A program made the translations under genes and the position numbers. A stretch of 64,000 nucleotides of DNA. Origin: Sialis fuliginosa (taxonomy: Eukaryota > Arthropoda > Insecta > Megaloptera > Sialidae). Below the pieces are notes generated by a model. The model searched no databases and was not told where the DNA came from. It was given only the letters and a program-made list of their open reading frames with translations. Position 1 is the stretch's first letter; each line of letters starts with the position of its first letter. The DNA is taken from NCBI GenBank assembly GCA_961205875.1, contig OY540813.1, positions 4,993,001 to 5,057,000 on the forward strand, in the 5' to 3' direction. Below, piece by piece: positions 1-64,000 of the stretch.

Positions 1-482
1 TTAAAAAAATCACTTGTTATATAATGGAGAGAATAATATTACCTTTTTTTTATTATTAAAATTATATTTTTATAAATTATATAATTATTATTAACTATAA
101 ACAATGAGGATATGTACATTCGTTAACAAAACTTAGTTTTATTGCTCTTTCGACAAGTGCATGATGTAAACATACGTTAACAAATAAAAACCATTACATA
201 AATATCAGAACCGAAACAAAAAAATCAAATAAATAATATGAATCACAATGTACATACCTGGTAAACACTATACAAAAAGTTAATTAGCAAAATCACGCGT
301 ATTATAAAAATTAGACGATAGTCGATACTTCTTCAGCGACAATTCGCTCTAATTTAAAAAAACGGTTACTCTGATGAATGTAACAATATATTTTGTTTAA
401 TTTGCCATCCGTTAATCATTATTGATAAATTTTCAATTTATTAGAATCTATAGATTGGTTTAATACTTGGATAAGTAAAAAA
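1..482. other. AT-rich intergenic DNA
   Basis: This is AT-rich DNA at the window edge, downstream of gene 1. I see no long open frame, no receptor exon and no clear repeat boundary before the hAT tip at 483. Confidence 0.6.
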
Positions 483-1174
483 CAGGGCCGGCCGAACGGC
501 CAGGCGACCCAGGCGACAGCCTGGGGCGCTAATTTCGTGGGGGCGCCAATTATTTTAAACTTTTTTTCTATGTTCTGTTCTAGGGCGCCAAATTTAAGCT
601 ATATATATTTTTTGAATAATAGTTTTGATTTTTTCTGCAAAATAATTCATTTTACTTAATAAAATGCTTAATATCAAAAATAAATTATTTATTAAACATT
701 TTTTTACTAAACTTGAAAAGCACAGTGCCAAATCTGTGGGTGGCTTTGCTAATTCTTGTAACAATTCCGGTTAGTGTAGCTAGTGGTGAAAGAAGTTTTA
801 GTAAATTAAAATAATTCATAAAAACTTATTTGCAATCGGCTATGATAGAAGATAGGTTGAATAATTTGGCTATTCTTTCAATTGAAAATAAGGTTGTAGC
901 AAACCTCAATTTTGAGACAGCAATCGATAATTTTGCAGATATGAAAGCCAGGAAGAAATCTTTTATATAATTTTAGTTATATTATATATTATTTATCAAT
1001 TATATGTTATATTATATTATTATATTACACTAATGAATTAATAACAAGATAATTTTCTCACGCTTTTTTTTTTTTGTGCGGATAATTTTTAATGATCGTC
1101 ACTGTGGCGGTGGAGGGGGGGGGGCGTCAAAAAAAATCTCGCCTGGGGGGCCAGAATCGCAAAGGCCGGCTCTG
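483..1174 (+). mobile_element. hAT transposon remnant, internally deleted
   Basis: The ends form GC-rich imperfect inverted repeats: the left tip reads CAGGGCCGGC and the reverse complement of the right tip reads CAGAGCCGGC. Subterminal CCAGGCGA/CCCAGGCGAG blocks follow on both sides. Inside lies a broken hAT transposase C-terminus (722..970). About 690 bp remain, far short of an autonomous hAT (usually 2.5-4 kb), so this is an internally deleted copy. No 8-bp target duplication is visible (gtaaaaaa against actcattc), which suggests age or flank rearrangement. Confidence 0.8.
722..970 (+). pseudogene. hAT transposase C-terminal fragment (ZMYM1-like), broken
   Basis: Reading 722..970 in one frame gives the hallmark C-terminal dimerisation block of hAT transposases: PNLWVALLILVTIPVSVAS, then GERSFSKLK, an in-frame TAA, KTYL, RLNNLAILSIEN, and a tail DNFADMKARKKSFI ending at a stop. 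The SxERSFSKLK...RLxxLAxLSIE motif is diagnostic of the hAT_C domain and is common in ZMYM1-like transposase copies of insects. The TAA falls where functional copies carry a sense codon. With the missing N-terminus and catalytic core, this marks a dead gene. It contributes no host function. Confidence 0.85.
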
Positions 1175-1950
1175 ACTCATTCTTAATGTAAAACTAAGGT
1201 CCATTCGGTCTTCTACAGGGTATTTTATAAGCAAAGTTGTAAAAATAATCAAGAACAAATTACCTAGAGAAAATGTTTTTATTGTATCATTTAAAATAAA
1301 TTTTATTGATTTCTTTCATTTCAAAAGTCTTTTCTCAGTATTTTTTATTTAATTTTGAAAAATAAAGGTGTTTTATTCTTGGTAATTTTTGGTATACGTT
1401 AGTTTTACATCAAGCAGAATCGATCCTCAAATGTCATTCCGAAATTCGAAAAAAAAAATTTATTACACCTCTTGTTACATCTATCCTGGAACACACTGTA
1501 TATTTATAATATTTTGATCCATGTTTTAACAGTTTTCTTTTATTCACCACTGCACACGGAATAATCACAGTAGTTTCAATGTTCCAGCTTATAAAAAATA
1601 ACAAAGTTTATATAATAATTACTAAAGAATTTACAATTACATAGTAATAACGAAATATTTTGATTTCACTGATATGTATTCATTTTAATTAAATAAAAAT
1701 AATGTTCAGTATTAATAAAGTTGTTTTAATACATAGATTCCTCTCCAAATAGTATTTCCATCTATCCTGGATTGATCGAAAATGCAAAATATTGTCTGTA
1801 TAATAAAAAAATCCGGAAGACGCGATCGAATCAAATATGTATTATCATTTTAAGCTACTTTAAATAAACAGACAATGTTTTATCAAAATCCAATATTTTC
1901 CACCCGCTCCCCTCAAGACAAAATCCACAGATTGTTCCAGAATGAATATC
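1175..1950. other. 3' flank of gene 1
   Basis: AT-rich DNA between the hAT remnant and the gene 1 stop codon. It should hold the gene 1 3' UTR. A minus-strand AATAAA near 1540 is a possible polyadenylation signal about 400 bp past the stop, but nothing confirms it. No coding potential is seen. Confidence 0.4.
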
Positions 1951-4900
1951 TCAAAAAGTTTCAATATCTCTAGATTCTTCACATTTCACCCATCTGAGAA
2001 CCCGATTTCTGACATCTTTGGGATATACAATGGCAATCACAAAAATCCAAACACCTTGGAGGCTGTTAAAAAGGTCCAGCGTCATCCATACGATACTATC
2101 ATAATTTGAAATCCATGACATAAACTCCACTACCCAAGTAAATGTTAGGAACAAACATAACACCAGCCATCTAAAAAGTGTTACCAATCGTAGACGTAAG
2201 ATCTTATTTGCTTCACTTTCGCCAACATTAGCATGTTCATCTAGTGGTGTTTGGGTTGTAATTGGTGTAAAATTTCTATGTATAATTATGGCAGCAGTGA
2301 TGATAAATATACCAATAATAATGACAACGATGGCCGTTGGAATATAAAAGGTCACATGTGTAACGAAACCAACTGTAAATATAATAAAAATGAATTAGTA
2401 ATTAGCATTATATCTTAAATTTCTGTAGTAACCCACTTAAAAGATTACATTTTCTGAAAGAAAACATTACAGTCTCTAAAATTACTTAGTTTAATATCGA
2501 TTGGTTTTAATTTTTTGTTATAAAAATATAAACAAACTTGAATTTGTCGAGAAATTGAAATTTTTAAGTGACGGCAACATGCTACAGGTCGCAAAACGTA
2601 ATAAATTAACAGAAATCGTTTTGAATTACGTAACTTCATATATTATCAAAATAGAACCCTAATTAAAATCCCGGGCAAAGCAAAATATCTTATCAACTTA
2701 AGCTAGAAACTTATTAAGTAATTACTTGAAAAATTTTGGAAAAAAAATTTATTTTCAAGAGTTTTTTTTTTGCTATCTAAGCATGTAGGTCCTAATCATT
2801 ATATTATATTAAAAATGGTGTCAACAAAAGGGCACCTTATCTTCTTTTGGGGTTAATATTGGCAAACTTCTTATATGTATTCATAAAAAGTATATTTACA
2901 TTCTTCTATTTTAAATTTAAGTAAAATATACATGTACTCAGTAGGTAACGATGGAACCCTAATAATCGGTGTATGCTTAATTGACCCATTTTTTTTGTAA
3001 AACTTACCTTCGTAATAACATAGAAAACACGTTGTTATAAAAATAAACGCTGTAATTCCATACACCAATGCTGTATATATTATCATACATTTTTTTTCTT
3101 GCTTTGGCTCCATTTTTTGACGTAAATAGTAACTGAAATTTAAAAAAAAATAGAATAATTAACAATCAATAAATAACCAAGTAATTGACTGATGGTAGAC
3201 ATAGTAAAAGTAATTTATTTTTAACTATACCGTATATTTAGCCATACATGGAAAGTCAGCACACTCAATGCTAGTACTGCCAATAAAGGTGCGAAGTAAA
3301 TAACGAACGCTGAAAATTCATAATGAATTATTTATAAATTTAATAATCAAATGTATAAAAAAAAACATCTGCCCAGTAAATTCACAGTACTTCTTTCTTG
3401 CTAGGAAATTGAATGCTCTACAAAAATGTTCTATACAATTTTCACGTAACATGTGTCTTTCTTGAGATATCTTGAAAAAATAAATATTTTGGAATGTCAC
3501 CCCTCCCCTTTACGTAAAATTTTAATGATTTTAAAATTGGACCGTCATCAAGCCAGACCCAACCATCTCACCAAGTTGTATTAATATCGGTCCAGTGATT
3601 CATGAGTTATGTGGCAAGGATTCAGGAGACAGACAGATACACAGACAGACAATTTTTTTGTCTCATTTTCAAACGATTACAAAGCTTCTCGTATCTTCGA
3701 TCTTGCGAGGAAGCAATACGAAAATATTTAAATAATCAGTTTTTTCAAACCAATTTGATAAAACTATATATTATTTCTGTTTTATTCCAAATTTTCTAAA
3801 ATAATAAAAAAAAAAAATACTATACCAGAAAAGGAGCAACCACTGTTGTGAGTGTATTGTAAATTTGAGTAAGCCACCATCATAAATGCAATTGTTAAAA
3901 ACGCAGCGTAATGAGCTATAATTTTCCCATTAACATCTCTCAGCTCTGGTATACCCAAGTGTATAAGAAATATTGCAATCAAGAATGGAATCGAAACTAT
4001 ACAAGCTAAAAGAAAATATATTGTTTAAAAAAATTGCTAATTAATGATGTTTTATGATAATAATAAATGTAATGTAATGTAATCTAATGTAAAACCAAAT
4101 TTTCTAAAAAATTTTAGAGTTACGATATATTAGAACTTATCTATAGATATCTAACTTTAAATCTTTGTATTAGAAATAAAATAAATAAAAACCTGCAGCA
4201 CGTAGTATTGATTTGTTATCATCTGTATCACTACAGAAAAAAACTGTCAAATTGGTTGAATTATTTTTATAGTCTAAACAATATTCTCCTATATCTAATA
4301 ATATGTTTCCTTCATCAGTACACAATGATCCATTTTTAAGTATATGATAATTAACTTCAGAAGTGTCATCAAGTAGTGAATATCTAAAACAAAAATATTT
4401 AAAATTTAAATAATCAGAATTACGAATGTCGAGTATTATAAAGAATTTGTTCTAAAGCAAAAGCAAAGTTAATACTATCTGCGAGATGTCAAATCGATAT
4501 TAATTTGCTCATGATTTTACAACAGTGGTAATAAAAGTATAATAATGTAAATGGTATGAATTTTATAATGTACACTTATCACCACTGCTGATTTTTACTT
4601 AACTCGCAATTGTGAGTGGGCAAAGCGTTATCTTAAGAGCAAAGTTATTATAAAACCGGACATAAAAGTACGTACATATATATAAAAGGTAGTGACTTTC
4701 TGACAAAGATTATAGTTGAAATTAAATTTTAGACTTACTTATTAGATTGACACAGTTCTCCAATAACTACAGTATAGTTTGTGTAGTCATCAGATTCCAA
4801 GTCTTGATCTAAATCATAAACGAATGGCTTGAAAATTGGAGATGCGCCGTTAAAACAGCCTGAGAGATCATCATATTGTATTTGTGACAAATCGCAACAT

Positions 4901-5988
4901 TTAGGAAATACAGGTAATGGTACTTTTCCTTTAGAGTACTGAAAATATCAAAAATATATTTTAAATTTTTATACATATTTGATTAAGTATCCATTTATTA
5001 ATTACGTATGGATGATTTATGAAACATTTACCCCCCCCCTCCCCCGCCCCCTTGTAAGGATCAAAAGTATAAGGAAATAAGGTTTTAAAAAATATATTAT
5101 GTATTGCTTAACAAAAATTAACAGACATGCCTTGTATTATCAACTAATTAAATACTCTTTTAAAGGGTGTCCCAGATAACTTTGGTTAAATAAGATAAAT
5201 TATTTGTAAGGAAGGAGTGAGTGTTACTACATCAAAAATAAAATAAAAATTATGTGGTTCAAGCAAACAGTACTTAAAAAACTGAAAATTCTGAATTTTT
5301 TAAAATAGCTATAACTTGTTTTGTTAAAACAGATAGGTATTTTTTGTTTGCGGTTTCTTAAATCACTTTTTTGTGTTAAACTCATTGGTTTTTAGAATTT
5401 TTATATCAATTTTCATTTTTTGAGTTACAAGCCCTAATTTTAGTTTTTCACATGGGCCATTAGAGGCTATATGGTATATTTGTACGTGTTTTTTATAGTA
5501 TTGATTCCAAAACTAAAAAAAAATAATTCAATAAATATTTATTTTATTTCAAATATATGAAATTAAGAAAAAAAGAGGACTCGGACTAGACCGAGCCTGT
5601 TTATTATTGTAAAGTATTTTAACATCCGGAGTAATTGTTGTGATTTGCATGCGCATGTTTTTTGTTTTTGTTGTATTATACACAGAGAATGATCTCTCAC
5701 AGATGGACTCTGTTATACAGTAATGTATCAACCCATTCAAATATATTTTTTAGTTACGAATGTAGTTTTACTAGATGAAGAAAAAATTTGCGGAGGACTG
5801 CGGACTGTCCACGCGGACAGTCCGCTTCCTGTTTGACAGAGCCTTAAGAATATTTCAAAAATAACACTTACCTCATGTACGTATATTTGATTAATATTTT
5901 CCAAATAACTTTCACTAGTAGCACTAGCTGTCAAATATCCACAGTAAATTACTAGTAACGTCCACATTTTTATATTAATTGATACCAT
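1951..5988 (-). CDS. Methuselah-like GPCR (gene 1), complete, 7 exons, 437 aa
   Basis: Secretin-family seven-helix receptor of the Mth/Mth2-like type, at the plasma membrane. Exons on the minus strand: 5988..5872, 4938..4739, 4383..4193, 4005..3826, 3309..3231, 3132..3008, 2372..1951. All sites are GT/AG and the frames join without a stop. Residues 1-39 hold the signal peptide. The ectodomain (40-169) starts with PKCC (C53, C54) and has GEYCLD. TM1-TM2 are in exon 4 with PELRDVNGK, TM3 in exon 5, TM4 in exon 6, TM5-TM7 in exon 7 (FTWVVEFMSW in TM6, LQGVWIFVIAIVYPK in TM7). The tail is very short and ends DIETF. Extracellular loop 2 is the shortest in the array but keeps its cysteine. Start: 5988 is the first ATG; an internal MWT at 5967 aligns with the start of gene 2. 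The family is known for stress-response and lifespan effects in Drosophila. The ligand here is unknown. Confidence 0.92.
4428..4663. mobile_element. MITE, TGTCCGG-ATTATAAAG family, gene 1 intron 2
   Basis: Left end TGTCGAGTATTATAAAG and reverse-complemented right end TGTCCGGTTTTATAATAA form imperfect terminal inverted repeats. The interior resembles copies at 11801 and 26547 (repeated 'aagcaaag' and 'ctatctgc.aggtgtc' segments). It has no coding capacity. It sits between exons 2 and 3 and makes up most of that intron. Confidence 0.6.
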
Positions 5989-6161
5989 GTGTGCACATCA
6001 AAACATTTGATTCTTGAAAACACGTGTTTATAAGTTTGTATTTATCATAAATACAACTGCATAAATTAATGTTTATTTTATAATTAACATATGTATTGCT
6101 TTCAAACGTATTAACTAATTTATTTAAGTGCTTTATAAATTTTATTGAAATCATATATTAT

Positions 6162-7227
6162 CATTATAACAGTGGCGAAGCGTCCATGGAATCAAGGGAA
6201 GTAGTACTTCCCTTACTTTATGGGTAAATTAAATTTAAAAAAACTCAAACATTTTAACCAAAAATAAAAAATAGAATTTAATATTAATTTACACGTTCAA
6301 TTATAAAACTATAATACCTCTACGTCTTATTTTCTTGTATTTTAGTCGATATTTGTATGACGAGTTGAAGTTCACTGCAGGAAATTTCACTAAAAAATTT
6401 CAAATTTTTGATTTCGTTAAAAGTATGTTTATTGTATAGAAAATGACGTGAAAAGTTGTTTGTTTCAAACCGCAGGTCTGTATCTCAAACCGTTCTCGAG
6501 ATATAGCCTCTTAAAGTTTAAGTTTTTTCAAATTTTTGGAGAAAAAAGGCCATAACTTTTGAACGGGTGGTCGGAATTGATTTTAGTTGACGGATTTGGA
6601 ATCAGCGTGTCAAAATCTATATAATGACATGTATAATACCTTAAAACTCGGAAAAAAAAATTTCGCGAAAAATCGAAAAAATTCAAAGGGGTATACCTTA
6701 AAAAAATGTCGATTTTTAGCCAAAATTTTTTTGTCAGATTTTAAAGTATTATACATGTCATTATATAGATTTTTACACGCTGATTTCAAATCCGTCAACT
6801 AAAATCAAATCCAACCACCCGTTCAAAAGTTATGGCCTTTTTTCTCCAAAAATTTGAAAAAACTTAAACTTTGAGAGGCTATATCTCGAGAACGGTTTGA
6901 GATACAGACCTGCGGTTTGAAACAAACAACTTTTCACGTAATTTTCTATACAATAATTATACTTTTAACGAAATAAAAAATTCGAAATTTTTTAGTGAAA
7001 TTTCCTGCAGAGAATTTCAACTCGTCATACAAATATCGACTAAAATACAAGAAAATAAGACGTAGAATCATTTAGTTACTATATAAATATATAAGAATTT
7101 ATTTAAAAAAGTAAAAGCTTAAACTTAAGGTGTTTCATAACTAGTTTTTTTTTGTTAACAGGAGGGGGAGGATTGACAAAATATGCTTCCCATATTAAAA
7201 ATTTCACGCCTCGCCACTGCATTATAA
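6162..7227. mobile_element. hAT foldback MITE with perfect 8-bp target duplication
   Basis: The element spans 6170..7219 and is bounded by CAGTGGCGAAGCGT on the left and, reverse complemented, CAGTGGCGAGGCGT on the right. The identical octamer cattataa occurs at 6162..6169 and 7220..7227, the 8-bp duplication expected of hAT insertion. From about 6325 to 7065 the two halves are near-perfect reverse complements around a short centre near 6690, so a transcript would fold into a hairpin with arms of several hundred bp. It ends about 170 bp upstream of the gene 1 ATG. A partial reverse-oriented copy lies at 36196..36945. Confidence 0.92.
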
Positions 7228-7883
7228 ATCAATTAATGTTGATTTTACTCGCTGTTATTAATTATTAATACAATTTTAGACATATTATTATAATAAACCA
7301 CTGAAACAATTTTTAGTTTGTATTTTTAACTAGTAGTAGGTGGAATTAATGAAGTTATGTAAATTAAACAATTAGTGAGTACATTTTAATCTCTTTACAT
7401 CAATCTAAAAATATTATATACTCGTACTGCAAAAATTGTGATTTAATTGTTTGGAAATTACTGTATAACGTAACCAACCAGAATTTTTATATTTTTCAAT
7501 AATAAATTAAAATTTTCTCGAAATTTCGACGACGTAACTATAAAATATAAGAAGAAGAATATTTATTCATCCTAAATCTTTAAACAAATAACTTAAACGG
7601 GTTTGTATTAAGGGGTGTCCATTATATTCAATTTATTTATTAAAAAATATTTTATTTATTATTTTTATTTACTATTTAGTTTTTTCAAGTAATGGGCTGA
7701 CCGTGTATTTGACAGTTCTTTGTATGTTATATTGTCTATGGATTTTAGCAACGTGTTTTCAAAACTATTTGTATACATAAATAAATTTAACAATAGCACA
7801 GCTACACAAAAAAAGGATTTAGGTTAAATTTTTCCAAAAAAAGTGTGCAATATAAAAAAATCGACCTATATAGCATTGTAGAA

Positions 7884-8071
7884 TTGGTCGAACATAGTCG
7901 AAATCCAAATTTTTGGAATTTTTTGCTTATCAGTTTTTTTTTTATTTGAACTTGAATTTTCGGTTTAGCCAACTTGGAAAAATTCAACCTAAACCCAAAA
8001 TTCAATCTCAAATAAAAAAAAAACGTAAGCAGAAAATTCCAAAAATTTTGATTTCGACTATCCTCGACCAA
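7884..8071. repeat. Foldback palindrome, ~190 bp
   Basis: The left arm begins TTGGTCGAACATAGTCGAAA and the right arm is its imperfect reverse complement (ending ATTTCGACTATCCTCGACCA), with the centre near 7975. Poly-T and poly-A tracts pair inside the arms. It encodes nothing. Probably a small foldback MITE. No duplicated flank is clear. Confidence 0.7.
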
Positions 8072-8683
8072 TAAACTAATAAATAATTTACATATTGTAT
8101 GTCTGCTAAATATTGCAAAATTAAATGGTAGTAGGTACTTATAAAAAATTTGGAGTCCTTGAAACAGATGTATGTACAATATAATACATATTTATCATTT
8201 TAGACGAAACTATTGCACATGTTATTAAAATAATAAAAAAAAGTTGGTATGTTGTTGTTGATTTCAAATATATTATTATTTATGTTTAGTAACTCTTCAT
8301 GGTCAACATATCGTCTCATATTACAGTGAACATTCATACCGCACAATGATTCTTAAGCGTTAGTTTCACTACATTTTTAACATCTATTACAAAACACCAC
8401 TTTTTATACATATATCGACATAATTGATTCACATTATTTTAACTTCGATAAAATAAAAGGCATTTTAAATATTCATTCAAGAAGTTCACTGTACCATGCC
8501 TATTATTTATTTTACGGAAATATATCTAGCCAAATATATTTACGATCACTAATACCATTGAAGGTACCATCATGGTCGCTACTTTCGTTGTTATTACAAC
8601 AATTGAAACTGACCGTCCTCAGTGTTGAGCATACTGATTAACATTGCTCGCATCAGCAGCGCGACAACTTGGACCAAGTTATA

Positions 8684-8785
8684 CAGGGACGGACTAACCC
8701 ATCGAATAAGCCCCGAAGGCCAACTACCCAATAAAAATCACTGAAATTTAAAAATTCCCGTTAATAAAATTTTATATCTGAAATC
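8684..8785. repeat. Isolated hAT-like tip
   Basis: CAGGGACGGACTAACCC at 8684 has the composition of an hAT terminal repeat (compare CAGTGGCGGACTAAG at 34933). I cannot find the matching right end, so this is probably a truncated insertion. Confidence 0.35.
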
Positions 8786-8930
8786 CATACTAATATTATA
8801 AATGCTCAAGTGTGTCTGTCTCTCTCTGTTTGTTATCTATACACGGCTAAACCGCTGAACCGATCTCGATGAAATTTGGCAGGAAGCTTGCATCCAAAGT
8901 AAAGGTGTACCGGAATTGCGGCCGGAACTC
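8784..8930 (+). repeat. Interspersed repeat with CTGAACCGAT..GATGAAATTTGGCA module
   Basis: It begins CCATACTAATATTATAAATG, runs through a tgtctgtctctctctg stretch and the module CTGAACCGATCTCGATGAAA. The same layout recurs at 51928..52090 (same strand) and 60331..60483 (opposite strand). Repeats of this type are widespread in insect genomes. The class cannot be settled here. Confidence 0.7.
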
Positions 8931-9925
8931 ACGTTGTAGAATTAAAGTGAATATTTTAACGTCACTATTCACTACTATTATATTTTCAATATTTTATACA
9001 TAGATTATTATCTTAAATTAATATTACATTATTTTACATGGTTTTCTTTTTAAGAGAATGCATTAAATTATAAAAAATAGTTTTCTACAAAATTACGTAA
9101 AATTATTTGTATAGCATACGTTATTTTCGATAGAATATAATTACATTTCTATAATATAATAATTTTATTAGATAAAAAATAGATGTGTGACTTTTGTACG
9201 TGCGACCTATTTTATCGACTATCATAACAGAAATCTGTATTACCTAATTTTCTTATTCTTCTTCATGGGTTTTATGTCGAGTGAATTTTCTCCTTTTTTC
9301 CACGCGAACGAAGTTGTAATAAGTATAAGAAAGAGTTGGGTTTTAGGAGGGGGGATACTGACAATTAAGTGATAATTATTTAAATGCGTTCCTGGTATTT
9401 GCTATTGAAACACGTTTATCTAGAAAACTAGACGTTTATTGCGGTATTTAATAATTGACTGATATATTTTTTTGTTTTCTACTATATTTGAAATATGTTT
9501 AACTGAATTTTTATTTAAACCAACTACGAAATTAAATATAGAACGGTAAATTCGCCACACAAATTTTTATTCTCATAAAAGAAGTCATTAAACGGATTCT
9601 GATAACCCTTACATCTACAACAATGAAACCGGTTATTTAGAAGCACATCTTTTTTTCAATATAAGTTCTTCGTTTCCAGTAATATTCTTACATTAATTGA
9701 ATTTGTCCTTGAATTAAAAAGGAACTGATATGTGTTTACTGGCTTTAAATTATTTATAAATACATTTTTTTATAACTAACAACACAATGCAAGGTGTGCA
9801 CATTTTTTTAATTTTAAATTAACGTTTTGCTATAAAAATTTTAAAAATCAATACATACCTATACATTTTATTTTACTTTCAATAATTTAAATATCCAATT
9901 TACAGAAAAAAATTAAATAAAATAA
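8931..9925. other. Intergenic DNA between genes 1 and 2
   Basis: AT-rich, with no receptor exon or convincing open frame. Around 9187..9240 it holds the phrase TATCGACTATCATAACAGAA, which recurs at 24210 and, inverted, at 34260, so part of it is a dispersed repeat. Confidence 0.5.
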
Positions 9926-10111
9926 TTAAACAAATGAAGATTTATTAACATTAAAAAAGTTACAAAACAATGTACAATATAGAACTTTCTCTCTTTTCCT
10001 GCCCTGATTGCCCCCGGATACTTCCCGATCCTCCCAGTCATCCATGTCTGGTAATGGCACAGTAACTTTAATAACTGGCTGTATATGAACAAAATTGCAA
10101 AAAAAATCTCT
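9926..10111 (-). other. Unassigned coding-like island, 61 codons
   Basis: On the minus strand an open frame runs from a possible acceptor (TTTTAG before 10111) to TAA at 9926..9928. It contains the protein-like stretch QPVIKVTVPLPDMDDWEDRE, then GGNQGRKREK. It is clearly more GC-rich than its surroundings. There is no ATG at the head, so it would be a terminal exon or a fragment of a gene or transposon. It lies 0.7 kb past the stop of gene 2 and does not resemble the receptors. I do not recognise the family. Confidence 0.3.
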
Positions 10112-10650
10112 CTAAAATTAATACACCAACATAATTTTTAAAATAACAATCAAATAATATATTGTATATTTTTTTAGTTTCAACAATTAAGCACTTTTGA
10201 TAATATTTTGATTTATGTTTGAGGTAACGTAAGTAAGTACCCCTTCATTCATATTTTATTTTATTATAACAGTACGTACAATATTAAAATTCTTTCATGG
10301 CGCCACGCAAGGTCAAATCGTACCAGAATACTCGAGACAAAATAATCAGGGCTTACAATTATGTAGAGTCATTTGGGGTAACTATATACGGCGAGTTAGT
10401 GTAAGGCGTTACATTTACACTTCGGAGGGGAATGAAAGGAGGCAGTGGTGTCACTAAGGAGGAGGGTAGTTACCCCAGATGACACTCGTCTCATATATTA
10501 AAAAATAAACATCGTAAAACTTCAAGAAAACTGTCATATAAGTTTGATACCCCATTTGGTACTAACAAATTCAGTTATTTCTTTTATAATACCAAACATA
10601 ATTTTCTATATTATCCCCTGTATTTACATCTTCAATGGAACAAGTACTTT

Positions 10651-10770
10651 CCGTGGCGTTAGGGGTTAGAACTCCCCCTCCCGAATTTGTCAATATACAT
10701 TATTTAAATTAAATATACTAATTACAAAAAATTATCACCCCACCCCGATTTTTTTCTGGGTGCGCCATTG
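10651..10770. mobile_element. Short MITE with (C)CGTGGCG tips
   Basis: The left end CCGTGGCGTTAGGGGTTAGA and the reverse-complemented right end CAATGGCGCACCCAG bracket 120 bp. The interior (ccctcccgaatttgt ... ccgatttttttctgg) matches the element at 57551..57697, so both belong to one family. It lies just past the gene 2 stop and may be part of its 3' UTR. Confidence 0.65.
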
Positions 10771-10799
10771 AATACCTAATTAAAATTCACTTTTGGATA

Positions 10800-13700
10800 T
10801 TATTCATTATTTTTTCTTTCGCAGTTAACAATATTCTTCAATTGATAAATATGTTTTCTGATGGATTTCGGATAAACGACAGCCACGACAAACGGGCAAA
10901 TACCTTGAAGAAAATAAAATATATCTGTCACAATCCATTCAGTTGTATTTTTTTCTGCCGACCAAGAAATAAATCTAAATATCCAACATAACCCCATTAC
11001 AACAATCAATGTAAAACTAATCTTGTACCAAACGGAATGTGATTCTAAGCGATGATTTGTACTGATTATTAATTCTATATCGTCCATATTTTCTGACTTT
11101 AAAGCTTTTCTTGCTTGGGGTAGTCTTTTACATAATATCATTATTGTGTTGATGGATAATAAAACATTGATTAACATACTGACTCCCATAGGTATATATA
11201 GCAACCATTGGATTGACTCTTTTGCTGAAAAAAATAAAAATTTTAATAATCATTTTCAGAGAAATATGAAATATTGAATTTCTTTACGTATGCGGTCTAC
11301 CGTTCTTTATATATTATATATATGACTGCAGGGGTTATTTTAGTGTGTAGTTGTAGCTTGTTTCTGCAGTTCCAAAAATGAAAAATGCAGTTGTAAAAGC
11401 CAATTTATGTAGTTGAAAAATCAAAAAAGAGGGTAGAGGTTAGTAATTATTTAGGGCGAAAAACCGGTTAATATGTTCTTACAAATTTATTGTTAAATCA
11501 AGGGAGTTTTTTAGATTTAACACTGATATCAATTCGATTCTTGTTCAATGTAGACTTTCAGACCTTTCAGTTTAAATATAGTTTTTATTGGATTTTTTAA
11601 GGTAATAATTTAAAATCTATTAAAAATTAGTTTGTAATTTTACTCTCCCCACCCCTCTCTTTCTCCTATCGCGGCGGAGCATTTTAAAAATTTGGCAACC
11701 CTGAATTAAAGAAATATATTAAAACTAAAATAATAATATAAAAAATATGTAGAAATAATAGTATATAGTATAAAACTATAAACTGTATTTTCAATAATAA
11801 CGGTATTATAAAAAAAATCCAGCTAACGCTATCTGCTAGGTGTCAATTGTTATGAAATTGCTCTATATTTTAAAGCAGTGATAATAAATGTATAATAATA
11901 TAAATTCTATACATTTTATGAGGTACCTGAACTTACTTTAAGTCGCTGATTGAACTTATCTCGCATGCGTCAAGGTTATGATATGTACGATTTCATTCTG
12001 TGAGTGTGTTATCATTTATATTTAATACCTAGCAGATAGCGTTGGCTGGAAGCTAACTTTACATTTGCACTCAAGCAAATTCTTTATACCGAGCAATAAT
12101 CAACTTCCAATTGATAAGACAGTAACAATTAATATAAATTGTTTTGGAAAATCCACAATCGTTAAAGTGTTTTTTTTATAACTTTCGCCAGTGTAATTAT
12201 TAATTTAAATGATGTTCTACAATGCATATGTATGTTCCGAGTAATTGAAAACAATGAATGTTTTAATACGTGATATCTATAAATGCATAAAGAAACTTAA
12301 GTTATTTTTAGCATTGTTCTCGGAATTTACAGTTCCTGATAAAACTATTTAATATATTTATGTAAATTGTAACTAATTAGTAAGTATAACATTTATGTAT
12401 ATTAGGGTGGACCAATTTTCCAACCGACCTCAGCTACCCCCCTACGTGAAAGTACTCTCAATTCTAAGAAAGAACTATATCGCTACATTCAACTTTAAAT
12501 CGGCGCATTTTTGATTGAAAATTTTAAGTTTGAGTCCCTTGAATTCAATATGTATGTTAATATACATGAAAAAAATGGATGTCAAATTCGGAATTCTCGT
12601 ACCCAAAAACCCTTGGGTTGGTGTTTTGCTTAAAAAAATCAATAAAAATATTGAATTCAAGGGACTCAAACTTAAAATTTTCAATCAAAAATGCGCCGAA
12701 CTAAAGTTGAATGTAAAGGTATACTTCCTTTGGCGTTCTTTCTTAGAATTGAGAGTACTTTCAAGTAGGGGGGAAGCTGAGGTCGGTAAAATTCCTTCCA
12801 TACAATTTGGCCCACCCTAGTGTACCTATATTAATAATAATGTTATTTTAGAAATACTTACAATGAAAAGAACAAAATGTTGAATCAAAATTGGTCCTAG
12901 TTCCATTTGTATAATGTGAACTTGTATCTAAACATAAATTAATGATAAAGATAAGAACAGACATTCCGTAAGCCCATATTGTGTAAACGATCATCAATTT
13001 CTTGTTTTCTTCTAGACTTAGTGGCTTCTTTAAACAGTATCTGTAAGTAAACATTTAAGCATTGGCACTTTACAGAAACTGTCTCCGTCACCGCTTCGAC
13101 CTTGTAAATCTATTATATGTGATTCAATACAAGTGGCATGTTAGCTGCATCGAAACGGCGCTGCGTTTTGACGCAACTAACATGTAATAGATTTACAAGA
13201 TCGAAGCGGTGACAGAGATCGTTTCTGTAAAGTGCCAAGGCTTTAAGTAGTAATATTAAATTATGTTAATAAAACAAGTTTTGTATTTCATTTTTTTGCA
13301 TTTTACATTTGTTTATAGAAAGAAGGCAATATTTTATTGAATAATTTAAGATCAATGATCTAATGAATATCTGTGATATATATACCTTACCTTAAATCCA
13401 TCCATAAATGGAAACATAATGCATTCAACCAAAAGAAGCTTATCAAGGATGAAAAATTAGTTATGTATGCTGCAAATGAAAACATACATAACATAAATAT
13501 TTATTTACGCAAGTATACAGTCAAGCGATACATATCAGTGCCAAATTTAACGTAGCTTATTGTTATAGTAAAACCATACATAGATATAGAATTAGAGATT
13601 AAGGGTCGATCCAGACTATTGAGCCGGTCTCGGTTCGGTCTCGCTCCGCAATCAAATCTTATGTTTATATTAATTTAATATAATAATCTATGTATGAAGC

Positions 13701-16700
13701 ATGTATATATTATTTTAATTATTTTATTATTATTATTAACAAATATATAATGTTTTGAAAAAAATCCGATTCCGGTTGGCACACCCCTAGGAAATAAAAT
13801 ATTTTTTTAAATATAAATTACCTGTTATTTTACATCCAAAATAACTGAAGCCTCCTTCATTAAATTGAATAAATGTTAATGTAACAAATGTAATTAATAA
13901 GAATCCAATATAGTGAATCAAACATTTTCCTAAAACAGTTCTCAATTTCGGGACTATCACATAGATCAAAAATGTAATTAGCAAGAATACGATGGAAATA
14001 ATCAAAACTAAAAACAAAACAAAATATTAATGAATTATAAACTAACAATTTTAAATTTTACTTAAGCTTGAAAAAATGCCATACTAAGATACTGGCACCA
14101 ATCTTGAACGCTTTAAAAGCAAGGTATATTGATTTTTGTGATAATTAATGTATTAATGGCTATGTTCCGATATACACTGCGAGCACTGTGACTTCTGACG
14201 TCACTCCACTTTACTGGATTGATCGTTCCGTTTTAGATTTTGTATTGGAAACGATGGTGAATTTTCTATAACGGAATACTTTGCAGTTACTGTAGACCGC
14301 CATTTTGAAACTAATGTCAAAATAAAGACCAGATATATTTATAACGATGAAGTGGCCAGATTCATAGTATTTCTATGCAGGACATCACTTTTAATATCCT
14401 CTGATCATATAAAGTACAATAATAAATAAATAATTCAAATATTATTTTCAATAATGAAAAAAATAGCAATTCAAAAAATTTATATTGTTGCGTCAATTTG
14501 CTTAATTATATTAGTGCATTTCAATTAAGGCTAAATTATTTATTCTTATTTATATTTACTTTTGATTATAAATTATATATACCATAAATGTTATTAATTC
14601 ATCTTCAAATAACCTGATAATAAAAAATACATCGAAAGTTAACCTTAAATGCATCTGCTTCTGTCAATTGCATTCAAATTTTGATCACGTGATCAGAGTA
14701 CTGTGAGCACAGATGCAATAAAGCTACAGTACTGGCAGTAGTAAAATGGCGGCGATCAATGACGTCATTGATATTGCTAGGATACTGTAACAGAGCACTG
14801 GAAGCCATAACGGAACGCAAAATCCAGTAACTGTCACCACTGGCCAGTGCTCACAGTGTATATCGGAACATAGCCAATATTCAGTAATGGCAGTAATCAA
14901 ATATCAACACATATTTCTAATTCAGTACATGTTCAACATTGGGGTATTGTTCAAGGCTGGTTCCAGCACCTTATTTATCATTTAATTTTTTTTAATATCT
15001 AGGGAAGATCAGAACATTTTATATCAGATTATAACTGCCCTTATTATAATTAAATTATATCAATTATTTTCCTGGCAGTTTATATAAATATATTTATGTT
15101 ATGTATAATCTAATCGTTTACAAATAAAATATAAATCGATTTATTTTCTACCTGCTGCATGAATTGCTCCACTTTTTGCAGTCAATGAATCTGTACACAA
15201 TAGAGCTGTAATATCAAACGTGCCGTTGATTCTATCTAAGCAAAACTGTCCAACGTTTAATAAATTCGGTTCTAAATGGGGAACAAATAATGTACCATTT
15301 TCCAATACATAATATTCATCTTTAAATTTTTCTGTATCCAATGCAAATCTGAAAAAAATAATACATAATTATTAAAAAACAAAATAGCTTTGTTATGTAA
15401 AAACAGGCCCAATAATAAAAATAATAATTAATACTACCCCCTCACTTAGTACGCAATTTTTTGACATTTATTTACATATTTAACTTTTTTATCTGACCTG
15501 TCAGAAACGATAAAATGAAGAAAAAAAATTAATTATACAAAATATATTTTATTTATACTGCATAAAAGTTTAATATAATATTATAGCAAGAAAAATTTAG
15601 TTATCGCATGCTTCTGTTATATAAATATCTACAAATTCGTGAATTGAAAAAAATATGTTCACAATAAGTAGGACACAAAACCAGATCTTTTATTGTGATT
15701 GTCGGTTGAATGCGTTAACAATTCAGTTATTGCTATCTATTGTACTTCTATAGATTTATGTGCCATAGTTTAGTCTTTCTAGTTCGATTGAAGACTAGAT
15801 AATAAATATTTTTGATTTATGTCATTGAATAAAAATCTTACTAAAAATATTAAACGTAAAAAATATTCATCATTATTTTTTCCACACATAATTATAATAT
15901 CATGTTTAAATGTAATTTATTATACACTATTATCTCACCTACGTGTATATCATTTGATAAATTTCTTTTAAAATACTTTCTAACTTATATTTTTGACAGT
16001 AACAAATATTAATGTTATTATAAATTCAAAATATATTTGCAAAATACCACGCCGACAGCAAATTTTTTTCCGACTTAATTTACTATTATCGTCACTGCTT
16101 AGTTGTTATGTTACCTAACGTAACAAAATATAGCCTATAACCTGGCCAGAGAACAGACACGTTGAGCTTTATATATATGTATATATAGATTACCTATACT
16201 ATACCTCCTATGAAGTTAGATAACCAACGTTCAATACTTACAATCCATATTTACATTGATGTCCAACAACAATAGTCAACTGTGTGTATGAATAATTGTT
16301 AATACTCGAATCGTTGAGTTCATATAAATCTGGCATGAAGACCATAGGAGTCCAGCTATCCACACATCCTGTTCCTTCATTACTTTTGTCCTGTGTGAGG
16401 TTGCAACATTTAGGAACAATAGGCGTATCGAGTGTTGAATTGTCATCAAAATACTGTAAAACAATTATCTTTTTTTAAACTCGTATTAATAAATCAATCA
16501 CAGTGTGATTTTATATTTTATATTTTACTGATGTATCTAAAATTCTAAAGAAATTAATTATATGGGACAAACATACTTTTTAACTCGTAAAAAGACTATT
16601 TTCAATTTTGTGATCGAAGGACAAATTTCTATGAAAAGTGAAATTAAAACCATGAAAGTTGACGAAAAAATTTTGAGTTTTCGATTTCATTCAGTTGAAA

Positions 16701-17574
16701 TTTTCAAACCGCTGATCTGTATCTCAAACCGTTCTCGAGATATGGCCTCTCAAAGTTTCAGTTTTATCAAAATTTTGGAGAAAAATAGCTGTAACTTTTG
16801 AACGCGTGGTTGAAGTTGATTTTCGTTGACGAATTTGAAATCATCACCAAAATGAACATTTTATATTATTAATAGTGGTTTTTTAAATGAATCACAACTT
16901 TTGCGGTTTAGTTATTTAAAATAGCGTATAATTGCCCATAGGCTGATTATCAGGCCCGGATTTACCATGCAGGCAGAGTAGGCAGCTGCCTAGGGCGGCA
17001 AATTTTGGTGGAAACTTTGAAAACTTGTTATATTCCTGGGAATTGAATTTGATTTTGATTCTATTATCGATGAGTTTGCCATCCGAAAATCGAGACGTAA
17101 TAATTTCAACCCATAAGCAATAATTTCTCTATACATGTAACTCAAGCATGACTAAAAAAAAAAGGTCTTCAGTTTTTATGTTTCCTAATGTAACTTTATA
17201 AAAATTTATAAAATTTGAAACTGACGCAACCAAAAACAAAGATCCTGAGTTTTATATTTTGACATCTATGACTTAAACTGTTAGTTTCGAGGGGGGGGGC
17301 AATTTTCGCAACTGCCTAGGGGCGGCAAATTTCTAAATCCGGGCCTGCTGATCTTTACATGTTAAAACAAACCGGAAGGGCATGAGATATGACTATTAAT
17401 TAAGATTTATACATACAAAATGTTGAATATAGATAAATAAGAAAAACATTACATAAAAAATAAATATGCACTTACTTCATATATCGATATAACATTCAAA
17501 TCTTCAAATACTTCATCATTTATAACATTAGTTAATAAAAATCCCAACGTTATAAAAACTAAAACCGTCCACAT
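10800..17574 (-). CDS. Methuselah-like GPCR (gene 2), complete, 7 exons, 458 aa
   Basis: Second receptor of the array. Exons: 17574..17476, 16453..16242, 15348..15152, 14007..13822, 13469..13391, 13040..12862, 11224..10800; frames join with phases 0-2-1-1-2-1. Exon 1 encodes a 33-residue signal-peptide exon starting MWTVLVFITLGF. The ectodomain has PKCCNLTQD, VVGHQC and GQFCLDRINGT, with several N-glycosylation sites. TM1-TM2 (about 170-231) have VPKLRTVLGK and end at FGCKITG. TM3 is in the 79-bp exon, TM4 at about 273-291, followed by a long loop 2 with TFCSFH. TM6 carries MGLCWIFRFISW and TM7 carries LQGICPFVVAVVYPK. Closest in sequence to gene 3. A TCAGTA initiator-like site at 17613..17618 would put transcription start about 40 bp before the ATG; there is no downstream element to support it. 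Ligand unknown. Confidence 0.92.
11801..12094. mobile_element. MITE, CCGGTATTATAAAG family, gene 2 intron 6
   Basis: The ends read CGGTATTATAAA and, inverted at the right, GCTCGGTATAAAGAATTTGC. The inner inverted pair CAGCTAACGCTATCTGCTAG (left) and its complement near 12040 mark a second layer of symmetry. The copy at 26547..26883 has the same interior. Confidence 0.65.
12403..12819. repeat. Near-perfect ~417-bp palindromic element, gene 2 intron 6
   Basis: The tips read TAGGGTGGACCAATTTT and, inverted, TAGGGTGGGCCAAATTG. The arms are reverse complements nearly to the centre (about 12600), including TGAGTCCCTTGAATTCAATA against its complement. Because of the symmetry both strands carry matching spurious open frames. 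A TA duplication at the tips would fit a Tc1/mariner-type MITE, but this is inference. Confidence 0.85.
13064..13236. repeat. 173-bp foldback palindrome, gene 2 intron 5
   Basis: The left arm GGCACTTTACAGAAACTGTC is mirrored by the right arm ending GTTTCTGTAAAGTGCC. CCGCTTCGACCTTGTAAATC and the 'catgttag' core are also mirrored. It begins 23 bp downstream of the exon 6 acceptor on the plus coordinate, so the hairpin would lie at the 3' end of the intron. Confidence 0.85.
14158..14875. mobile_element. 718-bp non-autonomous DNA transposon, gene 2 intron 3
   Basis: Exact terminal inverted repeats GGCTATGTTCCGATATACAC (left) and its reverse complement at the right, continuing into GAGCACTG. Both flanks show the trinucleotide AAT, compatible with a 3-bp target duplication as made by PIF/Harbinger-type elements. 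No transposase remains in the interior. Confidence 0.8.
16600..16855. repeat. Fragment related to the hAT foldback arm, gene 2 intron 1
   Basis: It shares the segments TTTCAAACCGC, TGTATCTCAAACCGTTCTCG and GAGATATGGCCTCTCAAAG with the arms of the foldback elements at 6170 and 36196, but more diverged and one-armed. No tips are visible, so it is a fragment or a relative. Confidence 0.65.
16951..17347. mobile_element. hAT MITE, CAGGCCCGGATTTA tips, gene 2 intron 1
   Basis: The left tip CAGGCCCGGATTTACCATGC and the inverted right tip CAGGCCCGGATTTAGAAATT match for 14 bases, followed on both sides by CTGCCTAGGGCGGCAAATTT-like subterminal blocks. The flanking octamers ctgattat and ctgatctt agree at 6 of 8 positions, a decayed hAT-size duplication. 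The interior carries the phrase AAAAAGGTCTTCAGTTTTTA, shared with other elements here. Confidence 0.85.
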
Positions 17575-20220
17575 TATAGATGAGATATATTCACATAACC
17601 ATTACACATAAGTACTGAAGAAACATTTGAAATCTTTTAATTAATTATACTAATGTCAACATCTAAAAAATCTGTTTAATTAACTTCTTCATATGAAACT
17701 CGTTGAGCAAGAATTTTTAAATGTAATTATGAAAATTTCTAATATTTTGTTGTAATTTTTGATCAGATCTTCATCACGTACAGCTTTCGTAAAATCATGA
17801 GAAAAAATTTTAAGAATTTATTATGAGAATTTACTGCAATTTCTTATAAAAGTATATGCAAATTATTTTCAGTTTTTGTGTATTAATATATGCAGAATAT
17901 TAACGATTATTTTAAATAAATATCAATAAATTTATAGGAATTAAATAAAATTTTAATTAAATTAAAATTAGGTGCATTAAATTTTTTTTAGTAGCATAGG
18001 GTTGTACACGAGACGAGAAGAAAGTTAGGTAGGTCTCATCTCGTGAAAATTGAAGCTATCTCGTCTCGATTTTAGAGATTTTTGATGTGTAAAAAAAATT
18101 ATTTTGTTATATTTTTTTTTTATTCGAAAAGGGTAATTTGGTATTTGGTTGGTTAATTAGTTGAATCTTCTAATGAAACCATTCTGTTCAACTAAACTGC
18201 AAATAGTTTTTTGCAAAAAAGTATTTTTGTTAAATTATAATTAAAATAATTTTTTAATAGCCATGAACAATTTTCTATAATGTTGTAAACTTTATTTTGA
18301 ATGAAACTGTATTCATAACTAATAAATTATATGTGTGTGAATTGATACATTATTGCATAATAGAGTCTATTTAATATTGAATGTTTATGTTTTTATTATT
18401 TTTTCGAAAACTAGAACGTTCAAACTTTAAAACTATTTTTTTTAAACTGTTCTACGACCATTTTTCGCGGAGATGCAGCCATTCAAAAATACCTAAAAAT
18501 ATTGAAAATTCTTTAATTTTTGTAAACTGATGTTAATGCTCACAAACAAATTATAAAATTTAATCACGAGTCTAGTCAGAAACAAAAAATATATATGAAA
18601 AGTTGGTATCTGTTGAATTATTATTTTTAAAATAATAATAAAGTTAGATTATCTAAATTTTTGAGGTTCGCATTACCCCAACCCCCAGAAAATATTGGTT
18701 CGGGCGCCACTGAGTATACTTAAGTAAACTTTAGTTATATTATTCACTTTTAAACCAATCTTTCCTGTATTTTTTTCTTACTTCAGTAATTCCACAGAAA
18801 TTATTTTTTAGTTAAAATATAAAATATTATGTTTAATCGAGTTTAATATTTATTTGTTATAACAATATGTAAGAACGTACAAGTAATATTCATACATATA
18901 TTATTTTGATCACATTTACAAAACTTGCTCAATATTTAGTAATAATAATAATTAAACGTGTAAACATTCACTGAACTATATTTGTATGAAGCAGGTTCTT
19001 TCAGGTATATCGGATAAAATTATAAACGTACGTGCTAGAGAACGTACATATAGTCACTGTTCAACTGTTAGCGGTTATTTAAAAAGTATTCTAAACTTTT
19101 GTCGGTTGGTGGGATACAGAATTACAACTATAGCGATGCAACTTTTGAAAGTAATAGTATGTTTAATGTCTCGTATTATAAAGGAGCTAACAAAATTTGC
19201 TAGCTAGCAAGCACTTTCAAATGGAGTATTAATTATGTACTAGTATCTATGGATTAGCTATGGAATTTAGAGCAGTGACACTTCAACTAATTGTAAGACA
19301 GTTGGCATCTTCCACCACTGTTTTAATACCGTTTTTGATTTCTATTTAGGGCTACATGGGCTAAATTATTAATAAATACCTTACGTTTTTGATTGAATTA
19401 TGATACCCTTTTAGATTTAAATATGCATTAAAATTGACTATTTGTAAGTAGGTTTCAGTCAAATAAATAAATACAAGAAATATAATTAATAAAAATTTAT
19501 TCTTTAGCAATATAATTAATATATAATAACTTTTACAAAACTATTAATACAGTAGATATAAATTATCACAATCATTTTGTAAGTTTGTATACAATACTTT
19601 ATATATGACTAAACAAAGTTATAAAAATGTCGAAATTAAGCACTGATAAAGGATTAAGATATATATAAGTATTATAAAAAAACTGTTCCTTAAATATAAA
19701 TGTATTTTTATTTGTTGATATATTATAGTAATATCTTAACAAAAATTATAAAAAGTACTTTTATGATTAATTATAAATACACATAATATTTACAGATTTG
19801 TCATTATTCGAAACAAAAATAATAACTTTCGTTTCTTTTGAATTTTATAAATTATAACAATTATTTTATTTGAAAATATTTAAAAAATACTTCTTGATTA
19901 AAAATTAAAGGTCAAACATAATATGTTTTACTCTTTATGTAAAAAATTAAAATTATAGTAAAGTATATACATATATGTAATGTTTATTGATTATAAAAAA
20001 ATTATAACAAAAAGCTTTTTCCGATAGGAACATAAAGTTAAAAAAATATACATTTTTTTCTGTGACTAGTTCTACATTATATACACTATACACTGATAAA
20101 CACGCCAATCTTTAACAAAAATATAACATACTTTTTTATGTTTACAATTTTATTTCAATAATAAGTAAAAAAAACTATACATGATTATCAAAAAGACATT
20201 GTTTAAAACTTAATTTAATA
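17575..20220. other. Intergenic DNA upstream of gene 2
   Basis: No gene is seen. It holds a GAGACGAG-containing block near 18010..18075 (palindromic tctcgt/acgaga pieces), a CAGTGGCG tip inverted at 18712, and a MITE half at 19167..19330. The remainder is AT-rich without open frames of note. Confidence 0.5.
19167..19330. repeat. Partial MITE, ATTATAAAGGAGCT family
   Basis: TGTCTCGTATTATAAAGGAG opens the copy, followed by TTGCTAGCTAGCAAGCACTT. The remainder (atggattagctatggaatttagagcagtga) matches the copy at 48757. The right end is missing. Confidence 0.65.
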
Positions 20221-20859
20221 TAGAGTAATCTGGTCAAAAATGAAAACCTCTAAAAAGCTGTTTAATGTAGGTAATCTAGAGGTAAAAAGAACATTTTTTC
20301 ATACTCGAAAAGTTTATCCCGACCCCAAAATATCAAATTTTAAAAAAGTTACTTTTCAAACGCTCATAATTGCGTAACGTCATAATCCAAAAAAAAATAA
20401 AAACGCATGAAAAATAATAAGTTATAAATATTGTTTCGTACCTCGTTGTAATAATTCAACTCACAAAACTCCTGGAAAAAGATTTATGACTGTGCCAGAA
20501 GGAAACTAACAATAAGGAAAAAATTAAAAGTAAGGTTATTCTCTGTAGTTGTAATATGTACAATAATAATATAGGTACTCGAGAAATCACGGATTTCTAA
20601 GGGCAACAATCCCAAATTTGAGAATTTCGGCTCAATTTTATTATTCTTCTAGTTTCTATAACTCACGCGTTGAAACTTTGACAGCTGGACAGAACATGGA
20701 TTATGACGTCACAAACGCTTCAACTAATCATGTCGCGTTTGAAATGCGAGTTGATTTTTATGACTTTTAATATTGAATAATTTAAATTTGAGCAATAAAA
20801 ACCCAATTTTTTTAATGCTGTTATAATTTTTTTAACCTAATCTTTCCGGATTACTCTAT
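20221..20859. mobile_element. 639-bp element with TAGAGTAATCYGG tips
   Basis: Left end TAGAGTAATCTGG, inverted right end TAGAGTAATCCGG. There is no open frame, and the two ends are the only obvious symmetry. A TA target would fit a Tc1/mariner-type MITE, but class is inference. Confidence 0.6.
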
Positions 20860-21277
20860 TGTCAATATAATTTAAAATATTTATAATATAAGCTCAACAT
20901 CTTTTAGTTAATCGCATTAACTTCTGAATTACTAATGTAGTGCACATACAATAAGTACATAATATGTGTATATTTAATTTTGCAAGCACTATTCTTTCTC
21001 AAACTAGAAACACTGTATAAATTATATACAAATATAGATTATCCAAATTGAGATCTTACCAATACTTTTGACACTTTGTGGATTTAATTTTAAATGCAAT
21101 TTATAAAAATAATAATTCACTTCAGATCTAAAAAATATATGTATCTCATTGAATCATATTTTTGTAGCTACCTCAATACTCAAACGTTATAACAAATAAC
21201 AATTCATAAATTAAATATCTCGCTTCTCAAAAGAGCCCAATCAAAGAAATAAAATCCTCATACTTTTTTTAATATCC

Positions 21278-24200
21278 TCAAACATTATCTGCATTGGTAA
21301 GTTCAGAAACAATTGGATTTACATTATTTTTATTATCATTTAAACCATTCAATTCATACCCATCTTCGGATTTCTTCCAAAAACTGTGGTAGCATTTTCT
21401 TAAAGCATAGTAGACGTCATTCCTTATTGGTTTTGGATAGATAATAGTTACAATAAATATAGTCACGCCTTGCAAACCATTAAACATATCGAATACCATC
21501 CAAACTACGTGGTCACTTCCGGTTGCCCATGAAATAAATTCGAAGCACCAACTGATTCCCATTATGAAAAATAACATGAAGCATATTTTAAGCCACCTGG
21601 AGCACTGTCTACAACGTAATTTCATGCTGGCTATGAACTCGAATTCTTCTGTATTACTGATGTCCACAGATTTCTTTGTTTGGGGTAACTTGTTACATAA
21701 TGTAATTAGTGTAATGATGAACATGATCACATTGATCGACATGCTAAGTCCCATAGGACCATAGAAAAACCATTGTGCTGATTCTTTAGCTAAAAATTTT
21801 AAATGTATTAATTAACGGTTCGTTTTAAAATTAATTTGCGTTATTTACAAGGCTATAATATTTTTAAATAAATAGGGTGTTAAAAAATGTACTGTATTTA
21901 TAATAGTCAAAACTTTAAAAACATCGGTTCGATCGGTTGGGATAATTTTTAAAAACAAACTCTACTTGGGAAGTTTGCAACGATACATCGAAACATTTTC
22001 ACTCTGATTTTTCCCAAATAAAATAAAGATTTTATTTTTAATTTTGTACACGGAACAGAAGCATATTTTTGATGTTTTTTAAGTTTTACTGGGAACTTTT
22101 TGAACACCCCATAATTTACCCCAGAAGCTGATGCTTGTTGAAAAAAAAACACCAGTATAGTATACAAAATATTATTTATTGTAAATTAAGCTTATATGAA
22201 TTTTAATAATGATAACAAATGTTCATTCATTAGACAACAAAACGCCCCGAGGAAAAACTAGATCTACGTAGATCAAATAAGATCCATTTTTTTCAATTTA
22301 GATTTACGTCAACTACCGTCAATCTTCTTAGATAAGATCTACGAAGGTCTGTTAAACAAAGATGGCTCTGTTTTCAAGTCAAATGTATGGTCCATTAGAA
22401 TGGTCCTTATATGGGGTTAGGACGAATATTGACCGGGCCGCCCCCTAAATCAGCTCCAAATAATTTAAAAAGAATTTGGAAAAAGTTTCCGTCCTTTATC
22501 TTAAAAAATGGCCATTTTATGAGTAGGGGATGCTTTCATGAGTATTCTAGATTTTTAGAAAGAGTTTAAAAATCGATGGTAATGGCCATTTTTTAAGATA
22601 GAGAGCTGAAACTTTTTCCACATTCTTTTTGAATTATTTGGAGCTGATTTGGGGGGCGACCCGGTCAAAATTCGTCCTAACCCCATATAAGGATAACCCT
22701 AGTGGTCCATGCTCTATGTCTATGGTTCTAATATATTTTTTTCTAGTCTAATTTTCACTATACTATAAAGCAAAACTAAACTAATCATGCTATTTTGAAT
22801 AGTTCCTGTTCTTCAAAGTGTTTGCTATTCTTTCTCTATAAACCATGCAAACTGTCTTGATCTTAATTAAATGTATTATAAATAAACTCTTTAAAAACTT
22901 ACATTTATCATTATAATGGTGACGTAAAAAATTTGTCAAGGGTTTAAAATCTTCCAAAATAAACAAAAAAATAATTAGAATTTTTGTATTGTTACGTAAG
23001 AAAAAATACTCTTATAACGGTCCAAATATAATATTTGGGACATTAATAGTTAACTCTATCAAAGAAAAACGTTACTTTTAGGGATTTCCATAATATTCGC
23101 ATATACTATAGTTGTCCGGTATTATAAAGGAGCTCGCAATTTTGCTAGCTTGCAAGCACTCGCAAATGAGATATCAAACTTATAAGACAGTTCTCTTGGA
23201 GTTTGTCGAAGACTTTGACAAGTTTCGCGCACACGTTGTAGGTAAACACTATTAAAATAGTGGAGATATTATGAAAATTATTTTGTACTAAATAAATTTT
23301 GTAGCTAATCCATAGATACTAGTACATAATTAAGTGAGTACTTGCAAGCTAGCAAATTTTGCAAGCTCCTTTATAATACCGGACATTAAACTTGCTTAAA
23401 AAACATAAGTTTCATTAATTATTTCGCAAATTTTTTTTGAGCAAGTTTAATAACATATGTCAATATTATGAAAATTCGTAAAAGTAGCGTTTTTCTAGAA
23501 TGACCCATTTGCAGATAAAAAGTATGCAATATTATTACAAGAATGTCTGACTACTAGTATATATAATTCATATAGACATTTCAAAATAACTATAAAAATA
23601 TTTGACCAAGGTCAATTAAGGTTCATTTAGATTTAATCAGTATTAGTTTCACGTTTCTACTCAAAAATACTATTACCGGATTTAATATCAGAAAAAAAAT
23701 CAAAAAACAAACCACAGCTTGAAGCAAAAAATTCAAAATAAATAAATACAACACTTGACAAAAATACGAATATTTATTTTCAGTTTTGGTACTTACATTG
23801 GAACCAGCATGAAGATTCACCAAAACCAGGTTTAATAAGTCTCTTTGGAACGCCTGGAAGAATATCCATGAACAGTGTGATAACAAATATAACAGCAGGT
23901 ATGCCATAACCACATCCAGAATATATTAGCATTTTATTTTTTGTTTCTTCTGGTTTTAACTCTCTATCCAAATAGAATCTATCAAAAAAATATATTGTTA
24001 ATTTAAATCGAACTTTTAAAATTCTTTAACAACAGTTTGAAAAAGATAACCGATGATGTTTGTCTTTATATTTTCGAATCTGTTGTATAGTGAGCGATTC
24101 TGATCTTCAGGGTGGCAGACGACTTCTGAATCCCATAGTACGTGCATTAGAAGTTATAATTCTTTGGCATAGTAACATATAGCGTGCAAATACAAAACTA

Positions 24201-27200
24201 AAACCTGTTTTACCGACTGTCATAACAGAAATCTTTATTATGTTCATTTCCGTTGCATAGCTAAAATTTCACCCTGAATACGCCTAAAGAAGTATAACTT
24301 CAAAAAAATATTATTATTTAAAATCGAACTTTTTAAGTCCATGAAACAGCAAAAGTTTGAAAATATAAGCCATCTTTGTAAGAAATAAAATTCTAATAAT
24401 AGGAAAATTTTGAGACATATTTTTTTAGATAAACTATAAATATAATTATGACAAACAATTGAGTACAGAATTATTGTGACACTATTTATTATACTTACTT
24501 AACACTCATATAAAGATGTATGCATAATATATTTAACCAAACGAAGCTCAACAGGAATGAAAATTGAATAACATAAGCTAGAAAAAATATAGAAATTATT
24601 AATATAATAAATATAACTATCGTAAATTATCTTATTTGAGAAAGTATAACAACTAAGAGAAAATCTTTATATAAAATAGAATTATTTATAAACATGTCAG
24701 ATATTTACTTTAATAGCAATAAATATTTATAACTTGTATATCTATAAATAAATATTAATGTATTATATTTATACAACTAAATATTAATATTATTGGTAAA
24801 TAAGCAAGTTAATTTTAATTAATAAATGGTACATGTATAAAATAGCTATAATTATTACTGTTTTTGTTCTTAAATCGGGGTATATATAGTAAACAATGCA
24901 ATGATTGGCACTTTAAGCTGAATCATTGGCATCATATATCGTAAATTATAAAATTACTCTCCGTTTCCTGTTGTAAATGTATAATTTTTTAACTTAAAAT
25001 AAATATTTTTAAATGATATTTTAATGATAAAATCCTTATTATTTGTTAATAAAGTCAAGTGTGCTAATGATTACTGATTTGCCAAAATTAGTATACCTTA
25101 CCCTACTAAGAAAACAGTATTTAACAAGTTAACAATAACAACAGTTAATCAAGGATGAAGATGATTATGTACATAATTACAATAATAAAATACCTGTAAT
25201 AACGCAGCCAGGATTCTCTAGACTCTCGCCATTAAGTTGTACAATAGCCAAGGCTATAAAAGCGATCGTTAAGAATCCCACGTAGTTTGCTAAAATTTTT
25301 CCATACAAGTCTCTTAATTTCTTGATTCCCAGAAATACGAACAACGTTGCTACCAAAAATGGGATTGAAATTATCAGAGCTGCAAAGAATAAATAATAAA
25401 CATTTTTTTTTTTTTGGTCGTACATCGGTGCAACATTAATTCAAATTATATTTCAAGTGCACTGAAGATGTCCACTGCAATGTGTGACCAAACATTGGCC
25501 GATAATACGATCAAATCGACGCGGCTTACACCCACAAGTCAAGATTTATATAATATTTATTTGATATCAAATTTATAAAATCAAGAAGAATAGTTATTTC
25601 AACTTCTATAAGGTTCATATATATTTTTATTATTAGATATATTTTTGAATAAAAATAATTAAAAATATTACCTGCTGCATAAACCATCATTTTCGCTTTT
25701 GAACCAATATTTTCTGCAGTTAAAGACTCAAAACACAGCAATGGTATTACTTCAAGTGTTCCTTGTATCCGATCTAAACAATATTCTCCAATTCTTCTAT
25801 GTTTTGGTTTCAAATGAGGCGTAAATATTCTACCGTCATTTAATAAATAATATTCATCTTCGGAATATTTATTGCTGTCTAATGAAAACCTGAAAATATT
25901 CAAAAATTAGAAAATAATTTAAATTAAATACGATCTAATTTCAAAATTTATATTTAAGGTTGATTACAATAGATCTACTTAGATCCACATAACTCTTTTA
26001 GAAGAAGAAAAATTAAAACTACTTTGACCAAAGATCTACATAGATCTACAATTTACCTCTGCCATCTTTGTTTCTTATATTAGTTCTACATAGATCTACT
26101 TAATTAGATCTAACAATAAGAAACATAGATGGCCGAATTAAATTTTTGATCAACGTAGGTCAAATTAGATCTGCGTAGATCTATTTCTTCAAATTTCAAA
26201 TCTATTGGTAGTATAAAATTTTGCAATTGATTTGCAATAAACAATAATTGGATTAGAATTTTGAGTAACCAACTTGACCTTGTGGCATTCATTAAATTTT
26301 AGAAATTACTAAAAATATATAAATTTATTTTCGTAACACTATAGCTTACATTTTCCAATAGCATAAACATTTTAATATAAATTGATTATAACATTTTAAA
26401 CAAGTGCACAGTAAGTTAATCATTGAAATACATGTCGTATAAATTATAATTTTACTATATATTTTTTATTATAAGATCCAAAAGAATTATTCAGAGCCAA
26501 AACGACTAACCCCACTTTTAATTGATATACTCAATCAAAAAATATACCCGGAATTATAAAGAATTTGCATGAGTGCAAATGCAAATTAGCTTCCAGCTAA
26601 CGATATCAGCTAGGTATTAAATATAAATAACAACACACTCACATGTAGTGAATGAAATCGTAAATATCATAACATTGACGCATGCGCGATAAGTACAATC
26701 AACGACTTAAAATAAGTGCTGCCAAGTGTACCTCATAAAATGCATAGTATTTACATTATTATGCATTTATTCTTACTGCTTTAAAATATCCAGCAATTTC
26801 ATAACAATTTGACACCTAGTAGATAGCGTTAGCTGTAAGCTAATTTGTATTTGCACTTTAACAAATTCTTTATAATATCGGGCAATAGAGAAATATACTG
26901 CACATTCTATGTATTAAGATAATGGTCACGTTCACGACTGACCAAAAACAGTGAACAATGAACTTTGATTGGTTGATTCATGGAATTTCTGGTGGAATGT
27001 ACCAGAAATTAAAAGAATGCCATTTTTTAAGCGTGTAAGGAAGTGAGAAAAAAGTAACTAGAAAGAGATAGAAACTAGTGGCTAACCAAAGAACTTTTAT
27101 ATTCACTTCATATTGGGCGTTTCTGCTAGAACACTAGTTTCTATCTCCTTCTGGTTACTTCTTTCTCGCATCCTTACACGCTTAAAAAATGGCATTCTTT

Positions 27201-30200
27201 TAATTTCTGGTACATTCCACCAGAAATACCACAAATCAACCAATTAAAGCTCGTTGTTCACTGTTTTTGGTCAGTCGTGAACGTAACCAATGCGCAAAAG
27301 TCTATTCACAATAATAACCCAAACAATAATCTATCTCATGTTAAAAAAGACAAGCATAGACCAAATATACGCGCTCTATTTTTTATGAAGTCTCAATTTT
27401 CGAATCGAATTCACAATCTATACTTTATGTTTATGGTAGAAACAATATATATTTTTTTAAATACTACTACCTGCAATCTAGTGACTAAAAAAACACTTAC
27501 TTTCCGAAATGGCACTGATGTCCAACAACAATGGTTAGTTTATCATAATTTAAATAGTTAAGATGAGTCTGGTTAGATTCGTACAAATTCGGATGTAGAG
27601 GCAACAAGGACGTACTATCCACACATCCTGGGCCATCGCTGTTTTGGTCCTGAGTTAGGTTACAACACTTAGGAATTATGGGTAGACTGAATGATTTGGG
27701 ATCTGCCAGGTACTGTAAATAAACATAAATTAAATTAATTATTTATTATTATAAAGTAAACCTATGTAGCCAAAAAATGTCATTTATCACTAAAACTGGC
27801 CTGGACAACTACATTTAACTAACATGTGAATTATACAGGCTGTTCGCCAGAACCGAGTGAGCATTGCTAACTTTGTTATTAATGAAGTAAGAAGAGCAGT
27901 TAATTATTGTTTTAAAAATTTTAATCAATTGTTTGTATATTTTTCGATATTTTCTATTAATTTTCTATTTGTTATAACTTGTTTTCTATCCATTTTACCA
28001 CCATGCATGTATTAAACTTTTATAAAAAGAACATACTCAGCTATAAAATCCATTAATAATATATAGGTTATTCCATTTAACAAAATCTCTGAAATTCGAC
28101 ATTCAATTGTTTTTTTTTTGAGACAGCCATTATTCACCCCGGAAAAATACTGATACTTCTTTGTTCATTTAACCGATCTTCTAGCAAAGTTAGCAATGAT
28201 CACTCGATTGTAGCGAACATGTATAATACATATTATAATTAATATAAGGAAATTTCACCAAAATTCTTGTTTTTAACACGCTTTTATTAGTTTGACTTGT
28301 AATTTCCTAATATTGTAAGCAAATCTTACAACTCACTTTTTACCCATTTCTAATCGTATCGATTTTAAAATTTATAAACTTATGTAATTCTGGTGACAAT
28401 ACAATAATATGGTACCATCGAATTTGGGCTCATTTAACTTGTCTCAATGAATCCTTTGGTTACATATTGTGACCAAGATAATGGAGGAGGGAGGTAGTTA
28501 AAAGCGTTTTTTTTTTGTTTTTTTTTAAACTAGAATTTATTATACATTCAGATTTGTTTTTCTAAAAATAGTACATATGTTAAATCAGTACTCTACTGAT
28601 AAAAATCAGTACGTCTAATTACTTTATATATCACGCAACCTCATTTATAAATCTTTTCTCATCGTTTACTCTATAATTGCTATCAGTAAATCTAGTAACT
28701 GTAAATTATAGTAATGAGAACTTTTGAATAACTAGCAATAAATACTTATGCACTATATTTCTTTTTAGTTCTTTTTCATTTTATAAAATGTACATAGGGT
28801 ATAAAAAAGTAAGTATTGTGAAACCAATTTTTTTTTTCAAAATCCGAATTTTTTTTGGAATCACCCATTTTAACCTTCCCTTAATCGATTCTGACTATTT
28901 ACGCCATGATGTCTGTGTGTTTGCCTGTCTGTCTGTCTGTAAGCGCTGTAATTAAAATACGACAAATCGTAGAAGGGTGAAATTTTATATTTAAGATTAA
29001 TTTTTGTCTGGGAAATTTTTTGACAAGATTTTTCAACTGGATACCAATGTTTACTGATGTCGATTTTTGAATTTGTCTAATTACTTTAAAACGTAGTGTG
29101 AATTAGAGAAAGATGGTGAAGTTAAAATTATTTATAGGTAATATTGTTATCTAAAATTCATGTTGTATTCATTTAAAAAAAATCATTTGATACATGTTTT
29201 TGATAAAATTATTATATATAATTATGAGTCATTAAATGTATTCTTTCTTTTATACGTTTGAAATATTTTTTAATAAAAACACGTATACTGTTCACTCTCC
29301 GTGTTACGTATAAGAAAGTCCCGTAGCTCCCATGGCAGATATTTTTTTGTATACTTTTGTGATTTAAGCAACAAATTTTTATATAAAAAACAACTTGACA
29401 TAAAATTGCAATATGTAATGCATTTTTCCAAAAATTAAGTGAACCCCCGGACCCAACCCTAAGGGTAAATCGGTAACACTTAACTCTCAAAAGGGGTCCA
29501 TGATGATTCTAGCTTTGGTAAACATTGTCTTATCCCATATTTTAATGTAAATATACAAATAATGAACTCTTCATGCACCTACTCTATATAAGTTATTTCT
29601 TTATTTACACATGATTATAATACATACTTATAAAGAATAAATATTAATAATTTGTAATGTGTACAATTAAGACGCATGTTTTTTTTCAAATTATCTTTCG
29701 TACCCGAACATTAAATATTTAAGAACGTAAAAATTCTTATCAATCCTGTGAAAAATATTGACAGGTAAATAAAATTAAAATGATTTATAACATGAAGACC
29801 TTGTGGATGAAAATATTCGACATGGTTCGCTTACCAAACATATGTACGTAAATTCTTTGTCAATACTACCTATATCACTGTTGACACAATTATATCAACA
29901 GTACGTTTAAAAATGAAAATTAATGAGTTCTTGATTAAACAAAGTTACAAGTATTTTCATTAAATATTGTTTTTTATAAGATCCGTTTTTATATGCGGCA
30001 GTATCTTAAATAGATGGAAAAGTACCCGACATTATGTTTTTATCTCCAATGCTGGTTTGCACCAAAAGACAAACTACAAACCAGGACTTGAACCGGAATT
30101 TATTTATGGTTCAAGTTCAAGTTTGTAATTGAAAGTAAATTATTTTGTTCGAAAAAAAATTATAATTAACAAATAAAACATTTTCTGAAGAAGAGAAAAA

Positions 30201-33200
30201 CATTAATAGCTATTAAAATATTGCTAAAAAGAGGGCAAAAAATAATATTACATTATAAAATCTCTACTTTTCAGATTTTTTTGCATTTGTAATTCAGTTA
30301 AGTACAGAATTAAAAAGGAAAGTAAAAAATATGTAAATTTAAATACAATAAAATTCAAATAGATTTCCAGTATTAGTACATTTTATAATCTCTTTTAAAA
30401 ATCATTGGAGAAAAATATTAAAAATAATTTATTGAACTTTTTAAAAATATATAGTTACCAGTTATTCAGGTTAATAAAAAATACGGTTTTTTTCGGGGTT
30501 CGCGTTCAGGTTCAGATCCCTGCTTCAAACACGGTATTTTAAAAATAATTCATATTTAAAAATGTATACTTAATTTCAGGGCTTCGAACCGGAACTGAAC
30601 CGAAAACCAGAAAAACCGTTATTTTTTGCCGGAACGAAAACCGGAACAGAACCGAAATAAAAATATCGGTTTTTACGGTTCAGTACATGTTAAAATACGT
30701 GCGTTAACATGATCTTATTTCCCACTTCAATTGTCGTTCGGACTATCATACAAGTACCATAAAATATTTTAAATTATGGTAGACAAATTTTTTTTAATAC
30801 AAATAATTTTTTTGTTTTAATTAATCACTCGAAGCTGAACCGAAAACCGAAAAAACCGTTATTTTTTGCGGAACGAAAACCGAACCGAAATTTTTTTTTT
30901 TACTCGAACCGGAACGAAAACCGAAACGAACAAAATAACGGTTCGAAGCCCTGCTTAATTTTAATTTTAAATAAGTTTTGTTGCCGTATTTAAAAAAAAA
31001 CTTATATTATATCTTTTGGGTGTAAAACCACAATAATGAGCCCCCACCCCTTAAAAAATAATAAATTGAGTGAAAGGATAATAAAACTATCATAACAAAA
31101 TAACTTTTATCAGGACATTTTTTTGATATAATTGATAGCTATGTAAATAACTCGCCTAGTCATTACTTTTGACTAACCCTGTATTTTATATTGATACAGC
31201 GGCGTATGTGATAGATCTCCTTGCTATTTTAAGTACTCATACACGTAGATAGGTACGTTTGTATACGCATGCATGTATTATTTTTATACATTGCACCAGC
31301 ATTTTTAAAATATATATATATGTAGGTACTCCTAAAAACAAGTAAGTACATATGTTTCTCCTTGATAATTATGCTATATATATATATATATATATAAACG
31401 TATACTATCGCCGTGTCTGAAATAGATTCTTACATACCTACATACGTAAAAACACGTGATGTATTGTATGTAAACAATTAGGTATGATAGACTGAATATT
31501 GCTGGTTTTTTAAAACTATGAAACATGTTTATACAAAATTATCATCAACTATTTCAATAAAAATGGGGGGTGAAGAGTAGACTGGCCCGGAACAACCGAT
31601 GATTTTTTTTATAATAAATTTAAAAACCAAATTTAGCATTCTACCAAAAAAAAGTTTCCTTCAAAAAAATTTTATTTTCATTTAAATCTTAAAAAAAACA
31701 CAGCCCAATAGCCAGCGCTGAAAAATTTTAGACCGAATTGGTCAGATAAAAAAATTGTTATAAGTTATTTGAAAGCTTGGTTTCAGAATGCTTATACATT
31801 ATATGTCGTTGTTACTTCAAAAGCTTTTACAAAATAGTACGCCTTGGATAACGCTAATGCCGGCGATATGACAATTAATTTTTCTTTCATCAGGGACCCG
31901 GTGGAAAAAATGGTAGACAAAATAAAAGAAAGGTTTTGAAGCTTCAATTCAGGTTTTAAATTTTACTATGTTTTTTCAAATCCTAATTCATAGCTGTAAT
32001 GTTAAAAAATTGATAAAAAATTATCCTTAATTTAATTATGGCGGAAATTTTTCATCTGAATAGAAAAACATTATTTTCAGCGATTTTTTTTAGTATTATT
32101 TTTTTTATTTTGTCAAATACCCTTTTACAGAAGATGAGAAGTTTTGGAAATAATTAGTCGATTATAAAAAAAAAATTAAATACTATAATTACAATTAAAT
32201 AATGCAAATATTTGAATCAAGCTATAAACAATATAGGTAATTAACAATATAATTTATGTATGTACACGCGCCATGCAAAACAAGAATTTTTAAATAGTTT
32301 GAACTTTTAACCTCTACATAATAAAACACATATAAATTAACCAAATACATATGTACAAATAGTTTCTTGCAAATGTACGTAGTACGTATCAATAAGTACT
32401 AATTATTTTAAATCTGACATAATAAAAGCTACTGATATAACCACTTTAAAATACTGATAATGATATTATTTATTTATTTTCATGACTATATTTTGTTTTA
32501 AACACTTGTGCATTAATGTTATGTTTGTGGCTTGTACAAGTAAAGCCGATGTCAGAAAATAGTTTTTTTTGTTTGTCATGGTCAAGGTAAAAATAGAACC
32601 GTTATATAAATAGAAATAACATCCAGTTTGATGAAAAATATCTAATGGTTTTTCTAACATTTATTTTACAGTTAGTGTGTATGTAAGTATATACAATATT
32701 ACTTATCATTCAGATTTTATGAAATATTTAGTACTCAGTTGCAATAATTTTGATGTACAGTCACCTGCATTAATGGTCTTGCAGTTTTTATTAATTTTCG
32801 TTTATCACAAACTTAATAGGCTCCTCCCATTTGATTATTATAATATTTAAATCATTTCTCCATGTATCAAATAAGAACAGATATTTTGAAATTCATTTGC
32901 TAGATAAAGAACTACTCTTCTTTTATAATAGGTACTCATATATATTTGTGCAATTAAATTACTATGTAATCTATTGAAAATTGTATACGTAAATTTTGTG
33001 GTCATAAATATTTGATATTCCGAATTTTAGTATTTAAATATATTAAACTTGATAGAAAAAGATAACCGATGATGTTTGTCTTTAAATTTGGAATCTGTTG
33101 TAAGCGATTCTAGCCTTTAGGGTGCCAGACGAGTTCTGCAGGCGACTGTACATTAAAATATATGGATTACTAAAAAAAAAAAAACTTCTTTGTCTAAACG

Positions 33201-36200
33201 TCAAAATTTATTCAAGAAAAGGTAATCGCAAGTTTTCGATTCACAGAATCATCGTCAGGCTATTAATAAAGATTTAAATGTGAGAACGATGTCGTTATCT
33301 CAATAATATTCATATGACTGCTATGATTACTAAAAAAATATAGTCACTCATAGTAAGAGTTAAGACAGCACAAATCGATTTCTGGTTGATTGTAGTAGCC
33401 CAAGGTATATTGAATTGACGTCACCACGAAGACATATTCAATGCGAATTTCACCAATAGTTAGATAATTTTTCTGTGCATGTTCGTAGCTATTAATATTT
33501 TATGAAACCCTAATATTTAATATCAAAAGACTAAAAAAATCTTCATCAAGTCGTGTTTTGTTTCCATACAACTGTCAATTATATAAAAACATAGGAGCCA
33601 TGGAATAAAGAATTCTATCACTTATATCAGTGTTTAATATTTATACCTATTTTTACATTGGTTGCTTAATTAGTCACTTGCCACACGACAACGCTTAATT
33701 TAACGTGTCTCATAACTTAATTGATATAAGAATTTTAATTTTGTGCAAGGATATATCAGTTAGTGTGAAATTTTTATTGATATTACTTGATAAATTAAAT
33801 CAATTGTTCAGACGTAGAAAGTATAATAAATGGTTTTAGAAGTTCTAACTAGTTCATCGCAGATATCACATGATCGTACTTACCCCCCATAAATATGTTT
33901 TATTTTTATTTTTTCCTATTTTTATATATTCAAACTGACTAATCAAATCTATTTCAGATTGCAACTGAAGGTAATAATAATTTAGTAGATATCTTATATT
34001 ATATTTTTGAAGTTATACTTCTTAAGGTGCATTCAAGATGAAATATTAGTAATGCAACGAAAATAACAGAATGATAGGCAATACTATAGACATAGACATA
34101 GAGCCGTGTCAAAAAAAGAGATAGATAATTTTTTGGGATATACTTATTCTTATTTAAACAGGAGTAACTATTTCACGAGATAGATATATCCCAAACGCCA
34201 CCACATCTCTCTCACTGTTTTAATACAGAATGCTATGTCTATGGACAATACAGATTTCTGTTATGATAGTCGGTAAAACAGGTTTTTTAGTTTTGCATTT
34301 ACACGATAGATGTCACTACGCCAAAGAAGTATAACTTATAACGCGCGTACATAGTAAACACACACTTTTTTTTAATTTAAATTTAAATCTTTAATTATAA
34401 TAAAATAAATAATTTTGTGTTTATTTGTTTAACAATAATTAACAGTTATATGTACATGTGTTCAATCGTACATTTTAGAAGTAGTAGATAAAGGTGTTTT
34501 ATGTACAGTACCAATTCTAAAAATATTTCAAGAAACTGTATATTTGCATTAGAAGTAAAGACTTGTTTTATGCCTTTTGGCAAAACTTCAAAAGTTTAAT
34601 TTGAAAGTTACTGAAAGAAAAATATCAAATGTTTTAGAATATTAATTTATTAATATTATGTGTTTATTTTCGCCAACTTTTTCTTCATTATTTTTTTCTA
34701 CTGGGTCATATCCTTTATCAACAGTATCTTTTGTGTATTTTGTAGTTTATCTATTAATTTATAATCCATCTAGCAATTCTTCGATGCAAATACGATTGTA
34801 AGTACATATATAAATATTAATTATGGATTTATATAATGTATCGCACATACATATTGAACATATATTAGAATAAGATTTATCAAAGTCATGATGGTTCTTT
34901 AAGACGCAATAAATATTTATATTAGTTTGTCTCAGTGGCGGACTAAGGGGGGGGGGGGGGGGTCGCTCCGGATGTAGAATTAAAAAAGTGACACAAACTG
35001 TATAGGAGAGTGTAAAAGTAATTTTAAGGAAGCGCCAAAATTGAACTGAGAACGAAAAAAACCATTCAATTTAGTAAATAAATAAAAATTTTTTTTACAT
35101 TTTTGTAATGTTTTTCTTTAGTCCGCGACTGGTAAGTCTAAACCAGAACTTTTAGCTTATAATTGGCACCCTTCTCGTTCATTAGTATAATTGGTAGGCC
35201 TTTATTTTTACTTTCTCCCTTCTTTTTTTAATGACACTATCTTACTAATGTAATTAATATTGCTTATTAATTATCGAAAATTTTTCTTGGATCCTTACAT
35301 ATTTCCATCAATGGCGAAGTAGAAAAGGGGGGGTAGACATGAGTGCCATGAAAAGATTAATTTTTAGGTCCCTTTTTATCTGTCCATCATTAATATTTTA
35401 GTAAAAAAAATATTTTTTTAAATACAAATTGCAAAAGATATATAATTAATTAATTAATATATAAATATATTTTCTTAGTCCGCCACTGATTTCATCATCG
35501 ATAACATACAACATTATAAATTGTCATAGTACAAATAAAATTGCTAGTTCATTTCTCCATAATCACAATAAAATTATTCATTCATAATGCAAATAAAATC
35601 ATGTTTTAAGATATGCATATGCAAAGAAGTACCTGCATTAAGTAAAAAAAAGTACAATACATTATGTGAAACTTTATATTTTCAATTTTTTTTTTTCGAT
35701 TTTCTTGAAACATACCTATTTATACATGCAATACATACACTTATGTATATCAAGGAAATGATAATAATTATAAAAAATTAATTTTATCATGAGATATTAT
35801 GAAATAATACTAAAATATATTGATTTTTCAAAAACGTTTATCGGTAGTCAATATAAAGACTGATATCAAAATTATCTCAAAGATAACATAATCAATGCTT
35901 AAAACAAGTGATGATACATGCATGTTAATCTGTATGTAACGCTTTTTAAAACAATCATTAAATATTATTTTGATTTCAATTACAAAGTAAATATAAATTA
36001 GATTTATTATTTAATTTATTAAACACAAATTATACATTTTTTATGTATCTGAATTCTAGATACTATATAATTGGAAATAAATGAAAATATAATTGATTTC
36101 TCACTTCGTTATTTTATAAATAACCCAAAAACTACAAATTTCATTTATATTATATATTTTTTAATAATCTTCAAATGAATCTTAACAATATGGTATGCAG

Positions 36201-37384
36201 GAAACACTAAAAAATTTCTAATTTTTGATTTCGTTAAAAGTATGTTTACTGTATAGAAAATGACGTGAAAAGTTGAAATTTTCAAACCGCAGGTCTGTAT
36301 CTCAAACCGTTCTCGAGATATAGCCTCTCAAAGTTTTAGCTTTTTCAAATTTTTAAAGAAAAAAGGCCATAACTTTTAAACGGGTGGTCGAAATTGATTT
36401 TAGTTGACGGTTTTGAAATCAGCGTGTTAAAATCTATATAATGACATGTATAATACTTTAAAATATGACAAAAAAAATTTGGTCAAAAATCGACATTTTT
36501 ACCCCTTTGAATTTTTTCGATTTTTCGCAAAAAAAATTTCGAGTTTTAAGGTATTATACATGTCATTACATAGATTTTGAAACGCTGATTCCAAATCCAT
36601 CAACTAAAATCAATTCCGACCATCCGTTCAAAAGTTAGGGCCATTTTTCTTCAATTTGAGAGGCTATATCTCGAGAACGATTTGAGATACAAACTCGTCA
36701 TACAAATATCGACTAAAATACAAAAAAATCAGACGTAGAGGTATTATAGTTTTATAATTGAGCTTATAAATTAATATTAAATGTTATTTTTGATTTTTGG
36801 TTAAAATATTTGAGTCGCGCATAAAGTTGAATATTCAAATAATATTTTTAAATTATTTATTAACTAAAAACACAGATTTGTATTAATTTACCCATAAAGT
36901 AAGGGAAGCACTGCTTCCCCTGCTTCCATGGACGCTTCGCCACTGACGTTTATATAGAGTGACAATCTCTTTAAACTGATACTTTCGGCGAAACTTTTAA
37001 ATAAATTGTATTAAGACGGTTTCATCTTGTAAAAATTCAAATTCGGTCACGACTCGTCAAAATTTCAGCCGATTTTGTCTCGGCGTGAAACTCGATATGT
37101 CTGATTGTGAATCGAAACTTTTCATAAATTAATATCGATACTATATTAATTACATTCGTAACTTATACAAATAGGAAAATATGAAATTAATTTTATTCAA
37201 CAGTAATTAATGACATTTCTATTATTAACTTAATTACTTGTAGATTACATATATGAAAACTTACCTCTTCTATTGTTATTTCATTCAGTTCAGCACAAAT
37301 CACAGTAGGCGTGATGAAGATTCCAAAGGTGACTGCCATCAAAAATACCCACATGTTTGAATTATAGTTATTTGAGTGTGCCAT
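21278..37384 (-). CDS. Methuselah-like GPCR (gene 3), complete, 7 exons, 502 aa, 9.55-kb first intron
   Basis: Third receptor. Exons: 37384..37265, 27712..27501, 25889..25672, 25379..25194, 24577..24499, 23978..23797, 21789..21278; phases 0-2-1-1-2-1. Exon 1 holds a signal peptide; an inner MWVFLMAVTFG aligns with the gene 2 start, so the ATG at 37354 is an alternative. The ectodomain has PKCCNLTQD and VVGHQC (near-identical to gene 2) and GEYCLDRIQGT. TM1-TM2 follow with KKLRDLYGK and PGCVITG, the 79-bp TM3 exon, TM4, the longest loop 2 of the array ending SSCWFQ, then TM5-TM7 with MGISWCFEFISW and LQGVTIFIVTIIYPK. The C-terminal tail of about 50 residues is acidic and Asn-rich. Exon 1 is assigned across a transposon-filled intron by phase, signal peptide and resemblance to paralogues; this link is the least certain part of the model. 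Confidence 0.88.
22258..22355. repeat. Cluster of GATCTAC palindromic motifs (copy A)
   Basis: It carries AGATCTACGTAGATCAAATA, then AGATAAGATCTACGAAGG and AAAGATGGC. The motif is its own reverse complement around ACGT. A longer cluster lies at 25967..26190. Confidence 0.6.
22396..22701. repeat. ~306-bp palindromic element, gene 3 intron 6
   Basis: Left arm TGGTCCTTATATGGGGTTAG is mirrored at 22670..22701. Inner pieces AATGGCCATTTT and GAGCTGATTTGGGGG-type blocks are also mirrored around about 22545. The tips (TAGAATGG; inverted TAGGGTTATCC) resemble the TAGGGTGG tips of the palindrome at 12403, so the two may be related. Confidence 0.8.
23114..23394. mobile_element. MITE with exact GTCCGGTATTATAAAGGAGCT tips, gene 3 intron 6
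   Basis: The first 20 bases (GTCCGGTATTATAAAGGAGC) and the reverse complement of the last 20 are identical. Internal pieces TTGCTAGCTTGCAAGCACTC and its inverted counterpart extend the terminal symmetry to about 50 bp per side. This is the best-preserved member of the family in the window. Confidence 0.85.
24047..24240 (+). repeat. Dispersed repeat ATAACCGATGATGTTTGTCTTTA
   Basis: The block GATAACCGATGATGTTTGTC, then GAATCTGTTGT, then GGTGGCAGACGACTTCTGAA, recurs at 33058..33150 and 52455..52545. It runs on into AAACCTGTTTTACCGACTGT and CATAACAGAAATCTTTATTA, which recur inverted at 34252..34345. Class unknown; possibly a SINE-like or MITE unit. Confidence 0.6.
25457..25560 (+). repeat. Penelope-type terminal fragment (possible)
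   Basis: CACTGAAGATGTCCACTGCA, AATGTGTGACCAAAC, then AATCGACGCGGCTTACACCC. The CACTGAAGATG...GACGAAACG phrase is typical of repeats derived from Penelope-like retroelements. A second copy with the better preserved GACGAAACG lies at 54925..55120. It sits in gene 3 intron 3. Confidence 0.4.
25967..26190. repeat. Cluster of GATCTAC palindromic motifs (copy B)
   Basis: AGATCTACTTAGATCCACAT, AAGATCTACATAGATCTACA, ACATAGATCTACTTAATTAG and GATCTGCGTAGATCTATTTC occur within 225 bp, with mirrored GCCATCTTTGTTTCTTAT and AAGAAACATAGATGGC. The whole block is therefore itself a loose inverted repeat. It lies in gene 3 intron 2. Confidence 0.65.
26547..26883. mobile_element. MITE, CCGGAATTATAAAGAATTTG tips, gene 3 intron 2
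   Basis: The left end CCCGGAATTATAAAGAATTT and inverted right end GCCCGATATTATAAAGAATT are followed by subterminal TGCAAAT and TTAGCT.CAGCTAACG pairs. The interior (catgcgcgataagt, ctcataaaatgcat) matches the copy at 11801..12094 read in the opposite orientation. Confidence 0.75.
26925..27288. repeat. 364-bp foldback element, gene 3 intron 2
   Basis: The arms are reverse complements almost to the centre (about 27105): left GGTCACGTTCACGACTGACC, right inverted GGTTACGTTCACGACTGACC, then AAAAACAGTGAACAA, TTTCTGGTGGAATGTACCAG and TTTTTTAAGCGTGTAAGGA on both sides. AAT flanks both ends, as for the element at 14158, compatible with a 3-bp duplication. Confidence 0.88.
27836..28222. mobile_element. 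Inverted-repeat element CAGGCTGTTCGCCAGAACCGA, gene 3 intron 1
   Basis: The left end ACAGGCTGTTCGCCAGAACC with GAGTGAGCATTGCTAACTTT is mirrored by the right end (AAAGTTAGCAATGATCACTC). A second, longer copy is at 41423..42070 with the same GCCAGAATCGA tip and the same TTCATTTAAC.GATCTTCTAG segment. Non-coding. Confidence 0.7.
28780..29510 (+). repeat. Dispersed repeat with GTTACGTATAAGAAAGTCCC
   Basis: Contains GTCTGTCTGTCTGTAAGCGC, ACGACAAATCGTAGAAGGGT and GTGTTACGTATAAGAAAGTC. All three recur around 55800..56400, the first two inverted. The class is not recognised. It lies in gene 3 intron 1. Confidence 0.55.
30074..30530. mobile_element. hAT MITE, CAGGACTTGAACCGG tip, near-perfect target duplication
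   Basis: The element spans 30082..30522: left tip CAGGACTTGAACCGGAATTT, inverted right tip CAGGGATCTGAACCTGAACG. Flanking octamers ctacaaac (30074) and cttcaaac (30523) agree at 7 of 8 positions. It is related to the next element and only 46 bp separate their target duplications' edges. Confidence 0.8.
30569..30961. mobile_element. hAT MITE, CAGGGCTTCGAACCG tips, perfect 8-bp target duplication
   Basis: The element spans 30577..30953 between identical octamers cttaattt. Both tips read CAGGGCTTCGAACCG. The interior is an array of degenerate GAACCGAAAACCG/CGGTT motifs, with AACCGTTATTTTTTGC twice. This motif multiplicity is unusual for a 377-bp MITE. It lies in gene 3 intron 1. Confidence 0.92.
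31375..31396. repeat. (TA)n microsatellite
   Basis: An uninterrupted run of TA dinucleotides of about 22 bases, within a generally TA-rich stretch from 31305. Confidence 0.85.
31397..34932. other. Interior of gene 3 intron 1, no gene seen
   Basis: AT-rich, with no receptor exon on either strand. It includes further copies of dispersed repeats (33058..33150; 34252..34345 inverted) and little else that I can name. Confidence 0.5.
34933..35131. mobile_element. hAT MITE, CAGTGGCGGACTAAG tips
   Basis: Left tip CAGTGGCGGACTAAG followed by an unbroken G run of about 16; inverted right tip CAGTCGCGGACTAAAG. Flanks gtttgtct and gtaagtct agree at 6 of 8 positions. Its neighbour at 35309 has the same right tip. 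Confidence 0.8.
35309..35488. mobile_element. hAT MITE, CAATGGCGAAG / CAGTGGCGGACTAAG tips
   Basis: Left end CAATGGCGAAGTAG with a G run; inverted right end CAGTGGCGGACTAAGAAAAT. Flanks atttccat and atttcatc are alike with a one-base shift. The two related elements lie 177 bp apart, in gene 3 intron 1. Confidence 0.7.
36196..36945. mobile_element. Truncated second copy of the hAT foldback element
   Basis: The right end, inverted, reads CAGTGGCGAAGCGTCCATGG, the same tip as the left end of the element at 6170. The palindromic core (CAAACCGCAGGTCTGTATCT ... AGATATAGCCTCTCAAAG) is retained, but the opposite tip is missing and one arm is shortened. It ends about 320 bp from exon 1 of gene 3, inside its first intron. 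Confidence 0.85.
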
Positions 37385-38146
37385 TACAAAAAAATATGTA
37401 AAGTCCCTTGATGTAATTTTAAGAACACGCAGTCAACAACTTCTCATTCCTCAAAAGTCTGTTCTTTACTCTTTGCTGACGAAATCGATTATTTGTATTA
37501 TGAAACTGCACGAATTGGTTTACAATTTTACATCTAAAAAACACATTTTTTGGGTTATAACTTAAAAGGATAATATATTGTAGTTCATAAACTGCATGGA
37601 TAATTTTTTTTAAACCAGAAACAGAAGGAAGAAAAAATATTAATAAAAATGATACTTTATTCTTGAATAAAACTATTAAATAGGAAAATATAAAATTTTC
37701 GTATTTGACTTCTGTTTCCTTGATCGTATTCAACGTTTCATTGCAGTTCAGTGAATATTTTCAAGGTTTTTCACGAAAATATCCACTGTTGTATGCGACG
37801 AAATTTTGCATCACGCGATCGAACCAATTACCATTTTTTTTAAATTTACTCTATCAATTCATTACAAAAATATATAATGGAAGGTTACAAAAAAATGTAT
37901 TTTTATTTTTCAATATATTACCTTTCGAAGTAAATGCAGTTAAATCAACTTTATATTATTTAAATAAACAACTTTCCCCAAAAACACAAAAAAATTCACT
38001 TTATTCACTAAAGTTCACATATAAAATTCAAACAAATTGAATCGAGTAAGCTATGATCGTAAAAACAAAATAAATTAAACCGTGAAGTACATTTTCTATA
38101 GTTGGCTGTGCGAGCGTGCCAAGTGTTTCGCCGCTGAGGTTAATTA

Positions 38147-38181
38147 ACGACCGGTTCGTTCAGCGTCTAGTTTATAACTGA
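38147..38181 (-). promoter_or_regulatory. Core promoter: Inr TCAGTT with perfect DPE, likely gene 3
   Basis: On the minus strand TCAGTT (38181..38176) matches the arthropod initiator, putting +1 at 38179. GGTCGT lies at exactly +28 to +33 (38152..38147) and fits the DPE consensus RGWYVT at all six positions. The surrounding 38100..38290 block is GC-richer than its setting. The nearest downstream ATG exon on this strand is exon 1 of gene 3, 0.8 kb away, so a long or spliced 5' UTR is implied. Confidence 0.6.
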
Positions 38182-40411
38182 CTGGCCATTCAGATTGTGA
38201 GACAATTTGGGCGAGCGATATCTAAATACACGCGCGTCAATTGTTATTGCAAGAACGTACCAGTGATTCGCTATTATGTCTTATCGGATAGCTCTCAATG
38301 ATAATGGAAAGTATTTTTCTACGAAGATTGGTCATTTTAGAAGTGAATTTACTAATATTGTTAATTTAAATTATTTAAATAAACAATAATATAACAAAAT
38401 TATTATACAGTGTATTCCAAGTTGATTTTAAGACATAGGAAATTTAATATGGGGACAATTAAAAATGTTGTAGTAACCTTTAGTTTTTAACGATGTGTGA
38501 TTGGTGCATTTTGAAATGCCGCCTCGAAACTTACTGATACATTTTTAATTAATCAACAGTATTTTGTTTTCAACAATAAAATACATTAATGAAATTAAGC
38601 ATCCTAGATAAAATTATAATAATATTTTTTGGCAGATATAAATTTGAAAACAAAATACTAATTACTATTTTATTAAATAATTTTTCACAGCGGTCCCCAA
38701 ACTACGACCTGTAGGTCGAATCTGGTATCGATTTGTCTTTAGTTTAGAGTTATTATAAAATTATGTCTAGTCATAATGAAGACTGTTAAAAAATTGAATT
38801 CGTGATTTTAAAATTATTCAGAAGTATGAAAAATGCCTCATTTTTACAATTTTTGTGTATTCTGAATTCATATAATACCTATGTAAAAAATAGATCCAAT
38901 TGACTTTTTTGATAATTAAAAGTCGATAAAAAATAAAGATCACTAATATTTTTTTTGTCGTTAAAAGTTTACAGGGGGTGTCCCCTGCCTAATGTTAAAA
39001 AAAAAATTGAGAGGGGTGGGGGACAAATTTCGATCCCCACCTTAGCGACGCCACTGTCTATATTATATGTATATTTTATATGCGACTCAAGACAATTCAA
39101 AGTGACCTAAAGAAACCAAATGTTTGGTCACGCATATTATAAAACAATTGAAAAAAGTAAAAAGTTTTGGAAGCACTGATAATTATTGACCGTGAGTTTA
39201 GCGGGATTCCAAAACATGTCTGCTACGTAACTTTGAGCGCCGGCTTTCTGTGAATCATTTTTTATTATTTAATGTATTATTCATTATAATCAGCAGAATG
39301 AACTGCAGACCTTCATTCTGTGCAATTCTGTGCATATTATACTTAAACCTAATAACAACAAGGATTTCTAAAAAAAAAAAGAATATTTTATATTAGTTTC
39401 AAGAATTTTAAATTATCATTTTATTGTCTGATGCAAAAAAATTCCACAAGCAATTTTATTTTTTAATATTTTTTAAATCTATCTTAAAAGAGAGAAATTT
39501 TTCATGCATAGGCGCCGACTTCATTTACTTACTTACTTCATTTTACCCGTAGGGGCGAGATTTTTATAACCATTGTAAAACTGCCCATGCAGCATCATCA
39601 GGGACGTGAAAAAAATCATAGAAAATAAAAATAAAATGATTTTGAAGTTTCGATTATTATATAGGTTTCAATTTGACGAAATAGACGCATCGACAGGTGG
39701 AGATTATTTATAATTTATTTCAAACTGTTCGCTAATTATAATTGATTGGTATTATAAAATCAAAAGTTCGAGATAAACAATTTTTTAAACAAATTCTGAT
39801 AAAAAAAAACAACAGATTTTTGTCTTTCAGAAATAACTGATAAAAATTACTTTTTAGTAAAAACTACTATGTCGTTAAATATTTATGAAATAAATCATTT
39901 CGTTTTATACTTTCTTTGCACGAAACAGTCATTAATTCTGTTCAACATGAACTGTTTTAATTTTAATATACATACATACATACCTACATACATACACCTA
40001 TACAATATACCTATACACTTGGGCGCCGTGAGGGGGGTGCAAGGAGGTGCACTTGCACCCCCTGGCAAAAAAAAAAACACATAAAACATTAAGAAATACA
40101 ATTTTTATTTTAAATTTCACTCTTTAAATAACAGTTTAAGTCATAGGACCTTTTTTTTTTGGTCGCGTCAATTTCAATTTCTAATTTTATAAATTGAAAT
40201 AAAGTTACATTAGGAAAAATAAAAACTGAAGACCTTTTTTTTTAGTCATGCTAATTTCAATACAGGTTTATTATTACAAAATCATTATATATTTTTTTAA
40301 TTATCCTCGCATGTAATTTAATTTGATATATCTAAATGCACCCCCCTGAAAGAAATTCTACCGGTGCTCATGCCTATACATATATACATATACTTATATA
40401 TTTCACATAGT

Positions 40412-40798
40412 ATAGGCGCCGCTACGGGGGATGAGGGTGACAGTCGCACCAATTTTTTTTTTACAACTTAAACAGCGTGCGCGGAGTGTAAAAATAATTA
40501 CAGCTAAATTCGAAATATGCCATTTGAAACCTAAGACCCTCACCATCTAAATATTTTTTTTCTTTAATATTTTTACCAATTTTCAGCTATTTTCACTTCA
40601 TATGAACCTCTATAAATATATGATTAGGATTTTTTTTACACCCCACCGTGGATATAAAAATCTCATCCCCCCAAGTAAAATAAAAATTTGGCGCACCAAA
40701 CACTTACTTGAAATCGTCATTTCTAATTCATGAGCGTCTAGAAATATATGATTATGACTGTCTCATCCCCCCAGAAAAAATGAAAAGTTGGCGCCTAT
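40412..40798. mobile_element. Element with ATAGGCGCC tips
   Basis: ATAGGCGCCGC at the left and GGCGCCTAT at the right are inverted. Inside, the phrases CTCATCCCCCCA and CACCAAACACTTACTT each occur twice, the second copies running to or past the right tip, so a partial tandem duplication has occurred. No target duplication is clear. Confidence 0.55.
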
Positions 40799-41422
40799 GT
40801 CATATAAAAAAATTCTTTCTCCACCAAACACTTACTTTACTCCATGAAAGTATTATTCATAAACTTCTTGATAAATATCCATACATATATTACTATTATT
40901 TAAGAATACTTTATTCAGAATTATTTAAATAATTTAATTCCATGATTAAACTGACGTTATTTGAACTATCCTTGAATGAGGAAACTCATTTTATTAAATA
41001 AATATAATCCCCGGTTAGTTGATTCATTTATGATATCTTAATATATTTTTTATAAGAGAATCATACAGATATGCTAATTGTAGTGTCAATAAAGAAATAA
41101 TTATAGATAACTAAAACGTTCTTGTGAATTTATCTATCGATTAAAACATGATACAGATATGTTTGACAGTTTAATATTATGTACATATTACATAATTCAT
41201 TTCTATTTGTATAATTTAGCTGAGAGTTTTTTTTTCTCCGAAGAGTATTTCTGATTAAAAACACGTTTATCTGTTATGATTTTTTAAATCCGTTCAGAAG
41301 CAAAAAAAAAAATTTTTATAAATAATATAAAATTACAAATAGATAACTGTAATCGGAAATCATGTAAGGTTTTATTTAGAAACAATAAATTAATATATAA
41401 TAATATTTTGAAAAACATATAT

Positions 41423-42070
41423 ACAGGATTTTCGCCAGAATCGAACTTTGTTATTATTGGAGCTAGAAGATCGGTTAAAAAAAGTTATATTTCAATATAT
41501 CTCTGAAATTTGACATTCAATTGTTTTTTTGAGGCCACTATTATTCTGCCCTGCTAAGCTATGGTATCTGCATTTAGATGAAAGTAGAGAAAATTCAGTT
41601 TGTATTTTTAAATTGTTGCCATGCATTTAATACTTGACAACAATTATAAATAAAGTTTTTATCTAAAGTAATTTCTTCAGGTGAATTCGTTTTTTTAATT
41701 ATAAATGTGATAGAATGAATATTTTCTATTAAGAAATCAGTTAACATTTTACAGATTTGTAAACTCACTTTATTTTACTAACAATAAGCCAATTTACTGT
41801 AACTACTCTTTACTTAAACGAAAACAAAAAGGTGGTTTTATTAGAAAAAAAAGTATATATACAATATTTAACACTAGTAAGATGCAGGAAGATATAGATA
41901 ATGTCATTTTGTACTTACATAACTCAATTTTGACAAAATTGTCAGATACCACATTTGTGCTTAGCAGGGCAGTATTCATCTCGGAAAAAATACCGATACT
42001 TTGTTCATTTAACTGATCTTCTAGCTCCAATAATAACAAAGTTAGCAATGTTCACTCGATTCTGGCTTGT
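41423..42070. mobile_element. Second copy of the GCCAGAATCGA inverted-repeat element
   Basis: Left CAGGATTTTCGCCAGAATCG, right inverted AAGCCAGAATCGAGTGAACA. GGAGCTAGAAGATCGGTTAA is mirrored near 42010. About 650 bp against 390 bp for the copy at 27836, with the extra length in the centre. Confidence 0.7.
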
Positions 42071-43525
42071 TGATAATATTATATTTTTAATTAAGTTAAT
42101 TTATTTTTATATTTACACATATTTAATTAAAATAAATAAGTAATCTATCATAACATAAATGTAGACTTACGTATTCTTATTAAAAATGTTGAATCAGTTA
42201 TAATATATCAGCAAAGTGTCAGAGTTGGGAAGTAATTTATTTATAATAGCTAACCACGTATAGTAGGTATTAAAACTACATTACTGACATTATAACAAAT
42301 GCATATTTATTAGTATACAGTGTTATATTATTAAAAAAATTATAATAATGCTTAACAAAGTTTACTCTTCCTTCCAGGAGCCCAACTACTATAGTATATA
42401 AAGTAAGTGAAAGTGTACGTATAATTGAATTAAATTAATTTAAAAAATAATCTACCCGATAACCTTTGAACTGAAAAAAACCGATATTATTAATTCCAAA
42501 TATAAACTTTATCTCAAAAAAGTTCAATTGCACTCAAAATTTCTATGACCAAAGAAGGCTATAAGTATTTAAGTACTAAATTTTTTTGTGTTATAAATAA
42601 TTAACAATTGAAAATTTATCGAGAAGATTTATAGAAAACGAAATTGACTAGGTAATCTTCGGAGATAATTTCTCATTGGAAAAACCCAAAACAACTACAA
42701 TGTACAAACGTGTACACGTATTTTTTTGATCACGCGCTTCGATAGCGTTCAGTATATAGTTTTTATTTTTTATTTTTTAACTGTTGTATAGCAATTTTAC
42801 TGCCACTAACAAACATTTCCCCGAGGCTGATTCATTGTCCACCCTTACCTTGGCACGGCCCTGCTAATTGACAATCTATGAATGGAATCTGAAGTCGTTA
42901 AACTTTGTGGTTTACATTGAATAAAATATAATTTGAACTAATGTGGTTAAATACAGAAAACTATATTAATTATAACATTGAATTAAAAATTCTAAGAAAA
43001 AGTACAATGATTATGTCATTATAGATAAATTGTAACTAATTTTAACGCAATTTATAAAAATAGAATTACAAAATATTATGGTAAATGATATGAGTAAATT
43101 TAAAATACATTTGTAACAAATTGATAACAAGTATATTATGTGTACATTTTTCAAGAAAAGTTTATTCCTTGAATGTGTGTGACAGCACTTAAAATGTATT
43201 CAAACAATTCACATAAAACGTGTGAAATGATTAAATACTTTGACAGGTACGTGTACGCACGTCATTTGAGACAGAAAAAGTAAATAAGATTTATATTTAT
43301 GGAGGAACTAATCAAATATTTAATTTTATCAGGGAAGTAGTAAAAAGTTGATTCAGTTTTGTAATTCCAAGGGCTTTGAATAACCGGAATATTATTCGTG
43401 AAATTATTGAAAATGTTCCGGTTTATATTCAAGATGTCTATTTGTTTGAAGTTAAACTTCTTTTTAGCGAGATTAGTGAATTGGAACGATATCGACAGCT
43501 TTTACAATTATGGGAGCATATGCGT

Positions 43526-43858
43526 GAGTAGATGTATAAGAGAAAGATGGATGAATAGTGCATGCATACAAGTCACTTTACGTCGGTTATGCGTAAAAGA
43601 GAGATGAGTAAATGTATAAGAGAAAGATGGATGAATAGCACATACGTACAAGTCACTTTACGTCGGTTATGCGTAAGAAAGAAAGAGAGATGAGTAAATG
43701 TATAAGAGAAAGATGGATGAATAGTGCATGCATACAAGTCACTTTACGTCGGTTATGCGTAAAAGAGAGATGAGTAAATGTATAAGAGAAAGATGGATGA
43801 ATAGCACATGCGTACAAGTCACTTTACGTCGGTTATGCGTAAGAAAGAAAGAGAGATG
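43526..43858. repeat. Minisatellite with alternating 80/86-bp monomers
   Basis: Four monomers start at 43526, 43606, 43692 and 43772, with spacings 80, 86, 80 and 86. Types alternate: A has GTGCATGCATACAAG and ends GCGTAAAAGAGAGAT; B has GCACATRCGTACAAG and ends GCGTAAGAAAGAAAGAGAGA. The unit of amplification is therefore the 166-bp A+B dimer, present twice. Open frames crossing it are artefacts of the repeat. Confidence 0.92.
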
Positions 43859-46368
43859 AGTAATTTTGAGTCCTGTAATATGTGTAATAAATTTATGAAT
43901 CACTCTTATGAATGTGATTAACAGTAAGTCCACTTTTTTCGATTGACTAATTTTAATATAAAAATACTTAACCATAAAAATTTGTAATATTTTATATCGT
44001 TGTTAATAAATTGAGAAACATTTTTGTACACAAAAAAAATTGAATTTCTCCATCGTTTGAGAAGTGAACAAACATTGTTTTTTGATTTCTGCAGCATAGT
44101 AACAACTCCATCTTTGTATAATTATTTTTAAGCCTGTTTTTCTCTCAATCAACCAATAACAACTAAGGAAATTCCAGCTATTCTTTTTATGTCTTAAAAT
44201 TTTAAATTGGCATTTTTTCCACACTTCATTTGCCATTTAATGTATTTAAATCACATGCAAAAACTATCAAGTAATATTGAAGAAACTTATACCTATACTT
44301 ATAACTTTTTATATTTCAAAATATAGTTTTATATACTGTTTTTCCAGTAAATAAAAAATCCAACCAATTTTTCATATATTATACATATACATATAATATA
44401 ATATAATTATATAATGAAGATTTATATATTAAAATATTAGCGCACCAGTGTTACTCGGGGATATAAATTTAATCTGTAAAAAACTTATTAAACATCGTTT
44501 TCATTTATAGCTTACGAAATTTACACAAAATATCCACAAATTATACTCCTAAACCTTCCTCGTGAAACACTACATTAGTGAAAACCAGAATAAAATCCGT
44601 TAAGTAGTTACTGACAAACAGACGCGGCGAGAGACTTTGTTTTATACTATGTGTGTAGTAGATACAGCCATATTTTAAAATTTAAATAAATTCTGCTTCT
44701 AAATTCGTTCAAAATAAATATACAGTGGTACAAAATATATAACTTTAGTACGTTTTTCTCGTTACTACGTGTTTTCCCTCTAGTTCCTTCAAACACGTAC
44801 TAACGAGGTTCTACTGTAATTAATATTATACACAACAAAATAAAAAACACTTTATTAGTAAAACTTGTTCGCAAATTAAATTATTTAATGAGTCTATCAT
44901 ATTCTAGAAGCATAAACAGTTAATTCTATTTTTAGTCACATCCAAATATATTGATATCTACTTGTTAGTTATTCGTTGCACAATTGCAAAGTTCTTCTAA
45001 TTATATTATTATACCGACAAAGATACAGCAACGAAATTTTATTACCTGATTATATCTCCCAATATAAATACAATACTGATTGATATGTAGGTAGAGGATA
45101 AGATGAAATATGCAAATATTTGTCCTTCTTTTGTTCTGTCGTTTTTATATCTTTGTTTTAAATGTTTGAAAAACTATAAATAGGATGAAGCGTAGTAAAA
45201 AATAAACAAAAGAGTCTACACAATTTATTACCTAAGTTTTTCAATTTTCAACATTTGAAATAATATTCCTTCCTCGAGATATATTCAAAATATAAGAGGA
45301 ACTATGAGATCAATTCTGGAAGCAGAAAATATGTCTCTGATTTCAAAATTTCTGTTTCAGGTATTCAAAAATTTTGACACACGTACAACTAATTCAAATC
45401 GGTGTATAATGTTGTAAAAAGTATAGTATATCACTATAATAAACATAATTTGAAATTGTAATTTTTTAACCTGTTTGTGACGTGATCACAAACGCGTCTG
45501 TCAGTGGTATGACGTATGTTACACGTCAAAATACTCGATCCCTATTGGTTTATTTCAGTTTGTTATGTAGCAAATAACGTCACGCATAACACGTGACTTT
45601 TTGGGTGTTTTGAGGGAAAATTTTTCATTTGAATAAAAAAAATTATTTTCAGTGTTTTTTCGGCATTGTTTTGGAAAAAGAAACGAATTATATATGTACA
45701 TACGCATAATTTACAATATATTTTAAAATTTTGTTTGTACCCTATTATTATTTTTCAAAATACCTCAAGAACGACGCAAGTAAGGTATAAATTATAACGA
45801 ATCTTTTTAATAGAACATTACATTTTCTAAAAAAAAAGGTCATTATAAAAATTAACAATATTCTCTTACAAAGATATATTTCCCTTTACAGAATTTCGCA
45901 CTTGGTTGTAAATTCTAGGGTTAAGATAGGTAAGTTTTTGTTTATAATTTTTAAAGAGTCATTCTACACTATAATTATATTAAAATACTTACATACGAAT
46001 TACTTCCCACTTAAATAAGGTGTTTATGCCTCGGGCGATTGACTTGGGAGCGTGGCATTTTGATATTTCATATTTGTATAATTTATTACCTTACGAAACC
46101 ATGTCATGTTTGTTATTGGATTTATTTCATACTCTAAAAACCCTCCTCTATAGCTCTGATATTAATTATAAGTCTAACCTTCTTGGCGCAATACAATATT
46201 AGAAATAGAGATTATTAGATTGCAATACATTGCAATAATTTTTGAAAAATGTAACTTAAAAATTAAAATTTATAAAAAGATAAAGTACTTAATTAAATGT
46301 ATACTAAATTAAAAATATTTGTTGATATTTGATTACTATATACCATTTCTGAATATTAATCTATATAC
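43859..46368. other. Intergenic DNA, nothing assigned
   Basis: AT-rich with no exon-like structure. A block near 45480..45600 is richer in GC and CpG (acgtgatcacaaacgcgt, acgtcacgcataacacgtga) but has no open frame. Confidence 0.45.
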
Positions 46369-46785
46369 ATTTAACTATCTTATAGCGTCATTTGATGACA
46401 ATCGGCTAATAGGTGTCAAAATGGTGGACATTTACACTAATTATTAGTATAATTTATTTATTAATTATTATATTAGCATAGAAACTGCTTTATATTGTTT
46501 CAAATTTGACGATATCTTTTGTGTCGTAGTACTTATCATTTTGTAATCATTAGCAAGTGTTCATCACTGCGTGCTCATTACTGGTTTTACTTTATCTATT
46601 ACTGGAGAAAAAACATAAACAAAATAAAAAGGCTATAATTAAAAAAAAAAACTATATGTGCGGACATTGGTAATTAAATTGATTTAATAAAGAGTTACTT
46701 GTTTTATTAGGAACATGAGTTCATGAGAATTACAAAACACTAAACCTTGCTCTTAAAGCGGCCATAGCTGGTGCCAATACCTCAT
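46369..46785 (+). repeat. ~420-bp repeat, copy 1 of an inverted pair
   Basis: From ATTTAACTATCTTATAGCGT to GGTGCCAATACCTCAT it is the reverse complement of 50302..50723 with scattered differences and small indels. The two ends do not look like inverted repeats of each other. A shorter piece of the same sequence (ACTGGCACCAATCTT...AAAAGCAAGGT) lies at 14080..14150. Confidence 0.85.
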
Positions 46786-48756
46786 ATCTTTATGAAAAAC
46801 ACTTAAAGGAATGTGTATTTCAATATGAATTCAATTTCAATTTCTAATTTTTATTTGTGGATTGTTTTCAAGTAACAAATAACGTACCCATCTATCTATA
46901 TATAGGCGTATTTAACAAACACTGCGTGACGAACTAACTAAATAACATTACTTTATTGGACATACATAAATGTAATGTTAGTACCAAACATTGAATTTAA
47001 TTTCCTGGCGTTTAACGTTTATAAACACACCCATATTTGATGTATTTAATTAATCTAAAGTCAATAAAGATACATTTCGTAGAAAATTAATAAGAATTTA
47101 TCTATGATGGTATGTAGGTATAAATGTATCTAAAATACAATGAATTTTAATTGACCAAACATATAATCAGAATTTTGTTTACAAATAGCAGAAGTGACAT
47201 TTAAGGTTAAGGCCCATTTCCTACATGTCATCATTTTCATCGGTCGTCACCGACAAACAAAATATTAATTTGTTAATGCGAAAATATAATACATATTTAT
47301 TTACGTATAGGTATCTGTTATAGGATCTGTCTGAACAATGTAATTTTTAGGGTTTATACGTCATTTATAGTAGGGTTGCACGTAGGGTGACCAAATTTTA
47401 ATTTTTGTAAACCCTGCATGTAAATGAAAACCACGTTTTTATTTATTTTTTTATATTATTTTTTTTTTATTATTTTCATAAAACTTATTTTACCATAATT
47501 TGCACTTTTGCGCCCCCTGCTCTATTTTTGACGACCTTTTTTTTAGTCGTCATCATTTTTTGCAAAACACGGAGAAATTACACGAAACCCTGAGCCCGGA
47601 GATCCAGTATGCAAACCCTGAGACTTCGGGTCAAAACCTGAGACCTGGTCACGTTAAAACGAGAGTGCCTTAGTCTCGGTTTTAATATATTATTAATAAT
47701 TATAGTAGAGGCAATTGAGGTCCTTTTGTTTTCAAAATTAGGGCAACGCATTTTTTTCAGAATATGTTTTATTGACTTTTAGCAATAAAAAAATGCATGG
47801 CGCCATGGGAGATTCCTGTTCAATCATTGTTTCTAGGTCATTCCATCTAAAATGACCCTTTTAAGAAAATTGGTCAAATGACTGTTTTTGATTTTCTTTA
47901 TATTATTTTGTATACCTTATTAATTATTGATTCTACAATATTATTATTAGATCCGGGTTGAGAAATACAGCTAACTTGGTAAGTTGGAACATATAATTTT
48001 TAGCATTTTTAATAGTTTACCGTTATATACAATAACGTTCTATGTATAAGGGTAGTATCACTGAATTTCCCTTAAATTAAGCTATATTTTGCATTAATAA
48101 TACTCGAAGGTAAAAATGACATATGAAAAATGATTTTTTCCACATTTTAGTTCAGTGTATAAAAAGTCGTTGAAAGAAATAATCATATATAGACACACGG
48201 ATATAGTAATTTTAATTACCATTTTATAATTACCTTTTCAAAAGGCTACGACTCTATCAACATTACAATTATAAAAAGAATACAAACAAATAGGATGTCT
48301 TGTTATAAATTGACATTTTCTGCGAAGTCATTTGAGCCAATGTCATTTTTTATTATTGAGTCAAAGAAATCCACTTGCTATATATCTGCTATATACAGAT
48401 CACTGATATATGCAAGTAGGTCAATCGTATTTTCTGCGAATCTTTCTTCCTCCCATTCTAATAAACCCGGTTGATGCCTTAACAAAAATCAAGGGTAACT
48501 GAAACCCACAAACTGTAATTCGACGAAAGACTTGATGTTAGAGTTATTTGGAAAATAAGCAACATGTGCATTATGTATGATTCAATTTTAAAATGATTAA
48601 TGTATATGTTCTTATATTAATATATTTAATTACTTAATCTATATAAGTAGTTACAAGTGTACAATTAACATTTAATTACCAACGGCATAAAAGAATATGA
48701 TTATTGTTTGTTATAGAAAAATATGATTGAGATTAATAAAAAATAAATAAATAAAA
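46786..48756. other. Intergenic DNA, nothing assigned
   Basis: AT-rich. A GC-richer block at 47370..47690 contains AGGGTGACCAAATTT and CCCTGAG phrases and may be an old element. No coding frame is supported. Confidence 0.45.
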
Positions 48757-49065
48757 TGTATTATAAAGGAGCTCGCAAAATTTGCAAGCACTCTCAAATA
48801 AGGTATTAATTCCGTACTTGTATCTATGGATTAGTTATGGAATTTAGAGCAGTGATACTTTAACTAATTATAACACAGTTGGCGACTTTGATCGTACAAA
48901 ATAATTTTCATAATATCACCACTGTTTTAATACCATTGGTGTTAACATATGCGCGAAAATTGTCAAACATTTCATGAAACTTGAAAAGAACTGTCAGATA
49001 CGTGTGAAACCTCATTTGGAAGTGCTTGCAAGCTAGCAAATTTTGACTAGCTTCGCTCGCATGGA
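48757..49065. mobile_element. MITE, ATTATAAAGGAGCTCGC family
   Basis: Begins TATTATAAAGGAGCTCGCAA; the right side carries GTGCTTGCAAGCTAGCAAAT and CTAGCTTCGCTCGCATGG, so the right tip is altered. The interior matches the half copy at 19167. Confidence 0.7.
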
Positions 49066-50301
49066 CTACAGAATAATTGTATACAAAGTACAAAGACGAT
49101 TAGTTATTATTACAATAATAACTAATCAACACCTAAATTACCTAACAAAAACGAATCAAAACAAAAAGTACAAATAATTTTTGTTCTGTTTTTTAAAAGT
49201 TAATAATTGAAAACAAAATAAACAATTGACTACCAAAAGACAACAGCTGAACCGAATACCGGCCGAGTGCATGCAAATCGTTTCCTCTGCCCCGCTGCGA
49301 CGCGTTATTAATAATATTTTACCGTATATAACTTATTTAAAGTTATTTCTTAAACTAAAATATCAAATTGGATGCTGTAAAGGGCAAATTATATCTACAT
49401 TAAGTACCTACTTACCGAATATAGGAGGGGGGGGCACAGCAGCGTAAAAATTGGGGTCGGCAAGATTAAGGAACAAAAAAAGGGTCATTAAAATTAGTAA
49501 CAAGTAAAAATTGTAGACTGATGTAGCAACGAAAAAAAAAGGTCTTCTATTTGTTTTGCTTATAGTGAGGGCCACTCGGTCACTTGCTGCCCCGAGGCCC
49601 TAGAGCCTCTAGTTACGGCCCTGTCTGGAGGGTGATACCTATAAGAAGTTACATTGTGGTATTATCATTGAGATTTAAAAAAATACTTATTTTTCAGTTT
49701 ATCACAATTTTTTATCTGATCCCAACTGCATTAAATTATTTTTATATAGATATATTTAAAAAATTATTCGACTCATTTGAATATGGACTCATAAAGTGTA
49801 TTTGAGGTTACTTAACAGTGTGAATTTAGCTTAAGTTTCATTAATATTTAAACTGTCGTTTTGAATTACCTTTGCCCACTGCGTACTGTCGTATTCGTAG
49901 ACATAGGTGTGGTTTTATGATAATTATATCTAATTGATAAACAATATAATTAACAAGATATTAACAATGTTTTTATTTTATTCAACAAACATATACTAAA
50001 AACAAAAACAATATTTGCAAAATGTAAGCAAATATTTTTCTTGATAAGAAAACAAAGCAATATATATATAGAATTTTAATATATAAACTAATTAAGTAGG
50101 TACTATAAATAAACTATACTTGTAGCTATAATATAAAGTACTTCACACTCATTAATATACTTTTTTACATAAATACATAAATAAAACTACTTATAAAACT
50201 ATTCCAAAACATAATAAATGATAATTTATACATATTTTAAGCATCGTACAACTTCTCAATGTATAAAAACAACCTCTCTAAAAGTATATTTTCTAAGAAA
50301 A
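49066..50301. other. Intergenic DNA with one hAT tip
   Basis: The inverted tip CAGGGCCGTAACTAGAGGCT ends at 49623 and is preceded by AAAAAAAGGTCTTCT at 49533, as in other hAT-like elements here. The opposite tip is not identified. No gene. Confidence 0.45.
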
Positions 50302-50723
50302 TAAGGTACTGGCACCAGTTATGGCCGCTATAAGAGCAAGGTTTACTGTTTTTGTGATTGATGGGCTCCTTTTTGTAGTTCTCATGAACTCATGTTATTA
50401 ATAAAACAAGTAACTCTTTATTAAATCAATTTAATTACCAGAGTCCGCAAATATAGCCTTTTATTTTGTTTATGTTTTTTCTTCAGTAATTGATAAAGTA
50501 AAACCAGTAATGAGCACGCATTGATGGACACTTGCTAATGATTACAAAATGATAAGTACTACGACACAAAAGATATAAAAGAAAGAATCGTCAAATTTGA
50601 ATCAATGTTAATATGATAATATAATAATTAATAAATAAATTATACTAATAATTAGTTTAAATATCCCCCATTTTGACATCTATTGGCCGATTATCATCAA
50701 ATCACGCTGTAAGGTAGTTAAAT
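50302..50723 (-). repeat. ~420-bp repeat, copy 2 of an inverted pair
   Basis: Reverse complement of 46369..46785 from AAGGTACTGGCACCAGTTAT to AAGGTAGTTAAAT. The pair lies 3.5 kb apart in opposite orientation between genes 3 and 4. No transposase or tRNA-like head is seen, so the class is open. Confidence 0.85.
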
Positions 50724-51401
50724 GTTATCAAGTTACGAAGGTATACTTTTAAAGTGGTTGTTCGGTGCCAAAATTTTACTTATTTGTACTTTAATGTGCA
50801 CATAAAGTTATAATAAAGATATTTATAATAAATACAATTTTATTAAATAAATATAAAATAATTTAAGACATAATTCCAGTTTCTCTTTAAACTGATAATG
50901 TCCTATTTGCAAAGTATTAAATTAACATAAATGACAATTCACTGACAGCTGTAATCATTTGTATTGTACACAGAGTGTCCCGTAAACATATCAACTTTCA
51001 GGAGTATTTCAGGTGCGAAACAAATTTAACAAAAATCGTGTTTTTTTTTCGTTGAAAGTCGTGAAAAATAAATTATTAATAAAATAAATTATTTTCGATA
51101 ATACGATAAATATTAGTGTGTAGAACAACGTGTTAAAATTATAGCCCAATCGGTTGATTAGAATTTCGTTTATGCTTCCCACCAACCGAAAAAAAATGGT
51201 TTCGAGAAAAACGCGTTTAATGATTTAACAACAGATGTGCTATAAATCCGTAAATACTTTGAATTTCAGTCTACAATTTTCACAGTATACTCTCAATATA
51301 TTTTACTTTCAAAATATGTATTGAAAAAAATCGAAAATTTTAAATCGTCACACCACAATACTGTTTTAATAATCAAAAAACACAACCTATACGAAATATT
51401 T

Positions 51402-54400
51402 TTATACTACGTCTACTGTAGAATTAGGAATAACCTCATTTTTTGGGGTTATGTCATTTTTGGAACACTTAATTTTTGTACAAACATTTTCCTTAATCCA
51501 ATTTGCAGTAGCAACACGAACTGTTTTTGGGTAAATACAAGTAATACTGAATACACAAGCACCATAGAAACCATTCATAAAATTAAAATATTGACCTTTT
51601 CCGTCATTTATTTCAACGTAGACCATATCTGACACCCATCCGAAAGCAGTCAATAATAAGATTGCTGCACTTATCTTTAGCCATTTAGCGTTTTCTCTCA
51701 TACGCAACTTCATGTCGGATTGAAACTTGAAGGTTTCCTCGTTGTATATATCCAAAGGACGTTTTGTCTCGGGTAACCTTTTTCTGAACTCAAGTATAGC
51801 CCATAAAAGTAGTATCATATTAACACAAAGGCTGATTGCAATTGGTAATTGGAAAAAATATCTCACCCCTTTCTTTTTAGCTGAAATTAAATAAAAACGT
51901 TAATAATATAATTATCCCACAATTTATCCATACTAATATTATAAATGTGAAAGTAACTGTCTGTCTGTCTGTTTCTTAACTTTTCACGGCTAAATCGCTG
52001 AACCGATCTTAATGAAATTTGGCAGGGAGATATCTTGCTTTCTGAGAAAGGGCATAGGCTACTTTGTATCCCGAAAAATGTATTATATAGCTAGTTACTT
52101 ATAAATGTAGAGTCGCATGCAGAAGTGGTCGACCAGTTTTCATTCAAATTCGCTTATCACAAATTTAAATTAGTAGACTTCTCTCATTTGATTATTATAA
52201 TATTTAAATCTTTTCTCCATGTACCAAACAAAGACAGATATTTTGATAAAGAAATACCTACTATATTTGTGCGATTAAATTATTTTATATGTAATCTATT
52301 GAAAACTGTATAAGTAAATTTTGTGGCAATAATTATATCATATTACGAATTTTGAGTATTTAAATATGTTAAACTTGAAATAAAATTAATTAATGAAATG
52401 GACGTATATTGTGTTTTTATTTAAAATGATGTTACTATAGAAGCACCGCCCTAGAAAAATATAAGCGATGGTGTTTTTCTTAATATTTTTGAATCTGTTG
52501 TAAGCTATTCTGACCTTTAGAGTGGCAGACGACTTCTGAAGCCCATGTACTTAAGTATTATCATTTTGTATATCGTAATTATTAAAAAATTTCACCTTAA
52601 TGTATTTTTATGTTCTTTTTTTACTTACGGAACAACAAACAGCCATAGTCTTCATAGATACGCACTTGATTTTTAAATATATCCATTACCCATATTAGAA
52701 CAAGCACCAGTGCTGACATTCCATATGACCAAGTAGCGTACAGTTTAAAACTATTTTTGTTTTCTTTATTTGTCATACTTCTTTCTAAATAATATCTGCA
52801 AGATATCAAACTTACTTGTTAATTTATCAATTTTAATTGACATAGTAGCTAACTTTTCGGGCTGTTGTCCTCGTTGTTGTACTTTTAAACTTGACGTTTC
52901 GACTCTCATGTCGGAGTCTTCTTCAGAAGTGTTTCAGAAAATTAACTACTATGGACAACGGCCACGAAAGCCTACAGAAGGGAATTTTAATTGACATTTT
53001 CGGTGATTTTTTAACATTTTTTTAGAGGGATTAGCTAAGGCCGGCACTGTTTCTGAGGTATAATAACCCGAGAAGGTAATGCTAGAACCCAACTGCATCT
53101 GTAATGAGAATGCCGGCTCTGACACCGGCATCGGTTTTGCCGGTGTGTGGATAAACGCCCTAAGAATAGTACATACCTGAAATTTAACAGCACGTTATAA
53201 CTCAATGTTGTCATCCATATGCAACTCATCAAATAAGTAGATTGCATTATATAAACTAAAAAAAATAACTATATCATATTAATAATATCTAAAAATCTAA
53301 AACATTCTAAGCTGATCAGTTTTTGTAATTGCAATAATGATATCAGGAAAAAGCCTAGCGTTTTTGGGGGTAATGGGGAGACTCTATCTAATAGATAGTT
53401 GGTTAAATTTTTCGAACGGTGAACATTCTTATGGTAACCTAACCTAACACATATTTTAATATTTTTTTTTCTTTCTTTTTAATAGGGGCTTTATATTTCT
53501 TTCACCTTGAGCCTCAAATACGAGCCTAGATAAAAAGATATGTAGTTTTATAAAAGTGTCTCATGAAAAAATGAATAAGCCATACCTGACATTTTACAAT
53601 TATGATCATTAACAGTCTGTACAAGATCCTTGAATGTAATTGACAAAAATGTTATAGATAAAAATCCAACGTAGTTCAGCAATATTTTTGTATACAGTGA
53701 GTGTAATTTTTCTACAAACATGTATATACAAAATGTCAAAAATATAAATGGAACTGAAACACATACACCTAAAAATAAAAATAAATATTATTGTTAAAAT
53801 ACGTTTCAATAATTTTAATTTCAAGAAAAATGTAACCCCGATCAAATGTCTCTATTTTATCTGTTAAAAAATGTTAATTTTAATCCTAAAAATTATGCAC
53901 CAAGTGATTTTTTTAATATAGAGACAAAAACAACTTAAAATTTATATTTTTAACTTTCCCTTTTATTTTGTAGATTTAGGCCCTCCGCACACGGTGCGAC
54001 TGTTTTGCAACGAGAATCGCAAACCAGTTGCGGAAGCAACTTTTTACAACTGGTTTGCAATCGATTTAAGTCCTCGCTCCGCACACGAGCGCAATTGAAT
54101 CTTGATCAGTCGACAGTTTTATGGGAATTGCCGGGAAGAAAAAACGCGATTTTTTTTTAAGTTTTTAAGTTTTTTTAACTTTTGGCAACATGTCAAGCAT
54201 TCTTGAATACCTAGGAAGGTTATAATTGTATAGAACTTCATGTTTTTCCACCTCCTCAACAAATTTAATGTTTATTAACTGATCATTTATTCTGAATGAA
54301 CTAACTATGAAGGTAGTTATTAATAGGAATAATGATAATTAACTAATAATTTTAATTATAAATAAATAATAATATTATTATAATTATAAAGCTAATTCGA

Positions 54401-56886
54401 CCTGCAAGCACAGTTGCATGAAACCAGTTCAGTTTTGTTTCGGTTGCACCGTGTGCGGAGGGCCATTACGTTACACGTGCAAAGTCACCAAACGGTTGCT
54501 TAGACTCTTCGGTTTTCGAAAAACTATAATAAATTTTAAAAAACAATTACCTGCTATGTAAATAGCTTCTGGTTCCGAAATACTGCCACAAATAAAATGT
54601 TGTATTGCATCATCAGGGGTAACTCTATCTATGCAATATTCACCAATCGGATATTCATCAGATTCAAAAAACAAACTGCCATTTGGTACAATAAAAGTGC
54701 CATCAGGAGAAAATCTGAAATTTTAATATAAATAGTAAGTAACTAATAAATATTCTGACAATAATTTAAAAAAAGGTCTTCAGGCAATGTGAAATGATTT
54801 TTTTTAATGCTGTATATATTTTTTTTAAATGGGGATCCGAATATTTATTCTAGCTGAGGCCTCCACTATTTATAATATATATTATAAAAAAAATCACACT
54901 CATGGTAATATACAAGTTTTGAGGCTTCTGCGGCGATCTGAATATGGATCTTGGTTTCTGGGTGTAAGCCGCGTCGATTTGATCATTATATCGGTCAGCA
55001 TTTCGTCTTCTTTCTTTTAGAAGAGCACTGAAGATGTACACTACAATGTGTGACGAAACGTTGTCCAATAACACGACCTAATCGACGCGGCTTGCACCCA
55101 GAAGCCAAGATCCACTCATGGTGATATGTTTATAAAATATTATTTTTACTTACAGGTGTGTTATTTCACATCTTAATCCAATTATTACAGTAAGATTATT
55201 ATGTTTTGTATCTGTCGTCTTAAATTTTGGATTGAAATTGTAATTTTTTATACTTGCTTCACAGTTTGTATAGGAATCTCCTTCTGTCTTCACGGTTTGG
55301 CCAAATTCACAGCATTTAGAAACGATTGGACGGTTGGTTTTGTATACACGTGCTGGAGTCTATATTAAAACTAAATTAAATATACAAACGATCTGTGGCG
55401 TCGCTAGAAGGGTAGAACCCGGGGCGGAAATCGATAGTGTCATCCCTCTCCCCCAAAAAAAAAATATCTGCCTTGGGAACCACGGGACTTTCTTATACCT
55501 AACATAACCTAACCTAACAGTGAATTGTATACGTGATTCTTTGTTTATTAAAACATTTCTAACAAACTAATAAGAAAGAACAAAATGAATAATTTTATAT
55601 TTATATAACAAGTGATTTTTTTTAACGTAATAACTGTAAACGGATGTTTACTCTTGTAAATTTTTGGATTTTTGAATTATTTTTGAAATAAGAAAAAAAT
55701 GTTTTAGATAAAAAATGTCGAGTATGTTATTATCTATAATTTATTCCCCATACATTTTTTCCAACATTTATGATTTAGCCAGAAAGAATTTTTTTATGTA
55801 ATTATTTAGATTCACCTACACAGTTCACTCTCAGTATTACGTATAAGAATGTCCCATGTTACCTACGGCAAATACACACACTGTTCAATCTCTGTAATAC
55901 GTATAAGAAAGTCCCATGACACTCATGGCAGATATTTCTCCTCTGTTATAAACCATTTGAATTATAATTTTTTTTTTTTTTTTCAAAAATTCGTTTTTAC
56001 AAAAAAATGAATAGAACATAAATTATAGATATAGATATTACCTACATTTTTTTAACTTGACCATTTTTTTCTATTTCGCACTGTTTCAGAGTAATTTGAA
56101 AAATTAAAAAATCGACGTAGGTAAACATCCGTATCCGGTTGAAAGATCGTTTTCAAAAATAGGACGTTTTCTTCCCAGCCAAAAATTAATTTTAAATATA
56201 AAATATCACCCTTCTACGATTTGTCGTATTTGAGTTACAGCGCTTACAGACGGACACACAGACATCATGGCGAAAATAGTCAGAATGGATTAAGGGAAGG
56301 TCAAAATAGATAATTCCGTCAAAATCCGAGGTTCGAAAAAAATCGGCTTCACTATACTTACTTATACTAATGTATATTTCATATACCTACATGGTATAAG
56401 AAAGTCAAAACAATATGTTTTATTTTTTGCACATAAGGTGTGAATTTTTAACAACAGAAAATATAACAGTGTGCTTTATTTTTTTTAAATAAACGACGAT
56501 TATCTCCCCTTTATAAACTTTTAATGACCAAAAACAAATCAATTGGCTCAATTTCTGAAACATTTTATCCCCTGGAAGCTTTAAATAACCAAAAAGGAGG
56601 TAAACATGTGGGAGGGGTGTCACCTAGGGTGGACCACTGAAAACCACTTTTTCGATGTAATAATTAATATGCACATAAAAATTTAATTTAGAATTAATAG
56701 TTTCGACAGAATTTTTTTTTTAAATTCGCTTATTTTTGTCTGCCTTCTTAAAAAAAATAGATTATAAAATATAAAAATTATAAATACCTTGCGCAATGGA
56801 TATGGAATTATCGTAACAGAATCATCTGTATACATAGAAGAATCACAAATTTGAAGCAATAACAGTGTTATTAAAATTATCAACAT
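51402..56886 (-). CDS. Methuselah-like GPCR (gene 4), complete, 7 exons, 458 aa
   Basis: Fourth receptor. Exons: 56886..56788, 55359..55154, 54714..54551, 53768..53586, 53255..53177, 52795..52629, 51880..51402; phases 0-2-1-1-2-1. The start is the ATG at 56886 (MLIILITLLLLQICDSS, a strong signal peptide); the frame upstream has only a TTG, and a TTTTTTTAG tract at about 56908 looks like an acceptor of a 5' UTR exon. The ectodomain has SKCCEFGQ and GEYCIDRV and is the shortest of the five (exon 3 is 164 bp). TM1-TM2 follow with VEKLHSLYTK, loop-1 cysteine in HNCKMSG, loop-2 cysteine in YGCLLF. TM6 is diverged (TAFGWVSDMVYV) and TM7 reads FYGACVFSITCIYPK. A Lys-rich tail ends STVDVV. Ligand unknown. 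Confidence 0.91.
51928..52090 (+). repeat. Interspersed CTGAACCGAT repeat, gene 4 intron 6
   Basis: CCATACTAATATTATAAATG, CTGTCTGTCTGTCTG, GGCTAAATCGCTGAACCGAT, AATTTGGCAGGGAGATATCT and GGCATAGGCTACTTTGTATC in order. This is the fullest of three copies (others at 8784 and, inverted, 60331). Confidence 0.75.
52455..52545 (+). repeat. Dispersed repeat, third copy of the GTTTGTC unit
   Basis: AAGCGATGGTGTTTTTCTTA, GAATCTGTTGTAAGC and GAGTGGCAGACGACTTCTGA match copies at 24047 and 33058. In gene 4 intron 6. Confidence 0.6.
53979..54464. mobile_element. 486-bp MITE with GGCCCTCCGCACACGGTGC tips, gene 4 intron 3
   Basis: The left end GGCCCTCCGCACACGGTGCG and the inverted right end GGCCCTCCGCACACGGTGCA match for 19 bases. 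It carries internal repeats of AACTGGTTTGCAATCG-like segments. There is no open frame and no exact flanking duplication. The tip style suggests a Harbinger-like element; this is inference. Confidence 0.85.
54925..55120. repeat. Penelope-like inverted fragment, gene 4 intron 2
   Basis: GATCTTGGTTTCTGGGTGTA and AGCCGCGTCGATTTGATCAT at the left are mirrored by AATCGACGCGGCTTGCACCC and AGAAGCCAAGATC at the right. Between them is AGCACTGAAGATGTACACTA and GTGTGACGAAACGTTG. The last phrases are of the kind seen in Penelope-like elements. A single-armed copy is at 25457. Confidence 0.45.
55800..56400 (-). repeat. Dispersed repeat, partly inverted relative of 28780..29510
   Basis: TTACGTATAAGAAAGTCCCA occurs twice in diverged form (about 55840 and 55900), and CACCCTTCTACGATTTGTCG with GCGCTTACAGACGGACAC is the inverted counterpart of 28920..28980. 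In gene 4 intron 1. Confidence 0.5.
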
Positions 56887-57550
56887 GATTAAAACCAGAT
56901 GCAAACTAAAAAAATAGATTTTCTATAAAATTTCACTCTATATTTAAAAACAATTGAATTATTAAATGTATTAATGTTAATAAAAAAAAATGTTTATGCA
57001 ATTATAAATTCGTCTATTGAATGAATGAATTTAAAATTATGAACTATATAAATTATCTACCACCTCAACTTCCGGTTAATATGATAAAAATGAACAATTA
57101 TCTGATGTTTCTGGAAAATAAAACTCAACACTGTATTTATTATTTTTATTTAAAATACAAAATAACAAAAAGTACAAAAAATATTTTGTTACCAAAAATA
57201 GGCAAAATAATAATAATCTTTGTAATATATTCTTATAAGTTTATTTCACAATAAAATACTTCTCTTATTTAAAATAATTTACGATAAATGTGTTGAAAAA
57301 AATATCTTCAAGATCAGACCTGTATAAATGTACATTCATACTTTAGTTAATGTAAAAAATATTACAAATACAATAGTAATGTACTTACTTGTACTGAAAT
57401 CTTTTTTGGACAATATACAAATATTTATAAGTATTCAAGGTACATTTCTCTTACAAATAATACACTTATTCTTAATAAATTAAATAGCATCATAATAGTA
57501 ATATTGAGTATTTAATTGAGTATAATAATTATTGATTAACCCTTCTACAA

Positions 57551-57697
57551 CAGTGGCGCACCCAAGAGGAAGGTTAACATCCCCCTCTCCTCCGAATTTG
57601 TAAATATATACATTATTTGATTTAATAATTATGATAGATAAAAAACTGTAATTACAAAAAAATGACTCCCTCCGATTTTTTTCTGGATGCGCCACTG
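57551..57697. mobile_element. 147-bp hAT MITE, CAGTGGCGCACCCAAG tips
   Basis: Left CAGTGGCGCACCCAAGAGGA, inverted right CAGTGGCGCATCCAGAAAAA. Flanks ttctacaa and ttctatat agree at 6 of 8 positions. Related to the element at 10651. Lies between genes 4 and 5. Confidence 0.85.
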
Positions 57698-59190
57698 TTC
57701 TATATATGAATGGAATATTCACGTTTTGTACAAATGGAAATCATCCCGGTTTTTTTTTCGTTTTGTTCCACTGTTTCGACAACATAATTAATATATTATT
57801 AATTTTTAGTTTTACGTCATTTTATTTTATTTGAAAGTAAAATACCAACAGAGTGATTTTCAAACTAATAAAAAATAATTTATTATAATATTAATGTCTT
57901 TGTATCAATTCAGAGTTTATTCGAAAATTTTATGAAAAATTATTATTTCTTTGTTGTTTTCTTTAGTTTTATAAATACAAATTTGTTTACAAGAAACAGT
58001 CCCTATCTCCCAACGAGTAAGGTCCTATATATCTATCCAGTATTTTCTCCAGGGAAATATGGTCACCTTGTCTAAAGTCGATAAATCATTACATATCAAA
58101 GGACGTGAATTTTATCATTGAAATATATTCATGTATAAGGATATAAAAAATTGAGACAAATATTCGAATATGATTCAATGTCTTATTCTCATAAATATAG
58201 AATATTTTATTTAATATATTTCTACTAGCAGTATATCAGAAAAACTGAATAATTTTTTTTCAGGCACACAGTGTCATTTAATCGTCTTAAATATAGCTGA
58301 TATAAATCAGGGGTTATTTTAAGAAAATTTTAAAATGTAAAAGTAAAAAAAAATATCTTAATGACATTTTTTGTCTTCCAATTAAAAAAAATTGTATATG
58401 CAATTGAATGACTTTCGTTTTTAGCACTGCACAAAAATTACTTTTATAACTGCACATTTCAATTTCAAAGCTGCACAAATAAACTAAAACTGCACACTAA
58501 AATAACCCCTAATATAAATTTAAATATTACTAATACAAATTGTATCACTATTATCGAGATTCAAAAAACTTTTCAATCTAAGAAACTAATCGATATAAGT
58601 ATTCTTTTTTTATATAAATTATGTGCATTTTATACAGAATGTCCCAGCTTCAAAGGACCAGTAATTTTTTTCGAAAATATCTTAAATTGAAGAATACCAT
58701 TTTCATAATGTTTTCCCCTAAATTCATTTTTTCGAATTCTGACTTCAAAAGAGTATAAAAAATCATGAAAAATTTGTATTATAAATTTTTAAAAATCTTT
58801 ATTAGTTATTTATGATTATTTTGCACATTTTCATAGGGGTATTAAACCATTTTACCGCAGCTAAGATATTTTTTTCTTACTTACCCTGACCCTGTCTTAC
58901 TATATACAAAATTTAAACTCGATATGATTATGCCACTTGGAAATGTCCCCTTAGAAAAAAAAATGACTTGGTTCTTAAAAACTGGGGCATCTCTGCATAA
59001 ACAAAAAATACTTATATGTGCATGTAAATAATAAAATATACAGGCATATTTTTATGAGTATTACTGATATTAATATTAATTAATAATTCAATAAAAAAAC
59101 AATAGTATCTATCTAAAAAATAGGTCAGAATCATTTAATAATTTTTAAATAAATGAATGAAAATACTTTTTATTGTTGTCATTTCATCAA
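57698..59190. other. Intergenic DNA between genes 5 and 4
   Basis: AT-rich. It should hold the 3' end of gene 5 (an AATAAA on the minus strand at 59174..59169 is only about 17 bp past the stop) and the gene 4 promoter. No open frame of note and no clear initiator/DPE pair was found. Confidence 0.4.
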
Positions 59191-62100
59191 TTATTTATTA
59201 TTTTCCTCATCTATGTATGCTAATTCATCAAAAGGATATAATTTATTTGGTGATGTTGTTTCGGTCTTGCTAATTTCTGTTAGTTTGATATTATTTGGAG
59301 ATTCAATAAGAGATCTGTCTTGAGTCGTTGGTTCCTCTTTTTTACAACAATTAAGTTTAGCCATATCTTCCCTAATTCCTTTAATAACCTTATGCCGTAC
59401 AACTTTTGGATATATCAAAATCGCAAAGAAGACACAAACCCCATAGAATCCATGAAAAATACTGAACATTCTAATACTTCTGTTGACTGTTTCGTAGTTT
59501 ATAACATCTGCAATCCATAGGGGTATAGCAAATAAAAATAAAATAGTGTACACTTTTAAATGCATGTTTAAATTCCTGATTCTTTCGATTATTTTTGAAT
59601 TTTTAACAAATTCTTCTTGGCTATTTGGAATTCTTTTGGTTATAGGGCGAAGTTTTAAATATTGTACGTACGTTGTTAACAATATTATTATATCGATCAA
59701 TAGGCTTGTTGATATTATTGTATAAAATATATATCTTGTTTTACTTTGAGCTGAAATTAGAAATAACTAGTTAAAAAAAACATTAGCCAAATTATTACAC
59801 AGTGTGCTAAGTTTATTTTGCTTGTTGTAATAACTTTTTTTAGTAAACGTTGTGTTTGAGATATTTTGAAAATATATATATTTCACCACGAGGTTTTGAT
59901 GATGAAGATTTTACATTGTGATTAAGTTAGTATTAATAAGTATTTTCGATTTTCAGTATCAACTAATAATAATAATAATTAAATTTTGGCACATCTGTTT
60001 TGAATCATCCTGTAATACTTACGATAAAGTGAACACGTTTTATCATCATTGTATTTATCATTAATATACTGATCATAAACCACAAATGCAACTAAAAATA
60101 AAGTCGGTAAACCATATGACCAAATTGAACAGAAAATAAACAGTTTTCTTTTCACATTCGACTTAATTTCTTCTTGTACATAATACCTAAAATTAAAACA
60201 AATTGTAAATAAATAGTATAATAAAAAAATATTTTGGTTCGTTCGCGAAAAATTTATGAATCGCTAAAAATTAAACGTTTCTTCTAATTTTTTGTAGGAA
60301 TATTAATATACTATTTTTTATTCAATAAATTTTTCGGAGTATAAAGTAGCCTATGTCCTTTTTCAGGATGCAAGCTATCTCCTTGCCAAATTTCATCAAA
60401 ATGGTTTAAGCGGTTTAGCTGTGAAAAAGTAACAAATAGACAGATAGACAAAGTTACTTTCACATTTATAATATTAGTATGAATCATTAAAAAAACCTAT
60501 TAATAAAAATACGTATATGAACATGTCATTTAAGGAAAAACTTATATAGCCTAAACTACATTGATTAATCTTATATCAAATATTTTATTTTATTTCTTAC
60601 CTCATATTCATCCAAGCATAGAAAAACAATGCGTTTAATAAAAATATACTAATTATAAATGGAAAATGAACGGCTACAGCTAAAATATAAATGAAAATAT
60701 TATTAAACATTTGATATAATTATAAATTAGTCACCGTATATTCTTAGACTTGTTTTAAAATATAAATATATCAATTTAAAATCTTACCTATAATTTTACA
60801 GTAATCTAACATTTCCTCGAAGTGTTTGACTACACATAATACAATCATTGTAATAGCTAGAAATATTACATACTGTACAAGCATCTTTCCAAAATGGTCG
60901 TTCAGTTCTTTGATTAAAAAATACACAATAATCGTCAACAATAAAAATGGAATGGAAACGATTAAACCTAAAAATAACATAATATAAACTCATCAAAAAA
61001 TTTAAAGGATAATTTTTAAAAAGCAAAATTTTTACAAATTTTCAAACAGTTATATCTCAGCGAAAAATGATTGGATTTGCATGATCCAAAGCTCATTCGT
61101 AAGCTTGTACTTTCTAGTTTTTAAATCAAGAGCTCAATAATTATTTTATATTTTATTTTCGAACTAATTATAATTAGTTTGAAAAATTATCCCTTAATTT
61201 TTCAAACTATTTTAACCCTTGGCGCAGAGCGGCAGGGGATGATAAAATTATTGAAGTCTTGATTCAAAAACTAGAAAGTGCAAGCTTACGAATGAGCTTT
61301 GGATCATGTAAATCCAATCATTTTTCGCTGAGATATACTGTTTGAAAATTTGTAAATTAAAAAAAAAATTATCCTTTAATTTTTTTGATGAGTGTATTCA
61401 TTATTTCAATAGAAAAATAATTGTTGAAATAATAGGTAATGTAGTACCCCCCCCCCCCCCCCCTCGGAGCTGTGTTGAATTCTATATCTACTCCGAATAG
61501 TAAATATATATATACATTTTTAGTATACATTTTAATAAATACATTTATTACCAGCATTATAAATGTCTGCCTTTTCGATTGAGGTATCATTTTCTTCAGA
61601 ACAAATAAAAACTGTTAAGTCGCCATCCGCTGATTCTAAACAATATTCTCCAATTTGTAAAAGATATTCGAATCTTGGAGGATATTTTTTTAGAATGTCC
61701 TCATAATTAGTCCCCCAGATGAAAGCAGAACCATTTTCAAAAATAGTAAAATTATTATCTCCATGGACTGTACTAAAAATTAAAATATTTTAATTATTAC
61801 GATTATTATGGTATACAATTATAAATTTTGAAATGTTAAATAACTAAAAAATATTATATTAGCCCAGTTAAAAATTCACTTTTTGTAAGAAACATGTTTT
61901 TGGCATTATAAATAAAATATCAAAAGATCTCAAAGATACCACTGGAGTGGTTGGTGTTACAAGAGATCAAATGTCAACAAAAACAGTGTTTTACAAATAT
62001 CTCAGAAACTATTAGCTTTATGATAAAAATATTTCTTATTATTTGCAAAAAACTGTTTTTGTTGACCTTCGACCTCTTGTAACACCAAACACTCCAGTGG

Positions 62101-62448
62101 TGGGGAATTTTTACTCAGATTTGGCAATTTTTAATGTAATTTTACTGGACTATATTTATTATAATAAAAAAATCAATACATTAAACAATAATATTTACTA
62201 ACTAATGCCAATATGAAGCAGCACTAAGGTTATACTTAAATACAATTAAAATATCAAACTTACTATCCCCCTTCACATGTTTCCTTAATAACAGCAGTTA
62301 ACTTTGTATAATTAGTGGTTTTCATTTCAAAATTATATATTATGGGCTCAAATGATGATACATCTATACAATCAAAATCTGAATAACTTTGGCCAACTTT
62401 GCAACATTTTGTCACTATGGGTAAACCAAGCGGTGTAGAATCGAAATT
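59191..62448 (-). CDS. Methuselah-like GPCR (gene 5), exons 2-7, signal exon not found
   Basis: Fifth receptor, 5' incomplete. Exons: 62448..62264, 61772..61552, 60967..60788, 60679..60601, 60186..60023, 59750..59191, giving 462 residues from the second exon. Phases (2-1-1-2-1 after exon 2) and the 79-bp TM3 exon match the others. The ectodomain has TKCCKVGQ, VIKETC and GEYCLE with several N-glycosylation sites; exon 3 is the longest of the five. TM1-TM2 follow with IKELNDHFGK and DYCKIIG; loop 2 has KTCSLY. TM6 (AIPLWIADVINY) and TM7 (FHGFYGVCVFFAILIYPK) are the most diverged. The tail of about 75 residues, rich in Thr, Glu and Lys, is the longest. A signal-peptide exon with a phase-0 donor is expected upstream; none convinces up to 64000, so it probably lies beyond the window. 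Confidence 0.9.
60331..60483 (-). repeat. Interspersed CTGAACCGAT-type repeat, gene 5 intron 5
   Basis: Reverse complement order: CATACTAATATTATAAATGT, GAAAGTAACTTTGTCTATCT, AAACCATTTTGATGAAATTT, GGCAAGGAGATAGCTTGCAT, GGACATAGGCTACTTTATAC. Inverted relative to 51928. Confidence 0.7.
60988..61393. repeat. ~406-bp palindromic element, gene 5 intron 3
   Basis: ACTCATCAAAAAATTTAAAG is mirrored by CTTTAATTTTTTTGATGAGT. Inner pairs include TATATCTCAGCGAAAAATGA and ATCCAAAGCTCATTCGTAAG with their complements, around a short unique centre near 61190. The left tip lies only 21 bp from the exon 4 acceptor. Confidence 0.88.
61862..62151. repeat. Element with inner 170-bp palindrome, gene 5 intron 2
   Basis: CACTGGAGTGGTTGGTGTTA and CAAGAGATCAAATGTCAACA at the left are mirrored by TGTTGACCTTCGACCTCTTG and TAACACCAAACACTCCAGTG. 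The outer tips AGCCCAGTTAAAAATT and, inverted, AGTCCAGTAAAATTAC are imperfect inverted repeats, flanked by ATATT on both sides. Confidence 0.75.
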
Positions 62449-62521
62449 CTGCAAAAAAATATTTTTTGTTATTAAAAACAAATAATTTCATATCACAACA
62501 GTAAAATGAAAAAATATACGT

Positions 62522-62896
62522 GCTCTAAACAGTGGCGTAGATAGCTTTTTGCGATGGGGGGGGGCGATATGACCAGGCCCCGGGGCAAGTGGTGGCTGTA
62601 AAATATTACTCATGTAATTTTAAACTGAATGACCTTTTTTTTTGACCATATAAACTGTATTCACTGTACTTTTTATTACCAAAAAAAAGTCATTCAAAAT
62701 TTAAAAAAAACCTGAAGACCTTTTTTTCTTTTTTTTATTCTTAATTTACCTAATTTTTCCTATTTACTTCTACTATTTTGTTCATACTTGGGAAATTTAA
62801 AAAAATGTCTGAATTTTCTCATGAAGTAAACTCATGGGGGGTGATTGATCATCTTAATTCCCCCCCCCCCCTCCAATCTACGCCACTGGCTATAAA
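62522..62896. mobile_element. hAT MITE, CAGTGGCGTAGAT tips
   Basis: Element 62530..62888: left CAGTGGCGTAGATAGC followed by a G run, inverted right CAGTGGCGTAGATTGGAGGG. Flanks gctctaaa and gctataaa agree at 7 of 8. Interior with CCTGAAGACCTTTTTTTCTT, shared with other elements here. Confidence 0.88.
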
Positions 62897-64000
62897 AAGC
62901 TTTCATTATAGTAAAATACATGAATTAAAATAAGTAGAATGTACTTATAAACAAGTGAATAATTTTCAATATGGATTATTAAGTATTTTTATTCATATAA
63001 ATAATTAACTAAATATATAATATAAACATTAAACATACATATATCAGTATTTCTACTTGAATTTAGCAATTTAGCATTATTGAAAATTTTGAAAAACGTG
63101 CAAGGACAAAAGTTGAGTGAGAAATATTTTCTGTCGAAAAAAACTTTTTCTCTAAAACCAATGGTTTAGCATTTATAAAGAAATAAACAATTAAATTGTT
63201 TATAACAATTGATCATACTAGAATATTTCAATCCTGTTAATTTTGGCTCAATCTACACCTAATTCTCAATGTTCATGGATTTTTTCTAAACTATCCTTTT
63301 GGTGATAAGGGTGAGGGGCAGCAATTTTCAATAAGTTTTAATAAGTTTTCATTTGACACCCTACAAGATGTCCTTTTTTTCATTTCCCAATTTACCCCCA
63401 GAATCAAAATTCAAATTTTTATACTTCACGTTTAAAATTGAGCCACCACATTTTATCCTGTACTAAATTTCAAATTTTACATCGAATAGTTTCAGAGGAA
63501 ATCGCTTATGACAGACGGACGGACGAGAACTAAAATGAATTATACTTTCAAAATTATCTTAGTACGCCACTGTTTAGTATAACAGTAAATAACCAACATG
63601 TGTTATGATATAAATTATGATATTAGAGGATGACTTTCTTGAATAAATATATACAAAAAAGAACTTCGAGGAAGTCCTAGTAAGTAGCCATGAGTCATTC
63701 AATTCACACGTGTTTTTTAACAACGGAAGTGATTTGAATAAATTATATGCGCGGTTATAGAATAATAAAATGTATTTAAATTAGGCATGAACGATTTTAA
63801 ACGTTAGTCTTTTACGGTTGTTACCAAATAATAGGCCTAATTCAAAAAACATCTGCCAAGTAAATGCACAATGCTTCCTCGTGCTAAATTCACCAAAGGT
63901 AGTTAAAAGGTAGCCTCAGTATCTCGGCGCGAAAGAGGGAAATACGTCATCTGGGGTGCCCAAATATGGAGAGGGGGATTGATGTGCCCAATCATAACAA
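62897..64000. other. Probable gene 5 first intron or 5' flank, nothing assigned
   Basis: AT-rich to the window end. I looked on the minus strand for an ATG with a hydrophobic stretch followed by a phase-0 donor and found none convincing. The last 150 bases are richer in GC and CpG. Confidence 0.4.

Follow-up and report, generated by a model that had tools for sequence, protein, structure and literature searches.

A tandem array of seven predicted Methuselah-like class B receptor genes with a shortened ectodomain

The window, i.e. the whole stretch of 64,000 nucleotides that was analysed, holds five predicted class B receptor genes (g1 to g5), which follow one another head to tail on the minus strand. 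They belong to an array of seven such genes at C5:4978-5058 kb with a total span of 79.9 kb, the remaining two of which (A and B) lie just left of the window. Gene g1 (466 aa) occupies positions 1951..5967, with exons 1 to 7 at 5872-5967, 4739-4938, 4193-4383, 3826-4005, 3231-3309, 2900-3132 and 1951-2372, respectively. Gene g2 (458 aa; 10800..17574) comprises exons 17476-17574, 16242-16453, 15152-15348, 13822-14007, 13391-13469, 12862-13040 and 10800-11224. The exons of g3 (492 aa; 21278..37354) are located at 37265-37354, 27501-27712, 25672-25889, 25194-25379, 24499-24577, 23797-23978 and 21278-21789; the placement of its exon 1 upstream of a first intron of 9552 bp corrects the earlier note. 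Gene g4 (458 aa; 51402..56886) has exons at 56788-56886, 55154-55359, 54551-54714, 53586-53768, 53177-53255, 52629-52795 and 51402-51880. Finally, g5 (491 aa; 59191..64000) continues past the window, its exons being 64883-64969 (outside the window), 62264-62448, 61552-61772, 60788-60967, 60601-60679, 60023-60186 and 59191-59750.

All five head-to-tail genes proposed in the earlier note could be rebuilt with GT-AG introns and without internal stops. Further copies had been anticipated beyond the 64 kb and, indeed, a search of the flanking contig revealed the two additional genes, both to the left, as well as exon 1 of g5 to the right. The seven minus-strand copies are thus adjacent paralogues in a single orientation, as is characteristic of a tandem array. 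When 264 kb were scanned with exon profiles, no eighth copy was detected within 100 kb of the array, and the gaps yielded no further match with E<0.01 that could represent a relic; a few matches fell between 0.01 and 1. One long tblastn match had suggested that exons 5, 6 and 7 are fused in gene B, but this reading was rejected, as the three exons are in separate frames.

According to the predicted splice sites, each of the seven genes consists of seven exons separated by introns of phases 0-2-1-1-2-1, all 42 of which obey the GT-AG rule. This phase pattern, previously claimed for the five window genes, also applies to A and B; in the case of g5 the phase of intron 1 can only be inferred from the window, because its exon 1 lies outside. 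Exon 5 measures 79 nt in every gene. In an alignment of eight proteins, introns 3 and 4 each fall into one and the same column in all seven genes, while the positions of introns 1, 2 and 6 agree within 5 columns. Intron 5 occupies one column in six genes and is offset by 17 columns in gene B, next to an insertion. Profiles of the individual exons, each built without the gene under test, recovered exons 2, 3, 4, 6 and 7 in 7/7 genes with E-values of 3e-5 or better, and exon 5 in four genes (A, B, g2 and g3). Exon 1 was recovered in only two genes (g2, E 0.0089; B, E 0.29), and the exon 1 calls are therefore based on location, phase and donor site and on the resemblance of the start to a signal peptide. 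The least certain of them is exon 1 of g4, which ends with AAG followed by the donor GTATTT.

In every encoded protein one can discern a signal-peptide-like start, followed by the ectodomain, a core of seven helices and, finally, a short tail. The Pfam domain 7tm_2 (PF00002) was detected above cut-off in five of the seven (A, B, g2, g3 and g4), with E-values of 8.6e-17, 1.9e-27 and 7.6e-13 for g2, g3 and g4, respectively; just five helices of g4 exceed the hydropathy threshold. Proteins g1 and g5 are not matched on their own, and hence the predicted assignment to class B (secretin/adhesion) GPCRs applies to the array and not to every single member. In g5, exons 2, 3, 4, 6 and 7 are nonetheless homologous by the leave-one-out profiles. 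The PKCC motif that had been noted at the start of the ectodomain survives as KCC, which is invariant in the array: PKCC is present in A, B, g1, g2 and g3, but g4 has SKCC and g5 has TKCC. The YPK motif at the end of TM7 was confirmed for g1 to g5, with YPR and FPK at this position in A and B, respectively.

Downstream of exon 1 the ectodomains comprise 123-143 residues, which correspond to about the last two thirds of the Mth ectodomain. A profile of the array ectodomains, searched against 177,635 distinct PDB sequences with E-values up to 5, matched two entries only, 2pzx and 1fjr (E 0.0043 and 0.0047), both representing the Mth ectodomain. In these matches the CC, C, C and EYC elements of the profile align with Mth, and the pattern CC-C-C-NG-EYCL corresponds to chain residues 65-168 of 2pzx/1fjr. 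The class B 7TM core is likewise shared with Drosophila Mth and the ectodomain-positive Mthl proteins. In contrast to these, the array proteins lack the N-terminal part of the ectodomain: all seven carry six invariant cysteines, and the four N-terminal ones of Mth's ten are absent. The array thus departs from the ten-cysteine definition of the Mth ectodomain (PMC4768249), and none of its proteins reaches the cut-off of Pfam Methuselah_N (PF06652). Only g1 matches this model, with 18.1 bits versus a cut-off of 21.5; its ectodomain by itself gave an E-value of 0.00042. The methuselah-like label of the earlier note consequently holds in the wide sense of the Mth/Mthl family, as predicted from an ectodomain profile that matches Mth only, but it has to be qualified by six cysteines in place of ten and by the missing N-terminal part. 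Scans of the first intron in five genes (A, B, g1, g2 and g4) revealed no Cys-rich phase-0 exon, and the N-terminal part of the ten-cysteine gene K1, described below, matched the seven first introns with a best E-value of 0.056.

The genome contains 16 other Mth-like matches, 7 of which were read; further matches lie at C5 23.00-23.04 Mb, C2 0.51 and 1.89-1.90 Mb, and C10 7.14 Mb. K1, an ordinary Mth-like gene with a Methuselah_N score of 39.2 bits (cut-off 21.5), resides on the same chromosome at C5:1993-1999 kb (locus L044), 3 Mb from the array. This chromosome ends in TTAGG/CCTAA, a telomere repeat that suggests an arthropod. K1 resembles the array in its TM core, in the phases of introns 3-6 (1-1-2-1) and in the 79-nt exon encoding TM3. 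However, its ectodomain is encoded by a single exon and carries ten cysteines, the last six of which align with the six of the array. In addition, its last exon is split by a phase-2 intron, giving phases 1-1-2-1-2 downstream of the ectodomain exon, and TM7 ends with VCK rather than YPK in the provisional model of its C-terminal end. Relative to K1, the first two introns and the undivided last exon are thus array-specific. K2, modelled in its TM part, shares the phases of introns 3-6 and the 79-nt exon with the array and the split last exon with K1. A further Mth-like gene at C2:36.65 Mb (locus L031), designated the C2 gene, matches g3 with an E-value of 1e-52 and possesses a KCC...NGTLF...EYCLE ectodomain and a 7TM core as in the array. 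Unlike the array genes it has a single exon, with one open frame across the sites of introns 2-6, and a long N-terminal stretch.

All trees were built from genes of this genome and include no other class B family. In a ten-protein tree a 100/100 branch separates the array from K1, K2 (TM part only) and the C2 gene, which group together; the five genes are accordingly not scattered among unrelated subfamilies of this genome. Relations inside the array are poorly supported and shift from tree to tree. The pair g4 and g5 was obtained in 4/4 trees (support 78; 94.4/61; 94/70; 53.6/68). The earlier proposal that g2 and g3 are the latest pair could not be upheld: they were joined in one of four trees, with support of 4.8/36, whereas the trimmed eight-protein tree unites g3 with B (93.1/69), the g2-g3 topology reaching a p-AU of 0.079 and thus not being rejected. 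The ten-protein tree contains neither pair and unites the five window genes with g3 branching off first (93.4/77). In the trimmed eight-protein tree the C2 gene is placed beside g1 (55.5/31). Pairwise identities among the copies range from 24 to 44%, with 44% for g2-g3 and g3-B alike, and dS is at least 1.4 in 21/21 pairs, i.e. synonymous positions are saturated or close to it. Together, these values argue against any recent pair. Noncoding similarity was dismissed as a sign of recent duplication: the blastn matches are mostly non-exonic and repeat-like, apart from two short exon matches, and date nothing.

As judged from these sequence data, it is highly probable that the locus represents a tandem array of old origin, made up of seven Methuselah-like (class B3) GPCR genes, five of them in the window. 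Duplication of an intron-bearing Mth-like ancestor, as put forward in the earlier note, agrees with seven same-strand copies of one layout and their 100/100 separation from the other genes. The identical phases are a sign of this only in part, because the 1-1-2-1 pattern of introns 3-6 recurs in K1 and K2; it is introns 1 and 2, along with the undivided last exon, that set the array apart from K1. The phases could alternatively reflect an old structure of Mth-like genes that says nothing about duplication, the seven being old, separately maintained neighbouring paralogues. The same pattern and the 79-nt exon in genes as far as 3 Mb away, as well as the synonymous saturation, fit this idea. We consider it improbable, though, given that the first two introns and an undivided last exon occur in all seven genes and not in K1 (K2, known from its TM part, has a split last exon), that the 100/100 branch divides the array from three other genes, and that all copies share one orientation with no other found within 100 kb.

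It is very improbable that the Methuselah label is wrong and the genes are other class B GPCRs of the adhesion or secretin type, although the best PDB matches of the whole-length profile are adhesion GPCRs (ADGRL3, E 4.5e-19) and Methuselah_N stays below cut-off in all seven proteins. The PDB matches named Mth are ectodomains only, so that no Mth 7TM domain was available to match, and the ectodomain profile of the array finds Mth alone. Moreover, g3 matches the C2 gene with its Mth-type KCC...EYCL ectodomain. By contrast, tblastn with the seven proteins returned nothing at E 0.01 from nine loci, each of 3-10 kb, that surround other 7tm_2 matches, one of them appearing latrophilin-like. Finally, part of the array could be decaying, with some copies, g1 first, being pseudogenes whose frames are still open. 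Indeed, g1 is the least certain gene model: it has weak donors (GTTTTT after exon 3 and GTATAG twice), a gap in TM6, an odd extracellular loop 2 without the aligned cysteine, and no 7tm_2 match. Decay nevertheless appears unlikely, since each of the seven genes retains an open frame of 448-494 codons and pN is lower than pS in 21/21 pairs.

The old tandem array may have arisen from a ten-cysteine Mth-like ancestor that shed the N-terminal portion of its ectodomain together with four cysteines. The remaining ectodomain would have become split by two introns of phases 0 and 2, and the intron within the TM5-TM7 exon would have been lost, or never been present. This single founder could then have multiplied through unequal crossing over in one orientation, its copies diverging to their present identities under purifying selection. 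Chances appear even that the array constitutes a distinct short-ectodomain Mth subclass, whose single founder dropped the N-terminal disulfide part, remodelled three introns and gave rise to at least seven fast-diverging receptors with a ligand site unlike that of Mth. By analogy with the family, the ectodomain of these receptors would bind a secreted peptide or cytokine, with G proteins passing on the signal, and the extent to which the copies have diverged suggests that they differ in ligand or in expression site.

Multiplication of Mth-like genes is known and ordinary in insects, having occurred repeatedly and in a lineage-specific manner, including the mth cluster of Drosophila, according to PMC4768249 and PMC3655951. 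What would be particular to the array is its shortened ectodomain and its own intron layout. Most of the ten cysteines are described as conserved in Drosophila Mthl2-4 and 7-12 in PMC4768249, and compared with the insect Mth/Mthl expansions treated there, the seven copies of the array all share six. No description of such an array was found in the literature searched, from which most subscription journals were absent. In flies, Mth-like receptors tie together lifespan, stress and immunity, with Mthl10 serving as receptor for the cytokine GBP (PMC6439351). A founder devoid of one defined, structurally solved part of the ectodomain, alongside the ten-cysteine control K1 in the same genome, would provide a natural test of the ligand-binding part, and the intron changes would serve as a marker to date the expansion of the array.

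Comparison of all stop-to-stop frames against each other, with exon borders placed at in-frame GT-AG sites and the region widened to 100 kb on either side of the window (264 kb), yielded seven predicted methuselah-like (Mth-like) receptor genes on the minus strand. With numbering continued through 0 below position 1 and above 64000, genes A (-14884..-10472) and B (-8737..-4119) lie left of the window, followed by g1 (1951..5967), g2 (10800..17574), g3 (21278..37354), g4 (51402..56886) and g5 (59191..64969), which extends past the window end at 64000. The five genes with intron phases 0-2-1-1-2-1 described in the earlier note were thereby recovered, A and B have the same seven-exon structure and phases, and the suspicion that more copies lie beyond the 64 kb proved right on the left side. 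All 42 predicted introns are of the GT-AG type, 16 of them with a GTAAGT donor. Exon 1 encodes a signal-peptide-like start, exons 2 and 3 the ectodomain, exon 4 TM1-2, exon 5 (79 nt in 7/7 genes) TM3, exon 6 TM4 and exon 7 TM5-7 plus the tail. Hydropathy analysis detected seven helices in six proteins and five in g4. No eighth copy was detectable when the 264 kb were searched with the array exon profiles, as only the seven copies scored below E 0.01. Long frames are scarce around the array: between -99999 and 164000 there are 12 stop-to-stop frames of at least 140 codons, seven of which are last exons of the array. The window corresponds to C5:4993001-5057000. Its GC content is 25-31% in 4-kb steps, and both ends of contig C5 carry TTAGG/CCTAA repeats, which fit arthropod chromosome ends.

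Certainty differs between the predicted exons. Profiles built without the gene in question recovered exons 2, 3, 4, 6 and 7 in all seven genes, exon 5 in four (A, B, g2, g3) and exon 1 in two (g2, E 0.0089; B, E 0.29). Exon 1 calls are therefore based on place, phase-0 donor and hydrophobic start. Five of the seven first exons have an MW start; the weakest donor is that of g4 (GTATTT), and a 9552-bp intron separates the predicted exon 1 of g3.

Five proteins (A, B, g2, g3 and g4) exceeded the Pfam cut-off for the domain 7tm_2; g1 and g5 did not. The seven ectodomains combined into one profile had two matches among 177,635 distinct PDB sequences (E up to 5), both representing the Drosophila Methuselah (Mth) ectodomain (2pzx, E 0.0043; 1fjr, E 0.0047), with CC, two further cysteines and EYCL aligned. 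Methuselah_N, the Pfam ectodomain domain, matched g1 only, below cut-off. Six ectodomain cysteines are invariant in all seven genes, and one or two extra cysteines occur in some, mostly within the signal peptide. According to De Mendoza et al. 2016 (PMC4768249), ten cysteines define the Mth ectodomain.

A search of the genome (392,097,322 bases in 20 contigs) with g3 detected 44 matches at E up to 0.01. Of these, 28 belong to the array; the 16 others comprise six at ~2.0 Mb and five at ~23.0 Mb of C5, four on contig C2 and one on C10. Seven of these 16 were read in sequence, namely the six near C5 2.0 Mb and one on C2. The other nine are located at C5:23.00-23.04 Mb, C2:0.513 and 1.89-1.90 Mb, and C10:7.14 Mb; the five plus-strand matches over 40 kb at C5:23.00-23.04 Mb perhaps form a second cluster. 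At C5 2.0 Mb there are two Mth-like genes, K1 (L044) and K2 (L045). The K1 ectodomain is encoded by a single exon, has ten cysteines, scores 39.2 bits for Methuselah_N (cut-off 21.5) and matches the Mth ectodomain across chain residues 5-172 (E 1.5e-7). Downstream of this exon K1 has intron phases 1-1-2-1-2 and a TM3 exon of 79 nt, and introns 3-6 are thus common to K1 and the array. K2, modelled for its TM exons only, has the same borders. In contrast, introns 1 and 2 are found in the array and not in K1, whereas the last array exon lacks an intron present in K1. TM7 ends YPK-like in the array, but with VCK/VCR in K1 and K2, whose modelled C-terminal ends are provisional. Moreover, the array lacks the N-terminal ectodomain part which bears four cysteines in K1; in an alignment of ten proteins, its six cysteines are in line with the last six of K1. 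A search for this N-terminal part in the first introns of all seven array genes gave a best E of 0.056, and no Cys-rich phase-0 exon was present in intron 1 of A, B, g1, g2 and g4, the five scanned. The C2 gene (L031; E 1e-52 against g3) has one open frame over the places of introns 2-6 and is possibly an old retrocopy. This frame (L031:1-2202; C2:36654001-36656202) comprises an Mth-like ectodomain and the 7TM region, and its N-terminal stretch is long and Ser/Thr/Asn-rich.

The most likely origin of the array is a single Mth-like founder with short ectodomain and altered introns that multiplied in situ. The ectodomain of this founder would have been shortened and its introns changed, and subsequent multiplication in place would have given rise to the seven genes. 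We infer loss of the N-terminal part in the array because the ten-cysteine state is common to Drosophila Mth and K1; the intron changes presumably likewise led towards the array pattern. By analogy to the Mth family, the array proteins may act as receptors; fly Mthl10 is reported to be the receptor of the cytokine GBP (PMC6439351). Expansion of the Mth family is already known and, according to De Mendoza et al. 2016 (PMC4768249), occurred repeatedly and above all in insects. In the further literature consulted (PMC12653341, PMC8660763, PMC3655951, PMC8256857, PMC5083930), none of the six tandem events given for Apolygus lucorum involves Mth-like genes. A literature search, with most subscription journals outside its reach, found no description of an array that combines short ectodomains with a distinct intron pattern.

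Four trees were calculated. In the unrooted ten-protein tree (369 columns), a branch with 100/100 support divides the array from K1, K2 and the C2 gene, and the scattering of the genes that the earlier note had named as refuting tandem duplication was not seen with these genes of the same genome. Support within the array is poor across trees. The ten-protein tree placed the five window genes together at 93.4/77 with g3 branching first; neither this nor the seven-protein tree contained a g2+g3 or g3+B pair. The untrimmed eight-protein tree paired g2 with g3 at 4.8/36, and the trimmed one (363 columns) paired g3 with B at 93.1/69 and placed the C2 gene, its sole outside sequence, beside g1 at 55.5/31. 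In constraint tests on the trimmed tree, p-AU was 0.079 for g2+g3, 0.616 for g3+B, 0.566 for g4+g5 and 0.066 for g2+B; at the 5% level these values reject none of the pairings. All four trees contain the g4+g5 pair. The array proteins are 24-44% identical to one another, and in each of the 21 pairs dS is at least 1.4 and pN is lower than pS, indicating that the copies are old, under purifying selection and none of them recent. The idea of g2 and g3 as the latest pair, recovered in one tree of four, is accordingly not upheld.

Several repeats are interspersed with the genes. Between B and g1, at -3494..1174 (1-1174 in the window, the remainder read from L009), there are two element copies in direct orientation, 98.4% identical over 698 bp and 3.3 kb apart. 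Their ends are CAGGGCCGGC/GCCGGCTCTG, their outer flanks have the 8 bp ACTCATTC in common, and GTAAAAAA is found at both inner flanks, as if both copies and the DNA between them had been mobilised together, or as if that intervening DNA had entered from a circle. Assignment to hAT would depend on the 8-bp flanks together with a short frame, SGERSFSKLK. A palindromic MITE-like element has copies beside g1 (6170-7066), in intron 1 of g2 (16693-16843) and in intron 1 of g3 (36196-36945). Between g3 and g4, an 80-bp unit is tandemly repeated at 43525-43863 in about four copies with 90% matches.
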